Part shown: positions 1 through 64,000 of the stretch, piece after piece
Layout: each line of letters begins with the position of its first letter
Numbering within the stretch: position 1 is the stretch's first letter
Assembly: GCF_029962835.1 (NCBI RefSeq)
Contig: NC_080579.1
Location: 82,229,959-82,293,958 of the forward strand
From: Magnolia sinica
Taxonomy: Eukaryota > Streptophyta > Magnoliopsida > Magnoliales > Magnoliaceae
Length of the DNA: 64,000 nucleotides
Direction of reading: 5' to 3'
Position numbers and translations under genes: made by a program
The notes under the pieces: model-generated
What the model was told of the DNA's origin: nothing
Databases searched by the model: none
Seen by the model: only the letters and a program-made list of their open reading frames with translations

Positions 1-177
1 CCTACATACACGTGGCCCACTGATGGATGATGTAGATCTAATCCATTTAACAAGGCGGGCCGCGAAAAGGGGAAAAAAGAGAGGGAGAAAGAGGATCGTG
101 TGATGGAGGGACCCCGGCACAATGGGCCCTCCCTTCCATGCATACAACATACATCAAGTGGGTCCCATTACATGTGG
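1..177. other. Left flank of the first LTR element, no gene
   Basis: This is non-coding sequence with purine runs and several GGGCCC/GTGGGCCC motifs. It appears to be the target DNA into which the element at 183-7954 inserted, and it should continue at 7960. I see no reading frame or RNA gene here. Confidence 0.5.
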
Positions 178-182
178 GCCCA

Positions 183-2320
183 TGTTCACACCCCTAATAT
201 AGGGTTGTGATGTAGTAATAAACTCGGTAAGACCGAGGTCGAATCCACAGAGACCGAACCTTATACGTAATCTGAAAATAACCTGAACCAAAACTAGGCG
301 AAGATGAAATCTAAATCTGGAATAATTGAGGAAGTAATTATGATTAAAGTGAGTAAAACTACTTAATGAAATTAAAGGTGGGAACTAGGGTTTTCAAGGA
401 TCCACTTGTAGAGATTAGGGAGATCTATGCTTGATTCATAAACATAACTAGAATCAGAGTCCTATCTTCATCAAGATGGAAGATAATACGTTAAAAATCC
501 AAATATGAACTTCCTTTGATATAGTTTTCAATAGAAGATAGGTATGAGAATTAGAATTGATTCCATCACAAAACCATGCCCATGAGACAAAACAAACAAC
601 AGAATTTAACCAATCCACAACCAATCTGAGAGATATATGAATGTTAGGAAGGGTTCCATCATCTGACCATGCCTAGGAGATGATGGTGAACAACAGTGTT
701 CCCAAATTCACAACCCCTATAATGCTAAGAACATGCTCAAAGCTATCGCAGATCCATTGTAATTTAACTCACAACAAACCATTAAAAACTGAAAGCAGTC
801 CTATTAATCAAACTATAATAAAATAGAGTTCAAGTAACATGAATTAAAGTCGTAGAAATCCTCCATCACACTGCAAGCTTCACCTCTTAGCCCTAGCTAA
901 GAGGTTCAGCCCATCACAGACATGCTGAAGCAAAATCTCTTAAAAAGAAAGCATCTAAGAAAGAAAACAACTAAAGAAGAAAAGGAGAAAATGAAGAAGA
1001 AGAAAAACAAAGAGGAAGGAAGGAAGGAAGACTCCCAGTTGTCGGCTGTCCACTCTCTCTCTTCTTCTCTTACTTTCACCTCACGTGCATGGCCTCCACG
1101 ACTGCCCCAGGCTTGGATCCCCTTCTTTCTCTTCTCATTTATATAGAACTACCAAGGGAGTCGGTTGGAGTGGAGAACTTCATGCAGAAGTCTTCCTTAC
1201 GCAGCAATAGGCGGTAGAAAATTCTGTAGCAAGTAGTTTGCGCAGACCCCATTTACGCAGCCATGAAAACAGCGCCGAAATTGCCCACTTTCCTTTCATT
1301 TTTTCCAAAGAAATAACGTCCCTTGGGGCATTTTTAGATGAGCTACACGATGGACAGTTTGGATCATCAAGATGATAAAAGATAGTCGGCCACAAACGGT
1401 CAGAAAATCCAGATTTCCCAAACGCAGGGGCGGCATAAACAGAGTACGTTGTGATACTCGGTGGGCCCCATAGTGGTGTTTTTGGAAGAATTTACCCCAT
1501 CCATTTGTTTCTTGGCGAAAAATCAGTCGGGAAGGGGTGGTTTTGGTTGGTTCTGGCGTGACCCACTGTACCAACTCAAGTCAACGTTCATCCTGCGTTT
1601 TCTAACTATCCACGTGCGTACACGTGTATAGGCCAAAAAGGAAAGCTAGGCGAGGGTCTTGCCCCCCCCCCCCCCAATGGAGTGATTATGCTATCCATTT
1701 TTTGAATTTTTTTAGTTTTCAGTCGGACTGGCTTTCTGAGATTTGGTGCACGACTAGTGCACGTGCGCATTGTGTACACACGATGCACATGTGAGGTCCA
1801 CTATGATGTGTATCCAAAATCCGCTCTGTCCATTCATTTCTCCGCATAATTTAAAGTGTTGAGACTGAAATTGAAGCATTTCCAAATACCAGGCAGGCCC
1901 CAAATCAGGATTTTAGGGGCTAATCTATCTGTTGGGCCACTTTCACAAGGATCTAATGGCTAAAATTTGATATGTATAGTTAATTTATGGTCCTCAGGCC
2001 ATATATGAAGTTTTGAACCAAACGGATGGTGGGAACCCTGTGATCTTGCATTCTGGACGATTTTCGAGCCCGTTTAACGTAAGTGGCCTGATTTTCTCAA
2101 ATCTCTGACATGTAAATTCCTCAATATCGGTCTCATGGAGTCCGTCCCTTTGCCTTGGTGACTTCAGAGTGTTAATTCCATGCTTTTAGTACCCTTTTCA
2201 GTCCAGGCTCCTAAATTCACCATACGACACAAACACGATTAAAATATGACATTAAACAATATCATGTTCGTAAAAGCAGACAATAATTGGGGTCTAATAT
2301 GCAATATTCGACCCTCAACA
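183..2320 (-). repeat. Left LTR (3' LTR in element orientation) of the LARD-like element
   Basis: TG..CA-bounded LTR, matched along its length by 5746-7954. It contains a pyrimidine-rich stretch near 1040-1080 and a poly-C run near 1663-1675. Confidence 0.85.
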
Positions 2321-3671
2321 CAACCCCCAACCAGCATTTTGCTAGTCCCGAGCAAAGTATGCGAAAAATAAGTTGAGACTTAAAGGACAATTTCTATGAA
2401 CTCGAGTGAATTTTGTAAAATAATCCAGATATGAGAATTCTAAGATTCATGAATGTTGGCCATTACTTTATACCAGACTCAAGCACATGGTAAACTTCAT
2501 AATCAAATTCAAAGTATTAGTTCATCAATTAGAAAAAATTTCTAAATATTAAGTTCCATGGGTGTATAGTGTAATCTCGGCTTATCATCATTAAGAGATC
2601 CGATCATCAATTTCATGATTGGTAACCAATAAGAGAATTCATGACAACCAAAACTTGCCTCACAGATCATCTTTTCATTCCTCAAATCCTCACCTATAGG
2701 GAGCAAACTTATGGTGAAGACCAGTTGTCTAACCCTTTCCAAAGGTAACCTTGGGGAATCGAACCTTTACCTATAGGGAGCAAACCTATGGTGAAGACCA
2801 TTCGCCCAACCCTTTCTAAAGGCAGTTGTTTTTATTTATTTTTATTTTTTTCTTTTTCTTCAATTCTAGCATGATGGGCAAATTTCTCAGGCTGGTTCCT
2901 TTCATGCTTTGTGATTACCAAGTTAATACTTCAATATTGAACTGAAACCTCAATGTGTAAGCGAGATGTGACATGTGAAATCACAATTCAATCAATGTTT
3001 ACAACTTCTAATTATGGATTAACAATTCAAACTTAACTGTGAAATCTAATAGACAACTAAATCCAAGAGTCATAAATCACCAACATTAAGTATCTTATAC
3101 GTCTAAATCAAAGATGACCGTCAAAATCACTTCGAATTCACAAGAATTTCCAAAAAAAAAATTAAAAAATTTCACAATTTTTTCAATTTTTTTCACAATT
3201 TTCACAATTTTTGCTCAGAACTAAGAAAATACTAATTAGATAACCTAATCTCCCACCCCCAACCTCAAATCTACATTGTCCTCAATATAAAAAGAAATAA
3301 CCTTGCAATGCACATGAGACAATGAAATTAAAAGAGAAGTGATGGAAAGATAGCACCTGACGAGGAAATTGAACGACCTTTCCAAAGAGGTATCAGCATG
3401 AGAGCGAGTTAGCACAAGACTGAAACCAACGAAAGCAACCTATCCTAAAACAACTTAGAAAGAAAACTAACCTAACAGCATATAGCCGACTATCCTATAA
3501 CAACATCAAGTAAACTATCCTAGTCCTATTAAAGCAGAGGAAAAGTTACTCAGTCATGCCGCAAGGTTCCTCTTTTGGCTAGTATCGTGATAAATTTCTC
3601 AGTAGGTTTCTTAACAGGATCATCTAAAAGCCCTTTTTGTAATAGGCTTGGATGCCCTGGAGCATGACTTT

Positions 3672-5271
3672 TTAGAGAAACTTATGTACCTCTTCAAAAA
3701 TTTGTCGTTGATTCACCTGAGGTATCCAAAGTATATATGATTCACGTGTGTCAGAAAAAGTTTCAAAGTTAATATCCCATAGTGAATCAAAGACTACAAG
3801 TAAAGAGAATTCAGAAAAAATTTTAGAAAGTGATATAGTCTCAACACAGTTTGAAGTTTTAGACTCTGATTCAATTCTTAGCTCCTCCTTTAATGGTAAG
3901 CGTTTAAGATCTATTGAGGGAAGGATTTCAGAGTAAGGGTTCCTTCGGCCCATGACAACCATCGAGGTATTGTTTTGCAAGGCATCCACTATTTCTTTTA
4001 TCATGAGATCATTTGAATCTGCAAAGTGTGTCAAGTAATTATTCAAAGAGATGAGAAATTCAGCTAAGAGTGACTCGTTTTCCATATTGAAGCCCGTGAT
4101 GATCTGTTCAAGGATTCCATCGTCTTTAAAAGTGGATGGACACATGCTCTCTTTCTCTTGTCCTGCACAGACAGATTGAAAATCAACAAGGGAAGCATTG
4201 ATGTGAATACTCTATTCATTAACACTACTCAGTGGAGGCATTAAATTGTTAAAAGTGTATAACTCAGATGGTGACCTCAACTGGGTGGTTTCAAATTCCA
4301 GAGTCATATCGAGCAACTCATCCTTCTCCTGACTCATATCATCATTCAATTTAGAGTGGTCCAAACATGTTTCACAAGAGTTAGAAGGGTCGGTTGTAAG
4401 GGGCTCATCATTCACATTTAAATCAAGCATGTTAGACGAGTAGAGTAAATCCTTATGACCAATCACTTCGTGTACTTCTTGATCATTGACTTGGACAATA
4501 CTTAAGATTGATTCTAGGGGAATTTGGGCTACACATTCATAATCGTCATCCCAATACGCATCATCACCTAATTCCATGCTATACACTCTTGGGATGGGAT
4601 CGCTTTCCTCACATATTCTCTTTCTAAATTGATTTGAGGTTTGAATAAACTAACCTCTCCCTCATCATTGAAACCTATTGTGGCATATGAGTGAAGTGTG
4701 TCATCATCATTGTATTTGAAAGACACCCATGTCTCTTGACCATTCCTTTAGACCATCATCGAGATCGACTCATCAGCAAATTGAACTGTATGCTTATTAT
4801 CACAATCCAACTTTTCATTCTCAATAGTTGTATTTTCCATAATCACATCACGTGAACTCAACTATTGTATATCGTTTATAAGCTCTTCAAATCTTTGAAG
4901 TGTATTTTGTTGGATGAGCTTTAGATTTTGTATTGAATTCTGAAGTGAAATCTCTTGGATTTCGGAAGTATATGACCCAAGAGAATTGTCACTATGATGT
5001 ATTGCTGGTTTATCTTCCCAATTTTGATGGTTCCGCTGGTTATAGTCATATGGATCATAGGTGGGAGAATATATGGTTGATAATAGTCCTCACTCCCATA
5101 ATTATGATTGCGTAAGGACTTATTAACCGATGGAGCATAATATTCCAGTTGGTTCTCGATGATGGTTTGAGAAAAATCTTGAGATATATGTTGAATTACA
5201 TCATAATCATTATATACTCCTCCCCAACATCTTTTATCCATCTCAACATAATGACATACCCACTCTTCCAT
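3672..5271 (-). other. Minus-strand frames of unknown function inside the LARD-like element
   Basis: Three consecutive minus-strand frames occupy the interior. The most upstream (about 4921-5271) is rich in Tyr, Asn and Gln and begins MEEWVCHYVEMDKRCW. The middle one (about 4212-4586) is strongly acidic, with CLDHSKLNDDM and LLDMTLEFETTQLRSP. The last (about 3672-4145) is mixed. The acidic segment resembles in layout a stretch of the Athila-like polyprotein near 24.1-24.3 kb (CLAHSHDFDDDM..LLD..LEVN), which suggests descent from a spacer region of a related polyprotein. None matches a catalytic domain I recognise. As part of a fossil element I assign no function. Confidence 0.45.
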
Positions 5272-5745
5272 GGTGAAACCCTAACTCTAAATTTAATAAT
5301 AAGAATAAAGAAAAATCCTATAGCAATAAGAGATCTAGAAATAGGAAGAGAAAGAATTAGAAAGAAGTTACCAGATTAGAAGCTCCTATGTTAGAATCCT
5401 GTAAAATAAAACACAATAAGTTAGTTTCTAATTTTATTTTTTAAAAAAAAATTCTAAAGTTAGAATGTTCTAAAAAAAAAAAAAGAAAGATGAGTTAGTT
5501 TCTAAAAAAAAAAATCCTAAAATTAAAAAGTTTTTAAAAATAAACTAGTTCTTAAAAAGGAAAGTTTCTAAACCCTAAAATTAGAAAGTAATGTTAGTTT
5601 CTAAAATTAAAACAAATCTTAGAATTAAAATTAGAAAAATAAAATCTAATCCTAAAGTTAGAAAACCCTAATCTTAACTTAATTATAAAACTAGTTAATC
5701 TCAGAAAAACGTAACCGTCAGTCCCCAGCAACGACGCCAAAAACT

Positions 5746-7954
5746 TGTTCACACCCCAAGTATAGGGTTGTGATGTAGTAATAAACTTGGTAAGACCGAT
5801 GTCAAATCCACAGGGACTAAACCTTGTATGTAATCTGAAAATAACCAGAACTAGAACTACGTGAAGATGAAATCTAAATCTGGAATAATTGAGGAAGTAA
5901 TTATGATTAAAGTGAGTAAAACTACTTAATGAAATTAAAAGTAGGAACTAGGGTTTTCAAGGATCCACTTATAGAGATTAGGGAGATCTACGCTTGATTC
6001 ATAAACACAACTGGAATCAAAGTCCTATCTTCATCTAGATGGAAGATAATATGTTAAAAATCCAAATATGAACTTCCTTTGATATAGTTTTCAATAGAAG
6101 ATTGGTATGAGAATTAGAATTGATTCCATCACAAAACCATGCCCATGAGACAAAGCAAACAATAGAATTTAACCAATCCACAACCAATCTGAGAGATATA
6201 TGAATGTTAGGAAGGGCTCCATCATTCAACCATGCCCAAGAGATGATGGTGAACAACAGTGTTCCCAAATTCACAGTCCTTATAATCCTAAGAATATGCT
6301 TAAAGCTATCGTGGATCCATTGTAATTTAAGTCACAACAAACCATTAAAAACTGAAAGTAGTCCTATTAATCAAACTATAATAAAATAGAGTTCAAGTAA
6401 CATGAATCAAAGCCATAGAAATCCCCCATCACACTACAAGCTTCACCTCTTAGCCCTAGCTAAGAGGTTCAGCCCATCACAGACATGATGAGGCAAAATC
6501 CCTTAAAAAGAAAGCATCTAAGAAAGAAAACAACTAAAGAAGAAAAGGAGAAAATAAAGAAGAAGAAAAACAAAGAGGAAGGAAGGAAGACTCCCAGCCG
6601 CTGGCCATCCACTCTCTCTCTCTCCTTCTCTTGCTTTCACCTCACGTGCATGGCCTCCACGGCTGCCCCAGGCTTGGATCCCTTTCCTTCTCTTCTCCTT
6701 TATATAGAACCACCAAGGGAGTCATTTAGAGTGGAGAACTTCATATGGAAGTCTTCCTGATGTAGCAACAGGCGGTAGAAAATTCTATACCAAGCAATTT
6801 GCGCAGGCCCGGTTTACGCAACCATGAAAACAGTGCCGAAAATGCCCACTTCCCTTTCATTTTTTCCAAAGAAATAACGTCCCTTAGGGCGTTTTTGGAT
6901 GAGCTACACGATCGACGGTTTGGGTCATGAAGATGATTAAAGATAGTGGGCCACAAACGGCCGAAAAATCTGGATTTCCCAGATGCAGGAGCTGCGTAAA
7001 CAGAGTACGTTGTGATACTCGGTGGGCCCCACAATGGTATTTTTGGAAGAATCCACCCCATTCATTGGATTCTTGGTGAAAAACTAGTTGGGAAGGGGTG
7101 GTTTTGGTAGGTTCTAGCATGGCCCACTATACCAACTCAAGTCACCGTTCATCCGGCATTTTCTAACTATCCACATGCGTACACGTGTATGGGCCAAAAA
7201 GGAAAGCTAGTTGAGGGTCTTGCCCCCCCTATAGAGTGAATGGACGGTCCAGATCTTAGAGATGTGAGATGGGTGGGGCCCGCAATTGAAAAACGGACGA
7301 ACAACATAATGGCGCTATCCATTTTTTGATTTATTTTTTTTAGTCTGTTAGCATGCGCTAACTGACTGGTGAGATTTGGTGCACGACCAGTGCACATGGG
7401 CACTATATACGCACGATGCACATGTGGGGTCCACTGTGATGTGTATCCAAAATCCACTCTGTCCATTCATTTCTTTGTATAATTTAAGGAGTTGAGACCG
7501 AAATTGAAGCATTTTCAGATATCAGGTAGGCCCTAAATCAGGATTTTAGGGGCTGATCTGTCCGTTGGGCCACTTTCACAAGGATCCAATGGCTGAAATT
7601 TAACGTGTACAGTTAATTTATGGTTCTCAGGCCATATCTGAAGTTTTGAACTGAATGGATTGAGGGAACCCTGTGATCTTGCATTCTGGATGATTTTCGG
7701 GCCCGTTTAACGTGCATGGCCTGATTTTCTTGAATCTCTGGCGTGTAAATTCCTCGATCTCGGTCCCATGGAGTCCGTACCTTTGCCTTGGTGACTTCGG
7801 AGCGTTAATTCCATGCTTTTAGTACCCTTTTTCAGTCCAAGCTCCTAAATTCACCTTTCAGCACAAACACGATTAAAATATGGCATTAAACAGTATCATG
7901 TTTATAAAAGTAGTTAATAACTGGGGTCTAATATGCAATATTCGACCCTCAACA
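5746..7954 (-). repeat. Right LTR (5' LTR in element orientation) of the LARD-like element
   Basis: Direct repeat of 183-2320 with the same TGTTCACACCCC start and CCCTCAACA end, followed by the 5-bp duplication gctca. The primer-binding site is just outside its left border. Confidence 0.85.
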
Positions 7955-7959
7955 GCTCA

Positions 7960-9524
7960 CCAATCAAAATCAACGGTGGAGATCTCTTCTCCACCAAAAT
8001 GCAAGGTCTACATGACCCTTTTCATACAAGGAAATAGACATCATGATGGGTTCCATGGAGAATGGCCCCATCATGGGATGGATATAGGAATCATGGTAGG
8101 GCATCGGCCACACCTAGGGTCCAAAGTGAGATCCATACCATCAATTGGTAGGCCCCACTTGGCCCATCATCAAAACATAAAATCTAAGCCTATGAAAATA
8201 CCCACCGTTGGATCTTCTTGATCCGATGGAATGCCAAGCTCCTTGGCCCTCTCTTTGATGGAAGATGATGAGGATTGAAGGGCTAGGATGGGAGATCTTG
8301 GAGTAGGAAGTGGGTCACACACAAAGTTCTCTCTCCTTAGGATTCTTCTCTCATGGTTGCTTGGAAATGGTGGAGAATGGTGTGAAATGCGAGAGGAGTG
8401 GGGTTGTGTAAAAAGGATGGGATGAGAGGAATGGGTAGTGTAAGAGAGAGATAAGTGTGTATAAGAGAGAGTTGACTTATAGGGGGTGAGGGGGCATGGG
8501 GTATGGGTTGCTTATCTTTGTTGGTAAGAAAGGGATGGGAGAGGCATGGGTTATGTACTTGACTTGTGATTGATTGATTGATGTGATGGGTTGTAGAGAT
8601 TCTCTCAAATTTCACGTGTAGCGTTTCTTCAAAAAATACGCGGGCCCACATCTCCCGGCCTAGGTATCGCATCGACATGCAAGATGCGGCGTTTGAACAG
8701 CGACAATGGTGCGGTCATAATGGTACAAGTCTCGGGTCGAGCCTACTCAGAATTACATGATGCAACTTAGGGTCACACGCAAATACCGATTACAAGTCGA
8801 GGGTTGCCAGAATTCGATAGGGAGGACCACGGAAGTCTATGGAATGGTATGGTCTGAGGTACGAGTCTTACGTTAGCCACTTCCAAATTTTGGGTATATG
8901 TAGATCCCAATATTTGTATATTTGGAAGTAGTTCCTATTTCTACTCCACATACATCTCTGGCGTCGGTATCACCTTTTAGACTCGGTTAAAATATTGGTT
9001 TAACTGGGTTGGGTTGGTTCCTTGTGATGGACTAGGTTAAGGCCTTATCGGGTCTGATCTTGTTAGGTTTTATTATGGGAAAAGTTGAATTGCTCCCTCA
9101 CACGGGAAGAACGATCAACTAACCATAAGAAAATCTGAACCAATGTGATCGAAGGCCCAAGGTGGGTTTTTGAGCCAATTTGTTCAATGCACAAGGCTCG
9201 GAGATGGAATGAGCAACTCTCCCAACAAAGGGATGAACCCTTAAGCTAAGTTGTTCGAGGATAGAGCTCGGTGGGGAATGATTTGTGTCACCAAGAACAT
9301 TTACGACATAAGCGAATGGCTCGTAAGTCAAGGAGCTCAAGATCTGAGCTCTTCCCACCCTCCAAGTTGCCTCATCCAACCATCGCCAAGATGGTAGAAG
9401 TAATCCAGAGGGGATTATGCCCTAGGTTCAGAGAAAGAGAGCCCGACCTGATCTTGGCCGAAGAATAAGTTGACTGAGGTGGGCCGATGACAGTTTGGGG
9501 AGCAATTTGCGTCGCCAATTTTTG
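7960..9524. repeat. Degraded repeat DNA, possibly an old LTR on the minus strand
   Basis: There is no supported gene. Reading frames here are short and have low-complexity composition. The minus strand of about 8330-8900 resembles the regulatory end of a large plant LTR: a GC-rich block with a rotating AGATGCGGCG-type motif, then a pyrimidine-rich leader-like stretch. I could not find a matching partner LTR in the window. The LTR reading is therefore tentative. Confidence 0.3.
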
Positions 9525-9603
9525 TGTGCCCCACATTGATGTATTTATTATATCCACACCATTCATCCATGTTATGAGATCATTTTATAAAGTATACTAA
9601 AAA
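9525..9603. repeat. Left part of a GGGCCCACC-type palindromic repeat, split by a LINE
   Basis: The text runs from a CCCCACATTGATGTAT end through tatccacaccattcatcc to gatcattttataaagtatac. The same repeat resumes at 38417 after the LINE nest (ccaaaaaatgaagcatatc, then aaagctcacatggacc), in the order seen in the other copies. Positions 9589-9603 (aaagtatactaaaaa) are the LINE target-site duplication. Confidence 0.7.
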
Positions 9604-9989
9604 GTATATCCACACCGTTTTGTGGGCTGCATCCATTTTCCACTCCAGCTCCTCTCAGATCTGGACATCAAACTCAGCATGTAGCCATATAACAGATGAT
9701 GAGATAGACCCAACCGAAAATCTGCCCATCACAGCTTCAGCGAATCAGACACCTCATTTGGCTACCATTGCCCACCCTGCGTAGCAGAACGAAGCATTAG
9801 AACTTTGGGTTGACATTCAAGGCTAGCCTAGCTCCACTGATGGCTACGTCGGCCCCCAAGAGGGAAGTATCAGAAGGACATCTCTCATGCCGAAAAGGAA
9901 GAAGAACCTAAAAGAAATTCTGTCTAATAGAAGAAGTTAAAGACTAAAGAGTCTCTAGAAGAGGGTTGCGATCAAAAGATGTGTTACTG

Positions 9990-12149
9990 ATGACTAGTAT
10001 CCTATCTTGGAATGCAAGAGGGGTAGGTAACACACAAACTACCTGACACCTGAGAAGACTTGTTAGAAAGCACAACATCGCCTTATTGCTTATTCAGGAA
10101 CCTATGGTCAGGGAATCTAAATGCCATCAGCTGGCAACGAAACTGGGCTTTCAGCATCACCTTTTAAATGATATTTTGAGGGGCAGAATCTGGATATTGG
10201 CTAAAGGAGATTTTCCCTTATAAATGGTTAATGCCTCTAGCCAATTGATCACATTCAAAATCAATCCAGCCTCCTTTTCTCAGCCCGTTCACATTACAGC
10301 AGTGTATGCAAGCCGATGTAAAGAGTAGAGAAAATTCCTATGGGATGATCTAAGATCTATTCATGGTATGGTCAGGGGTCCTTAGCTCATTTGTGGGGAC
10401 TTTAACGCCACTACTAGCCCGAGAGAGCGGCTTGGTGGTACTCAACGTATCACAAGAGCAATGACTTATTTTCAGGACCTCATCAATGACATTGGACTGA
10501 TGGATGCTGGGCACTCAGGCTCAATCTACACATGGTGCAACAACAGAGTTGGTACTAATCGAAGATGGGCCAGATTGGATAGGATACTATTTAACATTGA
10601 CTGGATGCGAGCCTCCTCACCCTTCAAGGTGGATCATCTCACTCGATCCTTCTCTGATCACTCCCCTGTCTTACTGTCTTTCCACCAACCAATGGTTAGT
10701 ACCCCCCACCCTTTCAGACTTCAGTGTATGTGGACTCACCATGAGGACTTCATGAGGATTATGAAATATGGCTGGGATGTTAAGATTGAAGCTCCTCCCA
10801 TGATAAAATTCTTGATTAAAATGAAGAATATCAAGACCACACTTAGAGTGTGGAATTTGGAGGTATTTGAGAATTTACAGAGGAACATTCAGGTGGCTGA
10901 GGATGAGGTCAACAGGGCTGAGTATAATCTTCTGTCCTCCTAGTTAGTTGCCAACACCTTATCCCTCAACCTTGTGCAGGCTAAACTCAAGAAGGCCTAC
11001 CTCCATGAAGAGATCTTTTGGAAGCAAAAATTGAGGGTCTCTTGGCTTGCAGAGGGGGACAGAAACACTAGGTTTTTCCATGATACAGTGCTGGATAAAT
11101 ATAGAAGACTCTAGATTAAGAAGCTTAAGAAGGACACGGCGAAAGTCATTGACAAGGTAAAAGACATTGGCGTCGAGGCGGAAGAGTATTATAGAAAGTC
11201 ATCCTCTTCTCAACAATCTACTATGAACCAGGACCTTCTTCATTGTATTCCCTTGCTGGTGACTGAGGAGATGAATGTGGACCTTATGAGACCCCTAACC
11301 ATGGATGAAGTGAAGCAGGTTGTCTCATCCATCCCTCCCGATAGTGCTTCGAGTCCGGATGGATTTGGGGGGTCCTTTTTCTCTTCATGTTGGGAAGTTA
11401 TCAAAGAGGATTTGTTTGACATGGCCAACAAGTTCATCTAAGGGGGGCAGATTCCTAGAGCCTTCCAATGCACTCTTATCTATCTCATACCGAAAAGGAA
11501 CAATCCAAAAGTCATCTCAGATTTTAGGCCAATTAGCCTGTGCAAGTGTATTATGAAGATCTTCTCTAAAATCATGTCTTCCAGGCTGGCTCCTATCCTC
11601 CCTCTTATCATCTCTAATCAACAGAGAGCTTTTGTGAAGGGCAGATCAATCACAGAGAATATCTCGATAGCTAGAGAGATGGCTTATGAGATAGACCGCA
11701 AGACCTATGGTGGCAATCTGATTATCAAATTAGATATGGAAAAGGCCTACGACCACCTAGAATGGTCCTTCATATCCAATGTGCTCCTCAAATTTGAATT
11801 TCACCCTTGTTGGGTCTCTTCCCTCCAACGTTGCTAGACAAACATGTGGTTCTCCATCCTAATCAATGGGAGAAGGTTTAGTTTCTTTTCAGCTAGTAAG
11901 GGCATAAGGCAGGGAGACCCGATCTCTCCCTCAATCTTTATCATAGCAACTGAAGTGTTAAGCAGGGGAATCTCCAACCTATTCTCATCTGGGGCATGTC
12001 ATCCATTTCATCTTCTCAGGTGATGCCCTACTATCTCCCATCTTCTTTTCGCTAACGATGTCATTCTCTTTCTTAACGGCAGGTTGTCCAACGTCAGGAA
12101 ACTCCTTCATTTTATTGTTGTTTATGAATCAGCCTCGGGGCAAAAAGTT
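9990..12149 (+). pseudogene. LINE ORF2, first part: endonuclease and start of reverse transcriptase
   Basis: ORF2 starts at ATG 9990 (MTSILSWNARG, the usual start of plant L1 endonucleases). Endonuclease landmarks follow in order: IQEP near 10095, CGDFNATTS near 10395, YTWCNN near 10525, RRWARLDRILFN near 10565 and SDHSPVLL near 10655. The reverse transcriptase begins near 11320 with ASSPDGFG, then FRPISLC near 11525, KLDMEKAYDHLEW near 11730 and GIRQGDPISP near 11910. The polymerase box reads FANDVILF near 12050, with Asn where the family has the first Asp. Several stop codons interrupt the frame (for example the TAGs at 10384, 10942 and 11440), so the copy is dead. The frame is cut at 12149 by the inner LINE. 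Confidence 0.85.
12132..12149 (+). repeat. Left target-site duplication of the inner LINE (18 bp)
   Basis: gcctcggggcaaaaagtt recurs exactly at 15286-15303. With one copy removed, the outer LINE reads through as ESASGQKVNTAKSS, which confirms the insertion point. Confidence 0.95.
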
Positions 12150-15100
12150 TTTTTGTTTTTTTTTTAAATTAAAAAAGTCTTTCATTGATAAAATATTTTG
12201 CACACTATTTCGGACCCCTCAGACCAAAAAACAAAGAGAGGGTCTATCGTCGGGATCACAGGTGACCCCTATATATAAAAGAAAGCAAAGCCAGAAATAA
12301 GTAAAAGGAAGGAAGCAGAACTTAACAGACTATTTTGAGTGACCCTAGCCTGACCCTATCTAAGAACAGCAACCCTCGGACATGAATCGGGAGCATCATC
12401 AGCTATAAATGGATCACGTTTAGTTGACGATGACTCCCCTCCCGGGCCAGACCGTCAGCTGGACCATTACCTTCTCTGAGAGTGTGATGGAAGGAAAAAA
12501 TTCCAAAATGGTGCATGCAGTTAATATGAGTAATCTAAGGTTTCCACTTCCACGGAATGTTGGACTGATTTGTGAGACTAAAAATCACCAAATTTGAGTC
12601 AGACTCAACCATAACTCTCTGCATACCTTTCTCTAAGCATAACACCATGCCATCGTGAATTGCACGAAGCTTAGCCAGGTTGTTAGAACCATTTCCATAG
12701 GCCGTAGAAAAATTGAACATGAAAGCACCATTGTCATTCCTGCAAACACCGCCTCCACCTGAAGGGCCAGGATTCTGTAACACCGACCCATCCACATTTA
12801 ATTTTACCCACCTGGGGGTAGGGTGTTTTCATTTCACCAGGAACGAGGCAGTGCATCTCGTATTACAGGACGGCTGTCTAGAAACTAGTCCAAAGGGCCT
12901 GTCAAGACTACCCATCCGATCAGCGCCAATGACCAAGTTCGCCCACCATCGGACTTAGGCCAAGGATCTCCTGACGTCCATGGGGGAGTTGTCAAAGACC
13001 GTAGCATTCCTGGATCACCATATCTCCCACCGAATTAGAATTGGAAGCAGCGTTCTAACAGAGTTTGGCACAGATCCTGGTGTCGTTGCATTTCTCCTGT
13101 GATTCTGCTTGCTGACCATGGAATTATGATGCAGGGGGGCACACCACATTGTGTACTGAACTCAGTCCAGAGGGCGGTTGCATAGCTCCCAGCAAGAAAG
13201 AGATGGGCAATAGACTCCACTTGCGGACAGGCGTTTCCTTCTCGAAGGCAGCAGCAACACTTTGACGCAAGGCCCACACCTTTTGCTTGTACTCTGCTTT
13301 CAACAGGGATCGCATTTTAGAGAACTCTCGCCATAAATATGGAAAATTTTGGAGGGAGCGAACCGTGCCAAATCTAGCTTTCCCACTAGGTTAAGGTGGC
13401 CGAGTTCCTTAACAGTTTCCAGGTAGACCACAAGGAAAATGTACCTGAAGATTCAAACAGCCACAGGCACTCTGCATTCTCATCAGATGTTACGAAGCCA
13501 CCATTGAAAATATCATCGATGATCTGTTGAGGAAGAAGGGAAAAAACCTGGGAGGGAGGGAGAGGGCCAGAGGCCCCGAGGACGTCTTTCACTTGCAACT
13601 CCATGAGCTCAAAGGGGATCGGGCTATCAATCAGTTGCTGAAGGGGGGCCCCTGCCCATCCAATGAACTTGCCAAAAATTCAAATCACCGCATCCAACAT
13701 ACCATTGGACAGTCTCCGAAAGGAGCGGGAAGAGAGACCTGACTCTCTTCCAGAAGGGGGACGCGCTTGGAGAAGAAGGCTGCTCGGCGATGGGGAGGAG
13801 ATCCCTAATATACTTGCTCTGCATGAGCTTAACCCAGGGCCCCGAAATTAACAGCCGAAGCTAACTTAAGTTTGTAAGCTACCATAACTTCATGCAGATT
13901 TCTGACACCCAAACCTCCTTCTTTGATGGGCCTGACAATCTTCTTCCACGCTAGCCAATGATATTTTTTTCCCATCAATCCAACCCCAGAAGAAATTTGA
14001 GAAACTTTTCTCTAATTTTTCAATTACTTGACTGAGGATGTGCATTGCTGACATGATATGGATGGGAACGCTGCCCAAAACATGTTGAATTAACTTAAGC
14101 CTACCTGCTTGGGAGATCAGCCTGCCAGCCCAGCCCGAGGTCTTCCGACCCACCTTGTCCACCAGAAACTGAATATCTGAAGATCTAATTCTTCCTAGGC
14201 AGAGAGGGGCACCCAAATAGTGAATGGCTCCAACGGCTTGCTGGAAGCCAAGAGTATGCGCTATAGACCTAATTCTGTGTAGCCGAAGGGCTCTAGAACA
14301 GATGAAACTACTCTTACCTGTGCTGATTTTCTGGCCAGTTGCTTCCTGGAAAGCGAACAGAAACTAAAGGACCTGGCGGAGAGTCTCCCTAGAGCCGTTT
14401 GTGAAGAGCAGAATATCATCTGTGTATAATAAATGGGAGATGTTGGGGCTACCACGATGCATCAAGAAATGTTGAAAACCGACACTCTCGAACAGAAGTT
14501 GAGATTAGCTGAGAACGACTCCATAGCAATGATAAATAGGGCCAGGGAGAGTGGATCCCCCTGTCGCAAACCCCTAGAAGATCGAAAGAAACCCGTGGAT
14601 TCGCCATTTATCAGGACAGAGAACCAGTTGTTCCCCTAACAACCTTGCATGATCTGCACCCACCTCTGGTTGAATCCAAATTTTTAAAGCACTTGCTTGA
14701 GATAATTCCAACTAACCCTATCATACACTTTCTCGAGGTTGAGCTTGAGGATAAGATTGCCCCCCCCCCCCTAACTTTTTGATTGATATCTCCAATCATC
14801 TCCTGGGTAAGCGTAATATTTTCAGCGATGGATCTTCCCTGGATGAAAGCACCTTGTTCCTACGATATCAACTTGGGTAATAAAGAGGATAACCTGTTAG
14901 GTAAAACCTTGGCAAAGATTTTATAAATCACATTACACAAACTAATAGGCCGAAAATCAGCAAAAGTGAAGGCAGACTGGGACTTGGGAATGAGGAAGTG
15001 TATGCTCTAGGGAGGGAAGCCCCAGCCATGAAATCATTCACTGCGTTGAGGATGTCTCTGCCCACTATATCCCAACAATTCGTGTAAAATGCCGTTGAGA

Positions 15101-15285
15101 ATCCATCCGGGCCCGCGGCCCCATCCTTAGGTATAGAGAAAGCAGCCATTTTAACCTCGTCTATCGTTAGCGGAGCCAGCAAGGTGTCATTATCCATCTG
15201 ACTAATCACTTGGGGGATAGGCTGAATAAACTCAGAACAAGGGGAGGTAGTCTCTGCTTGAAGAAGGTCTTGGAAGAACCTGACC
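12150..15285 (-). mobile_element. Inner L1-type LINE, 5'-truncated, minus strand, 3.1 kb
   Basis: Bounded by a perfect 18-bp duplication. The poly-A tail appears as a T-rich run at 12150-12165, so the 3' end is on the left. The 5' end (15285) lies upstream of the reverse transcriptase domain, so endonuclease and ORF1 are absent. In minus-strand order: reverse transcriptase with GAAGPDGFSTAFY near 15100 and the catalytic YTDD box (LLYTDDILLF) near 14415, zinc-knuckle/RVT region from about 14.2 to 13.0 kb, and RNase H near 12.8-12.5 kb. Stops and frame changes break the ORF into many pieces, so it is not functional. Confidence 0.9.
12535..12795 (-). pseudogene. RNase H domain of the inner LINE
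   Basis: The 86-residue frame starts MDGSVLQNPGPSGGGG, the first catalytic Asp block of type I RNase H, and continues through a LAKLRAIHDGM helix and MVESDSNLV (catalytic Asp). Part of the C-terminal region is shifted out of frame. It is the last domain of the broken ORF2. Confidence 0.8.
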
Positions 15286-15303
15286 GCCTCGGGGCAAAAA
15301 GTT
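15286..15303 (+). repeat. Right target-site duplication of the inner LINE (18 bp)
   Basis: Identical to 12132-12149. Confidence 0.95.
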
Positions 15304-16954
15304 AACACTGCCAAATCTTCTTTCATTGCTCCTAAGTCTATGTCCATGGCTAGAGCACTAAGGCTAACCAATCTGACAGGCTTTAAGCGAGCCTACTTCC
15401 CCATGACTTACCTTGGGGTCCCTTTAGCCAAAGGCAGAATCAAGCAGCCATAACTTCACCCGCTTATTCAGAAGATTTCCAACAAGATTGCAGGATGGAA
15501 GGCGAAGCTTCTCAATCCAACTACCAAACTAGTTCTAATCAAGCACCTCCTCTCTAGTATCCACATCTTCCTCATGTCAGCTATCAACATCTCGAAGTCG
15601 GTATCCAAAAGCATCGACAGGGTGCTTGCTAATTTCTTCTGGGGCAACTTTGAAGATGGTGACAAGAGACATTGGATTAGCTAGCAAAAGATTTGCATTC
15701 CAACTAAGGAAGGTGGCCTCGAAATCAGGCGTTCCCAGGATGTATTATGGGCTTTTGGTGCCAAGATGGGATGAAATTTGTTGTAGGGTTCATCGCTATG
15801 TGCTAAGCTCTTCAATGCTAAATACTTTAACAACCTCATCATCAGTAAGGGTGTTGCCCGATCTGCATCTTCCCCAGTCTGGAAAGAGATTTTTAAAGAT
15901 CTCCGGTTCACCCTTCGGAATTCCAGATGGTTTCTTGGCATTGGCGACATCAGTTTCTGGTTCTCCAACTGGACTAGCAGAGGTTTTCTTAGAGTTGCAA
16001 TGAGAGGATCTATTCCGTCGCATCTCCTTCAGATCTCTGTTTGTCAGCTCGTCTCCTCTGATGGAAGCGCCTCCTCTCTTCCTTAGCTCACTTACTCCTT
16101 GCGACCTCTTTACAGGTAGCCATCTGCAGTGCAGACGCTATGTCTGACCGACCTGATAAGCTTGTTTGACCTTGTCTTCCTCTGGTAACTTCACTCTAAA
16201 GTCGGCCTGGGATGGAATTAGAACTCATTAGCAAAGATAGTGATGGTCTAAATGGATGTGGAATGATTTTCTGTCCCCGAAAATAGCGTTATTTGTGTGG
16301 AAATTTATCCAAGGTGTTGTCCCAATCAATGTCGCGATGTAAAATGTTGGCATTCTGATGGTGTCGAAATGTGAATGTTGCCCATTGCTTCCTCCTCAGC
16401 CCCACCATCAACGGCCTTCAACTCTGCCAATTCCAGATGTTGTTGCTTCCCCTGTCGCTAGCCGGTCCCTCTGGTTAGACTCCCACACCCTTTCTCCCCC
16501 TCATTTAGCCCCCTCCAACCATGCGGCTGGGGATGTGAACCACTTGTTCTATTTGGGTGAAACATCTAAGTGTGTTTGGGCCCACTTTCATAAGGTTTTT
16601 GGCATCCCTTTTACCCAAAACCAAGCCCTGATACTAAAATTCCACCAGTGGAATTCTCTGGCCTCTCCCAAATCGAGGTTTAGAATCCTTCTTGGTTCAG
16701 CCCCTTCATTTATTCTCTGAGAGATTTGGCTGAGTAAAAACTCAGCCCAGTTTAATGGCACCAACATGGCAGCTTCTTCCATCATTCATTGAGTCAGCAA
16801 CTGGCTGAGGGAGACTGCTTCTTTCATTATGGCCCTTGACAAGCACTCCCTTTCAGAAGTCATTTCTCTCCAGATTCTGAAGATTTCCTGTCTTCCCCTG
16901 CCTCTCCCTAGGAAGTTGACTCTAGTCAGATGGCTCAAACTGCCTGTTGGCTAG
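15304..16954 (+). pseudogene. Outer LINE ORF2, middle part: end of reverse transcriptase and RVT zinc region
   Basis: The outer LINE resumes directly after the duplication with NTAKSSFIAPKSM. It continues with YFPMTYLGVPLAKGR near 15400, IAGWKAKLLNP near 15490, VLANFFWGN near 15630 and GGLEIRRSQDVLWAFG near 15715, the usual succession after the L1 polymerase domain. Stops and frame shifts occur. A large shadow frame runs antisense through 15.6-16.0 kb and is not a gene. The stretch near 16.35-16.72 kb encodes the Cys/His-containing RVT zinc region (CECCPLLPP, NHLFYLGETSK.VW). Confidence 0.75.
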
Positions 16955-17440
16955 TTGAAGCTCAACTCAGATGGTTCTTCTTTAGGCAATCCAGGCCAAA
17001 GTGAGGGTGGGGGTATCTATAAGGATAGTCATGGCTGCTTTATATTTGCTTATAGGAGAAATTATGGGCTAGCTTCCAACACCTTTGCTGAAGCCCAAGC
17101 CTTGTTGGATGGATTGATCATATGTAACAATATTCGTCTAAACAACATTGCCGCTGAAGTGGACTCCAAGCTTATCTCTGATGCAACAAGTAACGTGCCT
17201 GTTACCTTTCCCTGGAGAATTTGGTGGATCATAGGAGCTGTCCATCGTTGGAGCAAGAAGCTTAACATCTCCTTTTCCCACACTTATAGGGAAGGTAACG
17301 CTGTTGCAGACGCTTTAGCCAGATCCGCCAGTGAAGGATGCCCAGACCGGATATCCAAATTGCGCTCTCTTCTCCCTAAAGAAGTTCAAGGATTGCTTGT
17401 CATGGATAACACTGGCTTACGCTCTTTCAGATTTCATTAA
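16955..17440 (+). pseudogene. RNase H domain of the outer LINE
   Basis: An uninterrupted 161-residue frame ends at the LINE ORF2 stop. It carries the type I RNase H acidic residues: LNSDGSS near residue 4, FAEAQALLDGL near 45, AEVDSKLIS near 67 and GNAVADALAR near 118. It is the only ORF2 domain still fully open. It remains part of a dead element because the upstream frame is broken. Confidence 0.85.
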
Positions 17441-17530
17441 GCCTCCCTATTTCAGCTTTAGTTTCCTGTTTTTTCTTGTAAATGTATCATGATAGGTGGG
17501 GACCATCCCTTTTTGTAGGTCCCAAGCTGA
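17441..17530 (+). other. 3' untranslated region of the outer LINE (left part)
   Basis: T-rich, non-coding sequence follows the RNase H stop. It is cut at 17530/17531 by the CACTA transposon and resumes at 38335-38416 with the A-rich tail. Confidence 0.7.
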
Positions 17531-17728
17531 CACTACTAGAAAGCAGGGCAAAGGCTATGGATAAAATCCGTAGCTAAAGACCTATGGCTACAGTTTTAGT
17601 CCGCAGCACGACCGTAGTCGTAGGTGCCGTAACAATAGGTCTAAAGGCTATGGCTACGGATTTAATCTGTAGCCATAGATTAAAATAGCTACAGATATAA
17701 TCCATAGCAATCATTTCTATAGCCAAAA
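17531..17728 (+). repeat. Left terminal and subterminal repeats of the CACTA transposon
   Basis: Contains CACTACTAGAAAG followed by repeated elements such as ATCCGTAGCTA, GGCTACGGATTTA and CTACAGATATAATCC in alternating orientation. The array is interrupted at 17729-17733 by the Athila-like insertion and continues at 29395. Confidence 0.8.
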
Positions 17729-17733
17729 GTAAC

Positions 17734-19860
17734 TGTTCACTCCCCAAGTGTAGGGTTGTGATGTAGTAATAAACTCGGTAAGACCGAGGTCGAATCCACA
17801 GGGACTGATACCTGTACGTTATCTGAAACCAAGTAGAACTAGAACTAGACTAAGATGCGATCTAAACAAAATAGAATTTAAGAAATAATTGTGGAATAAT
17901 TATCTAAAACTTTAAGGAATTCAGAGGAAGGAAACTAGGGATTCAGAGGATCCACTTGTAGAGATCAGGGAGATCTTATGCCTGCATCAAGGATTCAAAC
18001 TGAACTTACTTGATCTGGTTTTCAAGAGATGAAAGGTATATGAATTAGAATGGATTCCATCATCCTACCATGCCCAGGAGACAAAGTAAATAACGGGATT
18101 AAACTAATTGCCAACCAATCGAAAGTACATGAAAGTTAGGAAGAGTACTATCAACCAACCATGCCCAGGAGACGATGGTGAACAACAGGGCCTCCTGACG
18201 TCATAAACATCAAAAGAGAAAAAGAGATATTCAAAGCCATTGCAAACCCATTGTAATTTCAGTCACAACAGACCATTAAAGACTGAGTAAATATTCTTTT
18301 AATAATCAACTCAAAACCAAGTTCAGTTCATGAAAAGCAGGAAATAGTGTCTCCCATCTCGCTACAGGCTTCACCTCTTAGCCCTAGCTAAGAGGATTAG
18401 CTACACATGATATGGGCTAAATTCTAACTAAAAGAAAGAAGAAGAAGAAGAAAACGAAGAGGAAGAAGGAGAACCGTTTCAGCCAAGCTTTGGATCCACA
18501 CGCTGACAGCAGCCACGTCTCCTTTCAACCTCTTGCTTTCTTTTTCACGTCCAGCCCCTCCAAATTCCCTGTACTCTCTCTTTTTATCCTTCAAAGGGCG
18601 GTGGAGAGGTCGCAGTAGAGAACCGGCGCTGTTGGAGTCCCTCTGGAGAATTTCACAGCCAGCAACTATAGCTGCGTCGCAGAAACAGTTTACACAACCA
18701 CAGAAGCAGCACCGACACTCCCACTTCCTTTGCTTTCTTTGCAAAGAAGCAACGTCCCTTGGGGAATAATTTGATGAGCTACACGATGGACGGTTTGGAT
18801 CGTCCATCCGATCAAAGGTAGTGGCCCACATGATTCCGGAACATCCGGAACTCGCGGACGCGCGAAACAGGGGCCTGCGAACGCGGGGCTCGCTGTCGAA
18901 GTTGGTGGGGTCCATGATCGATTTCGGTTTCGAAATCCAGTCCGTCCGTTCGATTTCCCTCGGAATTTCGGTTGGAGATGGACGGTTTTGGTTGTCTGTT
19001 GATGCGGCCCACGGGATTAAATCAGTTGCACCTGCTTTGAACATTTTAAAACAATCTCCTTATGACCCCTGTAGCAGACATGCATGTATGTATGGCTGCC
19101 CACGGTCAACGTGGTTTTGATTTTTTCGATACCCTCTGCATGATGGATGGATTGGATCACTCGTCTGGATGATGAAAGTGGGCCTGCTAATGAAGCAGCG
19201 GACGGTTCGTGCGTGAAGGAAAACAGAGCTTCCGTCTCTGGAAAGGAAGCTGACGGGCGCGCGTTGTTTGAAGTTTTGCTCCGGTGCAGTGCACTGCAAG
19301 TGCACTTACTGCAGTGCTCGTGCAGCACTCGTGTGGCCCCTCAATGATGGTTATGCAAAATCCAATCCGTCCTTCCCCTGTATCATCTCATTTAACAGCT
19401 GATACCAAAATTGAGGCATATCCAGATATCGTGCGGGCCCCAAAATCAATGGTTTATGGGCTGATCTGTCCGTTGGGCCAATTCCACAGCGATCCAATGG
19501 ATGAAATTTTACGTGTACGGTTCATTTATGGTCTTCAGGCCACGTATGGAGTTTCGAAATGTTGGATGGTGGGAACCCTATGATCTTGCATTCTTCACCA
19601 ATTTCGGGCCTCTTTAACGTGAATGGCCTGCTTTCCTCGGATCCTTGATGCATAATTCCATCGATCTTCATCTCCTGGAGTCCGTCCCTTGCCTTAGGTG
19701 TCATCAGAGCGTTAAATCCATGCTTTTAATACTATTTTTCAGTCCACGCTCCTGATTCCACCTTGCAACAGAAACATGATTAAAATGAGATATTAAACAA
19801 TACTATGTTTGTAAATCCAGGTAACAACTGGGTCTGATATGCAATATTTGACCCTCAACA
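17734..19860 (-). repeat. Left LTR (3' LTR) of the Athila-like element
   Basis: Begins TGTTCACTCCCCAAG and ends TTGACCCTCAACA; its partner is 27254-29389. The long antisense-looking frames inside it also occur in the partner LTR and are not genes. Confidence 0.95.
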
Positions 19861-19872
19861 CAACCCCCAACC
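19861..19872 (-). promoter_or_regulatory. Polypurine tract of the Athila-like element
   Basis: GGTTGGGGGTTG on the minus strand directly abuts the 3' LTR, the position used to prime plus-strand DNA synthesis. The same sequence occurs at 2321-2332 in the LARD-like element. Confidence 0.8.
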
Positions 19873-21219
19873 AGCATTTTGCTAGTCCCGAGCAAAGTAT
19901 GCGAAAAATAAATTGAGAATTACAGGATAATTTCTACAACTCAAGGGATTTATGAAAAATAGTTCAGATACTCAAATTCTAAGATTCATGAATGTTGGCA
20001 TTACTTTTTCCTGAAATCAAGCTCATGGTAAGCTTCATAATCAAGTTCAAAATATTAGTCCATCAATTAGTATAATTCTAAATATTGAATTCCATGGATG
20101 TATAGTCCAATCTCGACTTGTCAACATTAAGATTCACCTTGATATTTAAGGATATCATTGGTAACAGATAAGAGAAATCATGATAACCCAACTTGGCTTA
20201 CACCTTATCTTTTTATTCTTTTAATTTTTGATTTTTTTTTTCATTAGGAGTAATGTCAAGAAGAGGGATCAAATCCTCACCTACAGGGAGCAAACCTAAG
20301 GTAAAGACTGTACACCCAACTTTTTCACATATCATTCATGGGGAAACGAATCCTCATCTATAGGGAGCAAACCTATGGTAAAGACTGTTCGCCCAATCCA
20401 TTCAATTTCTCAAGTTGGTTCCTTTCATGTTTAGTGATTACCAAGTTAATCCTTTAATATCGAACTGAAACCTTCATATGCAAGCGAGATGTGTCCTGCG
20501 AATTCATGACTCAACCAATGTTCACAATTCTAATAATGGATTAACAATTCAAACTTAGCTGTGAAATTTAATAGATAACTGAATCCAAGAGTCATGAAGT
20601 ACCAACATCACGCATCTTGAAATTCTAAGTGCCCTAGATGGCCTGTCAAAATCACTTCGACTTCATTAAAAATCCTGAAAAATTAAAAATTTTCACAACT
20701 TTTGCTCAAGACCAAGAAAACACTGATTAGGAAACCTAATCTCCCACCCCCAACCTAAAAGCTACATTGTCCTCAATGTAAAAGAAATAAACATGCGATG
20801 CACCTGGGACAACAGAAATATAAGAGGAGTGATGGAAAGATAGTACCTGGACGAAAGAATCAAGAGGCTTTCCAAAGATATCTATGTAAGAGCGGGTCAG
20901 CACAAGAGAGAAACCAACAAAAGTACTAAAATAAAATCCTACCTATACCACTTTCGTAGGTGCTCTCGATTGCATTTAGCGTATGCAACAAGCCTTTAAA
21001 CCCCTAAGTTACCCCTAGTGGACGAGTTGTAGTCTCGTGAGGGTTTGCAGTAATGTTACCCACAAACATTGAACTGACTAATGATAAAAATGACATGAAA
21101 TGAAGAACTGGGTTGCCTCCCAGGAGCGCTAAGTTTACCGTCTTCAGCCAGACAAATAAAGCAACTACCCCAGTCCTAAGAAAATAGGAAACCTACCTAT
21201 ACCTCCATCAGACTAGGAG

Positions 21220-24200
21220 ATCAATCCTGGTAAACAGGATCAGTCAGAGGCATGGACATGTCCTCTGAATCAAATTTCTCGACAAATGGTTTCAATCGAT
21301 GTCCATTGACTTTAAACTCCTTGCCATTGTCGGGATCTCTTATCTCAACGGCCCCATATGGAAAAATAGTGACAACAATGTAAGGGCCGGTCCAACGAGA
21401 TCGAAGCTTACTCGGAAAGAGATGTAATCGAGAATTGTACAAAAGGACCTTCTAACCAGGCGTGAATGATTTTCACAAAATTTGTTGGTCATGAAATGTT
21501 TTCATCTTGTCCTTGTAAATTCTCGAATTATCGTACGCATCATTCCGGATTTCTTCAAGTTCATTCAATTGAAGTTTGCATAGCGAGCCAGCGTTGTCCA
21601 GATTGAAATTAAGATTTTTGATCGCCCAGTACGCTTTATGTTCCAGCTCCACAGGCAAGTGACAAGCTTTCCCATAGACAAGTCTAAAGGGAGACATTCC
21701 AATAGGGGTTTTAAAGGCAATACGGTATACCCATAAGGCATCGGTCAATCGGATTGACCAATCCTTACACTCTGGGTTAACCGTTTTCTCCAAAATGTGT
21801 TTGATCTCCCTATTGGAAATCTCAGCTTGTCCACTTGTCTGTGGATGGTATGGGGTGCTCACCTTATGAGAGATACCGTATTTCTTCATTAAGCTCTCAA
21901 ATGGTTTATTGCAAAAGTGTGAGCCCCCATCACTAATGATGGCTCGAGGCGTTCCGAATCGAGAAAGGATTTTTTCTTTTAGGAATTTAATGACCGTGCG
22001 ATGGTCATTCTTTCGACACGGAATCGCTTCGACCCATTTAGTGACATAATCCACGGCGAGCAAAATATACAGATTCCCAAACGATTGGGGGAATGGTCCC
22101 ATGAAATCGATGCCCCAGCAATCAAATGCTTCAATGATAAGGATGGGATTCAAAGGCATCATATTTCGACGGGATAATGCTCCCAATTTCTGACAACACT
22201 CATAAGCTTTGCAAAACTCATGAGTGTCCCTAAACATAGTGGGCCAGTAAAAGCCACACTGCAGAATCTTGGTCGTGGTCTTTTTAGCAGAAAAGTGACC
22301 ACCACAGGCCTCTGAGTGACAGAAGGAGATGACGCTCTGATGCTCATCGTCTGGTACACATCTCCTTAGAATTTGGTCTGGGCAATATTTAAATAAATAA
22401 GGATCATCCCAAAAAAAGTTGCGCACCTCGATGAAGAATTTCTTCTTATCTTGCGCAATCCATTGTGTCGGTATGGCACCTATAGCAAGATAATTAGCAA
22501 TATCAGCGAACCAAGGTGAATGGGAAACTCGGAACAGTTGTTCATCAGGGAACATGTCGTTGATATGAGTCGCCTCAAGGGAATCAGAGGTATTAAGGTG
22601 AGAAAGGTTATCGGCCACTACGTTCTCTACTCCCTTTTTATCTTTAATTTCTAAATCAAATTCTTGGAGTAGAAGGATCCATCGTATCAAACGGGGCTTA
22701 GAATCATTCTTAGAAAGAAGATACTTAAGTGCCGCATGATCTGTGTAGATAATGATTTTGGATCCGATCAAGTAGGACCTAAATTTGTCCAAGGCGAACA
22801 CTACAGCTAAGAGTTCCTTTTCCGTAGTCGAGTAGTTTACCTGGGTAGAATTTAAAGTTCTACTTGCGTAATGAATGACGTGGGGCCGCCTATCTTTTCT
22901 CTGGCCTAGGACCGCTCCAAGAGCATAATCAGAAGCGTCGCACATAAGCTCAAAAGGAAGGCTCCAGTCGGGTGGCTGCATGATAGGTGCAGTGGTTAAC
23001 GTGCCCTTAAGCTTGGTGAAAGCTTCCTGGCACTGCTCAGTCCACTCGTACGGAGCATCCTTTTGAAGAAGATTACATAAAGGACGAGAGAGAAGACTAA
23101 AGTCCTTTATGAATCGCCTGTAAAATCCTGCGTGTCCTAAGAAGGATCGCACGTTTCTGATGTTCTTGGGTGGAGGTAGGTTAGAGATAAGATCGATTTT
23201 TGCCTTATCTACCTCGATTTCTTTGGACGAGATGATATGCCCAAGGACAATTCCCTTCTGAACCATGAAATGGCACTTCTCCCAATTAAGTACCAAGTTC
23301 TTTTCTTCACATCTTTTCAGCACACATTTAAGACTTTCCAAGCACTTGCTGAAAGATGGACTATAAACAGAGAAGTCGTCCATAGTCCAAATGGCATCCT
23401 TCGATAGGCAAAGGTGCCGTAGGGACATGTAAATGTGGTCTTTTTCTGGTCTTCAGGGGCTATCTCTATCTGGTTGTAGCCCGAATACCCGTCAAGAAAA
23501 CTGTAATAGGAATGACCAGCTAATCTTTCAAGGATCTGATCAATGAATGGTAAAGGGAAGTGATCTTTTCTCGTGACGGTATTCAACTTCTTGTAGTCAA
23601 TGCACATTCTCCAACCAGTAGTGACTCTAGTTGGCACGAGTTCATTATTAGCATTGGCTACGATGGTGATTCCGGACTTCTTAGGGACCACTTGAGTTGG
23701 ACTCACCCATTGACTATCAGATATAGGGTATATAATACCCACGTCTCATAGTTTAAGAACCTCGGCCTTAACCACTTCCTTCATGTTTGGATTTAGTCTA
23801 CGTTGTGGTTGCCGAGCGATTTTTGCATTATCCTCAAGGTATATGCGGTGAGTACAAATCAAGGGATCGATTCCCTTGAGGTCCGCTATCGTCCATCCCA
23901 GGGCTCCTTTATGCTCAATGAGAGTAGATATGAGCATACTCTCTTGTTCTTTCTCCAGGTGGACAGAGATCACCACCGAGTATGTCTCATCTTGACCTAA
24001 ATATGCATATTTCAAATCAGAGGGCAAAGGTTTTAGGTCAAGCTTCAGCGGCTTGAGGTTAGACGGTAGAGGCACTACATCGGTTTATGGCAATTCTTCA
24101 AATTGTGGCCTCCACCGGTTAACTTCAAGTACCGGTGAAGTATCAAGCAAGGCACACGTCTCCCTAATCATGTCATCATCAAAATCATGGGAGTGGGCCA

Positions 24201-24600
24201 GGCACGTCTCCAGATGGTCGGAGGATAAGGTCAGCGGTGTCGCATCTTCCACGAAAGAGTCAATCATGTTAATGTCGTGGAAATCGTCATCATCCTCTAA
24301 GTTGCTGCCGTTATTGAAAAAAAATGTTTGACTCCAATGTCAAATTTCTAAAAGACATAGTCATGATACCATTCCTACAATTGATAATTGCATTTGACGT
24401 GGCAAGGAATGGGCGACCAAGAATGACGGGAATCTGAGTGCTCATGTTGTTGATGGGTTCGATGTCCAGGATGATAAAATCTACAGGGTAGTAAAATCTA
24501 TCGACCTGGACTAACACATCCTCAATTATCCCTCTTGGTACACGAACAGAGCGATCAGCAAGTTGTAGTGTGGTTAGGGTGGGTTTTAATTCACCCAAAC
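21220..24600 (-). mobile_element. pol: pol region of the Athila-like element: protease, RT, RNase H, integrase
   Basis: In element order: an aspartic-protease-like stretch near 24.3-24.6 kb (VILGRPFLATS), then reverse transcriptase near 23.3-24.0 kb (MCIDYKKLN, LDGYSGYNQI, PFGL, MDDFSVY). RNase H follows near 22.6-23.0 kb ([27 protein letters not shown]). Integrase spans about 21.2-22.5 kb: zinc-binding region with [10 protein letters not shown], then [17 protein letters not shown] and [10 protein letters not shown]. No chromodomain is apparent at the C-terminus, consistent with Athila. The proteins would cut the polyprotein, copy the RNA and insert the DNA copy. As a fossil element, individual breaks are not listed. 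Confidence 0.92.
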
Positions 24601-24719
24601 CTAACTGTTTGTATACCGAATAGGGAATCAGATTGACGCTCGCTCCTAAGTCAAGAAGTGCGTGATCAATTCGATGGTTCCCGATTACACATGATATGGT
24701 TGGGCTACCGGGATCCTTG

Positions 24720-26550
24720 AATTTCTATGGCACGTCTTGCTTCAGGATGGCACTCACTTTCTCAGTCAAGAAGATTTTCTTTTGAATAATTTTCCGTCTT
24801 TTGGTCGTGCATAAGTCTTTCAGGAATTTGGCATATGAAGGTATCTGTTTAACGACATCAAGTAGAGGAATGTTGACTTTCACCTGTTTCAACACCTCTA
24901 GGATATCCTGAGAGTTAGAGAGAGGTTTTGGTGAAACCAACCGTTGGGGGAATGGAGCAACTGGCTTCTCTAGAAGTTCCGGTTCTACTTTTTGTGGGGC
25001 ATCACTGGATCCATCATTGTTGTCTTCTTCTGGTTCTTGAGGCTTTTTGGGCCTAACCGGAAGAGTTTTATCAATGATCTTCCCACTCCTAAGAGTGGTG
25101 ATAGATTTAGCATGCCCCATCTGATTTGAAGAGCTGGGATCATTGATCTCGTACTGCGGTTTAGGATTGGGGAGAGGTTGTGCAGGAAGCATCCCCTTTT
25201 CTATAACCGTCATACGAGAATCTATCTTTTGCATAAAATCTGTGATTCCCCGCATTGCCTGAGCCAGCTCTTGTATGGAATTTTGAACCGGTTCCTCTTG
25301 AGGTTTCACTTGATTTGGATTTTGATTGAAGAAACCTGGAGGAGTAGCCGTCTGTCCATTCCTCCAACTAAAGTTTGGATGATTTTTCCAGCCAGGGTTG
25401 TATGTATTGGAGTTAGGTCCAATAAAAGGTCTTTGATAATTATTTACGGCATTGGCTTGTTCATTCAACACTCCTCGAAAGGCAGGTATTGTAGGACAGT
25501 TTTCAGTTGTGTGAATGTTGCAATCACAGATGCCGCAAACAATTTCATTGACCTTATCCTTCTTTCCTTCCATGGCCTCAACTTTCCTTATGAGCGTAGT
25601 CACTTTATACTTGAGATCATCCTCTTCTTTCAAGAGATATAATCCACCTTTCTCCTTTGATTGAGTCGGCCTGGACGTGGTGTTCGACTTTGGATAATAG
25701 TCCCAAGATTGTGTTTTTTCAGCCAGACTGTCGAGGTAGTCCCATACCTCGTCGACATCTTTAGTAATGAACTCTCCATTACACATTGTCTCGACCATTT
25801 GGCGCATGGAAGATGTCAGTCCATCATAGAAAAAATTTGTAATGCGCCACGTTTCAAATCCGTGTTGTGGGCATGAACTGACCAAATCTTTGAACCTTTC
25901 CCAACATTCGAAGAATGTTTCATCTTCCTTTTGGGCAAAGTTCATGATTGCTTTTCTGAGGGTAATCGTTTTATGATGTGGGAAGAATTTTTTTATGAAT
26001 TCCCTCTGCATGTCGTTCCATGTGCCAATGGATCTAGGACGCAGTGAATGTAACCACGTCTTAGCTTTCTCTTTTAAGGAAAAAGGAAAGAGTTTCAGCC
26101 TAATTGTATCCTCAGATACATTAGGAAAACATAATGTAGCTATTATCTCATCGAACTCTTTCAAATGTAAATATGGACTTTCAGATTCAAGTCCATGGAA
26201 TTTGGGAAGGAGTTGGATAACTCCTGGCTTGATGTCCATTTATCCTGTGTTTTCAGGAAAAATCATGCATGAGGGCGTACTCACTCCCGCCGGTTGTAGA
26301 TAATCTCGTAAAGTACGAGGCGGGGGTGCCTGTTGCACCTCATTTTCATCTTGGGTATCCTCCACCCTGGGTGGAAGTAGAGGAGGTTGGTCTTCAGCCA
26401 TAACCTCAATTAACTCAGGGGATTTCGAACGGTATCTAGTCCTGCGATGGATAGTCAACCCCTCAACCAATCCTCCTTCAGTCAAGAGACGTCGAGTGTT
26501 GTCACGGGCCCACTTGTGCATGAAAACACTCGCAGCCCTCAATTAAAAAC
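24720..26550 (-). mobile_element. gag: gag region of the Athila-like element
   Basis: The retrotransposon-gag domain is recognisable: LPKFHGLESESPYLHLKEF, then LKLFPFSLKEKAKTWL, WNDMQREFIKKFFPHHKT and ECWERFKDLVSSCPQHG. A Cys/His cluster (CGICDCNIHTTENCP) follows, then a low-complexity Pro/Asn/Gln segment. Gag forms the virus-like particle that packages the element RNA. It lies directly downstream of the 5' LTR and an A-rich, roughly 700-bp leader. The best-conserved part is an open stretch of about 500 codons, fitting the young age. Confidence 0.9.
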
Positions 26551-26559
26551 CTAATCCTA

Positions 26560-27229
26560 AGAAAGGAAAAGAAAATCTAGAAAGAAAGAGAGGGAGAGTT
26601 GGAAAGGAATTACCAAATTGAAGCTCCTAAGTTAAGGACCTGCAAAATAAAACAAAAATAAGTTAGATTCTAAAAAGGAGAAAAACAATCCTTTAAAAGA
26701 AAGATAACAGCAAACTGATTTCTAAAAGAAAGTGGAAACTTCTAAAATGAATTAGGAAAGTCCTAAACTAGAAAATAAATTACTAAAAGAGAACTGAAAA
26801 ATAGGAAGTAGAGAAAGAGGGTACCGAATTAGAGATTTCTATCTTAAAGGCCTACAAAATAGGAAGGTTAGTTTCTAAACAAAAATTCTAAAAATAAATT
26901 AGGAAACAAATTAGATTCTAAGATTAGAAAGTTACTAAAAATAAAAGTAGAAAGTTAATTAAGAAATAACCTAGTTTCTATTTCCTACAGATGAGAGGAT
27001 ACTAGAATTAGAAAATTTCTAAGATTTAAACCTTAATTCTAAAAACAGAAAAAGTAGAGAATTTAGGAAAGAATTACCAATTTAGAAATTTATGTCAGGA
27101 TCCTACAAAACAGGAAACAAGTTAGTTCTAAAAATCAAATAGAAATAAAAATCTAAAACTAAAGTTAATAAAATCCTAATCTCAAACTAATTCTAAAACT
27201 AATTAATTTCAAAGAATCGTAACCGTCAG
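26560..27229 (-). other. Untranslated leader of the Athila-like element
   Basis: Between the primer-binding site and gag lies an A-rich leader with repeated AGAAA/CTAAAA units (about 26565-27200). It holds no supported frame. A similar leader sits at 5380-5720 in the LARD-like element, another link between the two. Confidence 0.6.
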
Positions 27230-27247
27230 TCCCCGGCAACGGCGCCA
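27230..27247 (-). promoter_or_regulatory. Primer-binding site of the Athila-like element
   Basis: TGGCGCCGTTGCCGGGGA on the minus strand, 6 nt inside the 5' LTR. This is the well-known plant gypsy primer site, usually assigned to tRNA-Asp. Confidence 0.85.
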
Positions 27248-27253
27248 AAAACT

Positions 27254-29389
27254 TGTTCACTCCCCAAGTGTAGGGTTGTGATGTAGTAATAAACTCGGTA
27301 AGACCGAGGTCGAATCCACAGGGACTGATACCTGTACGTTATCTGAAACCAAGTAGAACTAGAACTAGACTAAGATGCGATCTAAACAAAATAGAATTTA
27401 AGAAATAATTGTGGAATAATTATCTAAAACTTTAAGGAATTCAGAGGAAGGAAACTAGGGATTCAGAGGATCCACTTGTAGAGATCAGGGAGATCTTATG
27501 CCTGCATCAAGGATTATGGAATTCAAACTGAACTTACTTGATCTGGTTTTCAAGAGATGAAAGGTATATGAATTAGAATGGATTCCATCATCCTACCATG
27601 CCCAGGAGACAAAGTAAATAACGGGATTAAACTAATTGCCAACCAATCGAAAGTACATGAAAGTTAGGAAGAGTACTATCATCCAACCATGCCCAGGAGA
27701 CGATGGTGAACAACAGGGCCTCCTGACGTCATAAACATCAAAAGAGAAAAAGAGATATTCAAAGCCATTGCAAACCCATTGTAATTTCAGTCACAACAGA
27801 CCATTAAAGACTGAGTAAATATTCTTTTAATAATCAACTCAAAACCAAGTTCAGTTCATGAAAAGTAGGAAATAGTGTCTCCCATCTCGCTACAGGCTTC
27901 ACCTCTTAGCCCTAGCTAAGAGGATTAGCTACACATGATATGGGCTAAATTCTAACTAAAAGAAAGAAGAAGAAGAAGAAAAAGAAGAGGAAGAAGGAGA
28001 ACCGTTTCAGCCAAGCTTTGGATCCACACGCTGACAGCAGCCACGTCTCCTTTCAACCTCTTGCTTTCTTTTTCACGTCCAGCCCCTCCAAATTCCCTGT
28101 ACTCTCTCTTTTTATCCTTCAAAGGGCGGTGAAGAGGTTGCAGTAGAGAACCGACGCTATTGGAGTCCCTCTGGAGAATTTCACAGCCAGCAACTATAGC
28201 TGCGTCGCAGAAACGGTTTACACAGCCACAGAAGCAGCACCGACACTCCCACTTCCTTTGCTTTCTTTGCAAAGAAGCAACGTCCCTTGGGGAATAATTT
28301 GATGAGCTACACGATGGACGGTTTGGATCGTCCATCCGATCAAAGGTAGTGGCCCACATGATTCCGGAACATCCGGAACTCGCGGACGCGCGAAACAGGG
28401 GCCTGCGAATGCGAGGCTCGCTGTCGAAGTTGGTGGGGTCCATGATCGATTTCGGTTTCGAAATCCAGTCCGTCCGTTCGATTTCCCTCGGAATTTCGGT
28501 TGGAGATGGACGGTTTTGGTTGTCTGTTGATGCGGCCCACGGGATTAAATCAGTTGCACCTGCTTTGAACGTTTTAAAACAATCTCCTTATGACCCCTGT
28601 AGCAGACACGCATGTATGTATGGCTGCCCACGGTCAACGTGGTTTTGATTTTTTCGATATCCTCTGCATGATGGATGGATTGGATCACTCGTCTGGATGA
28701 TGAAAGTGGGCCTGCTAATGAAGCAGCGGACGGTTCGTGCGCAAAGGAAAACAGAGCTTCCATCTCTGGAAAGGAAGCTGACGGGCGCGCGTTGTTTGAA
28801 GTTTTGCTCCGGTGCAGTGCACTGCAAGTGCACTTACTGCAGTGCTCGTGCAGCACTCGTGTGGCCCCTCAATGATGGTTATGCAAAATCCAATCCGTCC
28901 TTCCCCTGTATCATCTCATTTAATAGCTGATACCAAAATTGAGGCATATCCAGATATCGTGCGGGCCCTAAAATCAATGGTTTATGGGCTGATCTGTCCG
29001 TTGGGCCAATTCCACAGCGATCTAATGGATGAAATTTTACGTGTATGGTTCATTTATGGTCTTCAGGCCACGTATGGAGTTTCGAAATGATTGGATGGTG
29101 GGAACCCTATGATCTTGCATTCTTCACCAATTTCGGGCCTCTTTAACGTGAATGGCCTGCTTTCCTCGGATCCTTGATGCATAATTCCATCGATCTTCGT
29201 CTCCTGGAGTCCGTCCCTTGCCTTGGGTGTCATCAGAGCGTTAAATCCATGCTTTTAGTACCCTTTTCCAGTCCAAGCTCGTGAATACACCTTGCATCAC
29301 AAACATGATTAAATCAGGCCGTTAAACAATACTATGTTTGTAAATCCAGGTAACAACTGGGTCTGATATGCAATATTTGACCCTCAACA
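27254..29389 (-). repeat. Right LTR (5' LTR) of the Athila-like element
   Basis: Matches 17734-19860 almost throughout. It should carry the element promoter, although I cannot pick a TATA box with confidence. Confidence 0.95.
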
Positions 29390-29394
29390 GTAAC

Positions 29395-29515
29395 TACAGC
29401 TACAGATAGTATTTGTAGCTAAAAGTGGTGCTATGTCCGTAGCAATATTTAGAATTTAATAACAGCTATGGTTGTAAGATTACCAGCTACGGTCAATATC
29501 CGTAGCTATTACCTA
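29395..29515 (+). repeat. Rest of the left subterminal array of the CACTA transposon
   Basis: Directly after the GTAAC duplication the CACTA subterminal motif continues (CTACAGATAG, TATGTCCGTAGC, CTACGGTCAATATCCGTAGC). Joined to 17728 it makes one array, showing that the Athila-like element landed inside the CACTA. Confidence 0.8.
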
Positions 29516-29529
29516 CATTTAAAAGAAAT

Positions 29530-29650
29530 TGTAATCATTCATTCATTCAATTACCAGATGCATAATCATTCATTCATTCATTCATTCAATTACAATCATT
29601 CATTCACTAAGTCAATTACAATCATTCATTCATTCAATTCAATTATAATT
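29530..29650 (+). repeat. Tandem CATT/ATTCA microsatellite
   Basis: Repeated cattcattcattcaatta units; low complexity, not coding. Confidence 0.8.
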
Positions 29651-29699
29651 ATAATAATGTTGAAAGTACAAATCTTGGTGAGTCTGTGTGCACTCGCAT

Positions 29700-29848
29700 A
29701 TGGCTAGGTGATTCCTTCAGCCACCATAGATAGAAAATGGATGCGAGTATCAATAGTCCACCCGCACATCCGACAGCTATACTGAAACTTGTCCTGTGCA
29801 TCTTCTGTAATTATATTCGAGGGCAAACCACCACTAGAGGACTCTGCA
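29700..29848 (-). pseudogene. Exon-like fragment in the CACTA, origin not recognised
   Basis: The minus strand has a splice-acceptor-like TTATGTTGCAG at about 29840-29850. One frame then gives about 46 residues to a stop, including FQYSCRMCGWTIDTR. A second frame, after a second acceptor-like TTACAG, gives a strongly hydrophobic segment (SIAVGCAGGLLILASIFYLW) ending WWLKES, typical of a single membrane span. Only one can be the true frame. The second looks like a receptor-type transmembrane exon, but I cannot name the gene. Confidence 0.3.
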
Positions 29849-30654
29849 ACATAAAAACAAAGAATCTGTCAATTGAATAATGATGAAAACTAAATGCAAG
29901 GAAAACATAAAATTCCCCTAATATAAACTGAATTAATGCTCCAAACAACGTTCATGCATTGCTAAAGTACCGTTGAAGCAAGCAATCATTCACTACACCA
30001 CACATTACATAGAAGTACAACAAGTTCAAAAACACCTGCAGATGATTCATACATACCTTATTATAAGAATCAAATACCATAGCATTAGTCAAGTGATGAA
30101 AATTTAAAAATGGAAAGGGAATCAAGAGTGGTAAAACTGAAAATATGAAGAGAGATGAAAGTGCATGTAATTGGCAACTTTCAAAGAAAAGAAAAAAGAA
30201 GTAACTAATAAAGCAGCTTGTTAAGCCCACATGCACCTCATACAAGGCCACACTACTGGCCTACCACTTGCATGGGAAGTCTGACATGTGCATCAGGTGG
30301 GCTCAATGTGAAGAAAACCTAGAGAAACTCCCAAAGAGGACCATGTCCTCTATATATCAATGAAGATAAAAAAGCATTTTCCAATACAGACAATTGTTCT
30401 TTTTTTTAAAAAAGGTGATATTAGACATACTCAGTGTTGCAGCCATACATTGATACATCTCAAAATATTGCACTGCCCATTTACAAATATTCCTGAATAT
30501 TATCGATACATGCGACCCGTATCAACGATATCTCAATTCAGAATATTCAGTTGTAGTTGAGCACTTGAGCATGAACCGAACAATCTAGCCAAATCAATTT
30601 TTAAACTTGATCATTTGATTTAGTATGTGAATTTCACAATCAATTTGAGACACC

Positions 30655-30790
30655 TTATATTAACTTGAGAGATGTAACACAAAAGATAACGCCAATGAGT
30701 GAACATACTGCCACCACAACAAGGATACATATCACTTTCCCTTCACCATTTTTGAAGAAAACCAATTGAGCTGCAAAAACAGAAAAACAA
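30655..30790 (-). pseudogene. Exon-like fragment with a C-terminal membrane segment in the CACTA
   Basis: On the minus strand a good polypyrimidine-AG acceptor (GTTTTTCTGTTTTTGCAG) at about 30775-30795 precedes AQLVFFKNGEGKVICILVV, then a hydrophobic stretch and a stop (SLKLI*). It looks like the last exon of a membrane-anchored protein captured from the host. The family is not recognised. Confidence 0.3.
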
Positions 30791-30852
30791 GAACATGGAT
30801 AAATAATAGCAAAACTAGTAATCCAGAAATATTTCAAATTTCATATAAAGCA

Positions 30853-30892
30853 TAGACCATCGTCGTAGGTGCCGAGCCAATAGGTCTAAAAC
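30853..30892. repeat. Internal copy of the CACTA subterminal sequence
   Basis: gtcgtaggtgccgagccaataggtctaaa matches gtcgtaggtgccgtaacaataggtctaaa at 17609-17645 near the left end. This supports the view that 29.4-38.3 kb belongs to the same transposon. Confidence 0.55.
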
Positions 30893-31361
30893 AAGTAATC
30901 CAGAAACTTGTAAATTTTTCATTAGAAATTCTGAAAGGAATGAATTTACAAAATGGTCCACATTCAACAATCAACATACACATTGCCCAGCTGATGAGTG
31001 GATGGGCCTGATTTTTAGACCACATAATTTACATGCTTGGGCCCACCTGATGCATGGCATTAATGTGAATGTCCAATAGATTTGCCTGATAGGTCCATGT
31101 AGGCACATGTAAAGGTGTATGTGGACATAAGAAACTCTTGACTTCAACATAAAACAGGAGGGAGAACCCTTTGGATCAATCATGATAATAGAGCAACTGT
31201 TGTATTCAAATTTTCAATAGTTAAATCTAGTAAATAAACAAGTTGATGATTGTAAAAGAAGTTAATCATTCAAAACTCTTTCAGCCATGTGAAAAGGACC
31301 ACATCCTTTATAAGGACCGTTCTTAATCTAGTTTCAAGCTTTAAATAAAATGGTTTGGTAC

Positions 31362-31515
31362 AGAAGAGCAGCTTTATCTTGCCAACGACATTTTCTTTTG
31401 CTACATTTATTGTGTGAGTTGCTCCTAGCATCTTTGCATTACGAAGTTTATCATCTTGAACATCAACAACAATAATTTCAGAAGCCCCAAATGCCCGTGC
31501 TATCAGTAAACAACT
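31362..31515 (-). pseudogene. Captured fragment of a zinc-type (MDR) alcohol dehydrogenase-like gene
   Basis: The minus strand reads IARAFGASEIIVVDVQDDKL, then RNAKMLGATHTINVAKENVV and GKIKLLF. This is the coenzyme-binding Rossmann segment of medium-chain, GroES-like zinc alcohol dehydrogenases: the beta strand ending in the NAD-ribose-binding Asp (VVDVQDDKL) and the ..A..LGATH.IN motif. I recognise it as closest to the plant GroES-like alcohol dehydrogenase family of the At5g63620 kind. Only about 50 codons are present, without the zinc-ligand domain. It lies inside the CACTA and is a captured piece, not a working gene. Confidence 0.7.
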
Positions 31516-31624
31516 GGGAGAAGTAATTTAGTCATAATGATGTAAACCTGAGACTTAAGATTCTATAAAAGCAGAAACGTTATATTATATGCCATCAACT
31601 ATGCTGAAGGAATTTGAAAAAGAA

Positions 31625-31754
31625 ATATACGGCATTTACATGGGTCGTTACCGGCATCATGGTAGAGTTGTCATCATTATTTTTATTTTTTTTATACGGC
31701 ATTTACATGGGTAGTTACCAGCATCATGGTAGAGTTGTCATCATTATTTTTACT
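31625..31754 (+). repeat. Tandem duplication of about 65 bp
   Basis: acggcatttacatgggt.gttacc.gcatcatggtagagttgtcatcattattttta occurs twice in a row (from 31628 and from 31695) with very few differences. It is a recent local duplication inside the CACTA. Confidence 0.85.
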
Positions 31755-31794
31755 TTTATTTAAAAAAAAAAGTCAAATCACTGTCCCAGCTAAT

Positions 31795-31925
31795 TTGATC
31801 AACAGCGTATGCATTTGCATATCAGCAATAATATCCAATTCAACATCATCATCACCTCAGACTTGTCCCAGGTATTTGGAGTCAACTTCGGGAATCCTTT
31901 TCAAAACAGAATCACAAATTAAAAA
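31795..31925 (-). pseudogene. Possible exon fragment in the CACTA, not recognised
   Basis: The minus strand gives a coherent-looking run with one in-frame stop: VLKRIPEVDSKYLGQV, then GDDDVELDIIADMQMHTLL. Codon pattern and composition look coding, but I cannot assign a family. It could be chance. Confidence 0.2.
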
Positions 31926-32145
31926 AAAAATTAAAAAAAAAGTTAGGTAAAATAGAGTATATATCCTCATCCCCTTAGAACATGTAGATAAACGAAACTC
32001 TGGATAAAAAATAGTCACTTAGCCAACAGAGACTGGCAGCATCTGAACCAAACAAGAACAAAAACCAAAAACCAAAAAAAAAAAAAAGACAAAATGGACA
32101 CCAACTTACCTACTACTTGAATCTCTCCATTGCCAATCAGACACC

Positions 32146-33090
32146 TCAGAGCTTGTCCTCAAATTCAGAAAGAGGTGTCATCTGCTCCTTCAGACCCTTC
32201 CTCTTTTGGATATCAGCCACCAACTGCCCTGCCTGCGATCCCGCCTCCATTGGATCAGACGACATCATGTCCCAGTGATCAAACACGCACTGTGGGAAGG
32301 CCTGTCCAGATGTTGCTGCCCTTAAAGTCCCTCAGAACCCAAACGACTCAATGACAGGTAGGTACGCCTTGATGTTATAGAGAGGCGTGCCAGGCCTCTG
32401 CATTTCCTCGAAGACATGACCATGCTTTTGGTTCAGGACACCATAGATGCCACCGAGCGCTTGTTCAGGTGCCTGTATCTCCACCAAATAGACAGGCTCC
32501 AAAAGCCTAGGTTTCTCAATTAGCTGGGAGGCATATATGACCCTTCTTGCTGTCGGGATGATCTGTCCACTACCCCTGTGGATTGCATCAGCATGAAGAA
32601 CAATGTCATAGACCTCAAAGCATATGCCCCACATGTTTTCTTCAGCCATGCTCCTTCCTTTGATGCCCATTAGAACCCAGCCACAGCAGAATCCTTGATT
32701 TCATTCAGGTACTAAACTCCCTTGTACATGTCAACAACCATATTTGGGCCAGTAGTTTCAAGTCTAAAACACCAGATCTTCTTGGCAAGATCCTTGTCCC
32801 ACCCAAACTCTTCAGATAGGTTCTTTGAGCGGGCTTTTGGGTCATCCCTAGGGTCGATACGCCCCTCGTCAATGCCTCAGCAAGCCATCTTCCAAGGGAC
32901 AGGCCTCCGTGTAGAGACGATTGTGCTTGTTAGGGGACTTGTTCATTACAGTCCTGACTGACTTCTCAAGCACCGTCTCACAGAAAAAGACAACAAGATC
33001 CGAAACAAGAATCTCAGCCCCGCCCATGAAATCTTCTTGCAAGTCCTTCAAGCAAATCTCGAGGTGGAGCTCTCTACAGATTTCTGCCCC
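32146..33090 (-). pseudogene. Captured 3' part of a translation elongation factor 2 gene
   Basis: About 315 codons of eEF2 run to the natural stop (GAGGACAAGCTCTGA at 32146-32160). In order: [19 protein letters not shown] near the start, then [15 protein letters not shown], an [15 protein letters not shown] region, and [20 protein letters not shown]. Next come [19 protein letters not shown] (the domain IV tip whose His becomes diphthamide), [27 protein letters not shown] and a C-terminus like [13 protein letters not shown]. This covers domains III-V; the GTPase domain is absent. eEF2 drives ribosomal translocation. A few frame changes and changed residues break it. No poly-A tract follows the stop on the minus strand, arguing against a simple processed copy. 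The fragment sits in the middle of the CACTA. Confidence 0.9.
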
Positions 33091-33476
33091 AAAAAGCCCT
33101 TAAGAAACCCAGATTTACGACATACCCCACAAACCTCTACCTAAAACACCTGCTTTTTTAAATGTAGTAAATAACTCACAAATTGCATGTAGACCATAAC
33201 CCATGCACTTAGCAGGTTAGAATTTATTCACTGGGTGAACCATAACCTATGAACAAAAACAACAAATATGATAAAAGCATTTCCCACATTTTTGCAGCAT
33301 TGGACCCACATTTTGTTGGCGTCACTGTCTTCTCATTTCTACTCCACACTAAAGCTCTCATTTCCCATGAGTTTTGGAGCATAGACAATAACTTTTCATG
33401 CAACTGGGAAAACTAAATGAGGGAGCTTGGAAATGTGGCTACAAATGCAGACTAATAGGAAAGAAAGATATCCTAC

Positions 33477-33547
33477 CAAAGCTGGAAATGAACTGTCCGA
33501 TCTTCAAGGTACATAGTCTTTGACATGAAATCAATGCCTATTGTAGC
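33477..33547 (-). pseudogene. Captured exon of a RABH1/Rab6-type small GTPase gene
   Basis: The minus strand shows acceptor CTGCAG (33548-33553), a 71-bp exon reading ATIGIDFMSKTMYLEDRTV then HFQL, and donor GTAGGA (33471-33476). The peptide covers Rab6 switch I effector residues (ATIGIDF.SKTMYLEDRTVRLQLW in the family). Rab6-type GTPases act in Golgi trafficking. Both splice borders are kept, so the piece came from genomic DNA and not from mRNA. No other Rab exon is visible nearby. Confidence 0.85.
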
Positions 33548-34435
33548 CTGCAGTTCATAGAGCAAAGTTGCAAGGTATAAATTCGTGTATAAATTCTGAG
33601 TTCCCTGGTTTCCCTATACGAAAACAGTGTGGTCGAGAATACAATCTGTATACAATGCTAGAAACACTCGACAAAAACCAATGGTGGTTGATCCTCAGGC
33701 CAAGTCACATGAAATAAAGAAGCTGTTGGTTCAGTGCCATGGTCCCACGAGTCATCCACAGAACTCGACTAAAGATTCAACAAATTGGTCTAGGTAAATT
33801 TTATTTTTAAAAAAAAAAAAACAACAAAAATCAGGTGGGCATAGGCCAAAAATGGCCAGTTTGACCCACTTCCTATCAGTACATTCTGCCATCTAGACTT
33901 TATGCCTCATGCCAAACAGCTCTGCTTCCACAAAATGCAGATGAGGTTCCAATACAACGTTAGCTTTCCTCTGGAACATTGATGTTCATCATTAGCTGGG
34001 TTGGATCATCCAATGATAGTGATATATTAAAGGACATGACAAATTGCTTAAATTTGATATAGGTTGTACATTTTAGCAGCTACTACACGGATATCATTGA
34101 CGTAGGACTCATCAAAAGAATACCATATCTAGTAAGAAGTATGAATAATGCAAAGAAAATGAATAGCAGAATCAATCACTAGGATAAGAAAATCCACGTG
34201 GCAATGACTATTGACATTGAGTGACATCTACCTGAAACTTGGAAAAAAGAATTTGAAGATTGCATTACAAGCCCACGTGCATACTCATGTGAGCAGAAAG
34301 AAAAACCTCGAACTCAACTAAAACATGATTTTTTTTTCCTGAAGTGTACTTAAACATGAAGAGGCATCTATGGAAGAAAATGAACCCTACAAACATCTTG
34401 GTTGGATCCCGATACTTAAGACTCCATACTACACT

Positions 34436-34455
34436 ACGTCTTCTTCTTCTTCTAT
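34436..34455 (+). repeat. Short TTC microsatellite
   Basis: A run of cttctt units inside the CACTA; low complexity. Confidence 0.6.
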
Positions 34456-34750
34456 TCATTAGTTAAAGCTAAGGGGAATGCCATGTTGCATTTCCATGGT
34501 GAAACAATAGTGTCACTGAAATAACCAAGTTATGAGTTCCTTGTTGGATCGACACGTTGTATTAATTTTTAAGATGAAAAGTACCCACTAGCATATTCCT
34601 TTAAAAAAGAAAGAAATGAAGAAACTAACCACTAGCATATTGCAACTTGCAACACCAACTGAACAGATATAAAAGCTCACAAAAAGCTATGACATGATAA
34701 ATAAAGAGGCATCTATGGAAGAAAATGAACGAACCAAAGAAGGCACTTAC

Positions 34751-34822
34751 AAATACTGTAGATGTTCAAGTTTTCCAAGTTCAGGTACTAGATGGCCTGA
34801 TAAATTCGAATTTCCAAGGTCC
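34751..34822 (-). pseudogene. Captured LRR exon of a SERK-type receptor kinase gene
   Basis: The minus strand has acceptor CTTCAG (34823-34828), an exon of exactly 72 bp, and donor GTAAGT (34745-34750). It encodes [18 protein letters not shown] followed by EHLQYL, one leucine-rich repeat of the SERK/BAK1 co-receptor family, whose LRR exons are typically 72 bp. No kinase exon is present. Like the Rab exon it keeps its splice borders and was captured from genomic DNA. Confidence 0.8.
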
Positions 34823-35476
34823 CTGAAGAACAAGAGCATCATAAGATAAATAAATAAATGTGTACAGCCAAGATTTCTTTCTTGATATGCACAAAAATTA
34901 ATTTTCTAAAAAGGTCAGATAATACAATATGAACCCTACAAACATTAGCAGACATTGAACTTAGGAAAAATCTAAGGTACAAGAACACCACAGCGGCTCC
35001 AGCCCTCAGTGTGAACATGAGTTTTGCTTAAACGATTCCAAAACTGAAAATATCATCACTCTCTTTGAAAATAAACCACTAAAATGGTTCCCCAAACTTT
35101 AGCAAAGAAAAAGGATTAAAGAAGGTTAGTCATAACATAAGACATGGTACGAACCAATTCAAAACCATGCCTACATTAGTTTTCCAATATACATATATTG
35201 GCATCATAACCAATGTTTTAAAATCCAAACACAATCTAAACCTGTTTCTGTCAGCAATTCAGTCTCAAACGCTCCAACTGCTAGCCCAACCAGTCCACCC
35301 AGCCATTGCATCTACCGAACCAATACAATCATGACACTGCACCATACAACAGCTACAAACTCAACCCTGAATCTACCCAAAACTCAAGAACAATTCATCC
35401 TAAAGATTTGGAACCAAATCTTTGAGTCTCTAGGCATAGTTAATCTTGCATAAGGTGGCAAAGGATAAACTCTACC

Positions 35477-35690
35477 TCCTTAAGGGCTCCTTTGGAAGGA
35501 TCATACATGTATTCACTGAATAAGATAGCTCAAAGATTGCAGGGCCATCCAGAGATGGAAGATCATGCTTCTTTCTAACTTTACACTTCCCTTCTATCAT
35601 CTCCATTGGCACATTGAGTGTTTCTTCACTGTAATACACTTGCCAAGAATCATAACCACCCTCATATTTGCCAAAAATGTCAGAAAAAAA
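35477..35690 (-). pseudogene. Captured fragment of a MET1-type DNA (cytosine-5) methyltransferase, BAH domain
   Basis: The minus strand reads DSWQVYYSEETLNVPM, then EMIEGKCKVRKKHDLPS and LDGPAIFE. After a one-base frame change it continues ILFSEYMYDPSKGALKE. This fits the second bromo-adjacent-homology (BAH) domain of plant maintenance DNA methyltransferases (..YYSE..VPVEMIEGKCEVRKK.DLPS..PAIFEHIFFCE..YDP.KGALKQ). About 65 codons are present and the catalytic domain is absent. The BAH assignment is from memory of the family; other BAH proteins are less likely. Confidence 0.6.
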
Positions 35691-36256
35691 AAAAGCAGTC
35701 CCGATTACATGAAACGTCGTAGATGAGAGGGGTCTCTTAAAGAATCTGCCAAGTGTAGAGCTGGACACAAGCCTAGCCAACTTATACAAGATCTAACTTG
35801 TAGAAGTCAAAACATAGACTAAAAATATATAAGTAGGATAGCTAGGACTGCTTAAGTTGCTCAAGAAGCAGATTAAAAATAGATAACTAAGATGTGAGAT
35901 GCGAGGCTTCATGCAATCTCAGGATGGCAAGAGAAGATCAGACTAATGCATTTCAACAAACTCTAAATATAACAAACCATTGAAAATATTAAAATTAGAA
36001 AGGCACTTCCTCTTTTTTAAAGAGGCAAAAAGGTACTTTCTTTTTTTCTTAAGGGAGAAGTACTTTTCTATCAAAAGACTTGAACAATTAAGAATCCCTT
36101 ATGAATTCATATGTACAGTAGGTCAATTGTTTAAATGTATAATCATACAACTAAAGAATCATTATAGTGCATCCCAGCATTGCATGTAAACATCGATGAT
36201 GCATGCAAATTAGAATTTAGCAAGTTCTAATGCCAAAGCAGAAAATCCATGGAAGC

Positions 36257-36365
36257 ATACCGGAGACATCCCTGACAACCACTTTGTAACGACAGTAATA
36301 TCCTGCCGCCACTCATGTTCACACTGCCAGCAGGTAGCATCCCATACAAGATTTACAGAACCCTG
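36257..36365 (-). pseudogene. Exon-like fragment, possibly replication protein A large subunit
   Basis: The minus strand has CATTATTCAG before and GTATGC after a 109-bp segment. In two frames it shows CKSCMG, WQCEHEWRQ and YYCRYKVVVRDVSG. The Cys pairs followed by a Y.CRYK..V.V.DVSG stretch recall the zinc-ribbon OB-fold at the C-terminus of RPA1. The reading needs a frame change, so the call is weak. Confidence 0.3.
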
Positions 36366-36509
36366 AATAATGCCAGAACAAAATGCATTAAAGGTGGAAG
36401 ATGTAGCACTGAGAAAATAGACACCACGCCTCATGAAAATAAATAAACGTATACCACCTGAGAATAAATAAATAAAGAAAAAAAACTAATAAAAAAAAAG
36501 TACTCCATC

Positions 36510-36669
36510 CAGAGTTACAACATACCCAAAACAAACTCTTCATAGTCCACATGTTGAGGTATTCTGACCATTTTAACTGTCCATATTCTTTGAAGTACCA
36601 TGAATAAGCTATGGTCCCATAATCACATTTCAGTGATACTCCTGACCTTTGATTTCTGGAGTCGAGCAT
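36510..36669 (-). pseudogene. Exon-like fragment in the CACTA, not recognised
   Basis: Two overlapping minus-strand frames look coding (CDYGTIAYSWYFKEYGQLKW and KMVRIPQHVDYEEFVL). I cannot place either in a family. It lies between the possible RPA piece and the 5' exon-like region of the CACTA. Confidence 0.2.
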
Positions 36670-37565
36670 GAGCCACAGGAAATTTCAATCTATTAAATTC
36701 ATCTACACATAGTGATGGTAAGGATCATGCATTCAATGTAAAATGCTCACAATTTCACTTATAACATAGGACCTACTAGAACATAGATGGTTTTGATCAT
36801 CAGACCAGCACAGCATGTGGGCCCACGAATGGAAGATTTTCAAATGCAGGTAAAAGCTGTAAATTAATTACAACTAACATTTACAGGAAATTTCAACATC
36901 CAAACAGGCCCTATAATCCATTTACCAGCAATTGATTTATGACTTGTAGATTTTATAGCATCCAAGCGACACCTAAATCAAATCCAAACGCCCAAAAAAA
37001 AAAATATCTAACACCAAAACATTAAAAACCTAAATAAAAAAATGCATTGTAAAATGGGATATTACTTATAGTAAATAAATAAATAAAAAGCTCTGGATGG
37101 GCAAATGTTGGCGCTGATCGGTGGAGGTGGCAGCATTGGTGGAGTATAGAGGTTACAAAGTGGATTACAACAGCGGTGGTTGCAGACGAAGGCTGCAGTA
37201 ATGGGGGTTGTCTCCATATCTGTGCAATCAATAACAATTACAAATAGAGAGCAAACAGATGCTACAAATCAGCCACTCCTCCAACCCCATTCCAACTGTA
37301 CTTGAGACCAAAATTGTTCTCTCGAATCTGGAAGGTGAAATCCCTAATTCTAAAAATTCTCAAATTCCCAAAATCCTAAAATCCCCACCTTGTAAAATCA
37401 GAAAAACCTAAATTCAAGGTCCACATTCAAATCTGTAAGCCCTAAAATCCCTAAATCCCTAAATGAGGGTCCATTTTCAAATTGGAAATCCACAAATTAC
37501 TAAATCCCCAAATTCATAAATCAACATTAACATTGAGATTGAGAGAGAGAGAGAGAAATACCTCA

Positions 37566-37843
37566 CCTTCGTGAATCTGATTTAATCAAGCTTCAGAGAG
37601 ACAGAGGGAGGTCATGATTGAGAGAGGAATGAAGGTGGTGCGTGGGTAGGGAGGGCCTTGGACCACCACTCGGCCAACGTCAGTTGTCTGAACGAGTCCC
37701 TCACCAAGGATGGGCAGGGAGAGAAAGAGAGAAGTGGGGAGAAGATGGAGAGAAAGCAGTAAGAGGAGAGATGTATTTCCATGTGTGGGCGCGAGAATGA
37801 AAAAAGCAAGCGGGACCTTTTTCTTATGGGCGCAGACGCCCAA
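37566..37843 (-). promoter_or_regulatory. Likely 5' exon and leader of a minus-strand CACTA transcript
   Basis: Reading the minus strand, a C/T-rich leader-like stretch (about 37600-37790) leads to AAG followed by a donor-like GTGAGG near 37566 and a CT-rich intron start. A frame of 85 codons (MGVCAHKKKVPLAFF...) spans it and ends before the donor. The position just inside the right CACTA end and upstream of all captured exons would suit the first exon of a chimeric transcript. This is inference from layout. Confidence 0.35.
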
Positions 37844-37914
37844 TCGAGATAAATCCCATTTTTTTAATGTGCACGGACGCCCAATCGAGACAAATGGTCA
37901 TGTTAGGGGCTCCG

Positions 37915-38230
37915 TGTGGCCCACCACGATGTATGTCATTTATCTGGGCCGTCCATTCACTTCAACAAATTTTTTAGGGATTTCTCTTAAAAAAGGAGGC
38001 AAATAGAAGGCTCACATGGACCACACCATAAATCAACAAAAGACACTTAATCTCCATTGTTTCCTATGGTGTGGTCCACTTGAGCTTTCAATTTACCTAA
38101 ATTTTGGAGCTAATGCATTAAAATGAGCTATAAAAATGGATAGGCGGCTTAGATTAAACACAAAAAATTGTGGTGGGTCCTATAGAACTTCTAACGGACC
38201 ATCAATTTGTATGTGTGATGTGGTGGGGAC
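37915..38230. repeat. GGGCCCACC-type palindromic repeat inside the CACTA right end
   Basis: Starts gtggcccaccacgatgtatg and ends gtatgtgtgatgtggtgggg, inverted relative to each other, with the internal landmarks ggctcacatggaccacacc and ggtgtggtccacttgagctt. One of about eight copies in the window. Confidence 0.75.
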
Positions 38231-38234
38231 GAAG

Positions 38235-38334
38235 TATTTAGCTACGGTTTAAATCCGTAGCAAAATCGCTACAATTTATATCCGTAGCTAAAATCTCCAA
38301 TTATCCGTAGCCTTTACTCAATTTTTTGGTAGTG
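38235..38334 (-). repeat. Right subterminal array and terminal inverted repeat of the CACTA
   Basis: Repeated TAGCTACGGTTTAAATCCGTAGC and ATCCGTAGC units, ending TTTTTTGGTAGTG at 38334. Confidence 0.85.
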
Positions 38335-38416
38335 CGAAGGACTGTAATTGGTTGCCTGTGATTAATAGATCAATGGCATGGGCCCCCCTTTTAAAAATAA
38401 AATTAAATAAATAAAT
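38335..38416 (+). other. 3' end of the outer LINE with its A-rich tail
   Basis: After the CACTA the LINE 3' untranslated region ends in ttttaaaaataaaattaaataaataaa, then the right copy of the 15-bp target duplication. Confidence 0.65.
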
Positions 38417-38790
38417 AAAGTATACCAAAAAATGAAGCATATCAAAAGCTCACATGGACCCCACCACAGAAATTAGGGGGGACAGTGTTGGGCACCGTTG
38501 AAACCATCTTAGGGGCACAGAAATTTGGATCAAACTGATATTTGTTTTTTCTCTTCATCCATGTCTCTGTGACCTTATTAACAGTTTTGATGGTAAATAA
38601 TTATCAAGGTGGACCTTAGGAAGGTTTTAACAGTAGGCGTAATTGACCCCATTTCTCTATGTGGTGTAGTAGTCCATTAGTGATTTGGATTTGGCTCAGT
38701 TTTTGGGCCATGCTCTAAAATGATCTCGTAAAATAGATGGACAGTCTGTATATAACACACGAATTATGTGGGCCCACAGAACTCGGTGAC
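38417..38790. repeat. Right part of the palindromic repeat split by the LINE
   Basis: Continues from 9603: ccaaaaaatgaagcatatc, ctcacatggaccccacc, then ggatcaaactgatatttg, and a mirrored end with atggacagtctgtatataac and tgtgggcccac. Confidence 0.7.
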
Positions 38791-38929
38791 GTTAACAGAC
38801 CACTGAGGTGGGTGGTGTGTGGAATACCACGGAATTTCATTCTGATTTCACCGTTGATTAGCCATCCATTTCCAAACGGACGCGGCTTCAGTGGATCCCA
38901 ATATCCACTATCCACCAAGTGGATCCCTC

Positions 38930-39510
38930 ATTGTGGGGCCCACCATGATGTATGTCCCTCAAATCCACGCCATCCGTCCGTTTTGAAAGCTTATAGTGTG
39001 ATAATAAAAAATTACACAGATCTAGCATCTTAGGAGGATCATGGAAACGGCTTGGCTAGTGACCCTGCAACTGGTTTGTGGTCGCTGCTCTGTGAGCCCC
39101 ACCATGATGTTTTTCATCCATGCCGTCCATCCATTCTTTCAGATCATTTTATAGTATGATCCCAAAAATGAGGTTGACCCAAGTCTCAAGTGGACCACAC
39201 GGTGTTGATTGAACGCCCACCATTAAAAACTTATTGGGTGCCACGTAAGTTTTGGATCAAGATGATATTTCTTTTCTCCCTTCATCCAGGTCTGTATGAC
39301 CTAATCAGATGTCAATCAATCACCACAATGATGGATTGATTGACGGTGAGTAATCAATCGCCATTGTTTCCCTTTAGTGTGAATCACTTAAGATTTGAAT
39401 CTGTTTCGATTTTAGGATCAAGCCTAAAATAATATTTCAAAACGGATGGACGGCGTGGATTTAATATAGACACATCAAGGTGGATCCCACAATCGGGGAC
39501 CACACCGACC
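38930..39510. repeat. Palindromic repeat copies (one partial, one near full length)
   Basis: A partial copy begins at 38931 (gtggggcccaccatgatgtatg). A near full copy spans about 39090-39510, from gagccccaccatgatgttt to ggatttaatatagacacatcaaggtgg. The second lies directly upstream of the broken OMT copy and is shared with 61640-61900 upstream of the intact copy, so it was part of the duplicated unit. Confidence 0.75.
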
Positions 39511-39639
39511 GTCCCTTTTCAAACCTCTACTCTCATCTTCTCACCTTCTTGTATACATCTTCGTCTGCACTCCCACCATAGCACCAGCTGAAGATTTCAT
39601 CACATTCTAATACCACAACCATTAGCCCATTCCCGGAAC

Positions 39640-39797
39640 ATGGCTTACCCTCAATCAGTAATAACCATGCCAGATCTCATCTTCTTCCCAATGGCACTAG
39701 GGGCTGCAATCCAGCTGAGAGTCTTCAATGTCATAGCCGAAGCCGGCCCAGGAGCGCATCTCTTCCCATCCGAGATAGTCGCCAAGATGCCCACTAC
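39640..39797 (+). pseudogene. Broken O-methyltransferase copy, first 53 codons of exon 1
   Basis: Reads MAYPQSVITMPDLIFFPMAL and on to EIVAKMPTT, nearly identical to residues 1-53 of the OMT at 62065. It includes the GPGAHL.PSE.VAKMPTT segment of the dimerisation domain. Exon 1 then stops abruptly and is replaced by unrelated sequence (39798-41018). About 508 bp of exon 1, including the S-adenosylmethionine site, are missing. The upstream 400-550 bp also match the second copy, so this was a tandem duplicate that was later destroyed. Confidence 0.9.
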
Positions 39798-40850
39798 TAG
39801 GGGTGTACACGGGTCGATCCGGGTCGAACTGGGCTCAACCCGGCCCGGCCTGGTCACCAGCCACACCCGGCCCGGCCCAGTACCTAGCCAACATGTCCAG
39901 CCCGAACCCGGCCCGGCAGCAATCGGGCGAGTTCAGGCCAAGTTCAAACCTGAGTTTGGGCCGGTTTTTAACACTGTATGCCGATTTACCATGATAGTAT
40001 CCCACTAATAAAAATTAAACTCATTTGCATCCAAAATAAGATTGAATGGAACATGTGTCAAAATGGATACAACAAATTAAAGGAAACCCACATTTAAGGT
40101 TAAGCAATTCAATGGTAAGCTTCACAGTTAAGGAAAATCAATCTATGGAGATGTAATAGGTTCCACCCAAAAGCATGTATCCATCATATATCTTTTCTAG
40201 AAGACCATTTTGTAAGAATAGCAACTCATGTCACCAGCATGCATCACTTAATGGGGCCACATGTAAAGATTTTTGGATAATTGGAACTGTCCATCTTATT
40301 AATGTCACTGTAAATAAGACTATCTATCAATGAAATCAAACTATGATCTTGATCATTGATTCGTGAAGCTGAAAGCAATCATGAAAAAAATAAAAAATTC
40401 CTTTACAACGGTTCACATTTTTCGGCCAATGTGTTACATGTGTAGAACATCCTATCCATCCAGAAGGCCGGGTCGCCGTGGATATCACATTGCATGAAAA
40501 TTAGCTGATCAAAGTGTCAGGTGGGCCACACCATCAAAATGAATTAACACATACAGGTTTCAGGTATAGCATGAGCGGGTATGTGATCTTAGCTAAGGGG
40601 CCGACTGTTTGGACAGATAGGATGTCCTAAACATGTGACATATGAGTGCCAAAAAACACGCCGTGCAGCAAGCTATGGTATTGTGGGCAGTACCTGATCA
40701 TTTCTCCATATGTAAATGATGTCTCAGTCGGGCCCATTAGAGCAACCATTTGGGTCGCCACCATAAGATGGAACCTACTATGGTAGAGGCCCTGACAAAC
40801 TCATCCAGATTTGGTAGGGTCGAGTCGTCGGGCAGGGAGAGAGGGAGATT

Positions 40851-40899
<49 letters not shown>

Positions 40900-41018
40900 G
40901 AGAGATTTGGTAGGGTCGGGCCGTCGGGCAGGGAGAGAGGGAGGAGGGTTTGGTGGGGTCGGGCGCTATTGCTAGGGTTGGGCGATCTCAAAAGGCGAAA
41001 GGGGAAAGGGGAAAGGGA
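39798..41018. mobile_element. Insertion replacing OMT exon 1 sequence, left end hAT/MITE-like
   Basis: The left edge reads taggggtgtacacgggtcg, a start common to hAT-type miniature elements in plants, followed by CCCGGCCCGG-rich sequence to about 39960. The remainder is AT-rich and then GA-rich. I find neither a matching inverted right end nor an 8-bp duplication. The event is therefore an insertion combined with a deletion, or several events. It contains a 39-bp direct repeat (40810-40848, 40907-40945) around a (GA)n run. Confidence 0.5.
40858..40895 (+). repeat. (GA)n microsatellite
   Basis: About 19 GA units inside the exon-replacing insertion; the frames across it are artefacts. Confidence 0.95.
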
Positions 41019-41076
41019 CCTCAGTACCCAGGTATGTCATATTCTCCATGTGGGGTCCATGGTTTTGTGATCTATT
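41019..41076 (+). pseudogene. End of OMT exon 1 and start of its intron (broken copy)
   Basis: CCTCAGTACCCAG followed by donor GTATGTCATATTCTCC matches 62731-62780. The intron is then cut by the copia element and resumes at 51105 in the same register. Confidence 0.85.
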
Positions 41077-41138
41077 TGTTGAGAAATTAAATACAAATAA
41101 TAATTTCAATAAAATATGAAAACTGAAAAATTAAAATA

Positions 41139-44100
41139 TGTAATGACCTGGGAAATTTTGTGCATAGACCCGAGTATTAACTCTATTTTCCTTAGTAGTT
41201 GTTTTTGGGATAATTAGCGCTATACTCGATTGCTTGTGAAATTTGCATCAATCACTTTAAATTTGATCTGCATGACTCAAAACCTGTAGAATAGTTAGCG
41301 CTATGTTACTCTGAAATTTGGGATCCATCGCTAAGTCCAGTTGCTCTTGGGAATTTTTAAAAGTTTTGGATCGGACCTGGACCACGCGTCGAAAGTCCGA
41401 TAACGATGATCTTAGGCTGTTGCGGTCACCATGTTGGACTTGGTCATCACCTCAAAAATCAAGTCCAGATGATGTTCTGGGTCGATTTGATTGAGTCCGG
41501 AGTGAAGAGTGTGAGAACGGTTGGAAATTTAATGAGATTTTATGAAATCTGAGTCGTATCGCTTGCGTGACGATTTTAAGCTATCTGACCGTTGGAATCT
41601 GACCAAATTTCACCCTCTGAGCAGGGAAGGTGGCCCAGGCATGTCCTTGTGCTTGTGGACCTGATCGAAATTCTGTGACCGTTAATTTGAGTGTGGTCCG
41701 CCACGGCTGATCTGAAGATCCGGTCGGTACGAAAACTCAGCTTGACCTAGATCCATGGTCAGTGAGCTTAAGTCCGACCTTTCGTGGTTATAGGCCCACC
41801 AGAAGTGCTTCGTTGGATCGTGAGAGGCTGGTTTTGGTTATAGCCTAAGTATACCTTGGCCCTGTGGTTATTTTCATCAATGTTAGGCCTATTTATAGAC
41901 CTTAAAACCCTAGCTCTCTTTTCCATACGATTTTCCTAACCCTAGCTAAGAAAGAGAGTGAAAAAGAGAGAGAAAGTGAGAGAGCAGTTGGTGAATCATC
42001 CTAGATTCTTTCTTGTTCTTCTTCATCCTTGAATCTTCACTTTTGAATCGTTATTCTGGCGATTCTGAGTTCATCTTTGGGTAAGTTAACCTAACCCTAA
42101 TCTGTGTTAGAGCTTAGATTAGTCTTTGGGTTGTTGTAGCGCATTTCTATTCTTGCTTTAGGTTATCTTGTCACCGTTGACGAAGACAAATCGTCTGAAA
42201 TCAGTTCGATGTTCTTTTCTGGATTAAGGTGCGGACTTTAATCGTATAGGTTATGGTTTTCAAGACTTTCAATGCCAGTAAATGGTTTATTCTTGTTATG
42301 GATGAGATTTCACATGCCAAATGTTATGTTTATTTTGCGTTCCTGATATGCATGTGTTATATTGAGATTTGTGTATTCTATGTGTATGTATAAAGTACCG
42401 TATGCGTGTGAAATATGAACTTATGATTGCCATGATTATTTGTCGTGTACTTATGCTAATGGTATGTGCGACAACTCCTTGGCAAAAGGAATTGTCCAAA
42501 TGTGTGTATTTCAACATATGTCACGTATGTTGTGTTATGTATTCTAAGTGTTTGTAGAAATGTCTGAATGATCTAAAGTGTGATATATCAACCTAGTATG
42601 GGCATTGAGAAGCGATTCTCAACTCTCCCACTAGTGTGTATGATTTCCTTCATGTCAGTTACATTCCTTATTGTTTAAGCATTACTTATGCTTACATTCA
42701 TGTTAAGTTGATATTCTTCAAGTACTCATATGCTACATGACTTGAGTTGTTGTACCATTACTATTCTAAATTGTAGATATGAATATCTGTTGTAGTGTAA
42801 TGTATTTGGGACTATGAATAGTCCAGGAAATCGGTAATCAACCTTAAGTTCGTGGCTGAGATTTTTTTCACCATGTAGGACGTGATTAGACGAACCCGAG
42901 TCGTATTAGAGTTGTCGGCAGTGGTTTGGTCACGCGGAGTGTTTGCGCACTCTATGTCGTTCAATTCAACGTGCACTCGTGTTAGTCGAGTTCGTCAAGT
43001 AACCCGATTGTCCGATGTATGTTCACCATGTATGGACGCTACTATTTGAATCTAGGGTACCAAACTCACCGATGAAATCCTGATAACCATGGTACCTTGA
43101 TCCGCTAAGACTTATGAGCCGGACATGGTAGTATGGGACACCGTGGTCGAGCTGTCGGCCTATGCTGGGGTGACGAGCCTCCCCATAGTGACCAGTGAGC
43201 AACCAAACTCGTGAGCCGATTATGGTGGTATGGAACACTATATTCACGTTATCGGCCTACATTGATTGGTGACGAGCCCTTTGTAGTGACCTCGAGCATA
43301 CCTGGATACCGTATTGAGGTGACGAGCCCTAGTGTGGTAATGAAAGTATGATAGGCGTGTATTGATTGGTGACGAGCCCTTTGCAACGACCTGAAACCAT
43401 ATGATTGTATGAGATGTCTAGGACTGACGACCCTAGTATGGATCATTGTTTGGATGGTGACATGAGGAAGGTATCTTAGCTTCTCAATCTTGTTGTATGA
43501 AAAGGACTAATAACCACCTAGTAATCATGATCATGCACCGCATTTGTATGTGCTTTGTAGACGTGGCGTACTTTGAGGCGATGTCATACGTAACGTAAGA
43601 TGAAGACGCTGAGGGTGTACACGCGAGGGCACGCATCATTCTGCATACATCCTTGCATTAACAAGAGTACTTAGGACTTGTTTAATTGTTCTGCTTTATC
43701 ATTACTGTTTGATTGAACTGATAACATGTTAACCTTTGCTTTATTGTTCCACTGAGTTGATCACTCACTCCCACGTTCTGGGGCGGTGTTAAACACCCAC
43801 CAGACTCTGTCTTAGTTTCTGATGTTACAGATGTTGATGCAATCTTTGAGGCAAAGCCGGAGATTGAGGATGATGAGGCTGCTTTCTCTTTTATGCAGTT
43901 TTCAGACGGGTTCTAGTGAGGCTTGTTCTGATGCGCGGGATGCTGGGATTTCTTTTGGGAATTAAACGATGTAATTTGATACTTGTAATTTTGATAGTAA
44001 CACTTGTCATACGACCTGGTATGTGTATATATTTTAGGGATTCACACATGTACACATATATTTCTTTATGTCTTCCGCTTGCTTTCTTCACTTATCCCTG

Positions 44101-44247
44101 AATTATATCTGCACTTTGGCTTAATCTATTCCATATTTTATGCACTAATACAGACAACATACATCCATCATTAAATATATTGCATAAGTGATGTTTTGGA
44201 ACTCGGGAGCTAAGTTATGCTCGACCCCCGAATTTCAGGGCGTTACA
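41139..44247. mobile_element. Solo LTR, probably Ty3/gypsy (Tekay/Del-like), inside the copia LTR
   Basis: TGTAATGACCTGGG..CAGGGCGTTACA ends, 3.1 kb long, flanked by a perfect 5-bp duplication aaata (41134-41138 and 44248-44252), with no internal region. TG..CA ends plus a 5-bp duplication and no gag-pol indicate a solo LTR left by recombination. The length and the near-palindromic TGTAAYG end suit large plant chromovirus LTRs. A TATA-like tatttataga near 41890 is followed by a tract rich in ctaaccctagct and gagagaaa, a plausible promoter and transcript start. Confidence 0.8.
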
Positions 44248-47200
44248 AAATAATCTAAAAATTAGGACAGGCTAAAGCACGTTTGGAACGATGTCCTTAA
44301 AGCGTTATTTGGCCCCCTACTCAAGTAAATTGAGTGTGTTGAAAGGTTATAGGCAAATTGCTTCTAGGATATGATGAGCCTAGTATGGATCTACGTTCAG
44401 CAAATACGAAGACATACTAATGGAATTCTGTTACACAATTTCTGGCAGAAAAATAAAAGGAAAAATCCCAGAAAAAGAAGAAGAAGAAATGTGAATTAAA
44501 CCACTACACTGGTCTATTCTTCAGGTAACAGTTTAGATGAACCGTTCTAAACAACACTGCTGGTCTGATCTTCAGGCAATGGTTTAGATGAACCTTACTG
44601 TCTTGTTAGAATTTCTAGTCTATTGGAGTGGCTATGGTTCATATGAATCTGCTAGAGTGAGTTATGATAGATTGGAAACTCATCCAGGCCTAGTTTATAT
44701 AAGCAATGGTAGCTGGAAGTTATGGTCCAGGGAAATAAATCCATTTGACCGTTTTCTAGCTATTGGAGAAACTAGTCATTATTAGCAGTTTCTAGCTATT
44801 ATGCATGTAGTGCAATGGTTACTGCATGCAGCTGTTTCTGACCGTTGTGAGACACTGGCTGGCTGTTTCTAGTTGTTGGGCTAGCCACATGCAGCAGTTT
44901 CTGCATGGTCAGCACTTAAGTTCATGAGTAGTTACACTTCCCCGCAACACCTCTTTTTCGGCCTCTATATATTGTAAGGGACCTGATTCAGTCCTCTAAA
45001 CTTCCAGCCAGCCATTCGCTTTAGCTCTCTGTCACACTCGTCTCACGTCGGTTCGCGTAAGGTCGCGAAGGACCGACCCTTTACTACATGATGAGGACGT
45101 GCGAAGTGCAAAGTGCACCACTAGTGCCTCTACAGCCACACAACCTCACATGCCCATGCCCTCACCCTGAGCTTGTAAATAAGCCCATGCCGATGATTGA
45201 GACCAAGACCGAGCCCGAGCCTGTGCCTCAGGGTGTGCGCGGGTGTTCCAGTGCCTCGTTCTGGAACGCACAAGCATGATTCTCTTTAGACTAGGTGGGT
45301 AAACATGACAATACTCCACCATTCTCATATATACACAAAATTCATCTTTTCTTGTTCCAATGTGGGACTATTCCTAAAACACTAAAATGGTTTTTTTGTA
45401 AACCATTTTATAAAATATATAAAATATATTTTTTATTTAAAATATATTAAAATTAATATATTACAACAATCCCCCACTTGATTTTAAAATATATTTTTCA
45501 AAAAAAATAAATTCTGCCAGAATAAAAACAGCTTATATGCATAAAGAAAAATATCTTTCGATTTGAATCTTCCCTTAGTAATAAAGCCAGAGAAACCATA
45601 CATATATTTATTGTGTTTTTTAGAGTTCCCACAATTTTACTCAGCACAATTAATGACCATGTGCTTATCCTATTTCTTGAATAATCCTAAAAGAAAACTC
45701 TAACTCTCATGAGAGACGGCACCATCTCTACATTCACAGAGGTGAAATCCTTCCAATGTCTTCATTACTTTAAGACACTTGTCCTTTAGACTGGATTTCA
45801 TTAAAAGTGATATAACTCAACCTTTTTTCATAACACTCAACACTTATCTATTATGGATGAGGTCGTAAATAATTTAGTGCTAAACATTTTCCACATATCA
45901 GTAACTTATTTTTACCCTTTAAACCCGAAATTAGAGATTTTCTGATTTTAGGTTAGGTTACCATTACTAGTGGAACTTTGGTTGAAAGGTTTCAACCCTA
46001 TCCCTATAGATATTGCTTTTACTACCTCTCTCGATAGAGGTTTAGTAAAAGGGTTTGTTAAGTTATTGCTTGATTTCATATAGAAAATAACAATGATTCC
46101 ATCTTGACTCAATTGTCTGACATAATCATGTCGAAGACTTATATGTCTAGATTTACCATTATAGGTGCCGCTATAGGTTCTAACTAATGTGGCTTCACTA
46201 TCACAATGTAGTGACATTGCAGATATATGCTTTATACAAAAAGGAATTTTTAATAAAAAATCTCTTAACCACTCAGCCTCTTTGCCTGTTGCAACTAGGG
46301 CTATAAATTCAGATTCCATAGTCAAGTGCATTATGTAGGTCTATTTCTTAGATCCCCAAGATACAGCTGCATCTCCTAGGGTGAATACCCATCCTGTAGT
46401 AGACTTGTTGTCCCTTACACTTGATATCCAGTTCGCATCAGTATATCCTTCCAATACGGAAAGAAATTCTGAATAAAATAATCTTAAGTCTTTGGTTGCT
46501 TTTAAGTAGCCAAGGACTTTACTGATTGCATTCTAGTGTTCAGCACTGGGGTTACTAATAAACCTATTAAGTTTACTCGTAGCATATGCGATATCAGGTT
46601 TAATGCATTGCATAACATACATAAGACTCCCTATAGCACTCGCATATTCCAATTGTGTAACTGTTCTTTCATTATTCTCCTTTAGCTTGATACTTAGATC
46701 AAATGGAGGTTTTTCTTCTTTTATATTTAGATGGTTAAACTTATTTAGTATTTTCTCAATACAATGAGATTAACACAAAATATAACCCCCATAATATTTT
46801 TTTAACTTTGATATCTAGGATGGCATCTACTTGTCTAAAATCCTTCATTTTAAATACGAAGTCACACCTTCCATTTTTTTTTACTAATTATTAATATGTC
46901 ATCAACATACAGACAAATAATAATTATATAGTTACTATCTACTTTAAAATATATGTATTTATTAGATACATTATGCATAAAACCATGAGATAGTATTTTA
47001 GAATCAAACTTCCCATGTCATTGTTTTGGTGCTTGTTTTAATCCATACAAAGATTTGATTAATCTACATACTTTATTTTCATTTCTTGGTAGAACAAATC
47101 TTTTGGTTGTTCCATGTATACCTTCTCATTAAGGTCACCATTTAGAAATGCGGTCTTTACATCCATTTGGTGGATGTGAAGATGATGTATGGAAGTTAGT

Positions 47201-49900
47201 GCAAATAATATCCTAATGGATGTTATCCTAACTATAAGAAAATATGTATAAAATAATCTATCCCTTCTTTTTATCTAAAACCCTCAACTATTAATCGAGC
47301 ATTAAAGGTTTAGATAGTCCCATAAGTGTGAAATTCTTCCTAAATACCCACTTGCAACGTATGGGTCTAGAACTTAGAGCTAAGTTTACTAGTTCCCATG
47401 TTTGTGATATTATAGATTATATTTCATCATTAATAGTTTTTTTCCAGAAAGCTGAGTCTACAGAGGATACAATTTCTTTATATGTTTTAGGATTATCTTT
47501 TATGGTCATTACTATAGGTATTTTTTATTTAACATTTTCTTTAGCTCTTTCTACAGGATGGAAAAAGATGCACTAAGAGTCTACATAGTCATCATCTAGA
47601 CTCTTTCCTATTCTTTTCCTTTGACTCCTACGACGTTCAATAGGAGCTTCCATTACTTGTGGAGCCGTACTCTCTGGTTCTCTATCAGGAGTTTGGAATT
47701 TATTATCCTTAGACTCTAACGATAATGAGTTCTTAAAGAACTCAACGTCTCTTGATTCTATTATGGTATTAGACTATAGATTTAGAAGTCTATAAGCTTT
47801 ACTATTTTGTGCATGCCATATGAAGGTGCACTTAATAGCTCTAGGTCTTAATTTAGTTCTTTTTTTATCAGGAGTTCTGTAATATGGAAGACACCCCTAT
47901 ACTTTAAGATATCCTACGTTAGGTTTTTTAGCTTTCCATGTTTCATATGGTGATATTTTATATTTCTTAGATATAATTCTATTTAATATATGACACGCTG
48001 CAAGCAGTTCCTCACTCCATAGATTGAGTGACAACTTTGCTCGTATTAGCATTGAGTTGACCATATCTACTAATGTTTTATTTTTTATTTCTGTTATTCC
48101 ATTTTACTGAAGTGTGTATGGCGCAGTACATTGATATATTAGTTCATGTTCTTCACAGAAGTTATTGAATTCATTAAAGAAGTATTCTCCTCCTTTATTG
48201 CTACAGAGAATTTTTATCTTCTTGTTTAGTTAATTTTTTACTTCTACTTTATATACCTTAAACATGTTTAATGTTTCATCTTTGCTCTTTAACAAGTACA
48301 CATACACATATCTAGAGCAATCATCAATAAAAGTTATAAAGTACCTTTTACCTCCACAAGTAACAATGCCGTTTAACCCATAGATATCACTGTGCACAAG
48401 AATTAATACTGGAGACGATTTCTTGACACTTGGAAAAGGTTTTTTTGTCATTTTGGATTGTATGAACACTTCACATTTATCAATTTCATTTTCTATGTAT
48501 GAGATTAAACTATTCTTAGCCATGAACTTTAAGATACTATACCCTATATGGGTTAGTCTATCATGTCATAGTCCAACGAATTCAACCATATATGCAGAAG
48601 TGCTACTTTAATTCGGAAAAAACTTGACCATACCGTTACAAGCATATTCATTTCCAACAAAATTCACATTCTTTGATAGAATCAGTTTTCCTGATTCATA
48701 CACTACCCTTATTCCTGATTTGCCCAGAAGATCCTTAGAAACTAGGTTTCGCCTCCTATCTGGGATGTGCAGAATGTTTGTCAGAATCACTTTCTTCCAA
48801 GAGGTGAATATCAGTTCGATGGTTCCTTTGCCGACAACTTTCTATCGGACTTCATTACCCATTTGAAATACTTGACCATCGGTCAATTCCTCATAGGTTT
48901 TGAAGGCTGATTTGTCGTAGCACACATGTATGGTAGCAGCAGTATCGTACCACCAACTAGGAACCTTTCCTTGGATGGTATTCACCTCAATGATCATCAC
49001 CACAATATTGCCTTCTTCTACTGCACTTGCTTCTTTTTTAGATTTGCAATATCGGTAGACTCAAGCATAGTGCCCATTTTTCCCACAGACATGGCATGAG
49101 CCTTTGAACTTTCCATTCTTCTTTTGGGTGTTTTTTTTTTAATTTCCCTTTATTGGGTTTCAGAGAATCGTGCTTCTCGGGATTCTTGTAGTTTGTATTT
49201 TTTATTGCCTGTACTTTGGACGAGGAATTCCCGTTATCATTCTTTTATCGCAGTTGTGAGATTCTTCCTCAATTCTGAGATGTTTCTAGATTTGTTCCAG
49301 TGCGTGGTCCTCAGTCTTATGCATCAACTTCTTTCTATAGTCTTTCCACATCAGGGGCAATTTAGTGATAATAGCCCCAACTTGGAATGATTTAGGAAGA
49401 TCAATCTTATTAGCTTTGATTTTGTTTACTATTAGTTGCAGTTCTTGAATTTGGGTTAGCTGCGGTTTGTTATCTACCATGTTATAATCGAAGTACCTGA
49501 CAATCAGGAACTTATTGGTACCTTCTTCTTCAGCCTTATATTTGAACCTCAGAGCAGTCCATATTTATTTTGCTAATGATGTTTATGTTTATAGATCATA
49601 CAGACGGTCGGAGAGCGCATTCAGAATGTGTCCACGTCACAGGAGTTCGTCTTTAGCTCGTTTAGTGCACCAGCAACCTGTTCAAGTGTGTCATTTTTAG
49701 ATGCTTCAGGCAACGACTGCAAATTTGGATATAAGATGTAAAACATCTTCATCTCCGTCAGAAGAAACTTGAGTTTGTCTTGCCATTTAGTAAAATTGGT
49801 TCCATCGAACCGATCAAGACGAATCAAGTCTTAATTCATCAACTTGATATATAGATGATACACTATCGGCTTCCATTAAAAAAAAATAACGCTTTAAGAT

Positions 49901-51104
49901 TGTTGAGAAATTATACAGAAATAATATTTTCTATAAAATATGGAAATCGAAAAACCAAAATAATATGGAAATTAGGACAGGCTGAAGCACGTTTGGAATG
50001 CTGTCCTTAAAGTGTTATTTGCCTCTACTCAAGTAAATTGAGTGTGCTGAAAGGTTACAGGCAAATTGCTTCTAGGATACGACAAGCCTGGTGTGGATCT
50101 GCATTAAGCAAACATGAAGACCCACTAATGTAACTCTATTATAAAATTTCTGGCAGAGAAATAAAAGAAAAAATCCCAGAAAAAGAAGAATAAGAAATGT
50201 GAATTAGACCACTGCGCTGGTCTTTTCTTCAGCTGACAGTTTAGATGAACTACTCTAGACCCCACTGTTAGTATGATCTTTGGGCAATGGTTCATATGAA
50301 CATTACTATCTTGTTGGAATTTCTAATCTATTGGAGTGGCTATGGTTCATATGAATCTGCTAAAGTGAGTTGTGATGGATTGGAAACCCATCCAGGCCCA
50401 GCTTATATAGGCAATGGTGGTTGGGAGCTATGGTCCAGGGAAATAAATCCAATTGACTTTTTCTAGCTGTTGGAGATATTGATAGTTTCTAGCTGTTATA
50501 CATGTAGTGTAATGGCTACTGCATGCAACTGCTTTTGACTGCTGTGAGACACTGGCTAGCCATTTCTAACTGTTGGGCTAGCCACATGCAGCAGTTTCTG
50601 CATGGTCAACAATCAAGTGCATGAGCTGTTATAACTCCCTACAACAACTCTTTTTTAACCTATATATATTCTAAGGGACCTCATTCGGTCCTCTAGACTT
50701 TTAGCAAGCCATCTATCTTTGCTATCTATCGCACTCGTCTTGCACCGATTCGCGTAAGGTCGCAAAGGACCGACCCTCCGCAACACGATGTAGACGTGCG
50801 AAGTGCAAAGTACACCACTAGCACCTCTATAGTTACACTGCCTCACATGCCCATGCCCTCACACCGAGCCTGTGCGTGAGCATGGGCGCCAGTCGCAAGC
50901 TCGATTCTCCTCGAACTAGGTGGGTAAACATTACAATACTCCACCATTCTCATATATACACAAAATTCTTCTTCTCTTTTTTTAATGTGGGACTATTCCC
51001 AAAACACTAAAAATGACTTTTTTGCAAACCACTTTATAAAATATATATATATATATATAATATATTTTTTATTTAAAATATATTAAAATCAATATATTAC
51101 AACA
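49901..51104 (-). repeat. Right LTR (5' LTR) of the copia element
   Basis: 1.2 kb, matching the joined left LTR (41077-41138 plus 44253-45468); a (TA)n run lies near 51043-51060. Confidence 0.9.
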
Positions 51105-51890
51105 ATATTCTGTTGATATGATGGGTCCCATAGATTTATGATCAAAATTGTTAGCATGCATGATGGCTTTTTTTTTCTTTTTTTTTTCTTTTTTGTTTTC
51201 TTCATATGTTTAGAAATCAAAAGCTCAAAGCTCTTTTAAATTGTTTTAGTCTCTTCAATATATTCCATCTTGATTTTTTATTTTCCTTCATAAGTTCTTT
51301 TTTTCAGTCTCTTAAATGTATTCAATCTTGAATTAAGTTGAAGGTGATTGAAACTGTAGCTCTAATTGGGTTTTGCCATAGTTCAAAAACTCAAAGGCTC
51401 AACTTGACTTGAAGTGTACTGAGTTGAGTCAAGTTGAGTAAATCTAGTGAGATTTTTCAAGCTATTTTCTGTATTTTTCAACAATATTTAATATTTAGGA
51501 TTTTTTGTAATTTCATCAAATTATTTACAATGATTCAAGCCTTTTACTAGCATTGTTAACTCTAGTTTCGTTTTCTTTTCTAGGTCTTTATTGAGTCATG
51601 ATGAAATTGAATTTTTTTTGGAGTCTTAATGAAATCTGATGAGTTGAGTCGACTCGGACAAGTTAGGTTGATTTATTTTTTTAGATAGTTTCTTAGTTTT
51701 GTTTGGTTGCACTAAATATCATGAAATTTCATGATATTTCGTGATTAGTCAGCTTAATTTTGTGCCAAAAAAAAAAAATCATGAATATTTTATGCATCTA
51801 AACACACCCTAAACTAAATGGGGGATTCATGGGAAATATATACACTGGACTAAGCCATCCTATTAGTTAGATTGCCTGGCCTACTGATGT
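51105..51890 (+). pseudogene. Continuation of the OMT intron (broken copy)
   Basis: ctgttgatatgatgggtccca and everything to about 51890 match 62788-63590 of the intact copy, including the tttttctttt run, the gagttgagtcaagttgag motif and the catgaaatttcatgatatttcg segment. No OMT exon 2 (expected near VEHVGGDMF) is found to the right before the next repeats. The duplicate probably ends within this intron or exon 2 was lost. Confidence 0.75.
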
Positions 51891-52570
51891 AAGGAGGGAT
51901 GTGATGAGGTCGATCACCAATTTTCCTCAGGGGGATATCTACTCCAAATCCACGAAGTTCTCTGGACTTGTCATAGAGTTTCCTCGAATCCATGAGGGAT
52001 AAAAGTAGAAATAATTTCTAATAAATTGATTGATAATAAAAATTGAAATTATAATCCTTCAAATAATAAGCTCAAACCTATGATAGAGTTTTAGACTCTA
52101 ACTCTAACTCAAACACCCTAAAAATGTGACTTATTATAAATAGTAAACTTAATATTTATACACGGTCTCCATTCCTACTGGACTTCATAGTTTCTGGCCA
52201 AAAATGGTAAGTGTCCAATTTGGCTAAATTATGTTATTCTCATAACTTTTCTATGCCCTTCTTATGTTGGGAACGACTCCTACTACTCAAAGGATCAAAA
52301 TTTATACTCTAAATTAAAACTTACTATTTATAGTAAAATTGAAATTAAAGGGGACTTTTGATCGTCGATATGATGAAATCTCGCAAATCCGACGTGGGCA
52401 ACGAGCATAGTGGGTTGGTTGGCTAACATAGCTTCTCCTACCCAAAATCATATATGAAATGTCAAAAAACTCATCTTGGTTTGTGAGATATGACTGTTTT
52501 AAGGTTCTGATGATGTGGATCACTTCTAACTCCAATTTGGCCTTCCTGATCACTTTCAACGATGGATAAT
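51890..52570 (+). repeat. Dispersed repeat, copy 1
   Basis: Begins near ctgatgtaaggagggatgtg and contains gaaataatttctaataaatt, cctaaaaatgtgacttatta, atagtaaacttaatatttat and gggacttttgatcgtcgat. The same text occurs inverted at 59810-60590 and again at 63590-64000. It is shared by both OMT duplicates, so it may belong to the intron. It holds no coding sequence; the family is not identified. Confidence 0.75.
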
Positions 52571-52579
52571 GTTAGAACC

Positions 52580-54080
52580 GTAAAATATATTTACCAAGTA
52601 TAGTCCACTTGAGCATTAGATCTACCTTATTTTTTAGGGTCATAACCTAAATATTGATATGAAAAAAATAGATGGATAGTGTGGATTTTTCGCAAACACC
52701 ATGGTGAGCCTTGCGTAGCTCACTACCTAAGGAAGTGGAGTGGAGTAGGTGTGACCTTGGCATTGGCAACACAATACAACCCTAATGGTGGAGCCCACCT
52801 TAATGCATGTATTGTATATCCACACCGTCTAACCTTTTGATAACGCCACACATAACTGGATGAAGCAAAAGACAAATACAAGCTTGATCCAAAATTTTTA
52901 TGGCCCACAAGAAAGTTTTAATTGTCAAACACTATTGTAATTTCTTGTGTTTAGGTCCATCTAAGATTTGGATCTCCTTAATTTTTTAGGCATGCCCTAA
53001 AATGATCTAGAAATTGGTATGGACAGTGTGAATATACAATACATACATCAAGGTGGGCCCCAAGGTTAAGGCAACATAGTATGCGGTGAGACCGGGGTTG
53101 CACCTAATCTACTCTCTCCCATTGGGTGGTGAGACCCGAGCGTAGGGCCCACCTTGATGTGTTCAGCATATATCCATGTTGTCCATCTATTTTTACAGTT
53201 TGTTTTAGGATATTGTCCCCAAAATGAATCAGATACAAGTTTTAGTTGTACCACACCACTGAAAGTAGTGGTCATTGAACACTCACCATTAAAAACTTTC
53301 TAGCGTCCACCATAGTTTTTATTGAACATCCAACCTGTTGAGAAGGTCGCACAAACATGGATGAAAAGAGAAAAACAAATATCAGCTTAGATCAAAACTT
53401 ACTTGGCCCATAAAAGGTTTTTAATGGTCAATAACCATTATTTCTTGTGGTGTGGTTGACCTGAAATTTTGATTCTAGTTCAATTTTGGGACCATAGGTG
53501 ATAATAAGTTGTAAAAACATATGAATAGTGTGGATATGCAATACATACATTGAGGTGGGCCCCTGCGGTTAAGGTCTCACCCACATGGGGACTGGTGCAG
53601 ATTGGGTACTACCCCCACCAGGACGTAGCTAGCGATAGATAGTCCTAACAGGGACTTTGTGTCCATTCATTTTGAGAACTAGATTTAGGGCATGATCCCA
53701 AAAAGGAGGCAAATTGAAGGCCCAAGTGGACCACGCCACAAGAAGCACCAGAGATAATGATGCCCACTATTGAAACATTCCTAGGGAAAACAATGATGTT
53801 TATTTGCCATCCAACTAGTCCATGCACTCAAAAAGTCTTGGATGAAGGGAAAACATAAATATCAACTTGATCCAAAGCTTCTATGGCCCCCAAGATTATT
53901 TATTTTATTTTATTTTATTTTATTATGGTAGGCACTTAATCCCGACTATTTCCTATGGTGTGGTCCACTTGAGATTTGGATCTGCCTAAGTTCTAGTATA
54001 ACAAATGAGCTAAAAATACAGATGGATGGTATGGATATACAATTGGTACATTAAGGTAGGCCTCACATTAAGGGCACCCA
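52580..54080. repeat. Three consecutive GGGCCCACC-type palindromic repeats
   Basis: Copies at about 52785-53075, 53140-53565 and 53660-54075. Each has mirrored ends (gcccacctt.atg.atgt and acatca.ggtgggcc) and the core order ccacaccgtc, gatcattt or equivalent, aagtggaccacacc, ggatcaa.ctt, aatgg.gg.caataaac, ggtgtggtccacttgag, tggatggac.gtg. No genes. Confidence 0.75.
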
Positions 54081-54989
54081 ATATACCAATCCATTCCCCT
54101 CTATTGCGAGAGCCGGGAGAAATTACAATTGGTTGATTTGACTTTTGAATGACATATTTGACCCTAGTGCACGTAGGGCCCATCGTGATATTTAGCAGAA
54201 ATCCACTCTATCCATCCATTTGGATTGCATAAGTAGGCATCTCACCTAGGTTAAGCAGGTCGATCTATATAGTGTCTAAACTTGTGTTCAAGCCCATAGA
54301 AAAATCCAAGCCTAGAAGACCTAAATCCAAGCCCATATAGTCATGAATATAAGGCAACACTAAAACCAAAAGTTCAAAGTAGTATTGAGGGTCAACAAGA
54401 GCTCCCAGTCAAAATTGGAGCAACCCACGAAGTGGGCATTTGAGCTGCTTACCACATGGACGAGAGCTTGCACATTATTACTTTCGAGTGTGAATAGTTC
54501 TCTGATCTTAAAAACTTAAAAATCAATGAGCTTGCGTAGTCCTGCACTTTTCTCTTATTAGCTCAAATAGTGTAAGGGAAGTAAATGACAGATTTTTTAA
54601 AACAAGCCTTTGGGGTCTTTGGCTATTAATCCGAACAGGAAGTTAAAAACCTCAAAGGAGCATCTGGAATTCCATATGGGGAATCCCCCCAACACTATTT
54701 GTGCTCGTAAGAGATAGAGAGGTACAATATTTTGCAAGCGCTCATTGATCTTATAGTTTATAAGATTGAAGAGGGCTTCACACTTGAAAAGAGTTTAGTG
54801 TTGTTATCTATGGAAAAGAGATGAATTACAAGTAGAGCTACTTATCATAAATTATGATAAGTAGCTCATGTCTCTATAGTTCATCTTTCCTTTTACCTCT
54901 TAACACAAACCACCTTAGGTCTACTGGCAAATGTATCCTTTTTAGAGTACATGTATCCCATCGCACCCATCATCCATCACTCTTACATC

Positions 54990-54990
<1 letters not shown>
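54081..54990. other. No recognised feature
   Basis: Unique-looking, moderately AT-rich sequence with no supported frame, RNA or repeat that I can match inside the window. Confidence 0.4.

Positions 54991-54991
<1 letters not shown>

Positions 54992-55031
<40 letters not shown>
54992..55031 (+). repeat. (CT)n microsatellite
   Basis: About 20 CT units; the SLSLSL frame over it is an artefact. Confidence 0.95.
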
Positions 55032-55033
<2 letters not shown>

Positions 55034-55339
55034 GTCCATCTCCCAAGCAACTCCCAAGGAGAGGATGTCCAAGCTTCCCATGGAGAAGTTATGGTGTGGC
55101 CCACTTCCTACCCCCCAATCCTAATCTTCCATCTCCACCCTCCGATCTCCATCATCCTAAATCAAAATCGAAGCTTAGGAGCTAAGGAGTCCATCGAGCC
55201 TAGAAGAAACGGAATTAGTGGGTGTTTAGTGATTTTGATTTAGGGTCCACATGATTTGGGACCCATTTTGATGTATGTATTGTATTTATATGGCCCACCT
55301 AGGAAGGGCTCATAGTGGCGGACCCCCTCCCCTCCATCA

Positions 55340-55342
<3 letters not shown>

Positions 55343-55398
<56 letters not shown>

Positions 55399-55420
55399 TC
55401 TCCCTCTCTCTCTCTCTCCC
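55343..55420 (+). repeat. (CT)n microsatellite, about 78 bp
   Basis: CT units with a few CCCTCT interruptions near the right end. Confidence 0.95.
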
Positions 55421-55740
55421 CCATTTTTATGGCCCGCCATGATGAATGTATTTTATTCACGTCATTGTCCATCCAGGGGCCCACCTTGCTACCCATTTCT
55501 GGGTGGGCCCGGACGAAGAGACAACACAAATATCAGCCTGCTCCAAGGCTAGTGGGCCATGCTGGCATGGACCCACCTTGATGATGAGATGATCGACACC
55601 GTCCGTTCAGGCAGGACGGTGGCTCCCAGCAACACCAAGTTGTTGTATTAATGCAGTAAGTTCGGTGGTCGAACCATGACGTATGGTTATATCCATAACC
55701 ATCCATCCGATTGAGTATGTGGACCCCACTGTAATACATG

Positions 55741-55741
<1 letters not shown>

Positions 55742-55785
<44 letters not shown>
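55742..55785 (+). repeat. (AT)n microsatellite
   Basis: About 22 uninterrupted AT units. Confidence 0.95.
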
Positions 55786-55788
<3 letters not shown>

Positions 55789-56020
55789 ACACCATCTAAC
55801 CGTTGGAGATGAGGGCCCACCCCACACGTGTGACACTGTGGGGGTGGGACCCACCTTGATGTAAGTATTTTACATCCACACTGTCCGAATTTGTAAGGTG
55901 GTAGGTGCAACCCACTGTGATTTTTTTAAAATATATTCAAGCCGTCCACCTGTCCAGGTGTGGGACCCACCCACCCATGCCACACGTGTGGGGTGGGACC
56001 CACCTTGATGTATATATTCT

Positions 56021-56400
56021 TTTTTTTCCAAAAACGGCCCAAAGCTACGGACCGACGGCCTCCATATATATCTAAAAGATATACAACCTGAACTATTTCA
56101 GGTAGGGCAACATTACAAAAAGGAGCGGCCTGCCTATCATAAGCTATACATGAGAAAAACCAAAAGAGCTAGCACAATAAAACTCCTAAGGAGGCCTAGG
56201 CTGGGAAGCCTTGTGAGCCACTCGAACATACCCAAGGCCCACTTTGTCAAGGAAAATGTAGCCCCGAAGTTGACGCAGAAGATCTCGAAGATGGAGGAAG
56301 AAGGAGGGTGTTTGGCTCTCACTAGCCATGCGGGCCAGGCCAGGCCGTTGGGCCATTGGTCTCACGACAAATATAGGCGAGCTTCACATTACCTCTCTGC
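56021..56400 (-). mobile_element. Small retroposon or strongly 5'-truncated LINE, 380 bp
   Basis: Perfect 13-bp target duplication atgtatatattct at 56008-56020 and 56401-56413, with a T-run at the left end (poly-A tail of a minus-strand insertion). The minus strand has a 61-codon open stretch ending MYSL at 56137, followed by about 115 bp with ttgtaatgttgcc and ggaggccgtcgg before the A tail, the look of a LINE 3' end. It differs from the 3' ends of both LINEs at 9.6-17.5 kb. No polymerase III boxes are evident, so a truncated LINE is likelier than a SINE. Confidence 0.75.
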
Positions 56401-56699
56401 ATGTATATATTCTGTATTCACACCGTCCTTCTGGACGGTGTGATGTGTGGGCGACCATGATGTATGTTTTTATCCACACCGTCCATCTGGACGGGTGGTG
56501 TGGGGCGCACTGAAATATATGTGTTTTATCTACATCGTCCATAGGATGGTGGGCCCTACCATGGTGTATGTATTTTATCGGCACTGTCCAGCTAGGACGG
56601 GACCCACCTAAGGTATGTTTTTTATGCACACCGTTCATGGTCTGCGGTTCACCATGATATATGTTTTATCCTTGCCGTCCATCAGTTTTCAGGCCCACT

Positions 56700-57350
56700 A
56701 GAGGCATGTGTTTTATCAGGCCCACTTTCTGATTGATTGAGGCCCATTATGACGTATATGAGGCCCTTGTGTGAGGCCTAATGTGTTATATATGAAGCCC
56801 CTGTGATTTGACCCATTTTGATGTTTATAAGGCCCATTGTTGTGGCCCATTGTGACGGACATGAAGCCCATGAGATGCGGCCCATTGTGATGTATATTGG
56901 GCCTGTGTGAGAGGCCCATTGTGATGTATTTGCAGCCCATATATGAGGGCCAATGTGATGTATTTAGGGCCATGGATGTAGCCCAATGTGATGTATTTAT
57001 AGCCCATTTGATGAGGCCCAATATGATGTATATGTGGCCCCATGTGATGCAGCCCATTATGTTGTATTTGAAGGCCAAGTATGAGGCCCATTGTGACTTA
57101 TTTGAGACCCATGAGTGAGGCCCATTGTGATGTATTTGAGGCCCATGAGTGTGGCCCAATGCGACGTATATGAGGTCCTTGTATGAGGCTCATTGTGATA
57201 TGTATTAAGCCCTTGTATTGCGATTCATTAGATGTATGTGAGGCCCATATGATGAGGCCCAATATGATGTATGTGAGGCCCATCGTGATGTATATTAAGG
57301 CCCTTGAGTGGGGCCCATGGTGATGTATGTTAGGCCCTTAAGTGAGGCCA
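56700..57350 (+). repeat. Minisatellite-like tandem array, unit about 35 bp
   Basis: About 17-18 diverged units of the form gaggcccattgtgatgtatttgaggcccatgagt, alternating ggccca with tgatgtat. The phase is kept well enough to leave a 147-codon open frame on the minus strand, which is an artefact of the repeat. The unit shares GGCCCA..TGATGTAT with the surrounding repeat family, suggesting local amplification from one end of it. Confidence 0.85.
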
Positions 57351-57484
57351 TGGGCCCCATTATATGTTAGGCTCTATGTGGGCCACTCCTTGGGAGCAAT
57401 GTTTATTAAATGTCCACATTGATGGGCAATAATGGTTAAATGTCTACATTATGACCTTCCCTTAGACTTTGTTAGGCTCATTCT

Positions 57485-57770
57485 CATTGATGTTGATTAT
57501 TAAGGCTGATTATCGATACCGATTATCGATGCTGATTATTAGTGCCAATTATCGATACTGATTATTGGTGTCAATTATCGATTGGTGCCGATTATCGAGG
57601 TTGATTGTCGATGTTGATTATCGGTGTCGATTATCGATGTTGTATTGGTGCCGATTATCAAGGCCAATTATCGAGACTGATGCTAATCATTGATGCTGAT
57701 TATTTGGCCGATTATCGATATTGAATATCGGTGCTGGTTATTGATACCGATTATGAGTATCTGACAACAT
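57485..57770 (+). repeat. Tandem array of about 15-bp GATTATCGATGCC units
   Basis: Roughly 18 diverged units (gattatcgataccgatt, gattatcggtgtc, aattatcgatact and so on) with few insertions. No coding potential. Confidence 0.9.
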
Positions 57771-59412
57771 AGCATCATAATACATGCACATACGCATCAT
57801 CTACATGTTTGTTATGAGATGTGGTTGACCATTGCCTATGTCATATGGCAGGTTGTTTATGGGACTCCTTAATAGGCGAAGTCAACCCATATGAGCGCAC
57901 GGTATGCCCAGGATTGATGTATGACTGGATTGTATGACTCATGCATCATGCATTTTGTGATATGACTACTGTATGCCCTAGATATCAGGGCTGTAGCCTC
58001 CACAAGTATATCGTGGATAACCAGATGAGACACCGAAAATGTTTGGTTTTATCATACGGGCACCATAGATGTCCTTGGGTAAAAATCCCTAAACCTCCAT
58101 GGCCAGGAGATGCTTTAACGTTTACACCGAGTGAATATACATGAGTGCATGAGGACTATATGCTAGTAGGCCGTGTCTCTCACTGTATCGTGGTCGGTTG
58201 GAAAGGAGTGCAACCTTACCCACCTGAGTGAGGGGATAATATCTAGGTTGAGTTTGACCAGCTTAAGGAATAAGTCAGCTATCAACGAGTCGAGCCCGAT
58301 ATTGACAGGCGAATAGTGAGGTCTCTTCCACTTACCCAGTTGTGCGCTCGGATAGGGGCGACAAGTGTAATAGACCCCTATAATGATCCCAGAGATATAC
58401 AATTCTGATATATGGACTTATTGAGTAGGAGTTGCATACTCAGTATTTTTACTCATTCATTCATTCATTCACTATCCACTTAGGCTGGTGGTGTGCAACT
58501 AATTGTTATGTGTACCTTTATAATGGCCAAGATTTCGGTTAGGGCACGGGACCAACCTGAGATCAGGAGTCTATCACATTAAGTCTGGTTATCCAAATTT
58601 AGGTATGAGACTGGTTTGAATAAAAGTTCCTTATGATAGACCCCATAGCCTGTGATACTACGTACTATCATCTTGGCTTCACACTCCAGCTTGGTCTTTT
58701 CATTCGCACCGCATATTACATTACATTCGTAGCATATGGTATTTTAGGTTTCTATGTTTTTGCATTTATATGGCCTAGATACGGTTGACGGTGTTCGTAG
58801 ACTCGTCAGGATTTACATATTACATTGCATTTCAGTATATGATATTTGACATACTATGTCTTCACATTACATGGCTGTTCTACGTTGCTTCCTCAGTATA
58901 TGATATTGGCTGATTATGTTTTTACATTGCATAGCCTGGATACGGCTGATGGTATTTATAGACTTACCAGTATGTTTTCACATTACTCTGATATTGCATA
59001 CTTGACACTTACCTTGCGGACACACTTACACTACCCTCTAAGCTTTCTATAAGCTTATGCATGATAGATGCATGCAAGTGGCGTTAGATCATAAGAGCTT
59101 TGAGCTTGAAGCATACAGCCGTCTTTTGGAGCTTTGATTTTCGATTTATGTATTTTCCTTTCAGCACTGTATTCAAATGTTTATATTAGTGGGTATGTGA
59201 TGATGATATTGCTTTGTGATTTGGGTATACTTGTGGTAATGCTTCTTACGAGATAAATGTTTGTTAAAAAATCCTCCTTGTAGAATCCCAGGATCAAAAC
59301 CTGATGTATGGGCACTGGAGCCGAGACTGGAGTACTATGGAGGCTGTCGGCACCGGATCCGGCGATCGAAAATTCTGTGAGCCCATTTTCCAAGTTTGGG
59401 GCGTGACCCATT
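57771..59412 (+). repeat. Possible 3' part of a large gypsy-type LTR
   Basis: No gene. The end of this stretch (about 59240-59412) resembles the end of a plant gypsy LTR: ggatccggcgatcgaaaatt, then gtttggggcgtgaccc. I found neither the start of the LTR nor a partner. Confidence 0.3.
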
Positions 59413-59805
59413 ATCAATATCGTAGCCATCATCTAATACTAGCATTATACATATGCCCTAAGCATTAGGCGTTTATCATGCATGAGGTTATCCTTATGTT
59501 CACCAATATCATTTATTTATCATCATTCAGGCATAAAATAAAAAATAGTTATCTTATACATGAGATCATTGTGACCATCAACATGTGCATTATTGTCACT
59601 TGGATATCAATATCATCTCCAATGTAACCAATATTGTAAAGTATAGTGATTATACACATATCATCATCATGAGCATCAACACGTGCATAATTATTAACTA
59701 AGATATCAACCTCATCACCCAATCTAACGATCATCAAGTAAAGCATGGTGATCAATTAACATATTTTGTCATCATATACATGTACATACTATCATCATCA
59801 TCAAT
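59413..59805. other. AT-rich spacer with cat/atc-rich text
   Basis: Loosely repetitive catcat and atcatcatc motifs; no gene or defined repeat. Confidence 0.4.
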
Positions 59806-60590
59806 GTTACGAACCTAAGCAAATATCATGAACTAAAGATAGACAAGAACTAGAGGTCGAGTTCCTTTGAAGTGGAGGGGACTAATGTAAAGTGGGTCAC
59901 GAACACTTTCATGGCAAAGGACTAGAGAAGCCTCGATGGGAAGCAAAAGTGATTAAGATCGCCATAACCTTAAAACAGCCATATCTCGCAAACCGGAATG
60001 AGTTTTTCGACACATCATATTTGATTTTAGGGTAGGAGAAGCTACTTTAGCCAACCAAGCCCGCTATGTCGGGTTACCTATGCTGGATTTGTGAGATTCC
60101 ATTAGATCGATCGTCAAAAGTCCCTTTTAGTTTCGTTTTTACTATAAATAGTAAATCTTAGTTTCATTATAACTTTTGATACAATTTGAGTTTTAGAAGT
60201 CGTGCTCAACATGATAATGGCTTAGAAAAATTAGGAGAATAACCTAGTTAGGCTAAATTGGACACTTACTATTTTTGGTCGAAAACCATGAAGTCTAGTA
60301 TAAATGATGACCATCTATAATAGTAAGCTTACTAATTATAGTAAGTCACATTTTTAAGGTGTTTGAGTTGGAGTTTGAGTCTAAAACTCCATCCTAAGTT
60401 AAGCTCATTATTTAAAGGATTTTTAATTGATCATTAGTTTATTTATGTTCAATTTATTAGAAATTATTTCTATTTTATTCCCTTGTAAATGTGAGGAAGC
60501 TCTTTGAGGAGTCTAGAGAGCTTCGCGGATTCATAATTATTATCCTTGAGGAAGATGGCGATCGACCTCATCACATCCTTCCCTGCATCA
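59806..60590 (-). repeat. Dispersed repeat, copy 2, inverted
   Basis: Reverse complement of the family at 51890-52570: read on the minus strand it has ggaaggatgtgatgagg, gaaataatttctaataaatt, ccttaaaaatgtgacttact and gggacttttgacgatcgat. It is somewhat longer on the 3' side (to about 59806) than copy 1. Confidence 0.75.
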
Positions 60591-60854
60591 CACACGCACC
60601 TTAATTTTATATTAAAGTCTGTTAGGTCCCTCATGTGGAGAGGGCACCCACATGTGTGGCTTAAGTAGTTTTTTGTCTACATGGTTTTAATAGGGGTATT
60701 TTTAGTCTTTTGATCAAGCAAGTAAAATGAGAGAAAAATGATATTTTGTGAGAGAGAATTATAGAAACAATGGGTTTTGGGAAGCTCATGGCATGATTAA
60801 AAAAATGACACAAATCTAGCATGTTAGTTAGACCATACCAACACACCTATCAAT

Positions 60855-61330
60855 AGCTGACATAGTAAAGGACGTGAGGTCAAGCACTGTCTTCCTCTGG
60901 GGGATTCCTATTTCGAATCGACGGAACTTCTCTAGACTCCTTACAGAGACTTCTCGAATCTATGAGAAAAAGAACAAAAAAAAATAGAAAATAAATTTTA
61001 TAAAATTCGAAATTGATTGATAATTGACTAATCTATATGCGCTTATACATCATTAATGTAGAAAAAAAAAACTAAAATTTGTAATTACCAAAAGTAGCAA
61101 GTTTTTAACTCTAATAAAATTCCTAATTCTATTAAAACTCTTCTAAAGCCTAATTTCTAAAAATAAAAATTCCAAATAAATTTTGCTAAAAGAGTCCTAG
61201 CATAATTACAAGTTATTATTATTATTATTATTTTTAAAGGAAGATAATCTAAAACTCTAAAAATATATAAGAAAATATTAAAAATTCGGAATAACTAAAA
61301 ATAGTATTTTCTTTTTCCTAAAAATTCGTT
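60855..61330 (+). repeat. Diverged relative of the dispersed repeat
   Basis: aaggacgtgaggtcaagca, tcttcctctgggggattcc and cttctcgaatctatgag parallel the start of copies 1 and 3 but diverge strongly after about 61000, where the text becomes AT-rich with a (TTA)n run near 61216. Confidence 0.5.
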
Positions 61331-61629
61331 TCTGAGCTGAAAGGGCGCATTTTCTGATGAAATGGACAGATGTGACCTACTTTGTGGGTCAGTTCACCTC
61401 AGATGACATGTTTCAATAAAGATTGATACGTTGTACACCTCCTAGTGATACCTGCATCAAAACTTATAGACAATTTATGGTCCACCTTCTTCTGGCCCAA
61501 CCATGCTAAGAGTGTATCTTTTACATGTTTTACATCAATAGGGAAAGTGATGGACTGAGCGAAGATAACCTAGTCTTGGGAATGTGTGCTTATTACCGTG
61601 CTAACCAACAACAACAATAATAATAAAAG

Positions 61630-61905
61630 TGGACCATATATATTATTGGAAACCAAGTTCCCTTCATTCCCGTCTTTGTAACCTTATTAACAGGTTGGAT
61701 GGCTAATAAACATTCCAATGGCTCCCAAAAAGTTTTTAATGGTGGGTAATTAATCACCACTGTTTCCCTTCGGTGTGAATCACTTAAGACTTGGATCTAC
61801 TTGATTTTTGGTTTCAGGCCCTAAAATAATATTTCAAAATGAATGGACAGCGCGGATTTAATATATATACATCAAGGTGGGCCCCACAGTAAGGGACCAC
61901 ACCGA
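61630..61905. repeat. Half copy of the palindromic repeat upstream of the OMT gene
   Basis: Matches 39180-39510: ccttcattcccgtctttgt, caccactgtttccctt.ggtgtgaatcacttaag and ggatttaatatatatacatcaaggtgggcccc. A TATA-like aatatatata at 61859-61868 lies about 200 bp upstream of the OMT start and could serve as its promoter element. Confidence 0.6.
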
Positions 61906-62064
61906 CCTCGGTGTATCCGGGGATCCACCGAAGCCAAGCCTTTTCAAACCTCTACTCCTATCCTCTCACCTCCTTGCAAAAATCTTCGTCTGCACTCCCA
62001 CCTTAGCACCAGCTGAAGATTTCATCACATTCTAATACCACAACCATTAGCCCATTCCCAAAAC

Positions 62065-62743
62065 ATGGCCTACCCACAATCAGTAATAACCATGCCAGTT
62101 CTCATCTGCTTCCCAATGGCACTAGGGGCTGCAATGGAGCTAAGAGTCTTCGACATCATAGCTGAAGCCGGCCCAGGAGCGCATCTCTCCCCATCCGAGA
62201 TGGTCGCCAAGATGCCCACTACCAATCCAAATGCTGCGGCCGCACTCGAGCGTATCCTCAGGATCCTTGTTACCAATTCGATCCTCACCGTCCAAGAACC
62301 CAAGGATGGAGAGGGCCCACGGATGTATGGTCTGACGGACCAATCACGCTGCCTAGTATCCGGAGAGGATGGTGTGTCGTTGGCCCCATTGGTGCAGTTT
62401 GGTCTACAGAAACCTAATCTAGATAGCTTCAACAACCTTGGGGCCGCAGTGCTTGAAGGTGGATCCACACCGTTCAAAAGGACACATGGGATGGAAGTGT
62501 ATGAGTACGCTGAAACGGACCAAAAGTTCTGTGGGATCTTCCATGAGGCCATGAGAAATATTGATGTGACTTTTATGGCTGATGTGTTTCAAGTGTACAA
62601 AGGTTTCAGTGAAGTGAAGGAGATGGTAGATGTCGGTGGGAGTTTTGGGTCGTGTATCAACCTCATCGTTTCTAAGTACCCACACATTCGGGCTGTGAAC
62701 TTTGATCTACCTTATGTCATAGCTCGAGCCCCTCAGTATCCAG
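62065..62743 (+). CDS. Caffeic-acid-type O-methyltransferase, exon 1 (gene runs past the window)
   Basis: This exon of 226 codons plus one base ends CCAG with donor GTATGTCC, at the position of the first intron in plant COMT-type genes (after ..APQYPG; the next exon should begin VEHVGGDMF). The family is about 360 residues and transfers methyl from S-adenosylmethionine to phenolic or alkaloid hydroxyls in the cytosol, as a homodimer. Residues 1-100 form the dimerisation domain (GPGAHLSPSEMVAKMPT at 37-53, GLTDQSRCLV at 89-98). DGVSLAPLVQFG (102-113) and AVLEGGSTPFKRTHGMEVYEY (in two parts, 128-148) are family signatures. The SAM loop is MVDVGGSFGSCINLIVSKYP (187-206), then NFDLPYVIARAP. The usual GGGTGA/GGGIGA is GGSFGS here, which may affect SAM binding. 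The first ATG is chosen because the broken duplicate at 39640 has the same start. Substrate cannot be told. Confidence 0.9.
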
Positions 62744-63590
62744 GTATGTCCTATTCTCCATGTGGGGCCCATGGTTTTGTGATCTATACTGTTGATATGA
62801 TGGGTCCCATGGATTTATGATCGAAACTGTCCGCATGCATGATGGTTTTTTTTTTTTTTTTTCTTTTTCTTATGTTTAGAAATCAAAAGCTCAAAGATCT
62901 TTTAAATTATTTGATCAGTCTCTTCAACACATTCAATCTTGAATTTTATTTTTTATTTTTTCAATTCTTAAGTTCTTTTTTGAGTCTTTTGAATATATTC
63001 AATCTTGAATTGAGTTGAAAGCGATTGAAACTGTGGCTCTAATGGGTTTTTGCCATAGTTCAAAAACTCAAAGGCTCAACTTGACTTGAAGTCTACTGAG
63101 TTGAGTCAAGTTGAGTAAATCTAGTGAGAATTTTTATTTATTTTTTTTTATTTTATTATTATTATTATTTTAATAGCTATTTTATGTACTTTTCAACAAT
63201 ATTTAATATTTTTAGGATTTTGTGTAGTTTCATCAACTTATTTACAGTGATTCAAGCTTTTTACTAGCTTTGTTGACTCTAGTGTTGTTTTCTTTCCTGG
63301 GTCTTTACTGAGTCATGATGAAATTGAGTTTTTTTTGGATTCTTAATTAAAACTGATGAGTTGAGTCAACTCGGACAAGTTGGGTTGATCTTTTTTAGAT
63401 AGTTTCTAAGTTTTGTTTGGTTGCACCAAATATCACAAAATTTCGTGACATTTCGTGATCAGACAGCCTAATTTTGTGCAAAAAATCATTAATATATTGT
63501 GCATCCAAATGCACCCTAAACTAGATGGGGGGTTCATGGGAAATATATACACTGGACTAAGCCATTCTATTGGTTGGATTGCCTGGCCTG
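62744..63590 (+). other. First intron of the OMT gene (5' part)
   Basis: Begins GTATGTCCTATTCTCC. It contains a long T run, an (TTA)n stretch near 63150-63175 and ctcaacttgacttgaag-type text. It matches 41032-41076 plus 51105-51890 in the broken copy, so intron and exon were duplicated together. No acceptor or exon 2 is seen before the window ends. Confidence 0.75.
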
Positions 63591-64000
63591 CTGATGCAAG
63601 GAGGGATGTGATGAGGTTGATCACCGGTTAGCTTCCTTGAATCCATGAAGGAAAAAGTAGAAATAATTTCTAATAAATTGATTGATAATAAAAAATGAAA
63701 TTATAACCCTTCAAATAATAAGCTCAAACCTATGACAGAGTTTTAGACTCTAACTCTAACTCAAACACCCTAAAAATGTGACTTATTGTAAATAGTAAAC
63801 TTACTATTTATACACGGTCTCCATTCCTACTAGACATCATAGTTTCCGGCCAAAAAATGTTAAGTATCCAATTTGGCTAAATTATGCTAAATTATGTTAT
63901 TCTCATAACTTTTCTAAGCCCTTTTTTAGGCTGGGCACGACTCTTACTACTCAAAGGATCAAAATTTATACTCTAAATTAAAACTTACTATTTATAGTAA
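63590..64000 (+). repeat. Dispersed repeat, copy 3, runs off the window
   Basis: Same text as 51890-52330 (gcaaggagggatgtgatgagg, gaaataatttctaataaatt, aatagtaaacttactattta) with a short deletion near 63630. It was probably part of the duplicated OMT intron. Confidence 0.75.

Follow-up and report, generated by a model that had tools for sequence, protein, structure and literature searches.

A multi-copy Pack-CACTA transposon family in Magnolia sinica with pieces of five or more host genes

Introduction

Tgm-Express1 of soybean is a 5.7-kb non-autonomous CACTA element, described from one mutant allele, in which fragments of five unrelated host genes retain exons and introns and from which chimeric transcripts have been shown (Zabala and Vodkin, 2007; PMC1947982). 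The Tpn1 family of Japanese morning glory, with an average length of 7,081 bp, is a multi-copy CACTA family whose termini are conserved and whose interior has given way to captured genic regions; putative autonomous members were named, and fourteen of its 3-bp target site duplications (TSDs) were described as mismatched (PMC5105172). Pack-CACTA elements, which hold gene pieces from several loci, are known in Arabidopsis, maize, and rice, those of maize having the most distinct source loci, and growth of Pack elements by tandem insertion and re-mobilisation, with the newer DNA inside, has been proposed (PMC8903248). How DNA transposons gain several unrelated genes has so far been argued from limited cases.

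Here we describe a Pack-CACTA of the Tgm-Express/Tpn1 kind in a window of 64,000 nt (the whole stretch of Magnolia sinica DNA that was analysed). This kind of element is already known, and the family itself is new; no paper on this element was found in the literature searched under Magnolia. The element resembles Tgm-Express1 in being non-autonomous and in its cargo of five unrelated, exon- and intron-bearing gene fragments, Tpn1 (as compared by description) in its copies and termini, and the Pack-CACTAs of the three species above in its several source loci. Unlike Tgm-Express1 as described, it measures about 9.15 kb, occurs in several dispersed complete copies, and has candidate donors elsewhere in its own genome. 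Likewise, whereas growth is exemplified in PMC8903248 by short PIF and Mariner elements that hold one or two pieces, the Magnolia family brings together pieces of five or more named host genes, breakpoint ladders on either arm, and one family member inserted in another. We explain the locus, with a probability of roughly 0.9 for the explanation as a whole, as a non-autonomous, multi-copy Pack-CACTA that was probably moved in trans and would have grown inward by fusion. Since many copies hold different subsets of modules and candidate donors can be found, the order and the mechanism of capture become directly testable, and the family copies offer an unusually readable record of patchwork assembly.

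Results

The ends were read directly in the sequence. The terminal inverted repeat (TIR) CACTACTAGAAA starts at 17531 and its inverse, TTTTTTGGTAGTG, has its last base at 38334, thereby delimiting one CACTA-type insertion of 20,804 bases. In the 9,148-nt element query, from which the nested retrotransposon was removed, the subterminal motif GCTACGGAT or its complement occurred 13 times with at most one mismatch, each copy lying no farther than about 320 nt from one end or 94 nt from the other, as compared with two occurrences in 42,000 nt of window sequence outside the insertion. The TIRs and subterminal repeats that characterize a Pack-CACTA were thus both present. The target duplication of the window copy was imperfect (TGA/CGA, two of three bases identical). 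When the CACTA flanks were joined, 20 matches were obtained, and all 18 outside the window spanned the joined flanks, as would sites empty of the element, the best two with 89-90% identity over 219/238 nt and the 13 weakest being short, with 73-83%. The outer features were as follows.

17528..17530, unstranded: left target site TGA, with its partner CGA at 38335-38337 (one mismatch); read directly, joined flanks matching elsewhere
17531..17733, plus: left CACTA terminus with TIR and subterminal repeats; a related terminus was present in L013, L019, L025, L016, L020, and L026
17734..29389, minus: nested Ty3-type LTR retrotransposon, not part of the CACTA; LTRs at 17734-19860 and 27254-29389, TSD GTAAC at 17729-17733 and 29390-29394
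36743..38334, plus: right arm with subterminal repeats and right TIR; the last 835 nt were matched by the 40 scored candidates of 4,120

The earlier note had presented the whole interval as one CACTA transposon; the single insertion stood, and 11,656 of its bases, more than half, turned out to be a Ty3 retrotransposon. This insert possesses an LTR pair (K2P divergence 0.019) and a 5-bp TSD, and encodes gag, protease, reverse transcriptase, RNase H, and integrase. It was missing from the relatives L013, L019, and L025; the retrotransposon is younger than the CACTA and was inserted later. As the earlier note had also observed, no transposase was visible: by frame length, no intact one was found, the longest stop-to-stop frame in 29300-38400 being the 122 aa of the eEF2 piece and the left end comprising just 203 nt.

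The DNA between the retrotransposon and the right arm was resolved into the following modules.

29390..29953, unstranded: left-arm module; in 12 places the match to the 29640-30600 query stops at about 29945-29953
29954..30854, unstranded: second left-arm module, ending at the common breakpoint 30854
31273..31527, minus: MDR (zinc-binding alcohol dehydrogenase) exon fragment, from Pfam and PDB, with matches in 21 places
31626..31759, unstranded: tandem 67-bp unit, against which L013, L019, and L025 align as if single
31983..33074, minus: 3' part of the eEF2 coding sequence plus 3' flank, interrupted by frameshifts and stops, from Pfam and PDB; intact donor on contig C1
33076..33709, minus: Rab6/RABH exon (about 33476-33550) within non-coding DNA, from PDB, with DNA matches elsewhere
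33727..34085, unstranded: piece of a dispersed repeat, 80-96% similar in parts to other places
34081..35147, minus: SERK-type LRR exon (34750-34824) with non-coding flanks, presumed introns, from PDB, with DNA matches elsewhere
35144..35336, unstranded: piece with a second occurrence at C18:22578426, from a DNA match
35325..35646, minus: MET1/DNMT1-type BAH exon with neighbouring DNA; outside the family, matched most closely on C2 (96-98%)
35897..36464, minus: piece with a second occurrence at C14:76644765-76645570, gene unnamed, from a DNA match
36466..36742, minus: piece with a second occurrence at C11:58938281, gene unnamed, from a DNA match

All five host fragments named beforehand were borne out by profile or PDB-sequence matches, as was their common minus strand. 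Namely, the eEF2 fragment matched Pfam EFG_C (2e-11) and EFG_IV (1.7e-5) and eEF2 in the PDB (1.7e-46); the MDR fragment matched ADH_zinc_N (6.5e-10) and benzyl alcohol dehydrogenase (6e-6); the Rab6 fragment matched Ras at 0.003, short of the Pfam cut-off, and Rab-6A (2.2e-9); the SERK-type fragment matched SERK1 (1.8e-8; best single stretch, 2.7e-5) with no match in Pfam; and the BAH fragment gave 1.7e-5 in Pfam, short of the cut-off, and matched DNMT1 (4e-4). No gene identity was assigned to the C14, C11, and C18 pieces or to the frames 29652-29810 and 30658-30840. We did not accept the 36213-36485 frame as a zinc finger or LIM domain (Pfam 0.024, PDB 0.3). Because the captured pieces include non-coding flanks, genomic DNA rather than mRNA was captured. 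Most likely, none of the captured pieces has a coding function.

For most pieces, a source or a candidate source was located elsewhere in the genome. The eEF2 piece matched, at 94% over 938 nt, an intact gene on contig C1 with an 827-aa open frame, which is clearly its source and the only source read as an intact gene, the others being candidates. Such candidates included, on C7, a SERK-like locus (89.4% counting gaps, 95.3% without), a Rab6-like locus at C4:6505586 (96% over 186 nt in a DNA search), and closely similar loci on C2, C14, C11, and C18; each donor is the best among at most 40 scored candidates per DNA search, and better ones may exist. The search for parent loci proposed in the earlier note was thus successful in part, and no MDR parent was identified. 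The locus C4:25571957 was considered as an MDR donor and is a candidate only. The C4 Rab locus was preferred, C2:7490241 and C6:7255495 being further putative Rab loci; however, since the C4 match ends at 33566, the same base at which the family copy L026 ends, it could be a family copy too. C3:106892431 (L046) was rejected as the Rab parent, its exon being decayed, and C5:64974971 (L048) as the MET1 parent, its exon breaking off half way. As the left-arm module 29640-29953 lies about 1.5 kb from this half exon on C5, L048 probably belongs to the family as a smaller element. The rightmost pieces had diverged further from their candidate sources (C11, 0.088; C14, 0.069 and 0.091) than had the others (C18, 0.061; eEF2, 0.055; SERK, 0.049).

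Copies with CACTA ends and the same fragments, for which the earlier note had suggested looking, were indeed found. Three of the 20 fetched loci (L013, L019, and L025) were complete relatives free of the LTR insert at other sites. Between related ends, the same order of modules recurred on C3, C16, and C17. The element was thus mobilised to multiple, unrelated sites. These copies and the source-like loci together sustain the view of the locus as transduplication by a Pack-type CACTA; an ordinary unduplicated locus or a lack of similar parents, either of which would have spoken against it, was not encountered in the searches of this genome. Although the window is rich in repeats, with a dispersed repeat at 33727-34085 within the cargo itself, the notion of a gene-poor region whose unrelated pseudogenes and repeats arrived by independent insertions and were misread as a unit is very improbable, in view of the order conserved among the C3, C16, and C17 copies, which differ from the window by K2P 0.033-0.085 in nine segments.

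Perfect 3-bp TSDs (GAA, GAT, ACT, and ATA) were found in four of the six copies with a readable left end, and none in L019 and L026. Helitrons have no TIR, produce no TSD, and insert between A and T, and these features disagree with the CACTA TIRs and with the TSDs of four family copies. It is very unlikely that a Helitron or a Pack-MULE, both well-known plant carriers of gene fragments (PMC4290129, PMC1947982), holds the gene pieces and overlaps a separate element that supplies the CACTA-like ends: in L013, L019, and L025 this cargo is likewise enclosed by related CACTA ends, two of these copies have 3-bp TSDs, the joined flanks were matched elsewhere, and no inverted repeat of at least 60 nt was found within 17531-38334.

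Discussion

An autonomous CACTA that recognised the shared ends would have moved the element in trans. In the inward growth by fusion that we favour, two related elements would have landed near or inside one another; their outer ends would then have been used as a single unit, so that the DNA between became cargo, and whole cargo blocks may later have been exchanged among family members. On both arms, the sets of modules shared by relatives are nested (breakpoint ladders), which fits such growth, as does the higher divergence of the rightmost pieces from their candidate sources, and L024, into which another family member was inserted near 36290, displays the very arrangement that fusion needs. 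The ladders alone do not prove the direction of growth. In the midpoint-rooted tree of 18 rows (the window and 17 of the 20 fetched loci; L020, L024, and L032 were dropped), L028-L031, sharing only 35647-38334, were separated from the remaining 14 with 100/100 support, and copies broken at 33660 fell inside a supported inner group, so that some of the short copies probably arose by deletion. In L024 and the C13 copy, shortness is only apparent, owing to interruption.

The same element might instead have gained its cargo after excision, by gap repair with template switching, in which interrupted synthesis copies ectopic gene DNA; we regard this route as possible, if tentative. Neighbouring pieces match different contigs and meet with only slight overlap (4-12 bases shared between alignment ends at three junctions, one unmatched base at two), as could stem from polymerase switching or end joining, and all five recognised pieces lie on one strand. 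On the other hand, the multi-gene blocks common to L041, L042, L044, and the window type, beyond which the DNA differs, and the family member within L024 are directly accommodated by fusion or recombination. On wheat chromosome 3B, likewise, one captured gene found in two CACTA families was read as DNA exchange (PMC4290129).

The eEF2 frame of the window copy is broken by frameshifts and stops. Among the 12 copies sampled, dN/dS against the parent eEF2 was 0.24-0.39 in nine with frameshifts and 2-4 stops, and 0.22-0.25 in the group of L041, L042, and L044. In the wheat 3B study, values of 0.2-0.6 were taken as purifying selection (PMC4290129). Given that visibly broken copies yield 0.24-0.39, purifying selection on the eEF2 piece was not accepted, and low dN/dS alone is no proof that captured genes are functional, a caution for claims of function in captured genes generally.

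Assigned by position, the BAH exon of MET1, a maintenance DNA methyltransferase gene, was present in 16 family members (17 with the decayed C5 piece). Its repeated spread might be adaptive for the elements if transcripts or small RNAs from the copies affected the host's own MET1 and so weakened the silencing of the carrier elements, an idea to which we give a very slim chance. The exon also occurred at 54 further places outside the family, the one of these that was read being a MET1/NF-YC fusion mosaic.

Boundaries and insertion site of the element

The element, a CACTA-type insertion, was found to begin with CACTACTAGAAA at 17531 (coordinates without a contig name are window positions), and the inverse end finishes at 38334. 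Near-copies of GCTACGGAT or its complement numbered 13 in the element versus 2 in the remaining 42,000 nt of the window, and were confined to about 320 nt from one element end and 94 nt from the other. The adjoining triplets, TGA and CGA, form an imperfect target duplication. The flanks 17381-17530 and 38338-38425 were joined as an empty-site query and searched against the genome (1.84 Gb, 127 contigs, where the window occupies C7:82229959-82293958, with nearly all matches listed in the genome searches lying on C1-C19). All 20 candidates were scored; two were the window's own halves, and the remaining 18 of 18 spanned the join, which supports a single insertion occupying 17531-38334. The top two matched at 89-90% over 219 of 238 nt, and the 13 weakest were short matches (73-83%) from a dispersed repeat. 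Since an RVT_3 reading frame stops 91 nt upstream, the target was probably a LINE tail.

The element is split by a retrotransposon:

17734-29389, minus strand: Ty3 LTR retrotransposon with LTR pair, TSD GTAAC, gag, protease, RT, RNase H and integrase

This insert is not part of the CACTA, which thus measures about 9.15 kb and has a longest frame of 122 aa. The two LTRs were 97.7% alike (K2P 0.019), below the divergence of the window from three complete CACTA copies (K2P 0.033-0.085, nine segments), and the insert was absent from the loci L013, L019 and L025. Repeated blocks at 183-7955 were also about 74-82% alike to this retrotransposon.

Cargo and its sources

The Pack-type CACTA reading of the earlier note proved to describe a real, well-supported Pack-CACTA family, and the eEF2, MDR, Rab6, SERK-type LRR and MET1/DNMT1-type BAH pieces that it had named were supported by Pfam or PDB-sequence matches; the Ras and BAH profile scores lay under the Pfam cut-offs, and PDB matches carry the Rab6 and BAH identities. 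This kind of element is already known, as described for soybean, morning glory, maize and wheat (PMC1947982, PMC5105172, PMC8903248, PMC4290129); the value of the present family is as a readable record of assembly. The search for parent loci, which that note had expected in the same genome, yielded an eEF2 source on C1 and candidates for most pieces, that for MDR being a candidate only.

31983-33074: eEF2 piece; source on C1
33380-33566: Rab6 piece; candidate source C4:6505586-6505771 (96%)
34081-35147: SERK-like piece; candidate source C7:10063689-10064689
35325-35646: MET1 piece; candidate source C2:24405527-24405848 (96-98%)

The C1 eEF2 gene (827-aa frame, no stop) was the sole one of 27 matches combining high identity (90% protein) with a frame above 329 aa; its DNA matched the piece at 93.1% with gaps and 94.7% without, extending beyond the stop codon. 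The SERK-like piece matched C7 at 89.4% with gaps and 95.3% without, over the exon and the non-coding sequence that flanks it at either end. Because the pieces include such non-coding flanks, which we infer to be introns, the cargo was captured at the DNA level. Of 13 Rab6 protein matches, 10 were placed in the family by position and three (C4, C2, C6) were other loci; the C4 match ends at the identical base as family copy L026 and is therefore a candidate source. The C2 candidate may be either the MET1 gene or another mosaic. For MDR, 19 of 21 matches fell on family copies, and C4:25571957-25572645 (96%) is a candidate. Further pieces without a gene name matched C18, C14 and C11. A 67-bp tandem duplication lies inside the element at 31626-31759, where complete relatives align as a single unit.

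Module subsets among family copies

A search with the element's final 835 nt gave 4,120 first-look candidates, 40 of which were scored to yield 103 match rows; 20 family loci were fetched with their surroundings. Every module was present in three of these (L013, L019, L025), and match positions point to a putative further complete copy at C13:81733499-81755407, which an insertion of about 13 kb divides. The remaining copies carry module subsets. For the right arm, L028-L031 have just 35647-38334 in common with the element; in a tree that covers the window plus 17 of the 20 fetched copies and is rooted at its midpoint, they separate from the remaining 14 rows with 100/100 support; L020 has 37162-38334 plus the left end, and L032 37776-38334 only. 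The break at 33660 (L017, L021, L022, L023, L027) is probably a derived deletion, since a supported inner group of the tree contains these copies together with L018.

For the left arm, at least 12 places, with 40 of 315 candidates scored for query 29640-30600, matched only up to about 29945-29953, and they may carry other modules elsewhere; at least 15, with 40 of 172 candidates scored, stop at 30854, seven of which also match the 29640-30600 query. The left arm is shared up to 33393 by L041, L042 and L044, in which different DNA follows, and up to 34085 by L036. In the eEF2 tree (13 rows), one split (97/96) separates the window, L013, L014, L019, L025 and L035 from the parent, L036, L038, L039, L041, L042 and L044, which would fit an eEF2 block already present in other elements when it was joined to the MET1-SERK right arm.

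A second family member interrupts L024, starting no more than a few bases from 36291, and about 15.5 kb separates this point from where the first one continues. L024 and the C13 copy are interrupted, not short. The same-family insertion in L024 lies at position ~2150. L024 and L026 also share 50 nt past the right end, having either been duplicated together with the flank or hit the same repeat.

Modular block sharing, breakpoint ladders in both arms and same-family nested insertion were all observed, and the element probably grew when elements lying side by side or nested in each other fused, a model put forward in PMC8903248. The main rival is that cargo was gained by template switching during gap repair. 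The eEF2/Rab junction had no shared base, its right side being judged against L046, a decayed C3 piece, and the SERK/C18 junction had about three. The rightmost cargo pieces were more diverged from their candidate sources.

Open eEF2 frames and the MET1 exon

Compared with its parent, the window eEF2 copy carries three single-nucleotide deletions as well as three stop codons. Open frames of 310-329 aa were found in L041 and L042, and of 252 aa in L044. These three loci, 98-99% alike beside the eEF2 piece and all with a 24-nt in-frame deletion, are a young subfamily. Because their dN/dS (0.22-0.25) borders on the low edge of the broken copies' range (0.24-0.39), youth would suffice to explain the open frames; selection is not needed, though possible.

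The BAH peptide search (88 of 88 candidates scored) gave 71 matches, 17 of which were placed in the family by position, including L048, a decayed C5 piece. The other 54 lay outside at 74-89%, many with identical scores. L052 (C8:59104330-59104860), the one read among them, holds the MET1 exon (Pfam BAH 2e-9, above the cut-off) adjoined on the opposite strand by an NF-YC exon (PDB NF-YC3 1.5e-10; no Pfam match). The same MET1 exon is thus carried by at least one other mosaic, and the one read locus and repeated identical scores suggest that the 54 places may constitute one amplified family.

Telomere-like arrays and other repeats

TTTAGG hexamers on either strand were enriched (48-257 per 10 kb) in the family loci L014, L016, L017, L018, L021, L022, L023, L026 and L027, and also in L024, L029 and L031. 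The two loci scanned, L016 and L017, held degenerate arrays resembling telomere repeats, about 3-4 kb long; the window element had 11 hexamers, 10 of them on the same strand. Capture of satellite arrays in CACTA elements is described for Chenopodium (PMC8978399). Elsewhere in the window, the direct-repeat pairs 44246-45176 / 49956-50873 and 51106-52336 / 62785-64000 (84-91% alike) are probably other retrotransposons, and self-matches overlapping at many offsets mark 56733-57349 as a diverged tandem array.
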